The notes under the pieces: generated by a model
Databases searched by the model: none
Seen by the model: only the letters and a program-made list of their open reading frames with translations
What the model was told of the DNA's origin: nothing
Translations under genes and position numbers: made by a program
IMG/VR virus record: IMGVR_UViG_3300031111_000017
Span: 1-41,235 of that record
Direction: 5' to 3' (one strand)
Source: a virus
DNA length: 41,235 nt
Shown here: positions 1-41,235 of the stretch, piece after piece
Position numbering within the stretch: the first letter of the stretch is position 1
Layout: each line of letters begins with the position of its first letter

Positions 1-272
1 TCACGCTTGCTGGACCCGAGTTCGGACCTGTGCAGCGCGACTTGAAATTGATCTACAAAGCTGGCCATTCGCCGGATGATGTGGCTGCGTTCATGGGGGC
101 ACTGGAATCAAGCGGTGAATCGTGGAGCGCTAACTGGACGATCAAGACCGTGCGGATGAAGTTGGCCGAGTTCAAGGCTGGGAAGCTGTTCAACGATGTC
201 GGCCCATCTCGCATGTTGGATGAATCTTACGATTCGGAAATTTACGAACGCCGGATGAAGGGGGTTGCATGA
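1..272 (+). CDS. 3' end of replication initiator-like gene (partial)
   Basis: The frame is open from base 3 to the TGA at 270-272 and encodes the last 89 codons of the gene that is complete at 40304-41146. Two residues differ from that copy: Ser instead of Thr (base 127) and Ser instead of Pro (base 234). Both changes are nonsynonymous. The stop overlaps the ATG of the HNH gene (ATGA), so the two genes are translationally coupled. This is the same gene seen across the circular junction, not a second gene. Confidence 0.85.
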   Translation, partial: TLAGPEFGPVQRDLKLIYKAGHSPDDVAAFMGALESSGESWSANWTIKTVRMKLAEFKAGKLFNDVGPSRMLDESYDSEIYERRMKGVA

Positions 273-361
273 GCAGAAGTCAATCCGTCCGCGAAGAGGC
301 ATTGCGACTCGACGGCTATCGCTGTCAGGTGTGCGGAGCTGATCGAGACACTGCAGTCTTG
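1..361. repeat. Left copy of 361-bp terminal redundancy
   Basis: Bases 1-361 match 40875-41235 base for base except at 127 (g, versus c at 41001) and 234 (t, versus c at 41108). Seen directly. The simplest reading is a circular or circularly permuted genome whose contig ends overlap, giving a unit of 40,874 bp. The two differences would then be strain variants in the sampled population. True but diverged direct terminal repeats are the alternative. Confidence 0.95.
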
Positions 362-1045
362 GAGGTCCACCACGTTCGCCCGTTGGGAATGGGCGGTGCG
401 TATACGCGCGACGTGGTAGAGAACTGCATCACACTGTGCGCAGAACATCACCAAGACGTTGAGAACGGAAAGCGGTGGATTCAGGAGTTCGACCGTGACC
501 GAAACGTCTTCGTTTGGTGTGACCAGATGCACAAGCCGATGAACATTGAGCTGTGGTTCTACCGCCGTCAGGACGCCGAACGCGGCGAACAGATCACGAC
601 GCGCCTATCCGCCTACGCCATGATCGACAAGGACGTTGCGCGGGACGCGCACGAGCTTCGCCAGGTGTTCAAGGCTGTGGATCCTGAGTCAAGGTCGTTC
701 AAGGAGTATCTCGCGGAGAGGGGGATTGATCCGCGGCTGGACCGCGCAGCGCAGCTCTACTCAAAGAGCCTCGACTGTGACGTCAGGTGGGAAGAAGGCG
801 TGACGGCGACGGACTACCGGAGGATGTTGCGCGATGCTGGCAAGTCTGACCCGCGCAAATACTTCTACGCGAAGCTGCCGCCGGGGACGGAGTTCTACCG
901 GACTGCGAACGAGCAGAAGCTGCGCGATCAGATGGACTTTGGGGAAAAGCTCGTGAAGATCGGCAAGACGGTATGGGGGTTGCGATCTGACCGTGGGGTT
1001 CTAGTCGATCCGGACGGGAATGAGATGGAGGTGGTGCATGTCTGA
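269..1045 (+). CDS. HNH endonuclease-domain protein
   Basis: 258 aa. Residues 15-63 form a zinc-supported HNH nuclease fold: a CxxC pair (Cys19, Cys22), a double histidine (His34-His35), then CxxHH (Cys57, His60, His61). The HNH family cuts DNA using a metal-bound histidine. The roughly 190 residues after the nuclease are not recognised. The gene starts on the overlapping ATGA of the replication gene and belongs to that operon. A phage HNH protein next to replication or terminase genes may aid packaging cleavage or be a homing-type nuclease; its role here is inferred. The copy at 41143 is cut off by the window end. Confidence 0.8.
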   Translation: MSRSQSVREEALRLDGYRCQVCGADRDTAVLEVHHVRPLGMGGAYTRDVVENCITLCAEHHQDVENGKRWIQEFDRDRNVFVWCDQMHKPMNIELWFYRRQDAERGEQITTRLSAYAMIDKDVARDAHELRQVFKAVDPESRSFKEYLAERGIDPRLDRAAQLYSKSLDCDVRWEEGVTATDYRRMLRDAGKSDPRKYFYAKLPPGTEFYRTANEQKLRDQMDFGEKLVKIGKTVWGLRSDRGVLVDPDGNEMEVVHV

Positions 1046-1412
1046 ATGGATCACGGCGACTGAGGCAAGCAGGCTCTACGGGATTGGATCTGCTGTCGTC
1101 CATCGGCTCGCGTCCTCTGGACAGTGGCCGAAGAGGAAAGAGAGGCAATCCGTCAAGGGCGATGATCGCGAGGTTGTGCTGTTTCGGCGACAGGACTTGG
1201 ATCGGTTCCGCGAGTCCGATCGGTTTGACCGATTCCGAAATGCGCTGTCACTCGTTGAGTGGGCGGACTCGTTGGCAGAATGGCCAACAGATGAGGAAAT
1301 CGAGGAACGCACAACCGAAGTCTACAGATACAAAGACATCGTGAGCGTATTGGAGAATCGCGTGTATCGAAAGCGTCCTGCGCTGCAAAGAGTGACGCCA
1401 TGCGCAGTGTAG
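1038..1412 (+). CDS. Small helix-turn-helix (excisionase/MerR-like) DNA-binding protein
   Basis: 124 aa from the ATG at 1038, preceded by a GGAGGTGG-like ribosome site and overlapping the HNH stop by 8 bp. The N-terminus (tATEASRLYGIGSAVVHRL) has the form of the winged-helix start of excisionase/AlpA/MerR-like proteins, and is followed by a basic stretch around residues 38-55. The rest is charged and unrecognised. It could be a transcription regulator of the early region or a small terminase-like DNA binder. There is no integrase in the window, so a classical excisionase role is doubtful. Confidence 0.55.
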   Translation: MSEWITATEASRLYGIGSAVVHRLASSGQWPKRKERQSVKGDDREVVLFRRQDLDRFRESDRFDRFRNALSLVEWADSLAEWPTDEEIEERTTEVYRYKDIVSVLENRVYRKRPALQRVTPCAV

Positions 1413-1415
1413 CTA

Positions 1416-1444
1416 TTGACTCTTCGGAAAAATCGGGTTAAACT
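1416..1444 (+). promoter_or_regulatory. Sigma70-like promoter
   Basis: TTGACT (1416-1421), a 17-bp spacer, then TAAACT (1439-1444), located between the stop at 1412 and the next coding start. The TTGACT hexamer recurs in the promoters at 8718, 9842, 32609 and 37538. Confidence 0.55.
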
Positions 1445-1472
1445 TAGACCCGGTGAAAGGGTGGGATCAGGC

Positions 1473-1760
1473 GTGAGCGAAGAGCAAGCGGTGAAGCTGC
1501 AACGCGCGATCGAGCTGATTTCAGAGGCGTGTGGTCTTGACAAGGAGACGGTTGGCGTATACGTGAAACCGCTCACAGCACAAGACAAGAAGGTGCTCTA
1601 TCTTCTCAAGAAGATCGCGTCCTCGCTGCGCAGCGTCAAGGTTGAAGTTGGATTAAAAGACGGGATGATCGTCCACGCAGAGCCTCTGCACGGGTTGAGC
1701 GTTGACCAGCAACTTGCGCTGTACGAGCCGTCGATCATAAGGAGGTCCGACACGAAGTAG
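1473..1760 (+). CDS. Unknown 95-aa phage protein
   Basis: I chose the GTG at 1473 because AGGGTGG lies about 8 bases upstream; a GTG at 1461 is possible. Starts further upstream would fall inside the promoter. The protein is helical and charged, with no recognisable domain; residues roughly 10-60 alternate leucine/isoleucine with lysine/glutamate. It is the only gene between the promoter at 1416 and the terminator at 1813, so it may be a monocistronic early transcript. Confidence 0.6.
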   Translation: MSEEQAVKLQRAIELISEACGLDKETVGVYVKPLTAQDKKVLYLLKKIASSLRSVKVEVGLKDGMIVHAEPLHGLSVDQQLALYEPSIIRRSDTK

Positions 1761-1783
1761 AGAAGGATACTGTTGCCGCAGTA

Positions 1784-1841
1784 GCCCAGAGGGGCATCGT
1801 CTTTACTGACTCCCTCACCCGAAAGGGTGGGGTTTTGTTTT
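1784..1841 (+). terminator. Hairpin plus Rho-independent terminator
   Basis: A small hairpin (GCCC, loop agag, GGGC at 1784-1795) is followed by CCTCACCC, a GAAA tetraloop and GGGTGGGG (1813-1832), then TTTTGTTTT. The terminator sits 12 bases before the start codon of the next gene, whose ribosome site is GGAGGGG at 1842-1848. Genes downstream therefore depend on read-through or antitermination. The same hairpin-terminator-gene layout appears at 9888 and 32656. Confidence 0.8.
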
Positions 1842-1852
1842 GGAGGGGACAG

Positions 1853-2332
1853 ATGAAACTAACAGCGTTCCACAGGGGAAACATCAAGGGTCAAATCCAA
1901 TCGATCTTCAAACCATTCGAGCAGTTCCTCAATCCCGGTGATGAGTTTGACTACGCCAAGCTGAACATTGCGAGCTGCCATCTGCAAGGCACTCTCGAGG
2001 GCGTTGTCTGGCTCCCGCTCACCGAAGACTCTCCAACCTTCCAAACGGTTCTCGGCATCGAGCAGGGCGACGAATGGCCGGGAGAGATTCCCTTCGCCGG
2101 CTTCTATGCCATTTCCCCGAATGAGTGCTTCCGCGCCATCGAGCCAGAAACGCCGTATCTCGTATACGTGACGGGCTGGGAATCGGGAGAGGTGCGCGAC
2201 GTTTCGGGGAATGTCGTTCGTGACGCGCAGGTGTTTGTGCAGCGTCCGATCACTGAGCCGAACTACGTGTATCTGTCAGGCAACACCGTCTACCACATGG
2301 GTTGCGTGAAGATCACGATGAACCAGGCATGA
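1853..2332 (+). CDS. Unknown 159-aa phage protein
   Basis: ATG at 1853 behind the strong ribosome site GGAGGGG. An in-frame start further upstream would lie inside the terminator and is rejected. The sequence is mixed alpha/beta with many aromatic residues and no signal peptide or membrane segment; I do not recognise a family. It is the first gene after the terminator and is coupled to the next gene by ATGA. Confidence 0.65.
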   Translation: MKLTAFHRGNIKGQIQSIFKPFEQFLNPGDEFDYAKLNIASCHLQGTLEGVVWLPLTEDSPTFQTVLGIEQGDEWPGEIPFAGFYAISPNECFRAIEPETPYLVYVTGWESGEVRDVSGNVVRDAQVFVQRPITEPNYVYLSGNTVYHMGCVKITMNQA

Positions 2333-2556
2333 CAGATCACGCGCAGGAGATTGGAGCCGAGTTTGGCCTATCCGCTGCGGAAGTTCGTCTGATTCTCAAC
2401 GCGGCGACGAAGGGGAACTCAAGCATTGACCACTGGCTGAGACTGGCCGTATTCGCTGCAGGGGAGGAATCCGGTCGTCTGACGGTGAACTTCTACAAGG
2501 GCGTGATTACCGCCGAGCCTGAGAAGTGGTCGCGTATTCCGCTGGGGTGTTCATGA
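2329..2556 (+). CDS. Unknown 75-aa protein
   Basis: ATG at 2329 overlaps the previous stop (ATGA) and the TGA at 2554-2556 overlaps the next ATG. The N-terminal half (residues 8-25, gAEFGLSAAEVRLILNAA) could form two helices with a turn, weakly helix-turn-helix-like. No firm family. Confidence 0.6.
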   Translation: MTDHAQEIGAEFGLSAAEVRLILNAATKGNSSIDHWLRLAVFAAGEESGRLTVNFYKGVITAEPEKWSRIPLGCS

Positions 2557-2726
2557 GGCGCGTGAGGTATGTGTGTATCGAGTGCGGAGCTGAGCACGTT
2601 GCGCTTGCTGTGCTATTCCGCGATGCGCCCTACTTCATCGACTGCATTTTTTGCCGAGCGACGAATGCCATGCGCAAGAAGTTCCCTCGAGTATCGAATC
2701 ACTTTCATCCAACGAAGGGGGGCTGA
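2553..2726 (+). CDS. Small zinc-ribbon protein
   Basis: 57 aa from the ATG at 2553, coupled to the gene before (ATGA) and the gene after (TGATG). Two CxxC knuckles (CIEC near residue 8 and CIFC near residue 33) predict one bound zinc. Such tiny ribbons are common between phage genes; function unknown. Confidence 0.65.
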   Translation: MRRVRYVCIECGAEHVALAVLFRDAPYFIDCIFCRATNAMRKKFPRVSNHFHPTKGG

Positions 2727-3469
2727 TGGAAGCGACGGCAACGGGTCAACTTGTCATTGGAATTGGGACTGGGCGATGTGGCACGGTCTCGCTTGCGCAG
2801 TTGCTGAACGCTCAACCGGACGCACGAGTGACGCACGAATCCGAGCCGTGGCTGCCATGGCGGAAGGAACATGCGTCGGCGAGCGAGCGGGCATTCATGA
2901 AGCGCACGTGGGGGATCTTCGATCCTGTTGACGTATACGCGCAGAAGGTTCAGCGATTCGCGGAACGACTCGACGAGTATTCGCTAGTTGGTGACGTTGC
3001 ATTCTTCTGGTTGCCGTATGTGGATGCGCTCCGAGTTGACTTCCCTGACGTCAAGGTCGTTGGGCTTTGGCGGGACAAGGAATCCTACATCGAGAGTGCG
3101 TGGAGAAAGACAGGCGGCGACCAGGGGCCGAACTTCTGGGACTGTCCGCTGTGTGAGTCATGGTCGCTGACCTTCCCGCAGTACCGCGGCGTGCCGAAGC
3201 GAGATGCGATCGAGATGTATTGGGAAGACTACCGGCGATGGATTGACTGCAACGCTGACTACGTGATGAGGATGGATGATCTGAATGACGAGACGAAGCA
3301 AGACGATCTGTTCAACTTTCTCGGCATTGACTCCCACGTTCACCAATTCGAGCGGTTCAATGTCGGGCCTGGAGACTACGCGGCGGCGAACGGTGTTCGA
3401 GAGGATAAGGACGGCGTTGCGTTCAACCTGTTCAAGGTTGGCGGAACTCTGGTGAGGGGTGAAGCGTGA
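2726..3469 (+). CDS. Sulfotransferase-like P-loop protein
   Basis: 247 aa from the ATG at 2726. The N-terminus (vIGIGTGRCGTVSLAQLL, residues 10-27) matches the PAPS-binding 5'-phosphosulfate loop of sulfotransferases, where a GTxRSGT-type loop replaces a true Walker A. A second feature is VVGLWRDKESYIESAW around residues 109-124, like the 3'-phosphate loop (RDP..s..S). Known family reaction: transfer of sulfate from PAPS to a sugar, lipid or tyrosine. Unusual in a phage. With the glycosyltransferase-like genes at 17786 and 23865, the likely target is a glycan on the virion or the host surface (inference). Confidence 0.65.
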   Translation: MEATATGQLVIGIGTGRCGTVSLAQLLNAQPDARVTHESEPWLPWRKEHASASERAFMKRTWGIFDPVDVYAQKVQRFAERLDEYSLVGDVAFFWLPYVDALRVDFPDVKVVGLWRDKESYIESAWRKTGGDQGPNFWDCPLCESWSLTFPQYRGVPKRDAIEMYWEDYRRWIDCNADYVMRMDDLNDETKQDDLFNFLGIDSHVHQFERFNVGPGDYAAANGVREDKDGVAFNLFKVGGTLVRGEA

Positions 3470-3834
3470 AGGAGGTTGACAGGTTTAAGAAGATGCAAGC
3501 ACTAGCTGCAGAGGCCCTTGATCTCATTAAGGGGTTGAATATGCCGTCTTCGTATATGCCGAAAGAAAAATGCCGTGTGACGGGGATCACGGTCGGCGGC
3601 GTTCCGCTAGATATAAGCCGCGAAACGCATCTTGAGGTTGGCGACAGCATGAAGATAGATGTTCCCGTCAAGTTTCTCGGACCAGGGGCAAACGAACAGA
3701 GGAAGTGCTATGTGGTTGACAAGGATGAGTACGACGAGGTCAGTCGCAAGATAGGAGAGATTCGCGGGGAGCTGTTTCGGATTAGTCCAGAGCCATATTG
3801 CCCGTACCGGTGCGATTGCGAGCGCATAAGATGA
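3466..3834 (+). CDS. Unknown 122-aa protein with Cys-rich C-terminus
   Basis: GTG start at 3466, overlapping the previous stop by 4 bp; GGGGTGAAG upstream can serve as ribosome site. The middle is beta-rich and the C-terminus has three close cysteines (CPYRCDC), a possible metal site. No family recognised. Coupled to the nuclease gene that follows (ATGA). Confidence 0.55.
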   Translation: MKEVDRFKKMQALAAEALDLIKGLNMPSSYMPKEKCRVTGITVGGVPLDISRETHLEVGDSMKIDVPVKFLGPGANEQRKCYVVDKDEYDEVSRKIGEIRGELFRISPEPYCPYRCDCERIR

Positions 3835-4148
3835 GCAAACTTGAGGGGCTGTTCAAGATCCTGCTTCAATCGAACAGGCTTGACGGCTTTGTTCAAGAAT
3901 ATCGCTTCCATCCGACGCGGAGATGGAGATTCGACTTCGCGTTCCCCAAGCAGAAGGTGGCAGTCGAGGTCGAGGGCGGTGCGTATACGCGCGGACGGCA
4001 CACGCGAGGATCCGGATTCACCGCTGACTGCGAGAAATACAGCCACGCGGCGGCAATGGGATGGAAGGTGTTGCGATTCACCGGGGAACAGATCACGCGC
4101 AAGCCACGGGATTGTATGGGGCTAGTGAGGATGGCGCTGAATGACTGA
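3831..4148 (+). CDS. PD-(D/E)XK-type endonuclease
   Basis: 105 aa from the ATG at 3831. Residues about 27-45 carry the core motif: rFDFAFP with an acidic residue, then vAVEVEGG (ExE type), followed by a basic strand and a C-terminal gWKVLRFTGEQI that resembles VSR/DUF559-like nucleases. Family members nick or cut DNA, for example in mismatch or junction processing. With the HNH protein and the methyltransferase nearby, it may act in packaging or in restriction-like functions; the substrate is not visible. Confidence 0.65.
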   Translation: MSKLEGLFKILLQSNRLDGFVQEYRFHPTRRWRFDFAFPKQKVAVEVEGGAYTRGRHTRGSGFTADCEKYSHAAAMGWKVLRFTGEQITRKPRDCMGLVRMALND

Positions 4149-4287
4149 GAAGACGGCACTGTCGAAGCTCATCGAGGAGTTTCTTCGCACAACATCGAGA
4201 TCCTTGCCGCGTCCTGACCTGACAGACAAGACGACGCGCAAGATGCTTGCCGGTGAGTTGGCGAGTCGGATCCAGAGGGGGAAGTGA
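4141..4287 (+). CDS. Unknown 48-aa protein
   Basis: A short frame with ATG at 4141 (8-bp overlap with the nuclease gene) and TGA at 4285-4287 overlapping the next ATG. Both junctions are the overlapping type seen throughout this operon, which argues that it is translated. Basic and helical; no family. Confidence 0.55.
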   Translation: MTEKTALSKLIEEFLRTTSRSLPRPDLTDKTTRKMLAGELASRIQRGK

Positions 4288-4682
4288 TGGGGCGACCGAC
4301 GAAGTACGACGCAGACTACCATCCGCGTTCCGCTTTAGAGATGGCGAGCCAGGGTCTGATCGTTGCTGAGATGGCGGCGACATGGGGCGTTGCGAAGTCT
4401 ACCGTATACGAGTGGCGGGGAAAGCACCCTGAGTTTTCGGACGCCCTAAAGACTGGAGCGGACAACGTAGATGATCAGATCGAGAAAGCGCTTTACAACA
4501 AAGCCCTCGATGGTGACACAACCGCAATGATCTTCTGGTTGAAGAATCGGCGCAGCAATACATGGCGAGATAGACACATCCAGAAGCTCGAAGGCGAAGT
4601 GAAGATTGACTATTCAGACGCAGCGCGAGAAGTCTTGGATAGGTTGGGCGAATGCGATTCGGATCACTCTTCGCAGGAATAG
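4287..4682 (+). CDS. terS: Terminase small subunit
   Basis: 131 aa. The N-terminus has GRPTKYDADY followed by a helix-turn-helix (residues 24-45, including vAKSTVYEWRGKHPEF), the usual DNA-binding head of small terminase subunits that recognise packaging sites. A helical middle for oligomerisation and a C-terminal tail that would contact the large subunit follow. The ATG at 4287 is preferred; a GTG three bases upstream is possible. The gene overlaps the methyltransferase by 31 bp and lies two genes before the large subunit, the usual order. Confidence 0.75.
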   Translation: MGRPTKYDADYHPRSALEMASQGLIVAEMAATWGVAKSTVYEWRGKHPEFSDALKTGADNVDDQIEKALYNKALDGDTTAMIFWLKNRRSNTWRDRHIQKLEGEVKIDYSDAAREVLDRLGECDSDHSSQE

Positions 4683-5437
4683 GCGGCATCGACCTCGGAT
4701 TAGAACGCGCCGGGATGGAATGCGCTTGGCAGGTGGAGATAGATGACTACGCAACCAGAGCCCTCGAAAAGCACTGGCCGGACGTGGCGAGATTTAGAGA
4801 CATCCGAGAAGTCGGCGCAGCAAATCTCGCTCCGGTTGATCTCATCTGCGGAGGATTCCCATGCCAGCCTCACTCACTTGCCGGTAAGCGCAAAGGCAGC
4901 GAAGACGAGCGCGACTTGTGGGGAGAGATGTTCCGAGTTATTTGCGAAGTTAAGCCCAGATGGGTGCTGGCTGAGAACGTTCCAGGACTGCTCTCCTCTG
5001 AGGCTGGACGGTACTTTGGAAGAATTCTCAGGGACTTGGTCGGCGTCGGGTTCGATGTCGAATGGGAAAGCATACCGGCGGCAGCGGTTGGTGCGCCGCA
5101 TGGACGTGATCGAGTTTATATCGTGGCCTACGCCAATGGCTACGGATGGAATGATGCCAATGACCGCGAATGCGGCTACGAACGAACGCAAGAATGCAAC
5201 GGGATTCCGTCCAAGTGGAGTCCGCATCGGTTCTTCAGTGGCTTGGTGCGACCAAGTGATAGCAGACTGGAGAAAACACGGTGGCGAACTGAATCCCGAC
5301 CTCTCGGAGTGGCTGATGGGGTTCCCTCTCGGGTGGACCGACTTAGAAGCCTCGGTAACGCAGTCGTCCCACAAGTTGCAGAGTGGATCGGGCGAAGGAT
5401 AGTCGAATGTCAGAATCAAGCTGGATCGACTCACTAG
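4652..5437 (+). CDS. C5-cytosine DNA methyltransferase
   Basis: 261 aa. Motif I FAGIGGIDLGLERAG (residues 7-21) binds S-adenosylmethionine; motif IV GGFPCQ has catalytic Cys71; motif VI ENV (108-110); motif VIII GRDRVYI (151-157); motif X SLGNAVVPQVAEWIG near 233-247. The region between motifs VIII and X, which reads the target, is only about 65 residues, so the enzyme is smaller than usual. Phage enzymes of this type protect packaged DNA from host restriction. It starts inside terS and ends 31 bp inside the large terminase gene. Another long frame is nested in it (4743-5402). Confidence 0.92.
   Translation: MRFGSLFAGIGGIDLGLERAGMECAWQVEIDDYATRALEKHWPDVARFRDIREVGAANLAPVDLICGGFPCQPHSLAGKRKGSEDERDLWGEMFRVICEVKPRWVLAENVPGLLSSEAGRYFGRILRDLVGVGFDVEWESIPAAAVGAPHGRDRVYIVAYANGYGWNDANDRECGYERTQECNGIPSKWSPHRFFSGLVRPSDSRLEKTRWRTESRPLGVADGVPSRVDRLRSLGNAVVPQVAEWIGRRIVECQNQAGSTH
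4743..5402 (+). CDS. Overprinted 219-aa protein within the methyltransferase gene
   Basis: Frame +1 relative to the methyltransferase. ATG at 4743 has GGTGGAG six bases upstream, and the stop lies four bases before the large terminase ATG, ideal operon spacing. The product contains lEEFSGTWSASGSMSNGKAY, WPTPMATDG and LNPDLSEWLMGFPLGWTDLE, a motif set I recall from phage and bacterial hypothetical proteins that occur with C5 methylases. Not a nuclease or methylase itself as far as I can see. It may be a true dual-coded gene, or its resemblance may follow from the conserved methylase residues read out of frame. Function unknown. Confidence 0.5.
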   Translation: MTTQPEPSKSTGRTWRDLETSEKSAQQISLRLISSAEDSHASLTHLPVSAKAAKTSATCGERCSELFAKLSPDGCWLRTFQDCSPLRLDGTLEEFSGTWSASGSMSNGKAYRRQRLVRRMDVIEFISWPTPMATDGMMPMTANAATNERKNATGFRPSGVRIGSSVAWCDQVIADWRKHGGELNPDLSEWLMGFPLGWTDLEASVTQSSHKLQSGSGEG

Positions 5438-6675
5438 CGCAGGACCAGAAGTCACAGCTTCGGTCACTGAGTGAGAAGGATCTAGCGTTACTGCGCTACG
5501 ACTGGCGCAAGTGGGCAAGGCCGAAACAGATAGCCCCTGATGGCGAGTGGTCTGTTTGCATGTGGATGACAGGCCGAGGATGGGGCAAGACTCGTTGTGG
5601 GAGTGAGTGGGTCAGGGAACAAATCAACGCTGGACTCAAGCGCATTGCTCTTGTAGCCCCGACCGCAGCCGACGCCCGCGATGTCATGGTGGAAGGCGAA
5701 TCGGGAATCCTCTCAATCTCGCCGTCGTGGGATCGGCCAACATACGAACCATCGAAACGACGCCTCACCTGGAAGAATGGCGCGATTGCAACTACCTACT
5801 CAGCCGACGAACCGGAACGACTAAGAGGCCCACAGCATGACGGTGCTTGGTGCGATGAGTTAGCGGCGTGGCGCTATCCCGAAGCGTGGGACATGCTAAT
5901 GTTCGGACTACGGCTAGGGACGAATCCTCAGTGCATCATCACCACTACGCCGAAACCAAGGAAGCTCATTCGCAAGATCCTAGAGGACGACAGTGCGGTC
6001 ATCATTCGCGGGTCAACCTACGAGAACAGATCCAACCTTGCGCCGGCATTCTTCTCGCAGATTGTCAAAACGTATGAAGGGACGACGCTTGGCCGGCAGG
6101 AGCTACACGGTGAGGTGCTGACAGACATTCCCGGTGCGCTCTGGCATCGCGGGTTGATCTGTCGAGCAGACGAGCCGGCCACGTTCGATCGAGTTGTTGC
6201 TGCAATCGATCCAGCGGTGACCAGCGGGGAGAACTCCGACGAGACAGGCATCATCGTCGCCGGCAAGCTGGGCGATCGGTTCTACACACTCGAGGATCTT
6301 AGCGGGCGTTACACGCCTGAGCGATGGGCTCGGATTGCTGTAGAGGCATACCACCGCTGGCAGGCGGATCGGATTGTTGGAGAGGTAAACAACGGCGGCG
6401 ACATGATCGAGTCTGTCATTCGGCAAGTGGATCGAAACGTTGCGTATACGTCTGTTCGGGCGTCGAGAGGGAAGGCAGTTCGCGCCGAGCCGATTGCGGC
6501 GTTGTATGAGCAGGGGCGTGGCTTCCACGTGGGATCCTTCCCAGAGCTCGAGGACCAGATGTGCAGCTGGACGGTAGACGCGGACTGGTCGCCGGACAGG
6601 ATGGATGCGCTGGTTTGGGCGGGAACCGAGTTGATGCTAGGCACGCACTTGATCACGCGAGTGGGGTCGGTATGA
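5407..6675 (+). CDS. terL: Terminase large subunit
   Basis: 422 aa. Walker A GRGWGKT (56-62), Walker B GAWCDE (147-152) with catalytic Glu, and coupling motif iITTTPKP near 179-185. The C-terminal RNase H-like nuclease shows aIDPAVTSG (Asp269), a central aDRIVGEVNNGG segment (321-332) and DRMDALVWA near the end. The protein pumps DNA into the procapsid and cuts the concatemer. The start at 5407 is chosen because the sequence begins MSESSW after a GAAGGA site; it overlaps the methyltransferase end. The stop overlaps the next ATG. Confidence 0.95.
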   Translation: MSESSWIDSLAQDQKSQLRSLSEKDLALLRYDWRKWARPKQIAPDGEWSVCMWMTGRGWGKTRCGSEWVREQINAGLKRIALVAPTAADARDVMVEGESGILSISPSWDRPTYEPSKRRLTWKNGAIATTYSADEPERLRGPQHDGAWCDELAAWRYPEAWDMLMFGLRLGTNPQCIITTTPKPRKLIRKILEDDSAVIIRGSTYENRSNLAPAFFSQIVKTYEGTTLGRQELHGEVLTDIPGALWHRGLICRADEPATFDRVVAAIDPAVTSGENSDETGIIVAGKLGDRFYTLEDLSGRYTPERWARIAVEAYHRWQADRIVGEVNNGGDMIESVIRQVDRNVAYTSVRASRGKAVRAEPIAALYEQGRGFHVGSFPELEDQMCSWTVDADWSPDRMDALVWAGTELMLGTHLITRVGSV

Positions 6676-6821
6676 CCGAGTTCACGCGCTGGCTGCTGAT
6701 CGGCTGGGCGATGCAAGGCGGCGGGTGTCTGCTCGCTGTCTGTTTCTTTGTCTTCATACTCCCAAGGCTTGACCGGGGCGGAACGGTATGCTATGATGAA
6801 TGCGGAGAAAAGGAGGATTGA
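6672..6821 (+). CDS. Small membrane protein
   Basis: 49 aa with one hydrophobic segment (residues 7-31) followed by a charged Cys-containing tail. It starts on the terL stop (ATGA) and ends on the next ATG. A promoter for the next gene lies within it. No family; a one-span phage membrane peptide. Confidence 0.55.
   Translation: MTEFTRWLLIGWAMQGGGCLLAVCFFVFILPRLDRGGTVCYDECGEKED
6769..6797 (+). promoter_or_regulatory. Sigma70 promoter with extended -10
   Basis: TTGACC (6769-6774), 17-bp spacer, TATGAT (6792-6797), with TG at the extended -10 position. Predicted start near 6804, followed by AAGGAGG at 6809-6815 and ATG at 6821. One of the best promoters in the window; it would drive the small-gene block from 6821. 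Confidence 0.75.
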
Positions 6822-7021
6822 TGGTCAGACGAACCCGAGCGTATACGATCCACCTGCGCGAGTCAGGCAACGGCGACAGGCACGATCAGGATGTGATTGA
6901 CGCGCTGGATAGCGGCAGCAGAGTTGGCTTGATTCGGGCGTGCATCCGGGCGCAGTTGCATCCTGAGATGCTGACGGATGGTGACAGGGAGTTGTTGAGG
7001 AGGGTGCGCGGTGAAGAATGA
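6821..7021 (+). CDS. Unknown 66-aa protein
   Basis: The start at 6821 is fixed by AAGGAGG six bases upstream. Basic N-terminus, then acidic; one helix pair in the second half (DALDSGSRVGLIRACIRAQL). It is the first gene downstream of the promoter at 6769. No family recognised. Confidence 0.65.
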   Translation: MVRRTRAYTIHLRESGNGDRHDQDVIDALDSGSRVGLIRACIRAQLHPEMLTDGDRELLRRVRGEE

Positions 7022-7280
7022 CGGAGGACCGGCGTTTCCGCACGAAGCTGATTACATTCGCAATGACAGCGACGGGTTCGACTTCAAGGTGGAGTTTCAT
7101 CCAGGCATGTCTCTTCGAGACTATGCAGCGATCAAGTTCGCAGCGGCATGGATTCATGCCCTCGCAGAGCGGAGAGGAGAGGGTGGATACAGCGACGAAG
7201 AGGCAGCAGAAGAAGCTGTCAGACTTGGGCTGATTCAGGCTGACGCCATGCTTGCCGAGAGAAGCGTTAGAGATGGGTAG
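7011..7280 (+). CDS. Small phage protein, GGPAFP/GMSLRDY type
   Basis: 89 aa, GTG start at 7011 after GAGGAGGG. It has the signature nDGGPAFP near the start and GMSLRDYAAIKFAA in the middle, ending with a helix, as in a widespread family of small phage proteins of unknown function usually found in early regions. Overlaps the genes on both sides. Confidence 0.65.
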   Translation: MKNDGGPAFPHEADYIRNDSDGFDFKVEFHPGMSLRDYAAIKFAAAWIHALAERRGEGGYSDEEAAEEAVRLGLIQADAMLAERSVRDG

Positions 7281-7917
7281 GCGAATCGCACTGATACTCG
7301 CCGTTCTCGCGCTGACTGGATGTGTTGCGCCAGAGATTGACGTTATCCCCACGGCGACGGAATCGCGCCCACCTGTGTTCTCGAGCCACCTGCTGCTCAA
7401 CGGCATTCCCGGCGACGAATACCTGAGCGTTGCCATGCGGTATCTGGTTGACCTGCGCTATCGATCAGCAGACGAACGAGGGCCGTGGACGGGCGTATAC
7501 GATCCTGACGGCGACGTGGTAGAGGTCGTGAGTGTGCGGACGTGGATGCTGCTCTACGGCGAGTGGGTAGAGGACGCTGTGTTCTGCCCACCGTATGACG
7601 GCGGAATTCACGCCTGCTGGAGAGCTGGCGAGACGACATACATCGAGCCTGCGTTCGTTCTGTATCCAGGGACGGGGCGCTGGACATCTGACGGCGTGCT
7701 CGTGTGTCCATACCCAGAGACAGGCTACGCATCGCCGTTTCTCGGCTGGTATCCAATGCGCAGCGGCGAAGGGTGCTACTCGACGTGGCATCCACAGACG
7801 AGCTACAAGATTGGGGTTACTGCGACAGACGGACATAGCGTGGTGACGCACAACTACTACCTAACCATGGGCGCATCGCTGGGAGGGAATGCGAGCATCG
7901 CGAGGGAGGAAATGTGA
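7273..7917 (+). CDS. Lipoprotein, paralogue of the one at 36042
   Basis: 214 aa. Signal peptide MGRRIALILAVLALTGC with lipobox LTGC predicts a lipid-anchored Cys17. The body contains GVYDPDGDVVEV (Ig/PKD-like strand pattern) and then GEW-PPY-GG-YP-GY-GW landmarks that also occur in the same order in the lipoprotein at 36042. Phage lipoproteins typically act at the host envelope, for example in superinfection exclusion (inference). Expressed from the 6769 promoter block. Confidence 0.75.
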   Translation: MGRRIALILAVLALTGCVAPEIDVIPTATESRPPVFSSHLLLNGIPGDEYLSVAMRYLVDLRYRSADERGPWTGVYDPDGDVVEVVSVRTWMLLYGEWVEDAVFCPPYDGGIHACWRAGETTYIEPAFVLYPGTGRWTSDGVLVCPYPETGYASPFLGWYPMRSGEGCYSTWHPQTSYKIGVTATDGHSVVTHNYYLTMGASLGGNASIAREEM

Positions 7918-8009
7918 CTAGGCTGCGAGAGGCTATCGGAGATCTTCTCTGCTGGATAGGGCTACATCATCCGAAGGGGCAGATTTCGATGTTTGGAGGC
8001 GAAGAATGA
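7914..8009 (+). CDS. Possible 31-aa peptide
   Basis: GTG at 7914 overlaps the lipoprotein stop and the TGA at 8007-8009 overlaps the next ATG. A GGGAGG-type site lies upstream. The overlap at both ends is the only support. Confidence 0.4.
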   Translation: MTRLREAIGDLLCWIGLHHPKGQISMFGGEE

Positions 8010-8437
8010 GGGATGGAAAGAGAGTAGTCATCAGCGTTGTTTTGTCCGTGATATTTATTGTCCTGGCAGTGTCATCTGTTTTTATGGGCGTACTTCCACA
8101 ACGGCTGTTCTCGGATCCTATGGTGGCAGAGGAAGAATTCACGATAACGGACACTGGAATCGACATCGGAGACATAGAGTACTCGGACGATCTTGCTTTT
8201 GCCGAAGAGGATGAGGTATTCCTCACTATCGAGTGGGATCCGACAGTGGAGTTTGGTTCACATGATGAGCCGCTCGACCTAGCCTTCTATCTTCAGTCTG
8301 GCGAGGTCATTCTCTTCTCTACTGATGGCGAGATCACCTATCCAGATACCATGCCAGAGACAGCGCATGAGTTCCTAGACGCTCTGAATAGGGCGTTCAA
8401 GATGGGCTGGTGTCGATGCGAGAAGGAGGGCGAATGA
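8006..8437 (+). CDS. Membrane-anchored acidic protein
   Basis: 143 aa. A basic start then a hydrophobic segment (residues 8-28) forms an uncleaved anchor or signal peptide; the rest is strongly acidic and beta-rich. The last residues hold CRC. No family. Together with the preceding lipoprotein it suggests an envelope-directed block. Confidence 0.6.
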   Translation: MRDGKRVVISVVLSVIFIVLAVSSVFMGVLPQRLFSDPMVAEEEFTITDTGIDIGDIEYSDDLAFAEEDEVFLTIEWDPTVEFGSHDEPLDLAFYLQSGEVILFSTDGEITYPDTMPETAHEFLDALNRAFKMGWCRCEKEGE

Positions 8438-8544
8438 GCGATAAAGAGCGAGCGATTGCTGAGTGGGTTGGCTGGAGATGGAACAATCATGAGTTGATCG
8501 AACAGGACGAAGGCAAGAACGGCGCGGTACGAGGAGAAAGATGA
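8434..8544 (+). CDS. Small 36-aa phage protein
   Basis: ATG at 8434 overlaps the previous stop; AGAAGGAGGG just upstream is a strong ribosome site. The sequence sdKERAIAEWVGWRW resembles a common short phage peptide whose function is unknown. Confidence 0.6.
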   Translation: MSDKERAIAEWVGWRWNNHELIEQDEGKNGAVRGER

Positions 8545-8663
8545 ACCGGACACAGAATGTGGACGAACGGGGAATGATGGTGTACGCGCTGCGCGTACGG
8601 GTTTGTTCACCGTACAGGTGTTGCGACTCGCAACAAAAGAGTTCTAACGATGCGAAAGCGTGA
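8541..8663 (+). CDS. Doubtful 40-aa reading frame
   Basis: ATG at 8541 overlaps the previous stop, with GAGGAGAAAG upstream. However, the frame runs through two perfect inverted repeats, and its composition is not protein-like (scattered Cys and Arg). It may be a short coupled peptide or simply regulatory DNA. Confidence 0.25.
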   Translation: MNRTQNVDERGMMVYALRVRVCSPYRCCDSQQKSSNDAKA

Positions 8664-8713
8664 ACGGGACGGATTCAGTCCACTACTGCGTTTTCGCGCA
8701 TTCCATGGAATGC
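8582..8713. promoter_or_regulatory. Cluster of three perfect inverted repeats
   Basis: GTACGCGC-T-GCGCGTAC (8582-8598), TGTTGCGA-C-TCGCAACA (8619-8635) and the 16-bp palindrome GCATTCCATGGAATGC (8698-8713) lie just before the promoter at 8718. Palindromes of this size upstream of a promoter are typical dimeric-repressor operators. The third occurs again, identically, at 9732-9747. Confidence 0.6.
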
Positions 8714-8717
8714 CTGC

Positions 8718-8746
8718 TTGACTTCTGCTGCGGAGTATGCTAAGGT
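8718..8746 (+). promoter_or_regulatory. Sigma70-like promoter
   Basis: TTGACT (8718-8723), 17 bp, TAAGGT (8741-8746), with TG at the extended -10 position (tatgcTAAGGT). The predicted start near 8753 precedes AAGGAGG and the ATG at 8777. Drives the zinc-ribbon/AbrB-like gene block. Confidence 0.6.
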
Positions 8747-8776
8747 GGGTTATACAACAGCGCATAAGGAGGAAGG

Positions 8777-9136
8777 ATGAGCAACACAGAGGCGATGGCA
8801 AGTGTCGCACGATGCACGGCTGAAGGATTGAAGATCAGAGCAACGGCAGGCGAACCTGATGAGATCGCCGCCACGCTGGAAGCGCTAGACAAGTATCTAG
8901 GCGCATTTGCGCAGCCGACAGAGGATATGAAGTGTCTGAAATGCGGAACAGTCCAAACAGGGTTTGCTGCCCAGATGCTTGGGAGCGGATTCCAATGGGG
9001 GCTGCGGAATGGCGAAGGCGCTTGTGCCACATGCGGATGGCCCGCTCGTGGTTTTCATAACATCCCCGATGTTGGCACTCTGAACATGGTGCTCCAGTAT
9101 CACCCGGACTTTGTGCCCGAGGATCAGGACGAATGA
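8777..9136 (+). CDS. Zinc-ribbon protein
   Basis: 119 aa; AAGGAGG fixes the start. A helical N-terminal half (residues 1-48) leads to two knuckles, CLKCG near residue 53 and CATCGWPARG near 83. No known family; perhaps a regulator because it opens a block with two AbrB-like proteins. Confidence 0.65.
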   Translation: MSNTEAMASVARCTAEGLKIRATAGEPDEIAATLEALDKYLGAFAQPTEDMKCLKCGTVQTGFAAQMLGSGFQWGLRNGEGACATCGWPARGFHNIPDVGTLNMVLQYHPDFVPEDQDE

Positions 9137-9342
9137 TGAACCCCAAAGCCAACGAAACCAAAGTCCAGCAACGCCCTGACGGAACCTGTTGGGGCGTGTT
9201 CCCTGCATTCGTTCGTGACGAGATGGGGATGAAGGGCGGATCTCTCTTGCGGTGGACTCCGATGGGTGGAGGTCGCTGGCAAGTTGAGGTGTCCGGGTTC
9301 GAGGAGACGGTGAAGCGTGAACCAAAGGGAAGCGAGGATTGA
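9133..9342 (+). CDS. AbrB/MazE-like swapped-hairpin protein
   Basis: 69 aa. The core (dGTCWGVFPAFVRDEMGMKG, then L-R-W, then gRWQVEV) follows the AbrB/SpoVT pattern of strand, loop-helix, Gly-rich turn, strand. Members bind DNA as dimers, as regulators or antitoxins. No toxin is visible beside it. Coupled by ATGATG to the gene before. Confidence 0.5.
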   Translation: MMNPKANETKVQQRPDGTCWGVFPAFVRDEMGMKGGSLLRWTPMGGGRWQVEVSGFEETVKREPKGSED

Positions 9343-9522
9343 ATGGGGACATACAGACTTAGTGCTCGAGAATGGGATAATCCGACGCTCGTTGATGGTC
9401 GCTGGATCTCAATACGCCCCGAACGTGGAGCGGAGTTCACAGTATTCGAGTTCCCGACTATCGCTATACGGCTGGACGGCTACAGCCAGTTCGCGTTGGA
9501 CGTAAGGCGCAGGCTTGGATAG
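9343..9522 (+). CDS. Unknown 59-aa protein
   Basis: ATG at 9343 directly after the previous stop, with GCGAGGA about 8 bases upstream. Beta-rich and aromatic (rWISIRP, FTVFEFPTIAIRL). No family. Confidence 0.55.
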   Translation: MGTYRLSAREWDNPTLVDGRWISIRPERGAEFTVFEFPTIAIRLDGYSQFALDVRRRLG

Positions 9523-9531
9523 GGAGAGTGG

Positions 9532-9828
9532 GTGCGCTGCACCGCTGGTTTCTCGTATTATTCCATGGAAATGCCAACCCTGCGCATCCGCAAAGTGACG
9601 AGGAAGAGGAAGGGAAAGCCTGATGTCGTCGAGTACGTCTGCACCTTCCCCAAGGAGATCGCAGAGCAATTCCGCCTTGTGGACAAGACTTTCGAGGTAT
9701 TGGCGCACGATCGCAACCACATCCTATTGAAGCATTCCATGGAATGCGGAATCGATTCTAAGGGGTCGCAAATCGCCTCAAACGACCATGGCGCACCTGA
9801 ACACGGACAGATGACGCTCTTTCCGTAA
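9532..9828 (+). CDS. AbrB-like DNA-binding protein candidate
   Basis: 98 aa from GTG 9532 with AGGGAG upstream; an ATG at 9565 is the alternative, and the palindrome TTCCATGGAA covers that codon. Residues about 30-60 (YVCTFPKEIAEQFRLVDKTF) have the AbrB-like strand-helix-strand shape. A second identical 16-bp palindrome lies inside the gene at 9732-9747, so the gene may be a target or source of the regulator that binds it (inference). Confidence 0.5.
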   Translation: MRCTAGFSYYSMEMPTLRIRKVTRKRKGKPDVVEYVCTFPKEIAEQFRLVDKTFEVLAHDRNHILLKHSMECGIDSKGSQIASNDHGAPEHGQMTLFP

Positions 9829-9841
9829 CCCCTAACCGCCC

Positions 9842-9871
9842 TTGACTTTGATCCCGACTTAGTCGTATACT
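9842..9871 (+). promoter_or_regulatory. Strong sigma70-like promoter for the structural operon
   Basis: TTGACT (9842-9847), 18 bp, TATACT (9866-9871). It lies in the 128-base gap between 9828 and 9957. Predicted start near 9878, only about 33 bases before a terminator. Confidence 0.75.
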
Positions 9872-9887
9872 TCTGATTGAGACTAGA

Positions 9888-9941
9888 ATGCGCGCGACGC
9901 GCATGTCTGACCGTCTGCTAACCGCAGGCGGTTTTTTCTTT
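9888..9941 (+). terminator. Leader hairpin and promoter-proximal terminator
   Basis: First hairpin ATGCGCG-cga-CGCGCAT (9888-9904). Second: CCGTCTGC, loop taacc, GCAGGCGG (9911-9931) with one G-U pair, then TTTTTT. Transcripts from the 9842 promoter would stop after about 60 nt unless antiterminated. It sits between the promoter and the portal gene, so it can gate late gene expression. Confidence 0.8.
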
Positions 9942-9956
9942 TGCTTCGGGGGTGTA

Positions 9957-11936
9957 ATGGGGGTAGGTCAATCCGCAATTGACGCGATCGCACGATGGGC
10001 AGTCCGACGAAGCTCTTACGCTCCGTCGGCTCCTCGCGTTGATGGCGGCTCGGTTTCCGGTATGCCGTTATGGTCTGACTGGTCAACCGAACGTGCGATC
10101 AAGGACGGCTACAAAGCCCACTATGCGCTCTACGCGGTGACCTCCGATCTAGCTTCGTGTATACGCTCCGTTCCGTGGAATCTCTATCGCCGGACGACTG
10201 ACGGTGCGGAGGTTGTTGATACTCACCCGCTGGCTGAGTTCATCCGGCGACCAAACGGGCAGGAGACGTGGGGTGCGCTGATGGAGGCATGGGACACATA
10301 CAAGTCCCTTTCCGGCAATGCTTACGGGCTTGTGAGTCAAGCCGGCGACAGCGTGCAGGTATGGAAGTTGCGACCGGACAGGATGAAGCCCATCCCTGAC
10401 AAGAAGGGATACGTCGCCAGGTGGGAGTACACCGTGGATGGTGCGCCGGACTACTTCAAGCCGGAAGACATCCTGCACTTCAAGTTCTTCGATCCTGGCA
10501 ACGACCATCTGGGAATGGCTCCGCTTCAAGCGGCTGCGCATCTGATAGACACGTCAAACGCAGGGATTGGATCGAACAAGGCGCTTGTGAACAACCTCGG
10601 CCGGCCTGGTGGTATGTTCAACCCAGACGGATCAGTTCCGCCGTTGAGCGAAGAGCAGCTTAGTAGCTGGGTCAAGTCGATCAAGGCACAGACGACGGGG
10701 AAGAATCGCGGTCAGTACCTTGTCAATCCATTTGCTGCGAGTTTCCAGCACTTTGAGTTCACTCCGGTTGAGCTGGACTACCTGAACAGTTTCGTCACCT
10801 ACGAGAACGGTATCTACAAGGCGTTCCACGTGCTACCCGAGGCGATGGGCGCTGAATCCACATACGAGAACAAACGATGGGCCATTCGCGAGAAGTGGAA
10901 TGGGCCGGTGACCACTCGATTGAGAGAGATGCGCGGTGTATTGAATCACCGCTTTAGCGATGCCTTTGGGACGGCATATCCGGCGGCGGTCGGGGATCTG
11001 TATTTGGACTACGACCTGACCGATACGCCGGCAGTGCAGGAACAGCGCAAGGAACTGATTGAGGCCGCGAACAAGGTATGGGCGATGGGCGTTCCTTGGG
11101 ACGTGATCGATCGCGAGATGGATCTTGGATTCGGTCCGCAACCTGGTGGCGACACAGGCTACATCTCCTCAATGACGTTGCCCGTTGGCGCATCACCTGT
11201 AACTGAAAGCCGTTCAAAGCTGCCTGACGACCATCGAGCTGCGTATTGGAGAGCTACCGACCGCCGCAAGCAGGGGTGGGAACGTGGGGTAGCCGAGAAG
11301 GCGAAGGATCTGTTTGCGGCGGAACGTGGCACTGTCGTCAAAGCCATTGAAGGCGGAACGCTCGACGTGGAATACCTGATTGACGCGAACCGCGAGGCGT
11401 GGGAGCGGCTTCTCTACGCCGTATACAGGGCGATCATCGAGGACTTCGGGCTCATTGTGAACACCCAACTCACGGGGCGCGCAGACGGTGACTTCGATCC
11501 GTGGACGGACCACATCCAAGACTTCGTGACGAGACGGACGGCGGAGCAAGTGACGCTCATTCAAACGACCACGAAGGATGCCATCCGCAAGGTTGTTCTC
11601 TCTGGGGTCAACGACGGGCTGTCCATCACAAAGATCGCGCGACAGGTCCGCGAGTCGATGGAGAACGCGAGCGTATACAGATCAGTAATGATTGCCCGCA
11701 CGGAAGTCCACGCGGCGGCGGGGTACGCGATGCACGAGTCCGCGAAGCAATCAGGCGTAGCGCAGGAGAAGCACTGGCTCGATTCCGGCGACGAGCGGGT
11801 GAGGGATTCCCACGCAGGCAACACGGCGGCGGGTTGGATTCGATTCGACGAAGCATATCCAAACGGTGCGATGTATCCCGGCGACGGGACGGACGACATC
11901 AATTGCAGATGCACCGAGATGTATAGGGCGGGGTGA
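9957..11936 (+). CDS. Portal protein fused to MuF-like head morphogenesis domain
   Basis: 659 aa. The start at 9957 follows CGGGGGTG; earlier in-frame starts lie inside the terminator. Residues 1-390 are an HK97-type portal (pWNLYRR, hPLAEFIRRPN, gNAYGLV, fDPGNDHLGMAPLQAA, N-rw-IrEKWNGPV). Residues roughly 430-659 are MuF-like: a helical stretch, then iARTEVHAAAGYAM and a C-terminus with wLDSGDERVRDSH and DDINCRCTEM. Portal and MuF are often separate; the fusion is known in some HK97-like phages. The portal ring is the DNA channel and MuF a minor internal head protein. Confidence 0.92.
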   Translation: MGVGQSAIDAIARWAVRRSSYAPSAPRVDGGSVSGMPLWSDWSTERAIKDGYKAHYALYAVTSDLASCIRSVPWNLYRRTTDGAEVVDTHPLAEFIRRPNGQETWGALMEAWDTYKSLSGNAYGLVSQAGDSVQVWKLRPDRMKPIPDKKGYVARWEYTVDGAPDYFKPEDILHFKFFDPGNDHLGMAPLQAAAHLIDTSNAGIGSNKALVNNLGRPGGMFNPDGSVPPLSEEQLSSWVKSIKAQTTGKNRGQYLVNPFAASFQHFEFTPVELDYLNSFVTYENGIYKAFHVLPEAMGAESTYENKRWAIREKWNGPVTTRLREMRGVLNHRFSDAFGTAYPAAVGDLYLDYDLTDTPAVQEQRKELIEAANKVWAMGVPWDVIDREMDLGFGPQPGGDTGYISSMTLPVGASPVTESRSKLPDDHRAAYWRATDRRKQGWERGVAEKAKDLFAAERGTVVKAIEGGTLDVEYLIDANREAWERLLYAVYRAIIEDFGLIVNTQLTGRADGDFDPWTDHIQDFVTRRTAEQVTLIQTTTKDAIRKVVLSGVNDGLSITKIARQVRESMENASVYRSVMIARTEVHAAAGYAMHESAKQSGVAQEKHWLDSGDERVRDSHAGNTAAGWIRFDEAYPNGAMYPGDGTDDINCRCTEMYRAG

Positions 11937-11940
11937 CGAG

Positions 11941-12714
11941 ATGCTAGTACGAGCTTACAAGATGCAGGTGCGCGAGACGGGCGACGAGGGAACGTTTACC
12001 GCTTACGCATCCGTCTTCGGGAATGTGGATTCATACGGGACAGTTATCGACAAGGGCGCATTCAAGCGGACGATTGATCACAACGACGGGGCGTTTCCGC
12101 TTCTGTTCTTCCATGACCCAACAAGGCCCATTGGCATGACGCTTGCCGAAGAGGATTCAAAGGGCTTGCTGGTTCGCGGAACGATAGACCTGGACATCCC
12201 AGATGGGCGAATGACCCACAGCGGCATGAAGAAGGGGTACATCGATCGCATGTCGATCGGGTTTGACGTCAAGGATGAATACAAGCAAGACGACGTTCCG
12301 CACTACAGGGAAGTCAGTCTGTGGGAAGACTCGCTGATCACGCGCAACTTCGCGGCCAACGATCAAGCCTTGGTCGTTGACGTTCGTGCTGCGTGCGGCG
12401 GATTGCAGAGGATGAACGCGGCCATTCGCAAGGGCGCAGAGGATGACTTGCGTGCGGCGATGGCAGAGCTGCGCACTCTGCTTGGACCGGAGGACGGCGA
12501 CGGACCTCCGGACGAGTTTGCCGACTTTATGGCAGAGACGCGCGGGCAACTGAAGGAACTAACGGCACTCCTGACGAAAGAAGGCTCGGCGCTGTCCACC
12601 CTTCTCGTTTCGGACTCGCCATCCGAAGGAAGCGAACCGCAAGAGCACTCGCTTCTGGATGAGCTACGCGCATACCGCGCAAAGCTCGACAAGACATTAG
12701 TTGAAACGAGGTGA
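11941..12714 (+). CDS. HK97-type prohead protease
   Basis: 257 aa from ATG 11941. S78-like fold: gtFTAYASVFGNVDSYG near residues 18-34, catalytic His58 in FFHDPTRPIG, and Ser105 in DRMSIGFDV. It trims the scaffold part of the capsid protein during maturation. The C-terminal third is acidic and helical, probably a scaffold-like tail. It overlaps the capsid gene region by upstream GTG choices; four bases separate it from the portal stop. Confidence 0.9.
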   Translation: MLVRAYKMQVRETGDEGTFTAYASVFGNVDSYGTVIDKGAFKRTIDHNDGAFPLLFFHDPTRPIGMTLAEEDSKGLLVRGTIDLDIPDGRMTHSGMKKGYIDRMSIGFDVKDEYKQDDVPHYREVSLWEDSLITRNFAANDQALVVDVRAACGGLQRMNAAIRKGAEDDLRAAMAELRTLLGPEDGDGPPDEFADFMAETRGQLKELTALLTKEGSALSTLLVSDSPSEGSEPQEHSLLDELRAYRAKLDKTLVETR

Positions 12715-12719
12715 GGGGA

Positions 12720-14048
12720 ATGGCAGAGATGAGTTCTGTCGTACAAGTCCAGCAGGAATTCAAACCTGTAATGGAAGAGTTGAACCTTCGCGTGAAAGAG
12801 CTTCGAGACCTCCAGGGGAAACTCGAGCAGGAGCGCGAGGAGTTTGGCGAGGGTCTGTCCGAGACGCAGGCCAGCATTGAGAAACTTGAGACTCGCATTG
12901 GCGAGTTGTCTGAGCAGCAGCGCAAGCTGAACGAGGAATTCCACGCGCCTAGGCTGTCGAACGAAGAGCAGAAGGCAGTGGATCGTGACGAGGAGCTTTC
13001 GTTGTTCTTCAAGCAGCTGCGCTACGCAGCGGGCGCAGGAGACAAGCTGACGGAAGAGGAACGAGGGAAGCTGTATCCGGATGGTCGGCGCTACTCGATC
13101 CCTACCGAGCGTGGGCAATGGCGTTCGATGCAACCAGAGCAGGCGCGTGCGCTTGTTGAGAACACGACGGGGCAGATTCTCGTTCCTGAATCGCTGGATC
13201 GAGCAATCATCCAGTCGGTTGAAGAGACGAGCATTGTGCGCCCGTTGGCCACCGTCCGAACTGTTGGTGTGGACCGCGAGCGATACCGGAAGATGACGCA
13301 GTTCTCGGTTTCCTACGGTGAGGCTCTTGAGTTGGGCGGATCTGTTTCCACTTCGGACACGACGCCGACTGAGCACTATCAGTACATCGAGGATGGGTAT
13401 GGGCTTACCTGGCTCGGTGTGAATGAGTTGATGGACTCTGACGTCAACCTGCAGCAGTTCATCATCCAGTCGTTTGCGCGAGCGAAGCGCGAGACGGAAG
13501 ACGAGAAGTTCCTGACGGGTTCAGGCCATGCGAGCTTTGAACCGGAGGGGCTGATTGACTCTTCGACGATCACGGCGGTTGAGGCAGCCAACGCATCATC
13601 GATCACGTTTGAAGACCTGATCGACGTGACGTATGGCTACGAGGACTCGAGCTCAACGCCGTTGAAGGATGTCTACCGACGCAATGGCGTCTACTTCATG
13701 CACCCATTCACCGAGCTCGCTGTGATGAAGATTCGCGGCGACGGCGGCGGTGGTGCAGGAACTGGCGACTTTGTGTGGCAGCCGGCAGTCACTGCAGGCA
13801 ATCCCAACACGATTTGGGGTCACAGCCTCTATACGTCAACCAACATCAGCCAAGTCGGAACTGGCAACGATTCCGTGTGGTTTGGTGACGTGCGAAGCTG
13901 CTACAGGATTCTCGATCGCATGGGAATGACGATGCAGCGGTTGGTTGAAGTCCAGGCGACGGCGGGGCTTGTTGGCTTCCTGTTCAAGTTCAGGAATACG
14001 GGCGGAATCATCCGAGATGAAGCAGCTCGGATTCTCCAGCATCCGTAG
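12720..14048 (+). CDS. HK97-type major capsid protein
   Basis: 442 aa. ATG 12720 after GGTGAGGGG; an in-frame GTG at 12711 overlaps the protease stop. Residues 1-90 form a long coiled coil, the delta/scaffold domain removed by the protease. The rest follows the HK97 fold: vPESLDRAIIQSVEETSIVR, an E-loop region, gVNELMDSDVNLQQF, and a P-domain end with GNPNTIWGHSLYTS and wFGDVRSCYRI. Confidence 0.93.
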   Translation: MAEMSSVVQVQQEFKPVMEELNLRVKELRDLQGKLEQEREEFGEGLSETQASIEKLETRIGELSEQQRKLNEEFHAPRLSNEEQKAVDRDEELSLFFKQLRYAAGAGDKLTEEERGKLYPDGRRYSIPTERGQWRSMQPEQARALVENTTGQILVPESLDRAIIQSVEETSIVRPLATVRTVGVDRERYRKMTQFSVSYGEALELGGSVSTSDTTPTEHYQYIEDGYGLTWLGVNELMDSDVNLQQFIIQSFARAKRETEDEKFLTGSGHASFEPEGLIDSSTITAVEAANASSITFEDLIDVTYGYEDSSSTPLKDVYRRNGVYFMHPFTELAVMKIRGDGGGGAGTGDFVWQPAVTAGNPNTIWGHSLYTSTNISQVGTGNDSVWFGDVRSCYRILDRMGMTMQRLVEVQATAGLVGFLFKFRNTGGIIRDEAARILQHP

Positions 14049-14057
14049 GGGGCGACA

Positions 14058-15317
14058 ATGAAGAAGAAACTACACATTTACGTGTTTGTGGGGCTGGCGA
14101 TCCTCTTCGCGGGGATCCTGGCCTTTGGTGACATCCAGACACGCTTCGACCCTGACGACGACGGCCACGAGCTGCACTTCGACGATGGGAACGAGCTTGT
14201 CTTTGGAACGGGTGACGATGCGAACCTGGTATGGGAAGACGGCGACGCGAACGCGAACTATCTCGCGATCGAGCTTCCTACTGGCGGGTCTGTGAACGTG
14301 CCTGTGCTCGGTGTGGGGATTGGGCTTGACGATGTTGACCTTGGGCTGTTCAACGGCGAGACGTTCCCTGGCATCTTCTTGATGGACGCGGATCGTGACT
14401 CTTACGTTGCTCTGACGTGGGCATCTGACGATAACCCGGAGATCGAGGTCGGCGGTGTTGCATCTACGATCACGATTCCTGGCATTTCCGGCTACACGCT
14501 CAACGACGATACCGACTTCAGCTTTGGCACGAGTGACCCTGTTGACTTTGAGTGGACAACGGCAGACGCCAACGCGAACTGCCTGATCATCGATATGCCA
14601 GCAGGCGGTGCAACAGACGTTCCGGGCTTCGGTCTGGTGACAGCAGACGCCGACTTCGGCTACTTCAACGGCTATACCGCTCCGTTCTTCTTCATCGAAG
14701 ACGACGACGGGGATAGCTGGGTATCTCTTGAGTGGGCGGGAGACGACGTGCCTTCAATCAACGCTGGCGGATCGGCTACATATGTTCGCGTCGTTACCGG
14801 AATGACGTTTGGTGTTGACGACACTGATGTTGACGTTCAGTGGTTCGGCGAGACTTCCGGAGACTACGTTCTGTTCGACGGATCTGCAGATACCGTCGAG
14901 TTTGAGGACATCACGCTGTCCATTATGGATGACACGCTCATCTCATTGGGTGACGGTGATGACTGGACGATCGAATACGACGAAAACGGAACGGACCAAG
15001 GGCGCATCACCGGCGACACGATCTTTGAGGACACGGTAACGGTTGGCGCGGCGAAGCTGACGATGACGGGAACTGGCGCGACGTGGGATCCGGCAGAGTT
15101 GGCAGATGGCGCACAGGAGGCCAAGGACTTCACCGTAACAGGTGCGGCTCTTGGCGATGCTGCGTTCGCTGGTGCTGGTGTTGACGTAACGGATCTGCTC
15201 GTTTCCTGCACGGTGACTGCCGCCGATACGGTGACGGTTGTTCTTGCGAACGAGACGGGTGCGCCTGTCAATCTGGCGTCCTCGACGTGGTACGTCTACG
15301 TGATCTTGGACGACTGA
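14058..15317 (+). CDS. Acidic repeat protein with signal peptide; candidate head decoration
   Basis: 419 aa. The N-terminus (MKKKLHIYVFVGLAILFAGI...) is a typical signal peptide or anchor. Two repeats of about 100 residues follow (40-141 and 150-247; shared landmarks FGT-D, W-DANAN, P-GG, D-G-FNG, W-DD-P-I), then a partial third (249-285). The C-terminal about 65 residues (GAALGDAAFAGAGVDV, then TVTVVLANETG) resemble a beta domain common in phage capsid-surface proteins. Very rich in Asp and almost free of Lys after the signal. Position right after the capsid suggests decoration, but the signal peptide suggests export. Function open. Confidence 0.65.
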   Translation: MKKKLHIYVFVGLAILFAGILAFGDIQTRFDPDDDGHELHFDDGNELVFGTGDDANLVWEDGDANANYLAIELPTGGSVNVPVLGVGIGLDDVDLGLFNGETFPGIFLMDADRDSYVALTWASDDNPEIEVGGVASTITIPGISGYTLNDDTDFSFGTSDPVDFEWTTADANANCLIIDMPAGGATDVPGFGLVTADADFGYFNGYTAPFFFIEDDDGDSWVSLEWAGDDVPSINAGGSATYVRVVTGMTFGVDDTDVDVQWFGETSGDYVLFDGSADTVEFEDITLSIMDDTLISLGDGDDWTIEYDENGTDQGRITGDTIFEDTVTVGAAKLTMTGTGATWDPAELADGAQEAKDFTVTGAALGDAAFAGAGVDVTDLLVSCTVTAADTVTVVLANETGAPVNLASSTWYVYVILDD

Positions 15318-15541
15318 TGTCTGAGTACAGCAAGAAGCACAAGGTTCGTCTGCTAGTGGACACATACGACCACAATGCGGGAGAGGTAGTCGAAGCTGAC
15401 TACCTCACCGCTCATGCTTGGGTGAAAGCCCATCAAGCAGAGTTCGTTGTGGCCGCTCCGAAACGGGCGAAGGCTGCGCCAAAGAACATGGCAAAGGTTG
15501 CGCCTGAGAACAAGGCAAAGGAACCGGAAGTAGAGGAGTAG
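15317..15541 (+). CDS. Small head-region protein
   Basis: 74 aa. N-terminal half kVRLLVDTYDHNAGEVVEAD matches the short phage proteins that often follow the capsid gene; the tail repeats Ala-Lys-Pro units (KRAKAAPKNMAKVAPENKAK). ATG overlaps the previous stop. Ends in Glu-Glu-stop, whose codons form the ribosome site of the next gene. Confidence 0.55.
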   Translation: MSEYSKKHKVRLLVDTYDHNAGEVVEADYLTAHAWVKAHQAEFVVAAPKRAKAAPKNMAKVAPENKAKEPEVEE

Positions 15542-15542
15542 C

Positions 15543-15770
15543 ATGGATATCGGGAAGGCAACCTGTCGGATTGAGCTAGATGGCATTGACGAAGCTATTG
15601 CGAAGCTGCAAGAGCTGGAATCAAAGATCAAATCCATCCGCGCGATGTGTCCTTGTTGTCCGTGCTGGTGGATGCCTTGGTATCCGCCCGTCAATGTTCC
15701 TTTTGCGTGGATTGACTGTGATGATATCAGAACCACGACATCCACGATTACCGAGAGCAAAGAGGAGTAG
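15543..15770 (+). CDS. Unknown protein with Cys/Trp/Pro-rich patch
   Basis: 75 aa; GAGGAG just upstream. A helical start (residues 9-33, heptad-like) runs into CPCCPCWWMPWYPP (36-49), a striking patch that could be a metal site or membrane-interface motif. No family. Lies between head and connector genes. Confidence 0.55.
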   Translation: MDIGKATCRIELDGIDEAIAKLQELESKIKSIRAMCPCCPCWWMPWYPPVNVPFAWIDCDDIRTTTSTITESKEE

Positions 15771-15771
15771 C

Positions 15772-16545
15772 ATGGGCAAGGTTGCAGACACACTCACATT
15801 TGCCGATGAGAAAGCCAAGATCAAGTCTTACTGTTTCATTGACGGAACCGACCACGACACGCTCTTGGAGGCTCTGTTCGATGCAGCGGTAGTCAAGGCT
15901 GACACATACCTGAACAACCCGTTCGAGGAGTTGAGGCCGACGATCGTGTGCGCGAGTGTCGCCGTTGGCGATACCGTGACGGTTGGCATTGGCAAGCTGC
16001 CTGAGTTGTCTGGAACCGAGATCCCCGAACGCTACTTGACGGCGAGTGGATCGGGTTCGCTATCCGTCCACTCGAACGATCTTGCCACCTACAAGGCGGC
16101 TGCTGCGCGAGACGAAGACGAGCGTGAGTTTGCTGTTGGTGATACCGATGGTGACACCGCGACGAATCTGGCTGCGCTAATCAACTCCACCACTCTCGGC
16201 GGCTCTTATGGGGCTGTCGGGGTGGATGGAGTATCCGCGTCTGTCGATGGCGCGACGATTACGCTATCGCGGCGGTATCCCGGTCATGGTGAGGTTTACG
16301 TCTCGAGTTCAAGCAAGACAACCCTTCTCGTAAGGCAGGTTAGGACGGCTATGAGTCTGCCTGCTGCGGTGAATCAGTGGATCTATCAGTACATCTATCG
16401 CCACTTCAAAAACCGGGGCGCACTGATCCAAGAGACGGTGACAGGCCAAGGTACAAAGATGTGGCTGTCGATGAAGTCCGAAGAAGCGGGGCTTGTGGAC
16501 AACTACGACCTGCTTGCTCCGTATCGCTTGGCTCCGGGGGCGTGA
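15772..16545 (+). CDS. Head-tail connector with inserted beta domain
   Basis: 257 aa. Residues 1-55 (fDAAVVKADTYLNNPF) and 195-257 (LPAAVNQWIYQYIYRHFKNRG) together match the helical HK97 gp6-like connector of about 100 aa. Between them, residues about 58-190 are a beta-rich insert (GDTVTVGIG..., eFAVGDTDGDTATNLAALIN, ITLSRRYPGHG), a module seen in other phage tail and structural proteins. GAGGAG precedes the ATG. Confidence 0.7.
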   Translation: MGKVADTLTFADEKAKIKSYCFIDGTDHDTLLEALFDAAVVKADTYLNNPFEELRPTIVCASVAVGDTVTVGIGKLPELSGTEIPERYLTASGSGSLSVHSNDLATYKAAAARDEDEREFAVGDTDGDTATNLAALINSTTLGGSYGAVGVDGVSASVDGATITLSRRYPGHGEVYVSSSSKTTLLVRQVRTAMSLPAAVNQWIYQYIYRHFKNRGALIQETVTGQGTKMWLSMKSEEAGLVDNYDLLAPYRLAPGA

Positions 16546-16904
16546 TGTTTGACCAGCGTATACGCATTGAGACAGGAAGCCGAACGGCGACTGCCACGTC
16601 TCCGACTGGGGCGTGGTCTTCGAGTTCTACCGAGACGAGATGGGCAGAGGCGGTAGTCATTTCTCCTGCACAAGCGGTGAATCGCTACCAGATTCCTTTT
16701 GACGACAAGCTGATGTGGGAGTTTCGGTTCAACGACGAGCCGTCGATCTCACTGGGCAATACGAGATTCGTGTGGGTGACAAACGGCCATCCGAACAACC
16801 TGAAGATCTACTGGCCAAGGTCAACCCCGATCAACGTTGACGGAGAGGGTCGCGTGACGACGGTGCTGGTTGAAGAGGATACAGAGGAGACAGCGAATGC
16901 CTAG
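16545..16904 (+). CDS. Head-tail adaptor (head closure) protein
   Basis: 119 aa. ATG overlaps the connector stop (TGATG). It begins MFDQRIRIETGSRTATA and continues with beta strands, the pattern of SPP1 gp16/HK97 gp7-like head closure proteins that seal the neck. Correct position between connector and gp10-like protein. Confidence 0.75.
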   Translation: MFDQRIRIETGSRTATATSPTGAWSSSSTETRWAEAVVISPAQAVNRYQIPFDDKLMWEFRFNDEPSISLGNTRFVWVTNGHPNNLKIYWPRSTPINVDGEGRVTTVLVEEDTEETANA

Positions 16905-17292
16905 CGCGTTTGTTTCAAACCTACCCATGGCGCTTGCGAAAGTAGTCGCCGAGTCTCAGAAGGCATTGAGATCAGCGGCGGACGTTGGGCGTAATCAGAC
17001 GGTGAAGAATCTGACCGGGGCGCGATCGGGGCGACAGTACAAAGTGCCGGGGACGAGCGTGACGTATACGGCGTCTGCCCCTGGTGAGTTCCCAGCCGTG
17101 CAGACTGGGCAGCTTCGATCAAATGTGCGTATACGGCCAGAGGGCGACGGGTATCAGGTAGGAACGGACGTTGAGCACGGGCTTTATCTGGAGAAGAAGC
17201 CACCGCAACAGGGCGGACGTGAGTGGCTGAAGCCATCTCTCGAGCAAGCAAGACCGGCAATGCTCGCGGAGTTGAGCAAGCGATGGTTCTAG
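16897..17292 (+). CDS. HK97 gp10-like neck/tail completion protein
   Basis: 131 aa. Helical N-terminus, then gRQYKVPGT, TYTASAPGEFPAVQTGQLR and a C-terminal gREWLKPSLEQ, all hallmarks of the gp10-like family that joins neck and tail. Two CGTATACG sites fall in this gene (17063 and 17128). Confidence 0.85.
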   Translation: MPSAFVSNLPMALAKVVAESQKALRSAADVGRNQTVKNLTGARSGRQYKVPGTSVTYTASAPGEFPAVQTGQLRSNVRIRPEGDGYQVGTDVEHGLYLEKKPPQQGGREWLKPSLEQARPAMLAELSKRWF

Positions 17293-17357
17293 ACGCGTTG
17301 GCTTGTGTTTGCGTATACGCGCTGGCGATGTGGATAGCGTGGAAGGTGAGGGCATAG
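17283..17357 (+). CDS. Possible 24-aa membrane peptide
   Basis: ATG 17283 overlaps the previous stop; the TAG ends directly before the next ATG. Almost the whole peptide is hydrophobic (ALACVCVYALAMWIAW) with a basic end. A CGTATACG site lies inside it (17312). Supported only by composition and tight packing. Confidence 0.4.
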   Translation: MVLDALACVCVYALAMWIAWKVRA

Positions 17358-17789
17358 ATGGCGGTAGAGACTGGACAAGCAATCATCACGGCGATCTACA
17401 ACCGGCTAACGGCTGACACGGCGCTCAAGGCTGCAATGGGCGGGTCAGTTCGGCTGTATCGGGTGATGGCTCCTGCTGATCCAGATATGCCTTACCTCGT
17501 TCATCGGATGGAGTCGGCAGCCTACGACCACTCCCAGTCAACCTACTGGCTCGATCTGTGGCACTACGGCGCGGACTCGGCAACTGTGGACACGATCATC
17601 GAGCGGATTCGCGTGCTGTTGGAGAACTGGCGGATAACAACCGGCGACTCGGAGATTGGAGCGGGGCGGATGCTGTTCAACCCGAAGGGGTCTGGATTCG
17701 TTCCTTCGGACAATAACCTCGTCTGGCACTACTCGACGATGTGGACGATTCACTACATGAGCAAGAGATTGATTGGACTGGTGTCATGA
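17358..17789 (+). CDS. Tail terminator protein
   Basis: 143 aa, ATG 17358. Pattern of DUF3168/gpU-like tail completion proteins: helical AIITAIYNRLTADTALKAAM, vRLYRVMAPADPDMPYLVH, then strands and an amphipathic helix ERIRVLLENW. It caps the tail tube and binds the neck. Its position between gp10-like and tube genes fits. Confidence 0.75.
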   Translation: MAVETGQAIITAIYNRLTADTALKAAMGGSVRLYRVMAPADPDMPYLVHRMESAAYDHSQSTYWLDLWHYGADSATVDTIIERIRVLLENWRITTGDSEIGAGRMLFNPKGSGFVPSDNNLVWHYSTMWTIHYMSKRLIGLVS

Positions 17790-18436
17790 AGATCTTCTGC
17801 GCGATTCCGAACCTTGGCGAGATTGCAACCGGCAATGTCTGGAACCTGCTCCACTGGAAGTCGGATCCGACGCTTGACATTGAGGTGTATCTGCCGGAGG
17901 GCGTTGTCCCTGGATCGAGGGCTCGGAATGTGATCCATCAAGCATTCCTCCAGTCCGATTGTGACGCGCTGTTCATGCTTGACGAGCGAACGGTTCCGCA
18001 GACGGCATATCTTGACAAGCTCTGCTACCACCTGCGGACAAAGGACATCGTGAGCGCGTGTGTCCAGACGATCCAGCTTGACGCAGCGAAACAGCCTCAT
18101 CTTGTTCCGCTTGGATTCCGATGGCATGACGACGTCGGCGGGTATCTGCACGAGAACTCGATTGGCCTGACGGAGATTCACACAGGGTCTATCTCGTGTT
18201 GTCTCGTGCGGCGAGAGGTGATGGAAAGGGTTGAACGGCCTGCATTTCAAACCGTATACGACGGCGAGTTCGGCGAAGAGGGAATGACATGCGACTTTGA
18301 CTTCTGTGAAAAGGTGAGGGCGGCTGGGTATCGGCTGTGGATGGACTACGACATGCTGTGCCGACATTACCAGCGGCTAGAGACGAAGAATATCAACGCA
18401 ATGCTGAACCGGGTCAACTGGGCAGCGAAGAGGTGA
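17786..18436 (+). CDS. Glycosyltransferase-like protein (GT-A type)
   Basis: 216 aa, ATG overlapping the previous stop. GT2-like layout: kIFCAIPNLGEI start, PGSRARNVIHQAFLQSDCD, a strand ending in FMLDERT where the acidic metal motif lies, then a late CDFDFCEKVRAAGYRLWMD and a His near the end (CRHYQ). The family transfers sugars from nucleotide donors. Its place between tail terminator and tube genes suggests co-expression with virion proteins and glycosylation of a structural protein (inference). Similar in kind to the gene at 23865. Confidence 0.7.
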   Translation: MKIFCAIPNLGEIATGNVWNLLHWKSDPTLDIEVYLPEGVVPGSRARNVIHQAFLQSDCDALFMLDERTVPQTAYLDKLCYHLRTKDIVSACVQTIQLDAAKQPHLVPLGFRWHDDVGGYLHENSIGLTEIHTGSISCCLVRREVMERVERPAFQTVYDGEFGEEGMTCDFDFCEKVRAAGYRLWMDYDMLCRHYQRLETKNINAMLNRVNWAAKR

Positions 18437-18440
18437 GATC

Positions 18441-19211
18441 ATGGCAAGGAAAGAGGGAATCACTAGCAGCACACCCGATCGGATTGTATTGGGTCCGGGG
18501 ATTGTGTATGCGAACTACCAGAATGGAACGGGGACTGAGCTCGGCGCGGTCCTTGGCGGCGGCACGGCGACGGTCAATCGCACGAAGCGATACATCATGC
18601 CCGACGGCGCAGTTGGCAAGATCAAGGATCTTGGCTTCATCGAGGCAGTTGACGCATCGCTCGAGCTGAACATGCTCGAGGTCACGAAAGACAACCTCGT
18701 GAAGTTCATCGCAGGCGCTGCGCAAAGGGCGTTTGCTTCTGCTGAAGCGGTTGGAACGGGCGATGGGACAACGACAATCTTCGAGCTTAACAACTCTTCG
18801 GACGGGTTGTCTGACGCTGTATTCGTTGACAGCACGCTCCAGTCGAGCGGCTCCACGGTGAGCGGGACGAGTCTTTCGTTCGCATCTGCGCCATCTAGCG
18901 GTTCTGCTGTGACGGCCGACTACTCCTACTCGGGAACGCCGAGCGATGGAGACTTCAGCCTGACGACCGGCGACACGGTGATTGCATCGGCTGACTACCT
19001 GACGAACATTGCGATCGTCTTCGAGTCAACGAGCGATGCAACCGATGGCGCAATCCTGATTCTGGACAACGCACTCCCGATGGGCGGCTTCACGCTGGGC
19101 ATCCCGACGGGGCAGGAAGAGATCGTTTTCCCAATTACGTGGGAAGCGCACTTTGCGGCCGGGTCTGAGACGACAGAGCCTTGGCGCTGGCTGCATCCGT
19201 ACAACACCTAG
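18441..19211 (+). CDS. Major tail tube protein
   Basis: 256 aa. Beta-rich with many Gly/Ser/Thr; N-terminus has vLGPGIVYANYQNG and VNRTKRYIMPDGAVGKIK like tube proteins, and a middle segment (residues 98-170) looks like an inserted beta domain with VGTGDGTTTIFEL. The gene precedes the tail chaperones, the normal order. Confidence 0.8.
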   Translation: MARKEGITSSTPDRIVLGPGIVYANYQNGTGTELGAVLGGGTATVNRTKRYIMPDGAVGKIKDLGFIEAVDASLELNMLEVTKDNLVKFIAGAAQRAFASAEAVGTGDGTTTIFELNNSSDGLSDAVFVDSTLQSSGSTVSGTSLSFASAPSSGSAVTADYSYSGTPSDGDFSLTTGDTVIASADYLTNIAIVFESTSDATDGAILILDNALPMGGFTLGIPTGQEEIVFPITWEAHFAAGSETTEPWRWLHPYNT

Positions 19212-19219
19212 GAGGGAAT

Positions 19220-19804
19220 ATGACTGACAAGGGCGCGGCCCCGATGGTTCGTGAGATGCCGGTGCTTGACATTGCCGGAAACGGATATCGGGTACGGAAA
19301 CTCGGGCTTCAGCAGATTGGCCATCTTGCCAAGATCTACGCCGCGTATTCATCGCTTACTGCGCGAGCAGCAATGCTGCAATCGATCAGCGACCCGACGC
19401 TATTGGGAACGTTCCTTCTCGATGCGTGTGCGATTGCGTTTGATGAGGTCGTTGAGCTGCTTGCGAGCGTGATTGGGATTGACGCAGGCATCTCAGACAA
19501 ACGCATGGCGAAGCTCAGAGAAGAGCACGACCGCAGGAATGCGCAACGTCTGGAGAATGGGCAAGAGGAAGTAGCATGGGTTGCCCCATCGAACGGCGGG
19601 ACAATCCGCGATCCTGAGACGTTCCCGCTCGACGCCCTTGTTGACGTCATTGAAGCTGTCATCGCACACGATGACGTGGTGTCTTTTTTCGACAAGTTCA
19701 GGCGGATGCTAAAAGGTCCAGCCCTGAAGAATCTGACGAAGCGTTTGAGCGCGGAATCGATCGCATCCAAGAAAGGTACGGGTGGACGGACGAAGAAATC
19801 CTAG
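19220..19804 (+). CDS. Tail assembly chaperone (gpG-like)
   Basis: 194 aa, GGAGGG upstream of ATG 19220. Helical, acidic protein between tube and tape measure genes. It contains a slippery heptamer at 19684-19690; when ribosomes slip -1 there, a longer product of about 277 aa is made that ends at 20052. gpG/gpGT pairs fold the tape measure protein and recruit tube subunits. Confidence 0.85.
   Translation: MTDKGAAPMVREMPVLDIAGNGYRVRKLGLQQIGHLAKIYAAYSSLTARAAMLQSISDPTLLGTFLLDACAIAFDEVVELLASVIGIDAGISDKRMAKLREEHDRRNAQRLENGQEEVAWVAPSNGGTIRDPETFPLDALVDVIEAVIAHDDVVSFFDKFRRMLKGPALKNLTKRLSAESIASKKGTGGRTKKS
19684..19690 (+). promoter_or_regulatory. Programmed -1 frameshift site
   Basis: T TTT TTC in the chaperone frame: six T at 19684-19689 and C at 19690, with codon boundaries exactly as needed (tcT TTT TTC). 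Shifted tRNAs re-pair as TTT TTT. The -1 frame is open from here to 20052. Confidence 0.85.
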
Positions 19805-20052
19805 CACTGCCATACTCGCGGCTTCTTCAGTTATTGCGCGTGACTGCGGAGGCCAAGAAGAACGAGCGTCGATGGGATGCGTTCTGGAGTTGGCGATCGA
19901 ATCCGCCAATGAAGGAAACGTCAAGCGGAAAGACTCAAGTGATTCCGTTTGACGAGTGGGCGGCAAAGATGGGATTCAGCGAGCCGAAGCTGCTTGAGCT
20001 GCCAGACAAGGACAAGATCGAGCGGATCATGAAGAGGGCGAGGGGCGAATAG
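19690..20052 (+). CDS. Tail chaperone frameshift extension (gpT-like part)
   Basis: The -1 frame adds 120 residues after Phe157 of the upstream protein. It reads acidic, then IQERYGWTDEEILALPYSRL and LLRVTAEAKKNERRWDAF, a pattern typical of gpT extensions. An ATG-like start is lacking at the natural beginning (the first plausible internal start, a GTG at 19834, falls inside the conserved part), so frameshifting is the best explanation for its expression. It ends on the tape measure start. Confidence 0.85.
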   Translation, partial: RQVQADAKRSSPEESDEAFERGIDRIQERYGWTDEEILALPYSRLLQLLRVTAEAKKNERRWDAFWSWRSNPPMKETSSGKTQVIPFDEWAAKMGFSEPKLLELPDKDKIERIMKRARGE

Positions 20053-22628
20053 TGGAAGTCTTCAAACTGTTTGGAACGATCAGCCTGAACAAAGATCAAG
20101 CCTTGAAGGACTTGAAGGATACCGTCAATGAGGCGGAGAAACAGTCCGGCAAGCTCCAGCAGGGTTTTGAGAAGGCTGGCAAGTCCGCCGAGAAATGGCT
20201 GAAGCGCGGTGCGACGGTTGCCGTCGCCGGTCTCACGGCTGCCATGGTTGGCGGCGTCAAGGCTGCTGCTGACTTCGAGACTTCCATGACAGAACTCGCC
20301 AAGGTGACGGATCCTGAAACGGCGGGATCTGTTGCCGCAAATATTCGCCAGATGTCCAAGGATATGCCAATTGCCCATGAAGCTCTGATGGGCATTGCCG
20401 CTGACGCTGGACGGCTTGGAGTTGAGGGCGTTGACAACATCCTTGCGTTCACTGAGACAGTTGCGCAGATCTCCGTAGCCACTGACATCATGGCGGAGGA
20501 AGCAGGAACGGACTTTGCGCGGCTTCTCAAGTTGCTTGGCGAGGACATCGAACAAGTAGACGAACTTGGATCTGCTATCAACGAACTGTCAAACAATATG
20601 GCAACGTCATCCAGCGAGATCGTAGACGGGATGCTGCGATCGTCTGCTGCATTGAAGGGGCTGAATCTCGGGACGGACGAAGTTGTTGCGCTGAATGCCG
20701 CAATGAATGAAGTATCCGAATCCTCGATGCGTGCAGGAACTGCGCTGCGTACTGTTGCTGAGAAGCTGAAGAATCCAGAGAAGATGAAGGAGCTTGCAAA
20801 CGTTCTCGGGATCACGGTTGAGGAGTTCCGGAATCTGCGCGACGAAGACCCGATGACGCTGTTCAAGGAACTTGCGCTTGCCATGAATGAAGGCGGGACG
20901 AAAGCAGAGGAGCTTACAGGCATCCTTGGCGAGAGCGCGTCCCGGCTCCAGGCACTTGGTACAAACTGGGAAGGTGTAGAGGAAGCCGTTCGGATGGCGA
21001 ATGCGGAATTTGAAAACGCAACGTCATTGCAGAATGAGTACAACGTCGCGTCGGATACATTCTCGAATCGCGTGCAAACGCTCAAGAACAACTTCCACGA
21101 CATCATGATCGACGTAGGCGATGCGCTGATGCCGACGCTTGATGAGTTCGTTTCGTGGATGAGGTCAAATACGCCAGAGATCTCAGAGCTTCTAACAGGA
21201 ATGGCCGAAGGGTTGGCAAAGACATTCGGGTGGATCCTCGAACACAAGGAAGGGCTCAGCACGGCGCTCACCGTGATTGGCACTGGGATTGCGGCTCTTG
21301 GGCTTGCATCCCTCCTGGCACATCTGAATCCGATTAGCCTTGCGATCGGAGCTGTATCTGCTGCCATTGCTGCGCTCATTGTGTATTGGGATGACGTTGT
21401 TGGGTTCTTCAAAGATGTTGGCAAGGCCGTTGGCGGGGCTTGGGAAAAAGTGAAGGGATGGTTTGGATTTGGCAAAAGCGCGGGAGAGGAGATCGCAGCC
21501 GGCCTGCGAGCAAGCAAGGAAGACATCACAAGCGCATTTGACGAGATCCTGACAGTTGAAGATCTGAAGAAAAAGGGGCGAGATCTCGGAGGGGCTTTTG
21601 CTGAGTCATTTGGTCAGGCTGCTGGAAGAGAGGCTGGAACTGGAATCACAGCAGGAACGCTAACAGGCGAAAGCAACATGCTAGGGTCAACGGTTGGTGG
21701 ATCTGCGGGTATTCCTGATCTCGTGCTCCCAGAAGATGAAACACTTACAGCATGGGAGCGATTCTGGCAATGCCTGAAAGATGGGACAGCCGATCTCAGC
21801 GAGTCTCTTGCGGAGATGTGGGAGAACACACGAGACGCAATTGGGAACGCAATTGCTGACATCACACTCGGAACAATCCGAGGGATGATGGCGCAAGCGG
21901 ACGCCCACAAGGAAGCGAAAGAGCAAATTCGCGAAGACACAACAACAACTCTAGAGGAAGAGAAGAAGGCACTCGATGAATCGCTTGAGGCTCTGCAATC
22001 AAATCTCGATACAGGTCTGATCTCGCAAAACGACTACACGGCGCAACGCATCGCGCTTATTGATGAGTTTGATGCGCGCGAGAAGGAACTGATGGAACAG
22101 CAGGAGTCGCGCCTTGCCGAGGAAGAGGAGCTGTACAAGAAGCAGAAGAAGTCCATCTGGGAGATCCTGAAGGACTCCGTGCGCGACGTTCTCAAGGCCA
22201 TCAAAGAGGAGCTGCTTCTCAAAGCCGCTGCTGCGCTTGCCGAGGCCATTGCAATGACGATTGGTCTGAATCCGCTTGCTGGTCCGAAGTATGGTGAAGC
22301 CGCCGCGTATGCCGCGGGCGCTGCTGGTTTGCAGATTGCCGGGTTTGAGCATGGCGGCGTCTTTGACCGGCCAACAGTGCTCCCTCCCCAGTTGATTGCT
22401 GAGGGCGGGGTTGCAGAGGCGTTTATCCCTCTTAGTCCTGATGTGCTTGGAAATATCGGGCGTGGGATTGCTGCGAATATGCCGCAGTCGGTTGGCGGCG
22501 AGATCGTGAATCAGTTCTACCTTGACAACGTGAAGATGGACTCAAGCGCAAGAGTGAACGAGCTGGCCGAACAGCTTTACTCGCTTCAACGTTCAAGGTC
22601 TCGAGGCGCAGAGGGGAGGCGGATGTGA
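20052..22628 (+). CDS. Tape measure protein
   Basis: 858 aa, GTG start overlapping the previous TAG. Residues 60-330 match TP901-like tape measure proteins (DFETSMTELAKVTDP, AGRLGVEGVDNILAF, GTDFARLLKLLGE, MRAGTALRTVAEKL). Hydrophobic segments at about 395-450, long coiled coils at about 620-700. It sets tail length, roughly 130 nm at 1.5 angstrom per residue (rule of thumb), and is ejected into the host during infection. No lytic domain is obvious. Confidence 0.92.
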   Translation: MEVFKLFGTISLNKDQALKDLKDTVNEAEKQSGKLQQGFEKAGKSAEKWLKRGATVAVAGLTAAMVGGVKAAADFETSMTELAKVTDPETAGSVAANIRQMSKDMPIAHEALMGIAADAGRLGVEGVDNILAFTETVAQISVATDIMAEEAGTDFARLLKLLGEDIEQVDELGSAINELSNNMATSSSEIVDGMLRSSAALKGLNLGTDEVVALNAAMNEVSESSMRAGTALRTVAEKLKNPEKMKELANVLGITVEEFRNLRDEDPMTLFKELALAMNEGGTKAEELTGILGESASRLQALGTNWEGVEEAVRMANAEFENATSLQNEYNVASDTFSNRVQTLKNNFHDIMIDVGDALMPTLDEFVSWMRSNTPEISELLTGMAEGLAKTFGWILEHKEGLSTALTVIGTGIAALGLASLLAHLNPISLAIGAVSAAIAALIVYWDDVVGFFKDVGKAVGGAWEKVKGWFGFGKSAGEEIAAGLRASKEDITSAFDEILTVEDLKKKGRDLGGAFAESFGQAAGREAGTGITAGTLTGESNMLGSTVGGSAGIPDLVLPEDETLTAWERFWQCLKDGTADLSESLAEMWENTRDAIGNAIADITLGTIRGMMAQADAHKEAKEQIREDTTTTLEEEKKALDESLEALQSNLDTGLISQNDYTAQRIALIDEFDAREKELMEQQESRLAEEEELYKKQKKSIWEILKDSVRDVLKAIKEELLLKAAAALAEAIAMTIGLNPLAGPKYGEAAAYAAGAAGLQIAGFEHGGVFDRPTVLPPQLIAEGGVAEAFIPLSPDVLGNIGRGIAANMPQSVGGEIVNQFYLDNVKMDSSARVNELAEQLYSLQRSRSRGAEGRRM

Positions 22629-23200
22629 GCGAGATTGCACGAGTGACCATCGGCGGGATTGCTGACACTGCACTGGGCCTTGTCCTGTTGCCGGATTATG
22701 ACGAGCCGATCCTTCCCGAGCCACGACAGCGATTCGTTGAAGTGCCGGGGCGGGCTGGCAGGCATGAGTTCACAGGGAGTATCGGGCCGCGTGTGATCAA
22801 TCTTCGCTTTGCCATCGTTGACGCAACGACACGGGCTGGGCTTCAAGCACTTATCCGCGACGTCTCGGATCTTCTGCTTGACGACGATGGACGGCCGAAG
22901 GATACGACACTCGTGTTCGACAAAGAGCCCAACTACACGTATACGGCGCGATATGCCGGGGGAATTCCAGTAGATCGGCTCATTCGCGGCACTGTTGGGG
23001 AATTCACGCTGCCTATGCTCTGCTCGGATCCCTACGCCTACGGCGCGGAGGATACGGACTCATTCACGATTACTGCTAGCGGACAAGAAGAGACGATCGA
23101 GAACGCGGGCGACTTCAAGACGCCGCCGACGATCACGATGGTTGTCAATTCAGGCACCATAACGGGCTTTACGCTCATGGTGAAACAACTCAAAACTTAG
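22625..23200 (+). CDS. Distal tail protein (Dit), N-terminal part
   Basis: 191 aa, GTG start overlapping the tape measure stop. N-terminal Dit domain: PEPRQRFVEVPGRAGRHEFT, vINLRFAIVD, then FTLPMLCSDPYAYG. It ends shortly after FKTPPTITMVVNSGTITGF, where normal Dit proteins (about 250 aa) continue into a second beta domain. That second domain is found instead at the C-termini of the proteins at 24639 and 28775. Dit forms the hexameric hub under the tail tube. Confidence 0.8.
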   Translation: MSEIARVTIGGIADTALGLVLLPDYDEPILPEPRQRFVEVPGRAGRHEFTGSIGPRVINLRFAIVDATTRAGLQALIRDVSDLLLDDDGRPKDTTLVFDKEPNYTYTARYAGGIPVDRLIRGTVGEFTLPMLCSDPYAYGAEDTDSFTITASGQEETIENAGDFKTPPTITMVVNSGTITGFTLMVKQLKT

Positions 23201-23213
23201 GGGGTGAGCGATT

Positions 23214-23612
23214 ATGGCAAGCTCATTCGTAACAGCGAAGGCGAACTCTATCCTCACGGCAGAGTTCAAGACGGCGACGATCTACGGCTCGTTGCATCTG
23301 GCAGATCCTGGCGACGCTGGGTCTGCAACGTGCGAAGTGGCGGATTCCTACTGCTACGCTCGCAAGGAGATCACGTGCGCGACAGACGCGACGGCGCGAT
23401 CTATCTCCAATACGAGCGCACTGGAATTTGACGCGGCGAGCGGTGGGAACTGGGGAACGATTACCCACTTGGGCGTCAACACCTGCTCGACGCAAGGCGA
23501 GACGGTGGACGTGGCTTACGGCTCGCTGACAGCATCGAAGCAGATTGACGACGGAGACCAGCTCAAGTTCGCAATCGGGAACATCTCGGTATCCATTGCA
23601 GCAGGTGCGTAG
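23214..23612 (+). CDS. Phage tail-region structural protein
   Basis: 132 aa, ATG 23214. Beta-rich, matching small phage proteins of the pattern 'FVTAKANSIL... LHLADPGDAGS... EVADSYCYARKEI', seen near tail fibres; function not established. Another frame over the same bases (23204-23431) is a shadow. Confidence 0.65.
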   Translation: MASSFVTAKANSILTAEFKTATIYGSLHLADPGDAGSATCEVADSYCYARKEITCATDATARSISNTSALEFDAASGGNWGTITHLGVNTCSTQGETVDVAYGSLTASKQIDDGDQLKFAIGNISVSIAAGA

Positions 23613-23917
23613 TGATCAAGTGGGCTGAGTGCAAACTGAAGCTCACCCCTGGACTACGCGCCCAGTCCACAAGGATCAGGGATGCGGAGGCGGCGGTTGA
23701 CTTCCATGCGGGGATCAATCTGCCGCCTTCCGAATTACCAAACGGGCCGATTGAACTGGTAATCCAGGGAAAACACGCGGATGTTGTTATCAAGCTGCTG
23801 TCCATGCTGAAAGACGGCAAGGGCGACACGCAGGAGATCATCGACGTTCTGAGGGGGTTGGCGAGTGATAGCGATTCTGCTACCAAACATGGGAACAATC
23901 CATGCTGCGCTGCATGA
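23612..23917 (+). CDS. Unknown 101-aa protein
   Basis: GTG 23612 overlaps the previous stop. N-terminal half beta, second half helical (HADVVIKLLSMLKDG). It overlaps the following glycosyltransferase gene by 53 bp. No family. Confidence 0.55.
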   Translation: MIKWAECKLKLTPGLRAQSTRIRDAEAAVDFHAGINLPPSELPNGPIELVIQGKHADVVIKLLSMLKDGKGDTQEIIDVLRGLASDSDSATKHGNNPCCAA

Positions 23918-24635
23918 CTGGCTGACGATTACCGCGGCGAGTGTGCCGATTGTCGAGTTCAAGACGTATCACGTCTCGCCGCTTGAGAAGGCGTTCAACG
24001 AGCTTCATCGGCGATTCATCGCGTCGGACTGTTCTCATGCCTTTGTTGTCAATTCGGACGAAATGCCGCCTGCTGGGGCGCTACAGAGACTGCTTGAGCA
24101 CGACAAGGACATTGTGAGCTGCGTTGCTCCGAAGTGGGACGAGAAAGTAGGACCGCTTCCGGTGGCATGTCGGCAGTCGGGTGACGTCTTCCACTACGTC
24201 AACGATGGCGGATTGCAGCGCGTTGACCGTTGCGGGTTCTCTGGCGTCTTGATCAAGCGCGAAGTGATGGAAGCTATCCCCGTCGGGACATTTGAGTATA
24301 CGGAGACGGCGCAGTGCGCCTGTGGGTGGATCGATCACTTGGCAAGAGATGTAGACGTCTGCCCGAAATGCGGAACCGATCTGGCCGTTGACGGCACCTA
24401 CTTCATCTCGCCGGAATTCAAGTTCGAGGACGTTGCGCGGGAGATGGGATTCGAGGTGTGGGTTGACTTCGACCTCCAGATGCACCACTTCGTTGAGGTA
24501 GATCTGTACTCGATCAACCGGCAACTGATGTCGATGCGGGAGAAGACGCTTGCGAGCTTGACGGACAAGGTGAAACGGCTTCGGGGTGAATGCTCCGACA
24601 CGGAGATTGTAGACGCGCTGATTGCGCAGGGGTAG
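23865..24635 (+). CDS. Glycosyltransferase-like protein with zinc-ribbon insert
   Basis: 256 aa, GTG 23865. GT-A layout: aILLPNMGTIHAALHDWL, a strand ending in VVNSDEMPP (acidic metal motif), HDKDIVSCVAP, gFSGVLIKREVME, and late FKFEDVAREMGFEVWVDFDL then H. Between these, residues about 147-170 hold CACGW and CPKCG, a zinc ribbon, as in some phage family-2 enzymes. Lies between Dit and fibre genes, so the fibre is a natural acceptor (inference). Confidence 0.7.
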   Translation: MIAILLPNMGTIHAALHDWLTITAASVPIVEFKTYHVSPLEKAFNELHRRFIASDCSHAFVVNSDEMPPAGALQRLLEHDKDIVSCVAPKWDEKVGPLPVACRQSGDVFHYVNDGGLQRVDRCGFSGVLIKREVMEAIPVGTFEYTETAQCACGWIDHLARDVDVCPKCGTDLAVDGTYFISPEFKFEDVAREMGFEVWVDFDLQMHHFVEVDLYSINRQLMSMREKTLASLTDKVKRLRGECSDTEIVDALIAQG

Positions 24636-24638
24636 GCT

Positions 24639-27600
24639 ATGGCAAGTCTTGGAACGTGGGCGCATCGAATCGCGCTACAAGTATCGAACTCGAACATTGA
24701 TGCGAACCAGACCCACTTTCCATTGCCCATTGAAATCTCCTCGTCATCAGGTATCACCAACGTTGACGCAACGCCGGTCTTCGATCATCTGAGGTGTGAC
24801 GAGAACAGGCTGCGCATTGCTGTCACGAAGTCTGATGGCACGACGCAGATCAACGTGATCGTTGTGGAGTGGGATGATGCCAACGAATACGCGATGCTGC
24901 TTGTGTCGAAGTCAGACCTGACGTTCTCTTCATCTGAGACAACAACCCTCTATCTCTACTACGATCGGCAACAACCATCGAATACGACGTATGTGAAGGA
25001 TGCCACGGGGTATGCTTCGGCGACGGTATTCAGTTCTGCGATGGAGTGTGCATACAGCGGAATTCAAGAGTCAATCACGACGTCCGATCGCACTGACATG
25101 AGCGGGATGAACCTCTGGCTCTACAACAACCGCGCAGAATACTACAACGGACGAACATACTTCACCTGGCTGGATTACACGAACGCAGACATTGAAATCT
25201 CGTTCTACGATCACGCCCTTGGTTTGTGGGCAGATCCTGTGAAGATCGCGAACGCCTTTGCGTCTAACGCGCATCACTCCCCAACCCTGTGTGTTAATGA
25301 GGATGGTCATATCTGCGTCTTCACTGGCGACAATGACGAGTCGGACGACGTGATCTATATGTACCGCTCGACGTATCCCGAGATCATCACGAATTGGGGA
25401 TCTGCGGTGACGGTGGCCTCTCCCAGCAAGGCGCAGTATCCAAACACGTTCCTTCATTCTGACGGAACGCTTGTCATGCTCTACCGAGCAGAGGAAACGT
25501 ATGCTGAAGTGCATCGCATTCTCTCCACAGATAACGGGGCGACGTGGAGCAACGACCAGACCATCTACCAGGACACGGCAGACTCCGCGGAGAAGGCATA
25601 CTTCGATTACTGGTTTGATGAAAACGGGCGGCTTCATTTTGCCTGGAGCTACAGGAGCACGTCTGGCGATTCACAAGACCTCTATTACGCCTACTGTGAC
25701 AACATCACAGACGCAACAAGTGCGTGGAAGACAGCAAACGGCACGTCGATCACGCTTCCGATGGACAGCACAACGGCAGCATATCGCATCTATGACTCAT
25801 CTGGAGACGGATGGGATCATTGCTACATCGTCGGCGTCGTAGCAGACGGCAACAAGCCCTATATCTTTGCCAAGTTAACGGATTCTGGCACAACGAACGA
25901 AATCATCTGCATGTACTACTCGAGCGGATGGTCAACTACGACGGTTGTTGCGACAAACGACCTTGGCACGCCATCCGGCAGTGATGTAGCTGATGGAGAC
26001 TGCTACATCGATGGCGACGGATATGTGTACGTTTGCTTCACGATTGACGAGTCGAGTACAGATGAGATTGACGAATACTACTCAACAAACGGCGGGTCAT
26101 CCTTCTCGAAGAAGCGAGACGTGACAAGTAGCTCAAGCGGGAACTGCTATTGCCCGTGCTATCCACACAACCTCCTCGATGATGACTCATGCCGGATGAT
26201 CTGGTTCGTCGGCGCTGCCTTGAACACAGACGGCGACATTCACTACTGGGGCGGTTCTGACAAGGATCCGCAAGAGGCCGCGGCATCGCCTACCTACATC
26301 ATCGACTCGACATCGAACGATCGGAATGTTCTGGTTGGCGCGAATACCCCAGACGTTGCAACAGGAGGAAATCCGGGATCGTATGAGAACTTCGACGGAT
26401 CGGAGTACATGGACCTGTCATCTGAGGTCTCAGATATTACGTCTGACGCTGAAGGCGGGTTCTCTTGTCGCTTCAGAACATCCTACACATCAGCGAACCA
26501 GACCATTCTTTGCATCTCTGATGCGAGCGATGCAGATAGCCGACTAAAGATCTTCATCCAGAATTCCACCGGGTATCTGAAGGCGTGGTTATCCGAGAAC
26601 GGCACGAAGTCTTGGAGTCTCCAGCAGGACACGGACTACGCAGACGGCAACTGGCATACGCTAGGACTGTCGGTTGATAGCAATGGGTTGCGTGTATTGG
26701 TCGATGGGTCTGCCCTGTCGCCATCATTTGCACAAGGCAGTGCATCGTCTACCGAATGGGTTCACGACATCAATGATGTTGACGCCTGGATCATTGGCGC
26801 AGAGAAGGTATCGGACGCTATCGGTCAGCAATTCAACGGCGACCTTGACGAGATCAGATACTACTCCGATGCCCCGAGCAGCGCGTGGTTCAAGATGGAA
26901 CACCACGGCCACACTGACAACCTGATCACATGGGGAACTGACGAGTCCATCAAGTATGGCACGATTGCCGTATCCGCTGGCGCATCCTTGGCGGCACAGC
27001 AATCGCGCATTCGATGGGCTATTGAATCGATTGGCGCGACAAGCAGCCTCTCTGCCCTAGCCGACCTTTTCACCCTTGCCTCCGCAAGTTTGTCCGTCAC
27101 TGTGAACGGCCCCGTCTCTACGTCGAGCATTGATGCAGGGGCGGCGGCAAGCAATCGCGCGAGCGAATTGACGTATGGTTACACGCTTCTTGACAAGACA
27201 AACCCAGCAGACGGGAATGGGACGATCACGTCAGTTGAGATTTGGGCAAACACTAATCTCGGTGGCTGCAAGGTTGGCACATTCTACGAGGACGGCGGAT
27301 CGGGGAAGTACACCTGCCGAGACTCTGCATCCATCGGTAGCGTGACTAGCGGCTCGAAGCAGACCTTCTCCGGGCTTTCGATCGACGTTCAGACAGGCGA
27401 CCTTATCGGGATCTACTACTCGTCTGGAACCTTGGAGCGCGATGGAACGGGCGGCGATGCGTGGCAATACTCCGGCGATGCGTTCGGGACTTCGCAGGCG
27501 ACGTACTCAGACAAAGCATACATCCTGAGCGTATACGCAACAGGGGAAGCGCCAGGAAGCGGAATCGACGCAAGCGCTATCATGGCGGGCGGCGGATCGA

Positions 27601-28775
27601 TTGGCGCAGCGGCCTCGCTTTCCATCACGCCGACGGCAGTGACTCAAGCGATTGCGGCGATTGCTGCTGTCGCGGCTGTTGCCGCATCGGGCGAAACAAA
27701 CACATACGCGAGCGTTGCGATTGCGATTGCCTCTTCACTCGGAATCGACGGTGACGCGCTGTTTGACGCGGCGGCATCCATTGGATCAACGCTAAGCGCA
27801 GCGGTTGACGGCGACCTCGTAGCGGGTGGCGCGGCGGGTATTGACATCGCGGCTTCGATTGCTTCTGACGTTGACAGAATTCGAGGGGCAGTTGCGTCCA
27901 TTGATGGGGCTGCTTCGTTGGCGGTAGATGGGTCTGCGATTCTCGCGGCAATCGCGGCGATTGAAGCTGCGAGTTCCCTTTCGCTCTCTGGCGACATCTC
28001 TGGTGTCAAGTTTGCCGTTGCTGCAATTGCTGTTGCGGCAAGCCTTGGAGCGGATTCGCAGGCAATCAAGGACGCAATCGCGGCGATGCAGGCGGTGGCG
28101 TCTGTTTCATCTGCTGGCGGCGCGGTCAGGGATGGCGAGACAAGTGTGAGCGGGTCCGCTTCGATGTCTCTTGAGTCTGAGGTAATTCGGGCGGCGGTTG
28201 CGGCGATTCAGGTGGGAATGTCATTGAGTTCGGATGCAGACGCAATCCGATCGGCCATTTCCGCGATTGCGGTCCTTGCTGCCCTCTCCGCATCGGGAGC
28301 ACTTAGCGGAATTCAAAGCGGCGTCGTTGCAATTGCCGTCGCAGCGAGCCTTGGACTTGACGCAGAGGCTATCAAGGATGCCATTGTATCCATCTCCGGA
28401 TCGCTCAACATAACCGCAACGGGCGCGAATCAGATCTTCGCAGCACTTGCCATTGCGATCGTTGCTGCGATGTCTTCTGCTTCCGTGATCGTCAAGAACG
28501 GCGTGGTGACTATCACCGCGGCAAACGCCATCGAAGCATCGGCCTTGTCATACCTGGCGCGGCTCTTCGCGTATACGGGAACGCTGACCAGCGGCGACCG
28601 GCTCATCATCAACATGGACGATCAAACGATCACTTTGAACGGGGTCAACGTTACGCGCTACGTGTCCGGCCACTTCTGGAAGCTATTCCCCGGCTCGAAC
28701 ACGGTCCAGTATTCCGACGATGATGGATCAAGGTCAATCGCGGTAGACGTTGAGCACAAGCCGAGGTGGTTGTAA
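24639..28775 (+). CDS. Giant tail fibre/adhesin with beta-propeller, LamG and Dit-like C-terminus
   Basis: 1378 aa. Order: DUF2341-like start (1-115); sialidase/BNR-like region with Asp-boxes such as STDNGATW (about 295) and STNGGSSF (about 481); LamG-like lectin domain (about 580-750, with fDGSEYMDLSS and gNWHTLGLSVD); Ig-like domain (about 820-965); a long Ala/Ile/Ser-rich repeat region (about 985-1300); and a 68-residue Dit-like C-terminal domain (YTGTLTSGDRL to HKPRWL). Lectin-like domains suggest glycan or host binding. The C-terminal domain probably docks on the tail tip. Confidence 0.8.
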   Translation: MASLGTWAHRIALQVSNSNIDANQTHFPLPIEISSSSGITNVDATPVFDHLRCDENRLRIAVTKSDGTTQINVIVVEWDDANEYAMLLVSKSDLTFSSSETTTLYLYYDRQQPSNTTYVKDATGYASATVFSSAMECAYSGIQESITTSDRTDMSGMNLWLYNNRAEYYNGRTYFTWLDYTNADIEISFYDHALGLWADPVKIANAFASNAHHSPTLCVNEDGHICVFTGDNDESDDVIYMYRSTYPEIITNWGSAVTVASPSKAQYPNTFLHSDGTLVMLYRAEETYAEVHRILSTDNGATWSNDQTIYQDTADSAEKAYFDYWFDENGRLHFAWSYRSTSGDSQDLYYAYCDNITDATSAWKTANGTSITLPMDSTTAAYRIYDSSGDGWDHCYIVGVVADGNKPYIFAKLTDSGTTNEIICMYYSSGWSTTTVVATNDLGTPSGSDVADGDCYIDGDGYVYVCFTIDESSTDEIDEYYSTNGGSSFSKKRDVTSSSSGNCYCPCYPHNLLDDDSCRMIWFVGAALNTDGDIHYWGGSDKDPQEAAASPTYIIDSTSNDRNVLVGANTPDVATGGNPGSYENFDGSEYMDLSSEVSDITSDAEGGFSCRFRTSYTSANQTILCISDASDADSRLKIFIQNSTGYLKAWLSENGTKSWSLQQDTDYADGNWHTLGLSVDSNGLRVLVDGSALSPSFAQGSASSTEWVHDINDVDAWIIGAEKVSDAIGQQFNGDLDEIRYYSDAPSSAWFKMEHHGHTDNLITWGTDESIKYGTIAVSAGASLAAQQSRIRWAIESIGATSSLSALADLFTLASASLSVTVNGPVSTSSIDAGAAASNRASELTYGYTLLDKTNPADGNGTITSVEIWANTNLGGCKVGTFYEDGGSGKYTCRDSASIGSVTSGSKQTFSGLSIDVQTGDLIGIYYSSGTLERDGTGGDAWQYSGDAFGTSQATYSDKAYILSVYATGEAPGSGIDASAIMAGGGSIGAAASLSITPTAVTQAIAAIAAVAAVAASGETNTYASVAIAIASSLGIDGDALFDAAASIGSTLSAAVDGDLVAGGAAGIDIAASIASDVDRIRGAVASIDGAASLAVDGSAILAAIAAIEAASSLSLSGDISGVKFAVAAIAVAASLGADSQAIKDAIAAMQAVASVSSAGGAVRDGETSVSGSASMSLESEVIRAAVAAIQVGMSLSSDADAIRSAISAIAVLAALSASGALSGIQSGVVAIAVAASLGLDAEAIKDAIVSISGSLNITATGANQIFAALAIAIVAAMSSASVIVKNGVVTITAANAIEASALSYLARLFAYTGTLTSGDRLIINMDDQTITLNGVNVTRYVSGHFWKLFPGSNTVQYSDDDGSRSIAVDVEHKPRWL

Positions 28776-30019
28776 TGGCAGAGACTACCGTATACGCAAG
28801 CTCAGGCGGCGGCGAGCTCCTACTGCAACAACTGGCGACGGCGGCGTCGTGCGCTATCTGGCAGATTTCCGTGAATGCTACGATGTCTGACACGTCCTCA
28901 ACCTACTATCGACTGCTCGGAAGCCGCGCGGCCATCGGCGGTGGGAAATACAACCAATACATCCGGCGGGGATTCATCTACTTCGACCTGTCAAGCATCC
29001 CCGCTGTGGCGTCTGTCTCGTCCGCTACGCTCTATGTGTACATCAAGTCGCAATCGGCTACCTATGGAATTGGGCCGGGCCTCAAAGTCAGAAGCGGCCA
29101 GCCAACCTATCCCAGCGAAAGCGGCGGATCTCCCAACCTTCAGCTTTCAGACTTTGGCCAGGCCTACTACTCCGACATTGCGAGTGTTGCCGATTCAAGC
29201 ATTTCAGTCGGGTCATACAACGCGATCTCGATTCCTGTGGGAAACATCAACCCCGGTGGGTTGACCAAGTTTTGCCTTACCTGTGACTATGAATGCAATG
29301 GCACTGACAGATACGAGCAGCTTGAATACTACTCAAACAACGCAGCGGAGGCGCTGCAGCCGAAATTGACTGTCGTATACGATCCAGGCGGCGAAACGGG
29401 CATTGAAGCGTCCGCGAGTGTTGACGCCACTGGAGACCGCGTACGTTACGCGACAGCCGCTATCTCGCCTGCGTGTTCTCTTGCCGGGGATCCCGACATC
29501 GTGTGCGACGGCTCGGCGGCAATCTCCGGAGTGGCGAGCATCGATGCGCTGGCCAACTACATCGTAGGGTCGGGCGTGGAGATTGGCTCGACGATCAGCC
29601 TCTACCTGGACTGGGGGTCGCCGGGATTCTGCAACATCAGCGCAACGGCAAGCATCTCCGGACAGGCAACACGAATGCGGTTTGGTGAGGTTTCGATTGA
29701 GTCCGCGATTGCGCTCGTGTTGGAAGCAACGCGCGTATACAGCGGGCAAGTAACGATTGCCGTCAATACGTCTGCTTCGGCGGCTGCGCTTGCCTACGTC
29801 ACTCGGACGCTCGGATACACCGGGAATCTGTCAAGCGGCGACAGGCTAGTCATCGACACCGACAGGATGACGGTCAAGCTGAACGGGGCTGACGTCAGGG
29901 CAAACATGACGGGTGACTTCGTGAAGCTATTCCCAGGAACGAACACGATCAAGTACGAAGACAGCGACGGATCTCGAAACATCTCACTAGACGTCGAACA
30001 CGAACCGAGGTGGTTGTGA
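28775..30019 (+). CDS. Second fibre/adhesin with DNRLRE-like domain and same C-terminus
   Basis: 414 aa. Residues 30-205 look like a DNRLRE/CBM-type carbohydrate-binding domain (RRGFIYFDLSSIP, then SATLYVYIKS, ending LTVVYDPGG). An Ala/Ser repeat stretch follows, then a C-terminal domain (about 346-414; YTGNLSSGDRLVID to HEPRWL) nearly the same as in the preceding gene. Even the DNA at the gene end and next start (ccgaggtggttgt, ATGGCA) is repeated, so a cassette was duplicated. Confidence 0.75.
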   Translation: MAETTVYASSGGGELLLQQLATAASCAIWQISVNATMSDTSSTYYRLLGSRAAIGGGKYNQYIRRGFIYFDLSSIPAVASVSSATLYVYIKSQSATYGIGPGLKVRSGQPTYPSESGGSPNLQLSDFGQAYYSDIASVADSSISVGSYNAISIPVGNINPGGLTKFCLTCDYECNGTDRYEQLEYYSNNAAEALQPKLTVVYDPGGETGIEASASVDATGDRVRYATAAISPACSLAGDPDIVCDGSAAISGVASIDALANYIVGSGVEIGSTISLYLDWGSPGFCNISATASISGQATRMRFGEVSIESAIALVLEATRVYSGQVTIAVNTSASAAALAYVTRTLGYTGNLSSGDRLVIDTDRMTVKLNGADVRANMTGDFVKLFPGTNTIKYEDSDGSRNISLDVEHEPRWL

Positions 30020-31989
30020 TGGCAGTCAACGCGCCGGTTGTGATCTACGATACCAGTCTGAACAAGCAGGCATATCTCCCCTTGGCGTTTGACGTTGCCT
30101 ACGAATTGAGGGCAAACGAGGTCGGGCGTGCGTGGTTCTCCATTCCGCTAGACGATCCGCACATCCATGAGGTGACAGAGCTGCGATATGCTGAATTGTT
30201 CGACGGAGATTCACGCGTTGAGATGTTCCGAATTCTCAAGTCGTGGAAGGGAAGAGACGCACGCAGCGAATACGTCAGGTTTGAGTGTGAACACGTTCTC
30301 GGAACGCTCATGGATGACGAGTTCGATGATACGTTCAATGCAGGTTCAGTATCAGGCACGTCGCAAGCCATCACGGACATTCTCGCCGAACAGGGAACGG
30401 GACGCTGGACAAAGGGAACGTGCGCGTTCTCTGAATCCTACCTCTACGAATGGGAGCGCGGAACGTCGATTCTGAAGGCGCTGCTAGATGTTCCCAAGAG
30501 ATTCCAAGAGGGCTACTTCTGGACGTTTGATACGACGTCGTATCCCTGGACGATCAACCTGATTGCCCCGCCTTCGTCCGTAACCGCCTACATCGATTAT
30601 GGGCGAAACTTGAAGTCAATCGAGCGCGAGATGGATATGACCGGCCTTGTGACCAAGCTCTACCCGCACGGGTCGGGGTCGGGCACTGACCAAGTTGGCA
30701 TCACCTCAGAAGAGCCGAGCAGTCACGAATACATCACGAACAACACTGGAACCTATGGCACGATCGTCCACCACTGGACCGACCAAAGGTATCAAACCGA
30801 AGCAGAACTATACACGGCTGCGGTTGAGAAGCTGGCCGTTCTATCCGTTCCTAAGTATACCTACAAGATCGCTGCGGCGGATCTCTACCAGTTGACGCAA
30901 GAATCCATTGACGACTTCGACATTGGCACTCTCGTTACGGTGAATGACGAGGGGCTTGACATCGACGTTGACGTAAGGGTGATGGGCATTCGGAAGGGTG
31001 ACGTTACAGGGTCGCCGGGCGAGGTTCAATACGAGCTTGCGAACAAGGGTGAGGAATTCGACCTATCCGAGAAGCTAGAGTCAAACGATCTATCTGGAGT
31101 GTCCATTGCGAACATCCCCGGTGGCTCTGTCGGGTCATTGCCTTCAACCCCAACTGACGCGGGGCTCTACATCTCGAGTTCCTACCTTGGCTACCACAAC
31201 GGCTCTAGCTGGGCAACCTACATGGGAGATGATGGACGACTCTATGCCTCAGACGGGACGTACTACTTCGACTTCAACCCAGTGGCGGGAACGCTTTCGA
31301 TCAAGATCTCCTCAATTGACATCTCAGCAGACTCAAACGTGGTTGATACGGCGCAGATTGTGGATGGCGCGGTTACGAATGCGAAGATCGATTCCCTATC
31401 AGTCTCGAAGCTGACCGCAGGAACGGTTGACGCGCAGACGATCACGCTTGCCGAGACAACGGGATCCGCGATTCGGCAAGGCAAGGATAGCTTTGCAGAT
31501 ACTGACCCTGGCTTCTGGCTAGGCTACGCAGCGAGCTCATCCTTGTTCTCAATTGGCAACGCGACGAACTACATGAAGTGGACGGGAACAGACCTGCTCG
31601 TCAAGGGCAGCATTACCGGCGACATCAGCGCAGACCTCAATATGTCCGGCCATGCGCTCTACAACTGCACCGACCTGCGCGGCGGAACAGGTGCTGCAAC
31701 GAACACGCTCAATCTCGATACGAATGAATGGCTTGGTGAGGATGCGAACACCTATCTCCTGCTCGACAAAGATGCCGGCAGTCTGAGGTGGGCTGGTGAC
31801 GGGACCGTATACGCAGGCTCTGGCTTGACGCTGCAATCGGGCGGCGACTTCACGATCCAATACGACAGCGGATCATATGCTCTCGAGCTGCAGACAACGC
31901 TTGACAGCGGATCGCATACCAGCGTCCACGGATACCTCGTGTGCAAGGATTCCGGTGGGACGACGTGTTACATCCCAGTAACGACATAG
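30019..31989 (+). CDS. Tail-associated (Tal-like) protein with fibre extension
   Basis: 656 aa, ATG 30019. Residues 1-350 fit the gp27-like hub of Tal/prophage endopeptidase-tail proteins (AFDVAYELRANEVGRAWFSI, fRILKSWKGR, fDIGTLVTVNDEGL). The rest is beta-fibre: QIVDGAVTNAKIDSLSVSKL (a repeat common in tail tip proteins) and Gly/Thr-rich strands. It should close the tail tube and support fibres. No catalytic motif seen. Confidence 0.8.
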   Translation: MAVNAPVVIYDTSLNKQAYLPLAFDVAYELRANEVGRAWFSIPLDDPHIHEVTELRYAELFDGDSRVEMFRILKSWKGRDARSEYVRFECEHVLGTLMDDEFDDTFNAGSVSGTSQAITDILAEQGTGRWTKGTCAFSESYLYEWERGTSILKALLDVPKRFQEGYFWTFDTTSYPWTINLIAPPSSVTAYIDYGRNLKSIEREMDMTGLVTKLYPHGSGSGTDQVGITSEEPSSHEYITNNTGTYGTIVHHWTDQRYQTEAELYTAAVEKLAVLSVPKYTYKIAAADLYQLTQESIDDFDIGTLVTVNDEGLDIDVDVRVMGIRKGDVTGSPGEVQYELANKGEEFDLSEKLESNDLSGVSIANIPGGSVGSLPSTPTDAGLYISSSYLGYHNGSSWATYMGDDGRLYASDGTYYFDFNPVAGTLSIKISSIDISADSNVVDTAQIVDGAVTNAKIDSLSVSKLTAGTVDAQTITLAETTGSAIRQGKDSFADTDPGFWLGYAASSSLFSIGNATNYMKWTGTDLLVKGSITGDISADLNMSGHALYNCTDLRGGTGAATNTLNLDTNEWLGEDANTYLLLDKDAGSLRWAGDGTVYAGSGLTLQSGGDFTIQYDSGSYALELQTTLDSGSHTSVHGYLVCKDSGGTTCYIPVTT

Positions 31990-31997
31990 GGGGTTCC

Positions 31998-32318
31998 ATG
32001 GAAATGAAAACTTTGGATATTGGGCGACAGATTGAGGTGGTCAGAGGCGTTGAAGTCCCGAAAGTGGACGGCAAGCCGATGACGATTGGCGATCTGTTGG
32101 TGCGGATCATCCCGATCCTGCGCGGCGGCGAGAATGCGCTGCGGCTGTGGAACATCGGGCTTGAGATCGATCGAGCAATTGGAGAGGAGAGAACAGAAGT
32201 CACGCTGACAGTCTCCGACTGGAGCGATCTGAAGAGGGCTGTGCTCCACGTAGATCATCCACTGTGGGGTCAGGTGTGGGCGCGGGCGAATTTGGAAATG
32301 GCGTTCGGAGAGGAGTAG
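31998..32318 (+). CDS. Unknown 106-aa protein
   Basis: ATG 31998 lies within the palindrome TTCCATGGAA, with AGGGGG just upstream; ATG 32004 is possible. The N-terminus (TLDIGRQIEVVRGVEVPKVDGKPMTIGDLLVRII) and the helical rest resemble small tail-region phage proteins. The C-terminus ends Glu-Glu-stop, forming the next ribosome site. Confidence 0.6.
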   Translation: MEMKTLDIGRQIEVVRGVEVPKVDGKPMTIGDLLVRIIPILRGGENALRLWNIGLEIDRAIGEERTEVTLTVSDWSDLKRAVLHVDHPLWGQVWARANLEMAFGEE

Positions 32319-32321
32319 CAC

Positions 32322-32612
32322 ATGGGATGGGTAGCGGATCTTGAGAGTCTGCCGGTAATCGTTGCGATTCTGGTTGTATTCACCGCTTGCCTGAGTCTCG
32401 TCATTCGCTACATCTCGAAGCATGTGGTCAGTCCGTTCAAAATACTCATCGGGAATCATCTAGAACATCTAACCGCCGAGCAGAAGGAAGATCGGCTCGA
32501 ACGGTGCAAGATGAGGGAGGCGCTAGAGAAGCAAACCGAAGTGATGACGGAACAGAGCTACGAGTTTCGGCGGTTGTGCGAGAGGATAAACGGCAAGACT
32601 GAACGGGGTTGA
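32322..32612 (+). CDS. Membrane-anchored coiled-coil protein; possible holin-like
   Basis: 96 aa. One membrane span (residues 10-29) and a charged helical cytoplasmic tail with Cys. Such proteins (BhlA/XhlA-like) often sit in lysis cassettes after the tail genes. Lysis role is an inference; no endolysin is adjacent. Confidence 0.5.
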   Translation: MGWVADLESLPVIVAILVVFTACLSLVIRYISKHVVSPFKILIGNHLEHLTAEQKEDRLERCKMREALEKQTEVMTEQSYEFRRLCERINGKTERG

Positions 32613-32638
32613 CTTTAACCCCTTACTTAACGTAGAAT
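32609..32638 (+). promoter_or_regulatory. Sigma70-like promoter
   Basis: TTGACT (32609-32614), 18 bp, TAGAAT (32633-32638), straddling the previous stop. Predicted start near 32645; two hairpins follow before the next gene. Confidence 0.7.
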
Positions 32639-32655
32639 TTGTGCGAGGAAGCGGT

Positions 32656-32710
32656 CCCGCTTTGAGCGGGTGACTAGCTCCCTGGACTCGTCCAGGGGGC
32701 GTTTTGCTTT
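32656..32710 (+). terminator. Leader hairpin and promoter-proximal terminator
   Basis: CCCGCT-ttg-AGCGGG (32656-32670), then a 10-bp stem GCTCCCTGGA-ctcg-TCCAGGGGGC (32677-32700) with a TTTTGCTTT tail. Same order as at 9888: promoter, short hairpin, terminator, gene start. Confidence 0.8.
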
Positions 32711-32725
32711 CTAGGGGGTGATTGT

Positions 32726-33019
32726 ATGGCTTGGGTTGGATATGTCGTCAAGGGATTCTTCGCAGTAGTGCAGTTCGTCAAGAGCTTTGGCGCTGTACGT
32801 GCGATCATCCAAGACGACGGAACTCAGCAGATGAAGATTGACGCGGTTCACGCTGAGTTTCAAAAAGTGGCTGACAAGTTGCAGCCTATCGTAGACGAGA
32901 CATCAACAACGATTGACGATTCAATTCTCAATGGCCTTCGTGAAGTGCTGCACATGATCGCTGAACTCGTGGTCACGGCTTCACTGAAGAAGATCGCAGA
33001 GCTGGAGGGGACGACTTGA
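32726..33019 (+). CDS. Unknown 97-aa helical protein
   Basis: ATG 32726 behind AGGGGGTG. Amphipathic/hydrophobic N-terminus (VGYVVKGFFAVVQFVKSFGAV) and helical remainder. Could be membrane-associated, even holin-like, since it opens an operon with secreted proteins; not proven. Confidence 0.5.
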   Translation: MAWVGYVVKGFFAVVQFVKSFGAVRAIIQDDGTQQMKIDAVHAEFQKVADKLQPIVDETSTTIDDSILNGLREVLHMIAELVVTASLKKIAELEGTT

Positions 33020-33519
33020 AGAAACTAACAGCAATTGCGGCGATTCTCGCCGTGTCTATCGTGGCCTATGCCGGGCCGTATTTCATCATCGAGCAGAACC
33101 CGATCGACCTTGACGCGAGCATGGTCGTTGGTTGGGATTTCGACGCGCCATTCATCAACTTCACGAACCTTGGCGTGTACGGCGACTTCAACGTCGAGAA
33201 CGATAACGTGTGGGTGTATCCAACCCCGTGGATCTTGGGCGGCGAGTTGGGGCTTGCGTGGTTTAGCGAAGCCTTGGCTTTGGACTGCTTCGAGATTGGC
33301 GTTGCGACGGACTTGATCCTCGCGCCGGCTGCGTGGCCGGAATACGTTGAACTTGATTCGTGGACAACGAGCTTCGAGATCATCGGGCGACCGAGCCGGG
33401 TGGTGACGCTCTATGCAAATGCCGACTTCGTGTTTGAGGTGACGAACCCGCCTGGTCCTGTTGGGTTTACCGGGTTGTGGACGTTCTTGCCGCGTGTAGG
33501 CATCGAGGGTCACTGGTAA
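33016..33519 (+). CDS. Secreted, barrel-like envelope protein
   Basis: 167 aa from TTG 33016 (overlaps previous TGA), after GAGGGGAC. Cleavable signal peptide MKKLTAIAAILAVSIVAYA. The mature part alternates aromatic/hydrophobic and polar residues in strands and ends in an aromatic residue (GHW), as outer-membrane barrels do. If so, the host is diderm. Small for a barrel; alternative is a soluble periplasmic protein. Confidence 0.5.
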   Translation: MKKLTAIAAILAVSIVAYAGPYFIIEQNPIDLDASMVVGWDFDAPFINFTNLGVYGDFNVENDNVWVYPTPWILGGELGLAWFSEALALDCFEIGVATDLILAPAAWPEYVELDSWTTSFEIIGRPSRVVTLYANADFVFEVTNPPGPVGFTGLWTFLPRVGIEGHW

Positions 33520-33538
33520 CAGAGAGATGAACTGCGAG

Positions 33539-33614
33539 AGCCAGCGTTTCAACCTCCTTTCGCTGGTTTGGCCTCGGGGGAGCTGTGTTAGGGCCGCAGC
33601 TCCCCTTTCCTTTT
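33539..33614 (+). terminator. Hairpin with anti-SD-like loop, then terminator
   Basis: Hairpin CCAGCG (33541-33546) / CGCTGG (33561-33566) presents the loop tttcaacctccttt. The terminator GGGGAGCTG (33577-33585), 11-nt loop, CAGCTCCCC (33597-33605), TTTCCTTTT follows. Ends the transcript of the 32726-33519 genes. Confidence 0.75.
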
Positions 33615-33625
33615 GGGGAGGCGTT

Positions 33626-34348
33626 ATGAAGAAACTAGCAGTGCTCTTATGCGTCCTGTTGATGCTTGCCGGCTGTGTCCGACTCGGACCGCAGGATGTC
33701 GTGGAAGTGAGACTTATCAGCAACGAGGGCGCGATCTATGCGCCACTCATCAACGGAGCACCGTGGGGCTACAACGCCTGCGTGCAGCCGGGGGATGATT
33801 ACGTGCTTGACTTCAACCCCGGTAGAGATCAATACGGCAATCGAACGGGCTTGAGTGCATCGCGGTACACCGTGGAGGAAGTGACGGTACAGTGCGAACT
33901 CAAGACCGAACAAGACACAATCTTCCTTGTGATCAACGCAACGACGCGCTGGGCCGAGCCGAACCTGTTTGTCTGGTTCCCAGGCTACACAGCGCCAAAC
34001 GAGCAGATCAGCGGGCTTCCTGTTCCATTTCAGCCACTCACGGGGTATCCGTGGGATCCGTGCCGTGGCGCGAACCTGGCAGAGATGGCATCGCAGGTGG
34101 CGACGGTTGAGGTGGTCGCGCGCGCGAACTGGATTGAGGTTGAGTTTGTCCTGCCCGAAGGCGGGCGTTATCGGCTAGAGGGGCGGACGTGGACGGATGA
34201 GCACTCGATCAGTATGCGACTGACTGATCCAGGTGCGTACATCGTGGCAGAGGAGAGCGGCGAGCTTTACGAGTTTGACGTGCCAATCGACTGGTTCTAC
34301 ATCGATGCGGCGTTCCAGGTGAACGTTGGGCCGACGGGGGTGTGCTGA
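33626..34348 (+). CDS. Lipoprotein
   Basis: 240 aa, GGGGAGG before ATG 33626. Signal peptide MKKLAVLLCVLLMLAGC with lipobox LAGC (Cys17). Beta-rich mature region with several aromatic/Pro motifs (LFVWFPGYTAP, FQPLTGYPWDPC). No family. First of two consecutive lipoproteins. Confidence 0.7.
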   Translation: MKKLAVLLCVLLMLAGCVRLGPQDVVEVRLISNEGAIYAPLINGAPWGYNACVQPGDDYVLDFNPGRDQYGNRTGLSASRYTVEEVTVQCELKTEQDTIFLVINATTRWAEPNLFVWFPGYTAPNEQISGLPVPFQPLTGYPWDPCRGANLAEMASQVATVEVVARANWIEVEFVLPEGGRYRLEGRTWTDEHSISMRLTDPGAYIVAEESGELYEFDVPIDWFYIDAAFQVNVGPTGVC

Positions 34349-34920
34349 TGCGACGAATAGCCTGGACAGGACGATCGACGGCGCGGCTTGTTGGACTGAT
34401 TCTCGCCTGTGGACTATGCGTATACGTCGGATTCTGCATACACGGTTGCGGGCCGACAGAGCCGCCGAAACCGCCAGAGCCTACAACGAATGCAGACCCG
34501 ATCTCGCTGCCGCCATTCATCGCCTCTACGTCTCAATCAGCGGGCGCGTATGTGCTGATCGACGTGCGACACCGCGAGCATGGGTGTGATTCGAGCGGGA
34601 ATCCAACAAGCGTCACCGGGGCATACGATCCCGATGGCGATTCCATGGAATACCGATTCGAGTGCGCGTGGAGTGTGTTCGACGATGCGGGTGAGAAGAT
34701 CAATGACGAGTGGGTGACTTTTCCCGAAGAGACGCATCCAAACGGCAAGACGGAGCAAGCAGCCATCGTGAAGCTGTGGATTGGCTGGACGGAAGATTCC
34801 CCGCTGATGCCCGTTGCGCCACAAGACTGCGGACCCGATCCTAGTCCCGTGCAGTTTGTGTACTCCGTGCGAGATGGGAAAGGCGGGGAAGCGTCTTGCT
34901 CGGCGGTGATTGGCAAATGA
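34348..34920 (+). CDS. Lipoprotein with Ig/PKD-like motif
   Basis: 190 aa. Start 34348 overlaps the previous stop (TGATG). Basic N-terminus, hydrophobic core and IHGC lipobox, then a Pro-rich spacer (PTEPPKPPEPT). Contains GAYDPDGDSMEYRF, like the lipoprotein at 7273, and FVYSVRDGKGG, typical of Ig/PKD-type folds. A TTCCATGGAA palindrome falls in this motif. Confidence 0.65.
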   Translation: MRRIAWTGRSTARLVGLILACGLCVYVGFCIHGCGPTEPPKPPEPTTNADPISLPPFIASTSQSAGAYVLIDVRHREHGCDSSGNPTSVTGAYDPDGDSMEYRFECAWSVFDDAGEKINDEWVTFPEETHPNGKTEQAAIVKLWIGWTEDSPLMPVAPQDCGPDPSPVQFVYSVRDGKGGEASCSAVIGK

Positions 34921-35780
34921 GTGTGGCTATGATGAATCCGTACACGATCAAGAAGCAGCGCGATTCCATCGTCGTCACATTCACTGACGTAAACGCAGGC
35001 TTCGAGCAGTGGATTCTATGCCGGGGCGATGCGCACTTCGATTCTGCCTCTTCCAACAACGCGCTGGAAATGAAGCACCTCAAGATGGCGCAAGAGCGCG
35101 GGGCGCTGATCGTTGACATTGGCGATCTGTTTGACGCGATGCAGGGAACGCACGACAGGCGCAGACGGTTTGGCGCGTCAATCCAAGATGTAGAGATGGA
35201 CGACTACTTCGATGTGCTCACAGAGAAAGCCTATCTCCGCTACGCTCCATTCGCTGAGAACTGGCTTCTGCTTGGCATGGGCAACCATGAAGACAGCGTG
35301 CTACACCACGCGCAGACAAACCTCACACGGCGGCTTGCGCACAAGCTCCACGCCGCAGGAAGCCAGGTGATTGCCGGTGGGCTTGAGGGCTGGCTGCGTT
35401 TCAGATTCTCGCAAGACAACGACAGCAGACATTCCTGCGGCTACTTCGACTGCTACTACCTGCACGGGTATGGCGGCGGTGGGCCTGTCACGAAGGGCGC
35501 AATCCAAGCGAACCGCAGACAGACGTGGATCAACGCGGACTTCGTTGTCTCCGGCCATACGCATCAATCGTTCCACCTCCCATATCGCCGTTTGCGGCTG
35601 AACAAAATGGGCGGCGAGGAATCACGCCGGACCGATCACATCCAAGTGTCTGGCTACAAAGAGCGTGACAACTGGAACAAGAGCCGGGGCCATTCTCCAG
35701 AATGCCGAACAGCGTTCTGGATTCGGTTCTACGGCAATGGAAGTCAAGTCAAACGCCAAGTGATCGAGGTTGAGGAGTAG
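34917..35780 (+). CDS. Calcineurin-like metallophosphoesterase
   Basis: 287 aa, ATGA overlap. Motifs: GDAHFD (37-42), GDLFD (69-73), GNHE (122-125), HGYGG (183-187), GHTH (213-216), the two-metal site of this superfamily. Substrate unknown: phosphate esters, cyclic nucleotides or nucleic acid ends. Phage members can process DNA ends or degrade signalling nucleotides (known for the superfamily; not shown here). Confidence 0.85.
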   Translation: MSVAMMNPYTIKKQRDSIVVTFTDVNAGFEQWILCRGDAHFDSASSNNALEMKHLKMAQERGALIVDIGDLFDAMQGTHDRRRRFGASIQDVEMDDYFDVLTEKAYLRYAPFAENWLLLGMGNHEDSVLHHAQTNLTRRLAHKLHAAGSQVIAGGLEGWLRFRFSQDNDSRHSCGYFDCYYLHGYGGGGPVTKGAIQANRRQTWINADFVVSGHTHQSFHLPYRRLRLNKMGGEESRRTDHIQVSGYKERDNWNKSRGHSPECRTAFWIRFYGNGSQVKRQVIEVEE

Positions 35781-35809
35781 ATGGGGCGGTGATCTAGTTG
35801 GAGGTCGTA

Positions 35810-35893
35810 ATGTTCATTAGCGGGTTTCTTGCGGGCTGTCTTGTGGGGTTTCTTGGCTGTATCGCATGGTTGGTGAGCAGCCGTGACAAGTAA
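35810..35893 (+). CDS. 27-aa membrane peptide
   Basis: GGAGGT lies four bases before ATG 35810. Single hydrophobic span (FISGFLAGCLVGFLGCIAWL) and a short charged tail. Overlaps the next start. A three-codon frame (ATG GGG CGG TGA, 35781-35792) precedes it. Confidence 0.55.
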   Translation: MFISGFLAGCLVGFLGCIAWLVSSRDK

Positions 35894-35990
35894 GTGTCCA
35901 TCGTGCGGATCGGACGACGTCGTTGAGATTTACGACGATCCGGTGACGTACCAGTGCAGGAAGTGTGGTGAGGTTTTCGGCGAAGATTGA
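35883..35990 (+). CDS. 35-aa zinc-ribbon protein
   Basis: GTG 35883 overlaps the previous stop. CPSCG and CRKCGE knuckles separated by about 20 residues give a complete small zinc ribbon. Function unknown. Confidence 0.65.
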   Translation: MTSKCPSCGSDDVVEIYDDPVTYQCRKCGEVFGED

Positions 35991-36003
35991 CCGGCCTTTA
36001 CGT

Positions 36004-36032
36004 TTGGCTTGTGAGTGCAGTTGTGATACACT
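36004..36032 (+). promoter_or_regulatory. Promoter abutting the start codon
   Basis: TTGGCT (36004-36009), 17 bp, TACACT (36027-36032) with TG at the extended -10 position. Predicted start about 36039-36040, two or three bases before ATG 36042, so the mRNA is nearly leaderless. Confidence 0.6.
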
Positions 36033-36041
36033 GCCGCCATT

Positions 36042-36644
36042 ATGAGGAGAATGTGGTTCGCTCTGATGTGCGTTCTCTTGACGGGTTGCAGCATGATTGC
36101 GCCCGAGATCCCGTCTGTCGCTCCGGTTGACGACCCCGTCTTCGAGCCAAGCCCAGTGATCTATCCGCCAGTCATCAATGGCCTGAAGGATTGCTGGTAT
36201 CTGACGCCGTTCGCGCGAACGCTCATCTCGTTTGAGCAGTCCGTTTACTACGACGGCGAGTGGGCGGCGGAAAGCATCATCGTTCGCGGGTCTTCGTATC
36301 CGCAGCCGTATACGATCTTTCACCCGCCCTACGAGTCGGGCGTGTGCCACGCGGAGTATGGTTTCGTGCATGAGAACTCGTGCATCGTCTATCCGCTCTA
36401 CGTGAGCATTGACAACGGCGGACTGCCCTACTCGCCGACTGCGCTTGACACGGGATACCCGCACATCGGATGGAAGAATACCAACGCGCTGTATGCGGAG
36501 TTTCCATCGTCGAGTGACAGCGAGCTGGAGATCCCTGCGCAAGATGGAGAGATCATCGTGCGTATACGCGACGAAACGGGGCGCATCACGGAGGCTCGGT
36601 TTGAGATTCCGATTCAGGCGCTCGACTACGGCGTCTCGAATTAG
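36042..36644 (+). CDS. Lipoprotein, paralogue of the one at 7273
   Basis: 200 aa. Signal peptide MRRMWFALMCVLLTGC (LTGC lipobox). Shares with the 7273 protein APEI after the Cys, GEW, PPY-G-C/A, YP and GY-IGW landmarks in the same order. Single-gene transcript from the 36004 promoter, unlike the operon copy at 7273. Envelope role inferred. Confidence 0.7.
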   Translation: MRRMWFALMCVLLTGCSMIAPEIPSVAPVDDPVFEPSPVIYPPVINGLKDCWYLTPFARTLISFEQSVYYDGEWAAESIIVRGSSYPQPYTIFHPPYESGVCHAEYGFVHENSCIVYPLYVSIDNGGLPYSPTALDTGYPHIGWKNTNALYAEFPSSSDSELEIPAQDGEIIVRIRDETGRITEARFEIPIQALDYGVSN

Positions 36645-36670
36645 CACACGCGCACATCAAAGGCTATACT
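36641..36670 (+). promoter_or_regulatory. Promoter for a leaderless gene
   Basis: TTAGCA (36641-36646), 18 bp, TATACT (36665-36670). Six bases separate the -10 from ATG 36677, so transcription should begin on the start codon. There is no ribosome site. Confidence 0.6.
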
Positions 36671-36676
36671 CTGTCC

Positions 36677-37114
36677 ATGTATGATCTAGAGGCCATTGCA
36701 GACGCCCTGGGGTTGAAGTCGAAACACGCTGCGCGTAAGCGCGTTCACGAGATTCGAGATGTGCTAGAGAAGCGCGAGTTCATCGTCTACGATCCCTCGA
36801 AAGGCAACGCCTTAACGGTAACGCTTGACGGGTTGAACCTTTTGCAGCGATTGAACGAGATGAAAGGATCGATTGCAGAGCAAGCCAACGCGCTGCGCAT
36901 CGAGCTTGGCGACAGCGCCCCGCCACCAGACGCCGAAGAATTGCGAGAATTTAAGCAGGCGGTCAAAGAGTGGCGTGCGCATCATCGAAGCGAACACAAG
37001 GCCTTGGAGGGCCGCGTGGAGGCACTAGAGAACCGCAAGGGGATATGGGTAAGCCTTCGCGACATGCTCACGCGTCCGAGAGACACAGAATCGACACACG
37101 ACGAACATACATAA
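36677..37114 (+). CDS. Helix-turn-helix protein with coiled-coil tail
   Basis: 145 aa. N-terminal helix-turn-helix-like segment (aIADALGLKSKHAARKRVHEI), winged-helix-like strands to about residue 60, then charged coiled coil. Layout recalls KfrA/MerR-type regulators. Probably a transcription regulator; leaderless start suggests expression early or independent of SD recognition. Confidence 0.55.
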   Translation: MYDLEAIADALGLKSKHAARKRVHEIRDVLEKREFIVYDPSKGNALTVTLDGLNLLQRLNEMKGSIAEQANALRIELGDSAPPPDAEELREFKQAVKEWRAHHRSEHKALEGRVEALENRKGIWVSLRDMLTRPRDTESTHDEHT

Positions 37115-37126
37115 ATACGCTGATTC

Positions 37127-37135
37127 TGCTATACT
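37127..37135 (+). promoter_or_regulatory. Extended -10 promoter for a leaderless gene
   Basis: TGCTATACT: TG at 37127-37128 and TATACT at 37130-37135; no good -35. Seven bases later ATG 37143. Shares CTATACTCT with the promoter at 36665. Confidence 0.55.
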
Positions 37136-37142
37136 CTCGCGC

Positions 37143-37352
37143 ATGGACATTTGCGAGACATGCGAAATCTGTGACGAGTGCCCAATCTGCAACACGCACA
37201 AGATGACCGTCTACGTGGCTGAGAAGTACCGCGAACATCAGACCATGTGCTACGTGCTGAAGCTCGCCAAACGCACGGATCGTTCCCCAAGCGAGATGAT
37301 CATGGAGCTGCTTACGGCATACGTCACCATACACAAGCATATATTCAAATAG
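37143..37352 (+). CDS. Cys-rich small protein
   Basis: 69 aa. Residues 4-16 hold CxxCxxCxxCxxC (CETCEICDECPIC), followed by a strand-helix-helix (MTVYVAEKYR... PSEMIMELLTAYV) that could be ribbon-helix-helix. The Cys run could bind zinc or an Fe-S cluster. No family. Confidence 0.5.
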   Translation: MDICETCEICDECPICNTHKMTVYVAEKYREHQTMCYVLKLAKRTDRSPSEMIMELLTAYVTIHKHIFK

Positions 37353-37406
37353 TAGACTAGACTTCCACGATTGAATACTGTAGGCTTGTTCACAGTGCCG
37401 GGGGTG

Positions 37407-37499
37407 ATGGCGACGGATTTCCTGTCGCCGGAAGATGAGGTGCTAATTGGTCTATTCGCAGAAGGCCCATTCGATCGACTTTCCTGGCTATTGTTTTGA
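37407..37499 (+). CDS. Possible 30-aa peptide
   Basis: GGGGGTG precedes ATG 37407. Sequence DFLSPEDEVLIGLFAEGPF looks like real protein. It occupies most of the gap 37353-37566. No other support. Confidence 0.35.
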   Translation: MATDFLSPEDEVLIGLFAEGPFDRLSWLLF

Positions 37500-37537
37500 C
37501 GCCGAATTCCTATTACCCTGGAGGGAATCAGAGGGGC

Positions 37538-37566
37538 TTGACTTTATAAAACATTTGGAGTAGGGT
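37538..37566 (+). promoter_or_regulatory. Promoter abutting the repressor gene
   Basis: TTGACT (37538-37543), 17 bp, TAGGGT (37561-37566), directly followed by ATG 37567 and ATG 37573. Transcription would begin near 37573. Upstream, ttaccctggagggaa (37512-37526) is an imperfect inverted repeat and a possible operator. Confidence 0.55.
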
Positions 37567-37791
37567 ATGGACATGAGCCAAGCAATCAAGCAGGCAAGGA
37601 CAGACATGGAAATGACGCGCAAGGAGCTTGCGTCCCAACTCGGATGCACTGAAATGAGCATCTACAACTGGGAAACAGGCAACAGTCGTCCGCTTCCTGT
37701 CTATCTCGTTCAGCTTGAGAAGGTGCTTGGCATCGACCTAAAGGAGGCCAAGGATGTCCATTCAAAAGAGCGCCCCTCCCCAGAGAACTGA
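37567..37791 (+). CDS. XRE-family (Cro/CI-like) regulator
   Basis: 74 aa. Classic helix-turn-helix: aIKQARTDMEMTRKELASQL then TEMSIYNWETGNSRP. Starts at 37567 (GGAG at 37557-37560) or leaderless at 37573. Only the DNA-binding domain is present, like Cro. No integrase nearby, so it may time gene expression rather than maintain lysogeny. Confidence 0.8.
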   Translation: MDMSQAIKQARTDMEMTRKELASQLGCTEMSIYNWETGNSRPLPVYLVQLEKVLGIDLKEAKDVHSKERPSPEN

Positions 37792-38116
37792 GGAGGGGAC
37801 AACCAACCGGGTTGCCGCCCGGTCAGAAACTAACAGTGTAACAAGCAGCGTAGCACAATCGGACCTTCCGGTCAAGATCATCGATCGCTACTACCACCCA
37901 TTCTCTACGCTGTCCAGCGGCCTACTCGCCGTCCAATCCAACTGCAACGAAAGCCGATTCCTCATCGAGGATGAGATCCCGTGGCTGGGCGTGTTTTTCC
38001 GTGCTCCGTCTGACGCTGAATCCGAAGAGATTGAGCGTATACGGGACGCGGTTATGGATGCGCATGATCGCTTGGATGACATGGCGAAGCACGTTGCCAG
38101 AACGGGGATGTGGTAG
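37754..38116 (+). CDS. Unknown 120-aa protein
   Basis: AAGGAGG at 37741-37747 sets ATG 37754, which lies within the end of the regulator gene (38-bp overlap). Disordered start, then a beta/helix region (LAVQSNCNESRFLIEDEIPWLGVFFRAPSD) and a C-terminal helix. Two hairpins are encoded near its start (37773-37798, 37806-37823). Confidence 0.6.
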   Translation: MSIQKSAPPQRTEEGTTNRVAARSETNSVTSSVAQSDLPVKIIDRYYHPFSTLSSGLLAVQSNCNESRFLIEDEIPWLGVFFRAPSDAESEEIERIRDAVMDAHDRLDDMAKHVARTGMW

Positions 38117-38118
38117 CC

Positions 38119-38418
38119 ATGAAACTTGCGACGAAACAGCGCGAGAGGCTAGACACGCTGCGCGATCTGATCGGACCAGCTGCGAAGCTCTACATTCACC
38201 CGATGATCCAGCGCGACACGCGCATTCACGAGGCAGCGCACACCGTATGGAGTTTCATAGACAGAGAGCTGATGGACGCCGAGCGCGATCTTGTGATGTG
38301 CAACACATGCGGCAACGAGTGGACGAAAGACGAATACGAAGAGATGCGCCATGTTGACGCCTCAGATGGCTGGTGTCCGTCATGCGGCGAGCTGGGCGAC
38401 GTGCAGGAGGTGGAGTGA
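38119..38418 (+). CDS. Zinc-binding 99-aa protein
   Basis: ATG 38119 two bases after the previous stop. Helical N-terminus with IHEAAHTVWSF, then CNTCG (61-65) and CPSCGE (86-91) knuckles. HEAAH recalls a metal site but lacks the third ligand. Precedes ERF in the recombination block. Confidence 0.6.
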   Translation: MKLATKQRERLDTLRDLIGPAAKLYIHPMIQRDTRIHEAAHTVWSFIDRELMDAERDLVMCNTCGNEWTKDEYEEMRHVDASDGWCPSCGELGDVQEVE

Positions 38419-39092
38419 TGGCGCTTGCGAAGCAACTTGCAGAAGTGATGCACGAGGTGGGATACGTCCAGAAGGATTCGATGAACGACTTTCACCACTA
38501 CAAGTATGCCAGCGCGGAGGCGGTGTTGAAGAAGGTCAACGTCGCTCTTAGCAGCCGCGGCATCGCGGCGTCGACGCGAGCGGAGTTGGTTTCGCAGGAG
38601 ATCATCAAGACTGACAAGGGCGCGAAGGTGCTTGCCGTTGTCAAATTGTCGATGGACTTCACAGACGGCCAGGAGTCGATCACCGCAGAGGGGCTGGGGT
38701 CTGGAATGGACTCTGCAGACAAAGCGGTAATGAAGGCCAATACAGCCGCTCTCAAGTACCTGGTCGCCAATGCGTTCCTCATCTCATGGGGCGACGATCC
38801 GGAGGCGGACAACAAGGTCGACCAAATCAAGATCGAAGCAGAGAACCCCTTCACAGATGACGAGCCTGTGAGCTATCCAGAGGCCCGACCAATCGTTGCC
38901 GCGATGAAGGGCAAGCGCGGAGTGCGGGAACTCAAGACCTTCCTTGGACACGCTCAGACGCTCGGGTGGGGTTGGGATCAGGCGCTTGGGTTTGCCAAGA
39001 CACAGGGCGTCGATCTGCTGAACGGGTTGAACTACTCAAGCTGCGCCAAGTTGCGCGACATGGTAAAGGCTGAGAAGGGAGTGGGGTCGTAA
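38418..39092 (+). CDS. erf: ERF-family single-strand annealing recombinase
   Basis: 224 aa. Residues 20-48 (MNDFHHYKYASAEAVLKKVN then LSSRGI) and gSGMDSADKAVMKANTAALKY are typical for ERF proteins, which anneal complementary single strands and circularise or recombine phage DNA. C-terminal half is variable with a helical end. Followed by an OB-fold-like protein, the usual partner. Confidence 0.9.
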   Translation: MALAKQLAEVMHEVGYVQKDSMNDFHHYKYASAEAVLKKVNVALSSRGIAASTRAELVSQEIIKTDKGAKVLAVVKLSMDFTDGQESITAEGLGSGMDSADKAVMKANTAALKYLVANAFLISWGDDPEADNKVDQIKIEAENPFTDDEPVSYPEARPIVAAMKGKRGVRELKTFLGHAQTLGWGWDQALGFAKTQGVDLLNGLNYSSCAKLRDMVKAEKGVGS

Positions 39093-39301
39093 TGCCTACA
39101 AGCATCATCAACATTCCGCCGAACGTCCGCGAACACATGCTCGAATGCCTGGAGTGGTTCTTCGACCACGCATACAGCGGCGAGCCTCTGAATGGATGGC
39201 AGTGGGGATTCATCGAGGAAATTGCGCGAGAGGATCGCGTGTGCGATCCGCAAGACTACCTAGCACACGTCGAGAGGCTGATCTATGGAGGGGAAGAATG
39301 A
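39092..39301 (+). CDS. Unknown 69-aa protein
   Basis: ATG overlaps the ERF stop, TGA overlaps the next ATG. Helical and aromatic (LECLEWFFDHAYSGEPLNGWQWGF cut into parts: LECLEWFFDHAY; GWQWGFIEEI). No family; recombination block member. Confidence 0.55.
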   Translation: MPTSIINIPPNVREHMLECLEWFFDHAYSGEPLNGWQWGFIEEIAREDRVCDPQDYLAHVERLIYGGEE

Positions 39302-39738
39302 CTGCATTCCATGGAATGATTGGCAAGGTATTCGAGAACGAGACGAAGTCCGGCAAGCCGTATCTCTCTGCCGTCATCGAAGTGGACGACCACGGCGAAG
39401 GCAAGTTCAACGTCTGGGACACTGATCTGTTCGATCCTGTTCGCGAGCTTGAGGGGGCTCGCGTGATCTTCGAGCGGCGACTTGGCAAGGAGAAAGACGA
39501 CGGGACGCGCTTCCCGGCGACGATCACCTTGATACAAGCGGAAGAGCACGAGCCAACGCCGCACGTCAAGGATCTTGTTGAGGAGATCGAAGCAGAGGCC
39601 GAGCTAGAGGCTGACGTTGACGACGACTTCTTGGACACGCAAGAGCAAAACGCGCGAAAGGAACGCGTTCAGGATGCCGGCACGCGAGCCATGACAGCCA
39701 TCGCAGAACTCGTGGCAATCATCAAAGAGATTGCTTAA
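39298..39738 (+). CDS. OB-fold-like protein, probable SSB partner
   Basis: 146 aa. Residues 4-75 alternate strands in OB-fold order (MIGKVFENETKSGKPYLSAV, gKFNVWDTDL, gARVIFERRLGK, PATITLI), then an acidic linker (EEIEAEAELEADVDDDF) and a C-terminal helix. Acidic tails are usual for SSB-like proteins. The start lies by a GCATTCCATGGAATG palindrome. Identity as SSB is an inference. Confidence 0.55.
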   Translation: MTAFHGMIGKVFENETKSGKPYLSAVIEVDDHGEGKFNVWDTDLFDPVRELEGARVIFERRLGKEKDDGTRFPATITLIQAEEHEPTPHVKDLVEEIEAEAELEADVDDDFLDTQEQNARKERVQDAGTRAMTAIAELVAIIKEIA

Positions 39739-39752
39739 TAGCCTCCTTGTTG

Positions 39753-39784
39753 GGGCGGGGTCTGGCTCCGGGCTTACCCCGCCC
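39753..39784 (+). terminator. Strong GC hairpin, possible terminator
   Basis: GGGCGGGG (39753-39760), 16-nt loop, CCCCGCCC (39777-39784). The tail is only weakly T-rich (tattcct), so termination may be partial. It closes the ERF operon. Confidence 0.55.
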
Positions 39785-39797
39785 TATTCCTAGAGGG

Positions 39798-39827
39798 TTG
39801 AACGGGTTTAACTTTAAGGCATAGACC
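39798..39827 (+). promoter_or_regulatory. Promoter for the structured RNA region
   Basis: TTGAAC (39798-39803), 18 bp, TAGACC (39822-39827). Predicted start near 39834, exactly where the first stem of the structured region begins. A CGTATACG site (39827-39834) covers the start. Confidence 0.5.
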
Positions 39828-39833
39828 GTATAC

Positions 39834-40202
39834 GCGAGGATCAAATGACCACAAAACAGGCTCATCGGGAGAGCAGCGGCACTGCGCGGGTGCGATACCC
39901 GCTCCTCGCATCACTTGTGGCCCAAATCCTAACTGGAGGTGAAGCCGCCTTGGATTGCAGCTTCACTGGGCCACGGATTATGCGCGGCCCGGAAACTATA
40001 CGAACTGAGGTGATAATCCCCTCACGTGTAAGCACCGGATCTGGCAATGCGGGACCGGGTCGCGCTTCCCGCATCTCTGGCTTGACGATTGATACGAATG
40101 GGATGTATGGTAGGGACATCTGCCCTTGCCGAGCTGTCGGCTTGGTAACCCGACGCGAAGGCGCGGCGAAGGTAGAAAGGGAAAGACCCTCGAAATCGAG
40201 GG
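39834..40202 (+). ncRNA. Candidate structured non-coding RNA with pseudoknots
   Basis: No protein-like frame. Perfect pairings: P1 39834-39840/39903-39909; hairpins 39860-39863/39871-39874 and 39886-39891/39897-39902; P3 39917-39924/39967-39974 (8 bp) enclosing crossing stems P4 39925-39929/39952-39956 and P5 39939-39945/39960-39966; P6 39975-39981/40013-40019 crossing P7 40006-40010/40020-40024; hairpin 40047-40053/40068-40074; 40102-40106/40116-40120 crossing 40112-40115/40123-40126; hairpins 40128-40141 and 40187-40202. Not tmRNA, RNase P or tRNA. Function unknown. Confidence 0.55.
40083..40112 (+). promoter_or_regulatory. Possible promoter for the replication initiator gene
   Basis: TTGACG (40083-40088), 18 bp, TATGGT (40107-40112). 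Would give a 185-base leader before ATG 40304. It overlaps the structured region, so either the promoter or the lower pairings may be fortuitous. Confidence 0.4.
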
Positions 40203-40303
40203 CCGTTGTGTGTGATATGAAGCAGTCGGTTGGTGGCCGTCTGCATTGGTCTGAGTATACGAATCGAACGGGGGATGTCAAGTGGTAGGAATCGGGTGGT
40301 GAG

Positions 40304-41146
40304 ATGAGCGAACTGATACGGCTAGAACAGAAGCTCGACAAGAACTTCAAGACGATCTGCCTTGAGCCAATTGAGAATCCGGCGCTGTCGTGGAAGGCCA
40401 AAGGTCTTCACACGTATCTGATCAGCCGACCACCAGGATGGAAGCTGTGGTACAAGGATCTCACGCAGCGAGCAAAGGACGGCAAGGCATCCGTTGGAAC
40501 TGCCGTCAAGGAGCTGCAAGAGGCGGGGTATCTTCGCATTGAGCGGCTAGTGGATGGCAACATGAAAGTGGTCGGCTACAGGTGGATTGTCGCACAGCGA
40601 CCGGACATGATGCCTGATGAGGGTGAGCCGTATACCGAAAATCAGGATACGGATACCGAGCCGTATACCGATTTCCCGGATACGGAAAACCCGGATACGG
40701 AAAATCGGACCCATAGTAGTTATGAAGTATTACCAAGTATCACCTCTACTAATGACCAATATACTAGCGCGGATGAACCGCGCCCGGATTCATCGAAGCC
40801 TTCAACGAAGGACAAGACATACCCATCCGACTGGTATCGCCGGAACGAAGACGACTATCAGCGAATCAAAGGCATCACGCTTGCTGGACCCGAGTTCGGA
40901 CCTGTGCAGCGCGACTTGAAATTGATCTACAAAGCTGGCCATTCGCCGGATGATGTGGCTGCGTTCATGGGGGCACTGGAATCAAGCGGTGAATCGTGGA
41001 CCGCTAACTGGACGATCAAGACCGTGCGGATGAAGTTGGCCGAGTTCAAGGCTGGGAAGCTGTTCAACGATGTCGGCCCATCTCGCATGTTGGATGAATC
41101 TTACGATCCGGAAATTTACGAACGCCGGATGAAGGGGGTTGCATGA
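40304..41146 (+). CDS. Replication initiator-like protein with internal iteron region
   Basis: 280 aa. Residues 1-90 are a winged helix-turn-helix: alSWKAKGLHTYLISRPPGWK, then kASVGTAVKELQEAGYLRIE, as in phage replication initiators and replisome organisers. A 5-residue repeat linker (PYTEN, PYTDF, PDTEN, PDTEN; about 108-133) and a disordered part follow, then a C-terminal helical domain (residues about 195-280) resembling DnaD/helicase-loader ends. GGTGGTGAG precedes ATG 40304. Like lambda O, the repeated DNA inside the gene may be the origin. Confidence 0.65.
   Translation: MSELIRLEQKLDKNFKTICLEPIENPALSWKAKGLHTYLISRPPGWKLWYKDLTQRAKDGKASVGTAVKELQEAGYLRIERLVDGNMKVVGYRWIVAQRPDMMPDEGEPYTENQDTDTEPYTDFPDTENPDTENRTHSSYEVLPSITSTNDQYTSADEPRPDSSKPSTKDKTYPSDWYRRNEDDYQRIKGITLAGPEFGPVQRDLKLIYKAGHSPDDVAAFMGALESSGESWTANWTIKTVRMKLAEFKAGKLFNDVGPSRMLDESYDPEIYERRMKGVA
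40627..40704 (+). repeat. Five 15-bp iteron-like repeats
   Basis: Copies at 40627, 40642, 40660, 40675 and 40690. Core is ccGKATACsGAaaa; copies four and five are identical (CCCGGATACGGAAAA) and tandem; GAGCCGTATACCGA occurs exactly twice (40625, 40658). Spacing 15, 18, 15, 15 bp. Seen directly; role as origin inferred. Confidence 0.8.
40705..40770. other. AT-rich stretch next to iterons; candidate DNA-unwinding element
   Basis: Local base composition is far more AT-rich than the genome (tagtagttatgaagtatta and following). Iterons followed at once by such DNA is the lambda ori arrangement. Confidence 0.55.
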
Positions 41147-41235
41147 GCAGAAGTCAATCCGTCCGCGAAGAGGCATTGCGACTCGACGGCTATCGCTGTC
41201 AGGTGTGCGGAGCTGATCGAGACACTGCAGTCTTG
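40875..41235. repeat. Right copy of 361-bp terminal redundancy
   Basis: Same as 1-361 with c at 41001 and c at 41108 instead of g and t. See the left copy. Confidence 0.95.
41143..41235 (+). CDS. HNH endonuclease gene, 5' end (partial)
   Basis: First 31 codons of the gene that is complete at 269-1045, cut by the window end. It includes the first CxxC pair. Not a separate gene. Confidence 0.85.
   Translation, partial: MSRSQSVREEALRLDGYRCQVCGADRDTAVL

Follow-up and report, generated by a model that had tools for sequence, protein, structure and literature searches.

Decades after iterated palindromes such as HIP1 became known, there is, to our knowledge, no agreement on what they do. HIP1 (GCGATCGC) and the alternate HIPs are palindromes of cyanobacteria (PMC4390886), and the repeated sites described in phages include the site-specific single-strand nick sites of T5, the phiKMV group and Pseudomonas phage tf (PMC3517423) and the stoperators of cluster A mycobacteriophages, an asymmetric sequence bound by a monomeric repressor (PMC9283540). 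The stretch analysed here, 41,235 nucleotides of an uncultured phage (hereafter the window), carries CGTATACG as a dispersed and over-represented 8-bp palindrome, which resembles HIP1 in its density of ~600 per Mb, its intragenic placement and its invariant core with a variable outer base. It differs from HIP1 in sequence and in its distribution over a clade of phages; none of the genomes counted was a HIP-bearing host, and a methylase of matching specificity is a candidate only. The first-pass annotation of this DNA had likened the repeat to HIP1 with another sequence, and in form the likeness holds.

CGTATACG occurs exactly 25 times in the window, between 399 and 39827, and 25 of the 35 GTATAC cores have C before and G after, as that annotation had counted. 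Its estimate of about one copy or fewer from composition agrees with Markov models of order 0, 1 and 2, which predict 0.59, 0.24 and 0.63 copies (order 3, 1.90). This many-fold excess of an 8-bp palindrome over composition (25 against 0.2–0.6) is over-representation of the HIP type, and CGTATACG and GTATAC rank first among the 8-mers and 6-mers of the window. A background built from 6-mers and 7-mers had been suggested as a refutation test; models of order 5–6 do predict 21–25 copies, but they include the motif's own 6- and 7-mers, making the test circular. The ends of the window overlap by 361 bp at 99.4%, which makes the contig a genome of ~40,874 bp, either circular or permuted, and no site is counted twice despite this overlap. 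Density reaches 612 CGTATACG or 709 YGTATACR per Mb, and the gaps between sites are irregular (CV 1.18), which rules out even spacing.

Most copies encode Val-Tyr or Tyr-Thr, as they would if codon usage or repeated peptide motifs generated them, and such an artefact does occur elsewhere, in the Dehalococcoidia locus L322, where a repeat protein carries VYALDADTG repeats. For the window this explanation is hardly credible. In 1000 synonymous-codon shuffles preserving proteins and codon usage, coding copies of CGTATACG averaged 1.46 (sd 1.14, maximum 6) against 23 observed, and the copies lie in all three frames and in many unrelated genes. Codon bias is rejected as the cause in the window by these shuffles, in agreement with the earlier claim that codon or amino-acid preference cannot explain the repeat. 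Coding GTATA extends to GTATAC in 32 of 35 cases. In our gene model the copies read Val-Tyr in 11 cases, Tyr-Thr in 8 and Arg-Ile-Arg in 4, with 2 outside called genes (17312 and 39827); the previous tally of 12, 8, 4 and 1 is corrected in its first and last terms only. The copy at 39827 is non-coding as described, but no sigma-70-like promoter was found at the place where one had been assumed.

Table 1. Positions in the window of the palindrome sites and of three genes considered in relation to them.
Feature	Position	Strand	Remarks
HNH-nuclease protein, 258 aa	269–1045	+	Proposed site reader (co-occurrence)
CGTATACG	399–406		Site 1, inside HNH gene
CGTATACG	1556–1563		
CGTATACG	2161–2168		
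CGTATACG	2932–2939		
CGTATACG	3982–3989		
CGTATACG	4403–4410		
C5-cytosine DNA methyltransferase	4652–5437	+	Not recognised in enriched relatives
CGTATACG	6443–6450		Terminase gene
CGTATACG	6840–6847		
CGTATACG	7494–7501		
TGTATACG	10158–10165		Variant, portal gene; core shared with G038
CGTATACA	11420–11427		Variant; core shared with G036
CGTATACA	11672–11679		Variant
CGTATACG	16557–16564		Core shared with G038
CGTATACG	17063–17070		Core shared with G036 and G038
CGTATACG	17128–17135		
CGTATACG	17312–17319		Between called genes
CGTATACG	18253–18260		
CGTATACG	22938–22945		Tail-protein (Sipho_tail) gene; core at aligned place in 4/4 long genomes compared
CGTATACG	27530–27537		
CGTATACG	28570–28577		
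CGTATACG	28789–28796		
CGTATACG	29374–29381		
CGTATACA	29734–29741		Variant
CGTATACG	31806–31813		Core shared with G036
CGTATACG	34419–34426		
CGTATACG	36307–36314		
CGTATACG	36561–36568		
Small XRE/HTH_3 regulator, 74 aa	37567–37791	+	Alternative candidate reader; relatives in three long genomes, recognition helix variable
CGTATACG	38036–38043		
CGTATACG	39827–39834		Non-coding, ~11 bp before ATG at 39845

The full motif is YGTATACR, that is CGTATACG or T replacing C at its ends, and in the window it is mostly CGTATACG. Information ends at the eighth base; an extended operator consensus is rejected, nothing being conserved past 8 bp. Among one-off variants, T at the outer position is the sole enriched change, and this sharp 8-bp boundary together with the outer-T variant is that of a compact enzyme-like site. 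The outer base is C in 91% of the sites of G038, T in 80% of those of G1238 and T in all three sites of G1237, three phages that all have 61% GC, and a change of this kind at equal GC is as would be expected of a co-evolving, lineage-specific reader.

The enriched palindrome originally described as CGTATACG is in this refined form a trait of a whole phage clade. Across 31 clade contigs, 204 YGTATACR were observed against 30.7 expected, with 29/1.63 in the window, 19/1.14 in G002, 15/2.34 in G036 and 27/1.38 in G038 among the long and near-complete members and 114/24.3 in the 27 further contigs. The corresponding counts are 10 against 13.6 in 19 portal-related outgroup contigs and 38 against 71.2 in 175 other viral contigs. 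Sampled enrichment is confined to one portal clade (support 97/96), the exception being one copy in L213, a short fragment near the clade edge. At about ten times chance and dispersed through genes, the palindrome is present in every well-sampled member of this clade of uncultured phages. The clade fragments G1233, G1232 and L211 are not clearly enriched, having low power or missing the HNH region, and the first 10.4 kb of G038, a second phage-like packaging module, has zero sites. Viral contigs retrieved through close pairs of CGTATACG mostly hold local clusters only and were rejected as further enriched viruses.

The first-pass annotation had also named conservation in relatives as a check, and the sites in relatives do tend to be conserved. 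Shared sites exceed the number for ordinary hexamers (13 against 11.0 in G1227/G1228, 4 against 2.0 in G1236/G1239, 3 against 0.9 in G036/G1235), an excess measured against the average hexamer and uncorrected for amino-acid constraint; an amino-acid-corrected test, itself weak, gave 17 identical codons against 11.4 expected. Sites tend to hold their position from one relative to the next more often than other hexamers, but in distant clade members they lie mostly at different places.

The comparison with HIP1 suggests a source outside the phage: an uncultured host clade might have a GTATAC-based HIP tied to a GTATAC methyltransferase, and its phages would reproduce this HIP in the way that N-1 and A-1, two phages of Nostoc, mirror HIP1. 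N-1 has 33 dispersed GCGATCGC in 50 kb (0.19 expected) and A-1 has 27 (0.24), a density equal to that of CGTATACG in the window; cyanobacterial HIP variants keep the methylase core and vary the outer bases (PMC4390886), like C/T here, and some members of our clade carry a C5 methylase. Anabaena phage A-4L has zero HIP1, which means that a shared host group does not force mirroring. Genome counts argue against such a host, with maxima of ~70 YGTATACR per Mb among 380 Chloroflexota genomes, ~76 among 18 further genomes and ~142 CGTATACG per Mb among 20 genomes chosen for holding site pairs, all far from the values of the window. In a scan of genome contigs for close pairs (at least 119 rows), none of the dense genomes that were counted was HIP-like; as evidence for a host-wide HIP the scan was rejected, the dense loci among the matches listed being local clusters, repeat proteins or regions of modest density. 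The site-free module of G038 and the reach of the trait across a deep clade of phages drawn from many samples also speak against a host origin. In a host search by tail-protein profile, Chloroflexota gave one distant match, Spirochaetota none and the phylum of G469 three distant ones, the examined loci not being enriched, and a capsid-profile scan of genome contigs found no relative. The host-wide signature put forward earlier is disfavoured by these counts, and we regard the mirroring of a host HIP as less likely than a signal of the phage lineage, though the Nostoc phages keep it plausible.

A methyltransferase of the phage itself might instead recognise GTATAC or CGTATACG and drive or require the sites. 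The C5 enzyme of the window is complete, HIPs have been linked to methylases (PMC4390886), and G1231 and G1236 show weak C5 methyltransferase similarity. However, none was found in G002, G036 and G038 by tblastn, or by Pfam in selected non-structural ORFs, although G002 and G038 match the window in enrichment; these three enriched relatives imply that the enzyme is not required. Contigs with related methyltransferases, including the 62%-identical L005, have no CGTATACG excess. As the cause, and in particular as the sole cause, which is one form of the methylation idea raised before, the phage methylase is disfavoured, and we consider this explanation improbable.

Sites spread over a phage genome are also a feature of cluster A stoperators (PMC9283540), and the XRE/HTH_3 regulator could silence a prophage via dispersed operators or stoperators. 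An HTH_3 protein is present in 4/4 long genomes, and the serine recombinases of G002 and G038 point to a temperate lifestyle. Yet the recognition helix varies among the window, G002 and G038 (TEMSIYNW, ALSSIRNW and GVRTIMRL) while the core site is constant, leaving no conserved recognition residues to match the site, and XRE was not detected in G1227/G1228. Unlike the asymmetric, monomer-bound stoperators, the site here is an 8-bp palindrome, and a contiguous palindrome of this kind, lacking outer contacts, is an uncommon target for an HTH dimer. The sites are almost all intragenic, with none upstream of the repressor, and repression of this kind is very improbable. A ribbon-helix-helix protein was rejected as reader because, apart from the window, it was found only in the part of G038 that has no sites. 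The partition signal proposed in the first reading is likewise disfavoured, with no par genes seen and the sites dispersed.

The reading we favour, at somewhat less than even confidence, is that YGTATACR serves this tailed-phage lineage as a multi-copy recognition signal, most likely read by its core HNH protein. PacI and KpnI are HNH dimers that read contiguous palindromes of 6–8 bp; in our protein the HNH domain is the one recognisable part, and cleavage is putative. The protein scores above the cut-off for PF01844/PF13391 and its model (pLDDT 87.6) finds HNH-domain structure matches, giving both the catalytic motif and the fold of an HNH endonuclease, and the model outside this domain has no match in the PDB. 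An HNH protein of ~260 aa is the sole non-virion gene product common to the six members compared (the window, G002, G036, G038, G1228 and G1231). HNH-positive contigs are nearly all enriched (P<0.01), with L427 (9.6 kb, 1/0.80) as the sole exception, and portal relatives without HNH (G1242, G1243, G1244 and G1246, 33–40 kb) are not enriched. In this comparison, the presence of HNH cannot be separated from phage ancestry.

In the mechanism that we propose, a dimeric sequence-specific protein would read two back-to-back 4-bp half-sites, YGTA. The density of sites, roughly one in every 1.4 to several kb, would be maintained by selection or by a biased process that the reader itself sets off. Single sites would be gained and lost over long times, yet outlast neutral hexamers. 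The best candidate for a phage-encoded reader is the HNH protein, which could nick or bind its own phage DNA at the sites. This activity might, for example, serve replication, recombination or packaging, by analogy with the site-specific nicks in T5, phiKMV and tf. Full cleavage at the ~25 sites of the genome that encodes the enzyme would be lethal, and nicking, protection or mere binding must therefore be assumed. We infer that the reader is most likely encoded by the phage, that HNH is the best candidate for it and that nicking or binding may be its activity. The known nick sites are also short and repeated over the phage genome (14 in tf), and related phages differ by a one-base consensus shift, TACTGTGAC against TACTATGAC, resembling the outer-base shift here (PMC3517423). 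They are asymmetric and lie on one strand, whereas our site is a palindrome, for which strand bias is undefinable. A bolder and more doubtful proposal is that the lineage evolved its own iterated palindrome, the outer-base preference of the conserved HNH reader co-evolving with the sites, as the virus's own equivalent of HIP1 or Chi, with which phage DNA would be tagged or processed.

The iterated palindrome described here is inherited within a compact clade of phages, for which the comparison leaves one shared candidate gene outside the virion set. With a defined 8-bp site, one-base natural variants and relatives lacking both site and gene, one protein and short DNA suffice for a direct test of what keeps such a palindrome in place, and the contrast between N-1 and A-1, with HIP1 at full density, and A-4L, with none, provides a second natural experiment.

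The palindrome CGTATACG occurs 25 times in the window, against 0.2–0.6 copies expected from composition and low-order Markov models and 1.9 from an order 3 model. Shuffling synonymous codons, with all proteins and codon usage kept, gives 1.46±1.14 coding copies compared with the 23 observed, so that the over-representation reported by the first-pass annotation is borne out; the 6- and 7-mer Markov model it proposed as a refutation is circular, because such words carry the motif themselves. In the window and three long relatives (G002, G036 and G038), information beside the GTATAC core resides in the adjacent base (1.0, 1.0, 0.5 and 1.3 bits, respectively), with none at positions past it. When these four genomes are pooled, TGTATACG is the sole clearly enriched one-base variant (24 vs 3.1 expected), all internal variants being near expectation, and the half-sites of G002 pick C or T independently (7 CG, 9 mixed, 3 TA). 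The element is thus YGTATACR (Y = C or T), in which two YGTA half-sites form a palindrome with sharp limits at 8 bp. Which outer base prevails depends on the lineage: the window favours C (59 C vs 4 T), as does G038 (49 C vs 5 T), T predominates in the related contig G1238 (8 T vs 2 C) and stands alone in G1237 (6 T), other members are mixed, and GC is 61% in each of G038, G1237 and G1238 despite their differing outer base.

The ends of the 41,235-bp IMG/VR virus record (1–361 and 40875–41235) overlap by 361 bp at 99.4% identity, indicating that the genome is circular or permuted and about 40.9 kb long; the two mismatches probably reflect strain variation at the window ends. Besides the genes tabulated, it encodes a protease, an HK97-type capsid, tail proteins, an ERF recombinase and a replication initiator. 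Its small proteins with lipoprotein-type signal peptides are unusually numerous for a phage, which also carries a sulfotransferase-like gene.

Coordinates of selected genes in the window
Feature	Position
HNH protein	269-1045
Sulfotransferase-like gene	2651-3469
C5 methyltransferase	4652-5437
Large terminase	5383-6675
Small proteins with lipoprotein-type signal peptides	7252-7917, 33527-34348, 34342-34920, 36042-36644
Portal	9888-11936

Related contigs were gathered by capsid, tail, HNH and portal queries. Observed and expected YGTATACR counts are 29 and 1.63 in the window, 19 and 1.14 in G002, 15 and 2.34 in G036, and 27 and 1.38 in G038. One supported clade of the portal tree (97/96) contains all sampled enrichment: its counted contigs total 204 sites vs 30.7 expected, compared with 10 vs 13.6 in portal-related outgroups, under which two short fragments (L213 and L499) are scored although they fall within the clade on a long branch. 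Clade members without enrichment are mostly short contigs. Depletion is seen in 175 other viral contigs (38 sites vs 71 expected), comprising methylase relatives, distant capsid relatives and HNH-domain-only matches. Positions 1–10400 of the G038 contig (L416) hold no site and no GTATAC, against 27 sites in the remaining 46 kb, and bear a second set of terminase, portal and head-morphogenesis genes in addition to the one proper to the clade. This contig could be a mosaic phage, a tandem prophage or a chimeric assembly, and the site-free 10.4 kb is therefore supporting evidence only.

Close relatives retain sites as well as other hexamers or, usually, better (G1227/G1228, 13/13 vs 11.0 expected; G1236/G1239, 4 vs 2.0; G036/G1235, 3 vs 0.9), whereas the window and the long relatives have mostly different sites, that at 22939 being common to all four and that at 17064 to three. 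A stricter codon-level conservation test gave a weak signal (17 identical codons vs 11.4 expected, three relatives together). Density thus persists while individual sites slowly turn over, as expected under selection on number or reader-driven bias.

Nostoc phages N1 and A1 hold dense, dispersed GCGATCGC (HIP1, the cyanobacterial highly iterated palindrome), with 33 and 27 copies per 50 kb (expected 0.19 and 0.24), which raises the alternative that our phages mirror the genome-wide palindrome of a rare host clade. N1 encodes C5 methylases and A1 adenine methylases; Anabaena phage A-4L has zero GCGATCGC and zero CGATCG (loci counted: L574, KU234532.1 1–50000; L576, KU234533.1 1–50000; L573, KF356198.1). 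The string GCGATCGC is absent from the N-1/A-1 genome paper. A further string dispersed in L574 and L576, at 32–36 copies per 50 kb, is CCGGARTC, which belongs to a TTCCGGGG/CTCCGGGG element. Among 380 Chloroflexota genomes, YGTATACR reaches at most about 70 per Mb compared with 709 in the window, and at most about 76 in 18 more genomes; a collection-wide scan for close CGTATACG pairs gave at least 119 rows, and 20 genomes picked for such pairs do not exceed about 142 CGTATACG per Mb, vs 612 in the window. A host clade rare enough to escape these counts is still conceivable.

Local CGTATACG clusters also occur elsewhere. That of L322 (1753–4044) was rejected as a signal: it lies in a Dehalococcoidia repeat protein whose VYALDADTG codons alone create the copies, a warning for motif scans. 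Tight clusters of 8–9 copies in unrelated phage or bacterial contigs (L125 11087–11844, L150 9486–9871, L369 2112–2283) are possibly operator or iteron arrays.

As for a phage-encoded reader, tblastn found no C5 methylase homologue in G002, G036 or G038, nor did Pfam find methylase families in the non-structural ORFs selected from these three. An XRE regulator is disfavoured because its recognition helix varies whereas the site core is constant. The HNH protein is the sole non-virion, non-packaging gene common to the window, G002, G036, G038, G1228 and G1231; its gene is present in contigs covering its locus and absent from four outgroup contigs of 33–40 kb (G1242, G1243, G1244, G1246), the exception being L427, an HNH-positive contig of 9.6 kb with 1 site (0.80 expected). 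Its AlphaFold model is confident (pLDDT 87.6); matches to its HNH domain come from other viral HNH proteins, and the remainder has zero PDB matches. Contiguous palindromes are read by HNH restriction enzymes, which provide a structural precedent. Since the gene is confounded with the clade, the HNH protein is a candidate reader, not a proven one.

In function, the nearest parallel is with the repeated nick sites that phages T5, phiKMV and tf carry, the consensus of which likewise differs by one base from relative to relative (PMC3517423); HIP1 is closest in form (PMC4390886). We file YGTATACR neither as a T5/tf-type nick site nor as a HIP, the latter because neither a host-wide HIP nor a matching methylase was found in the genomes counted. 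The best-supported reading is that YGTATACR is a lineage-specific recognition signal, which a phage-encoded dimeric protein, most likely the HNH protein, would recognise and act upon through nicking or binding.
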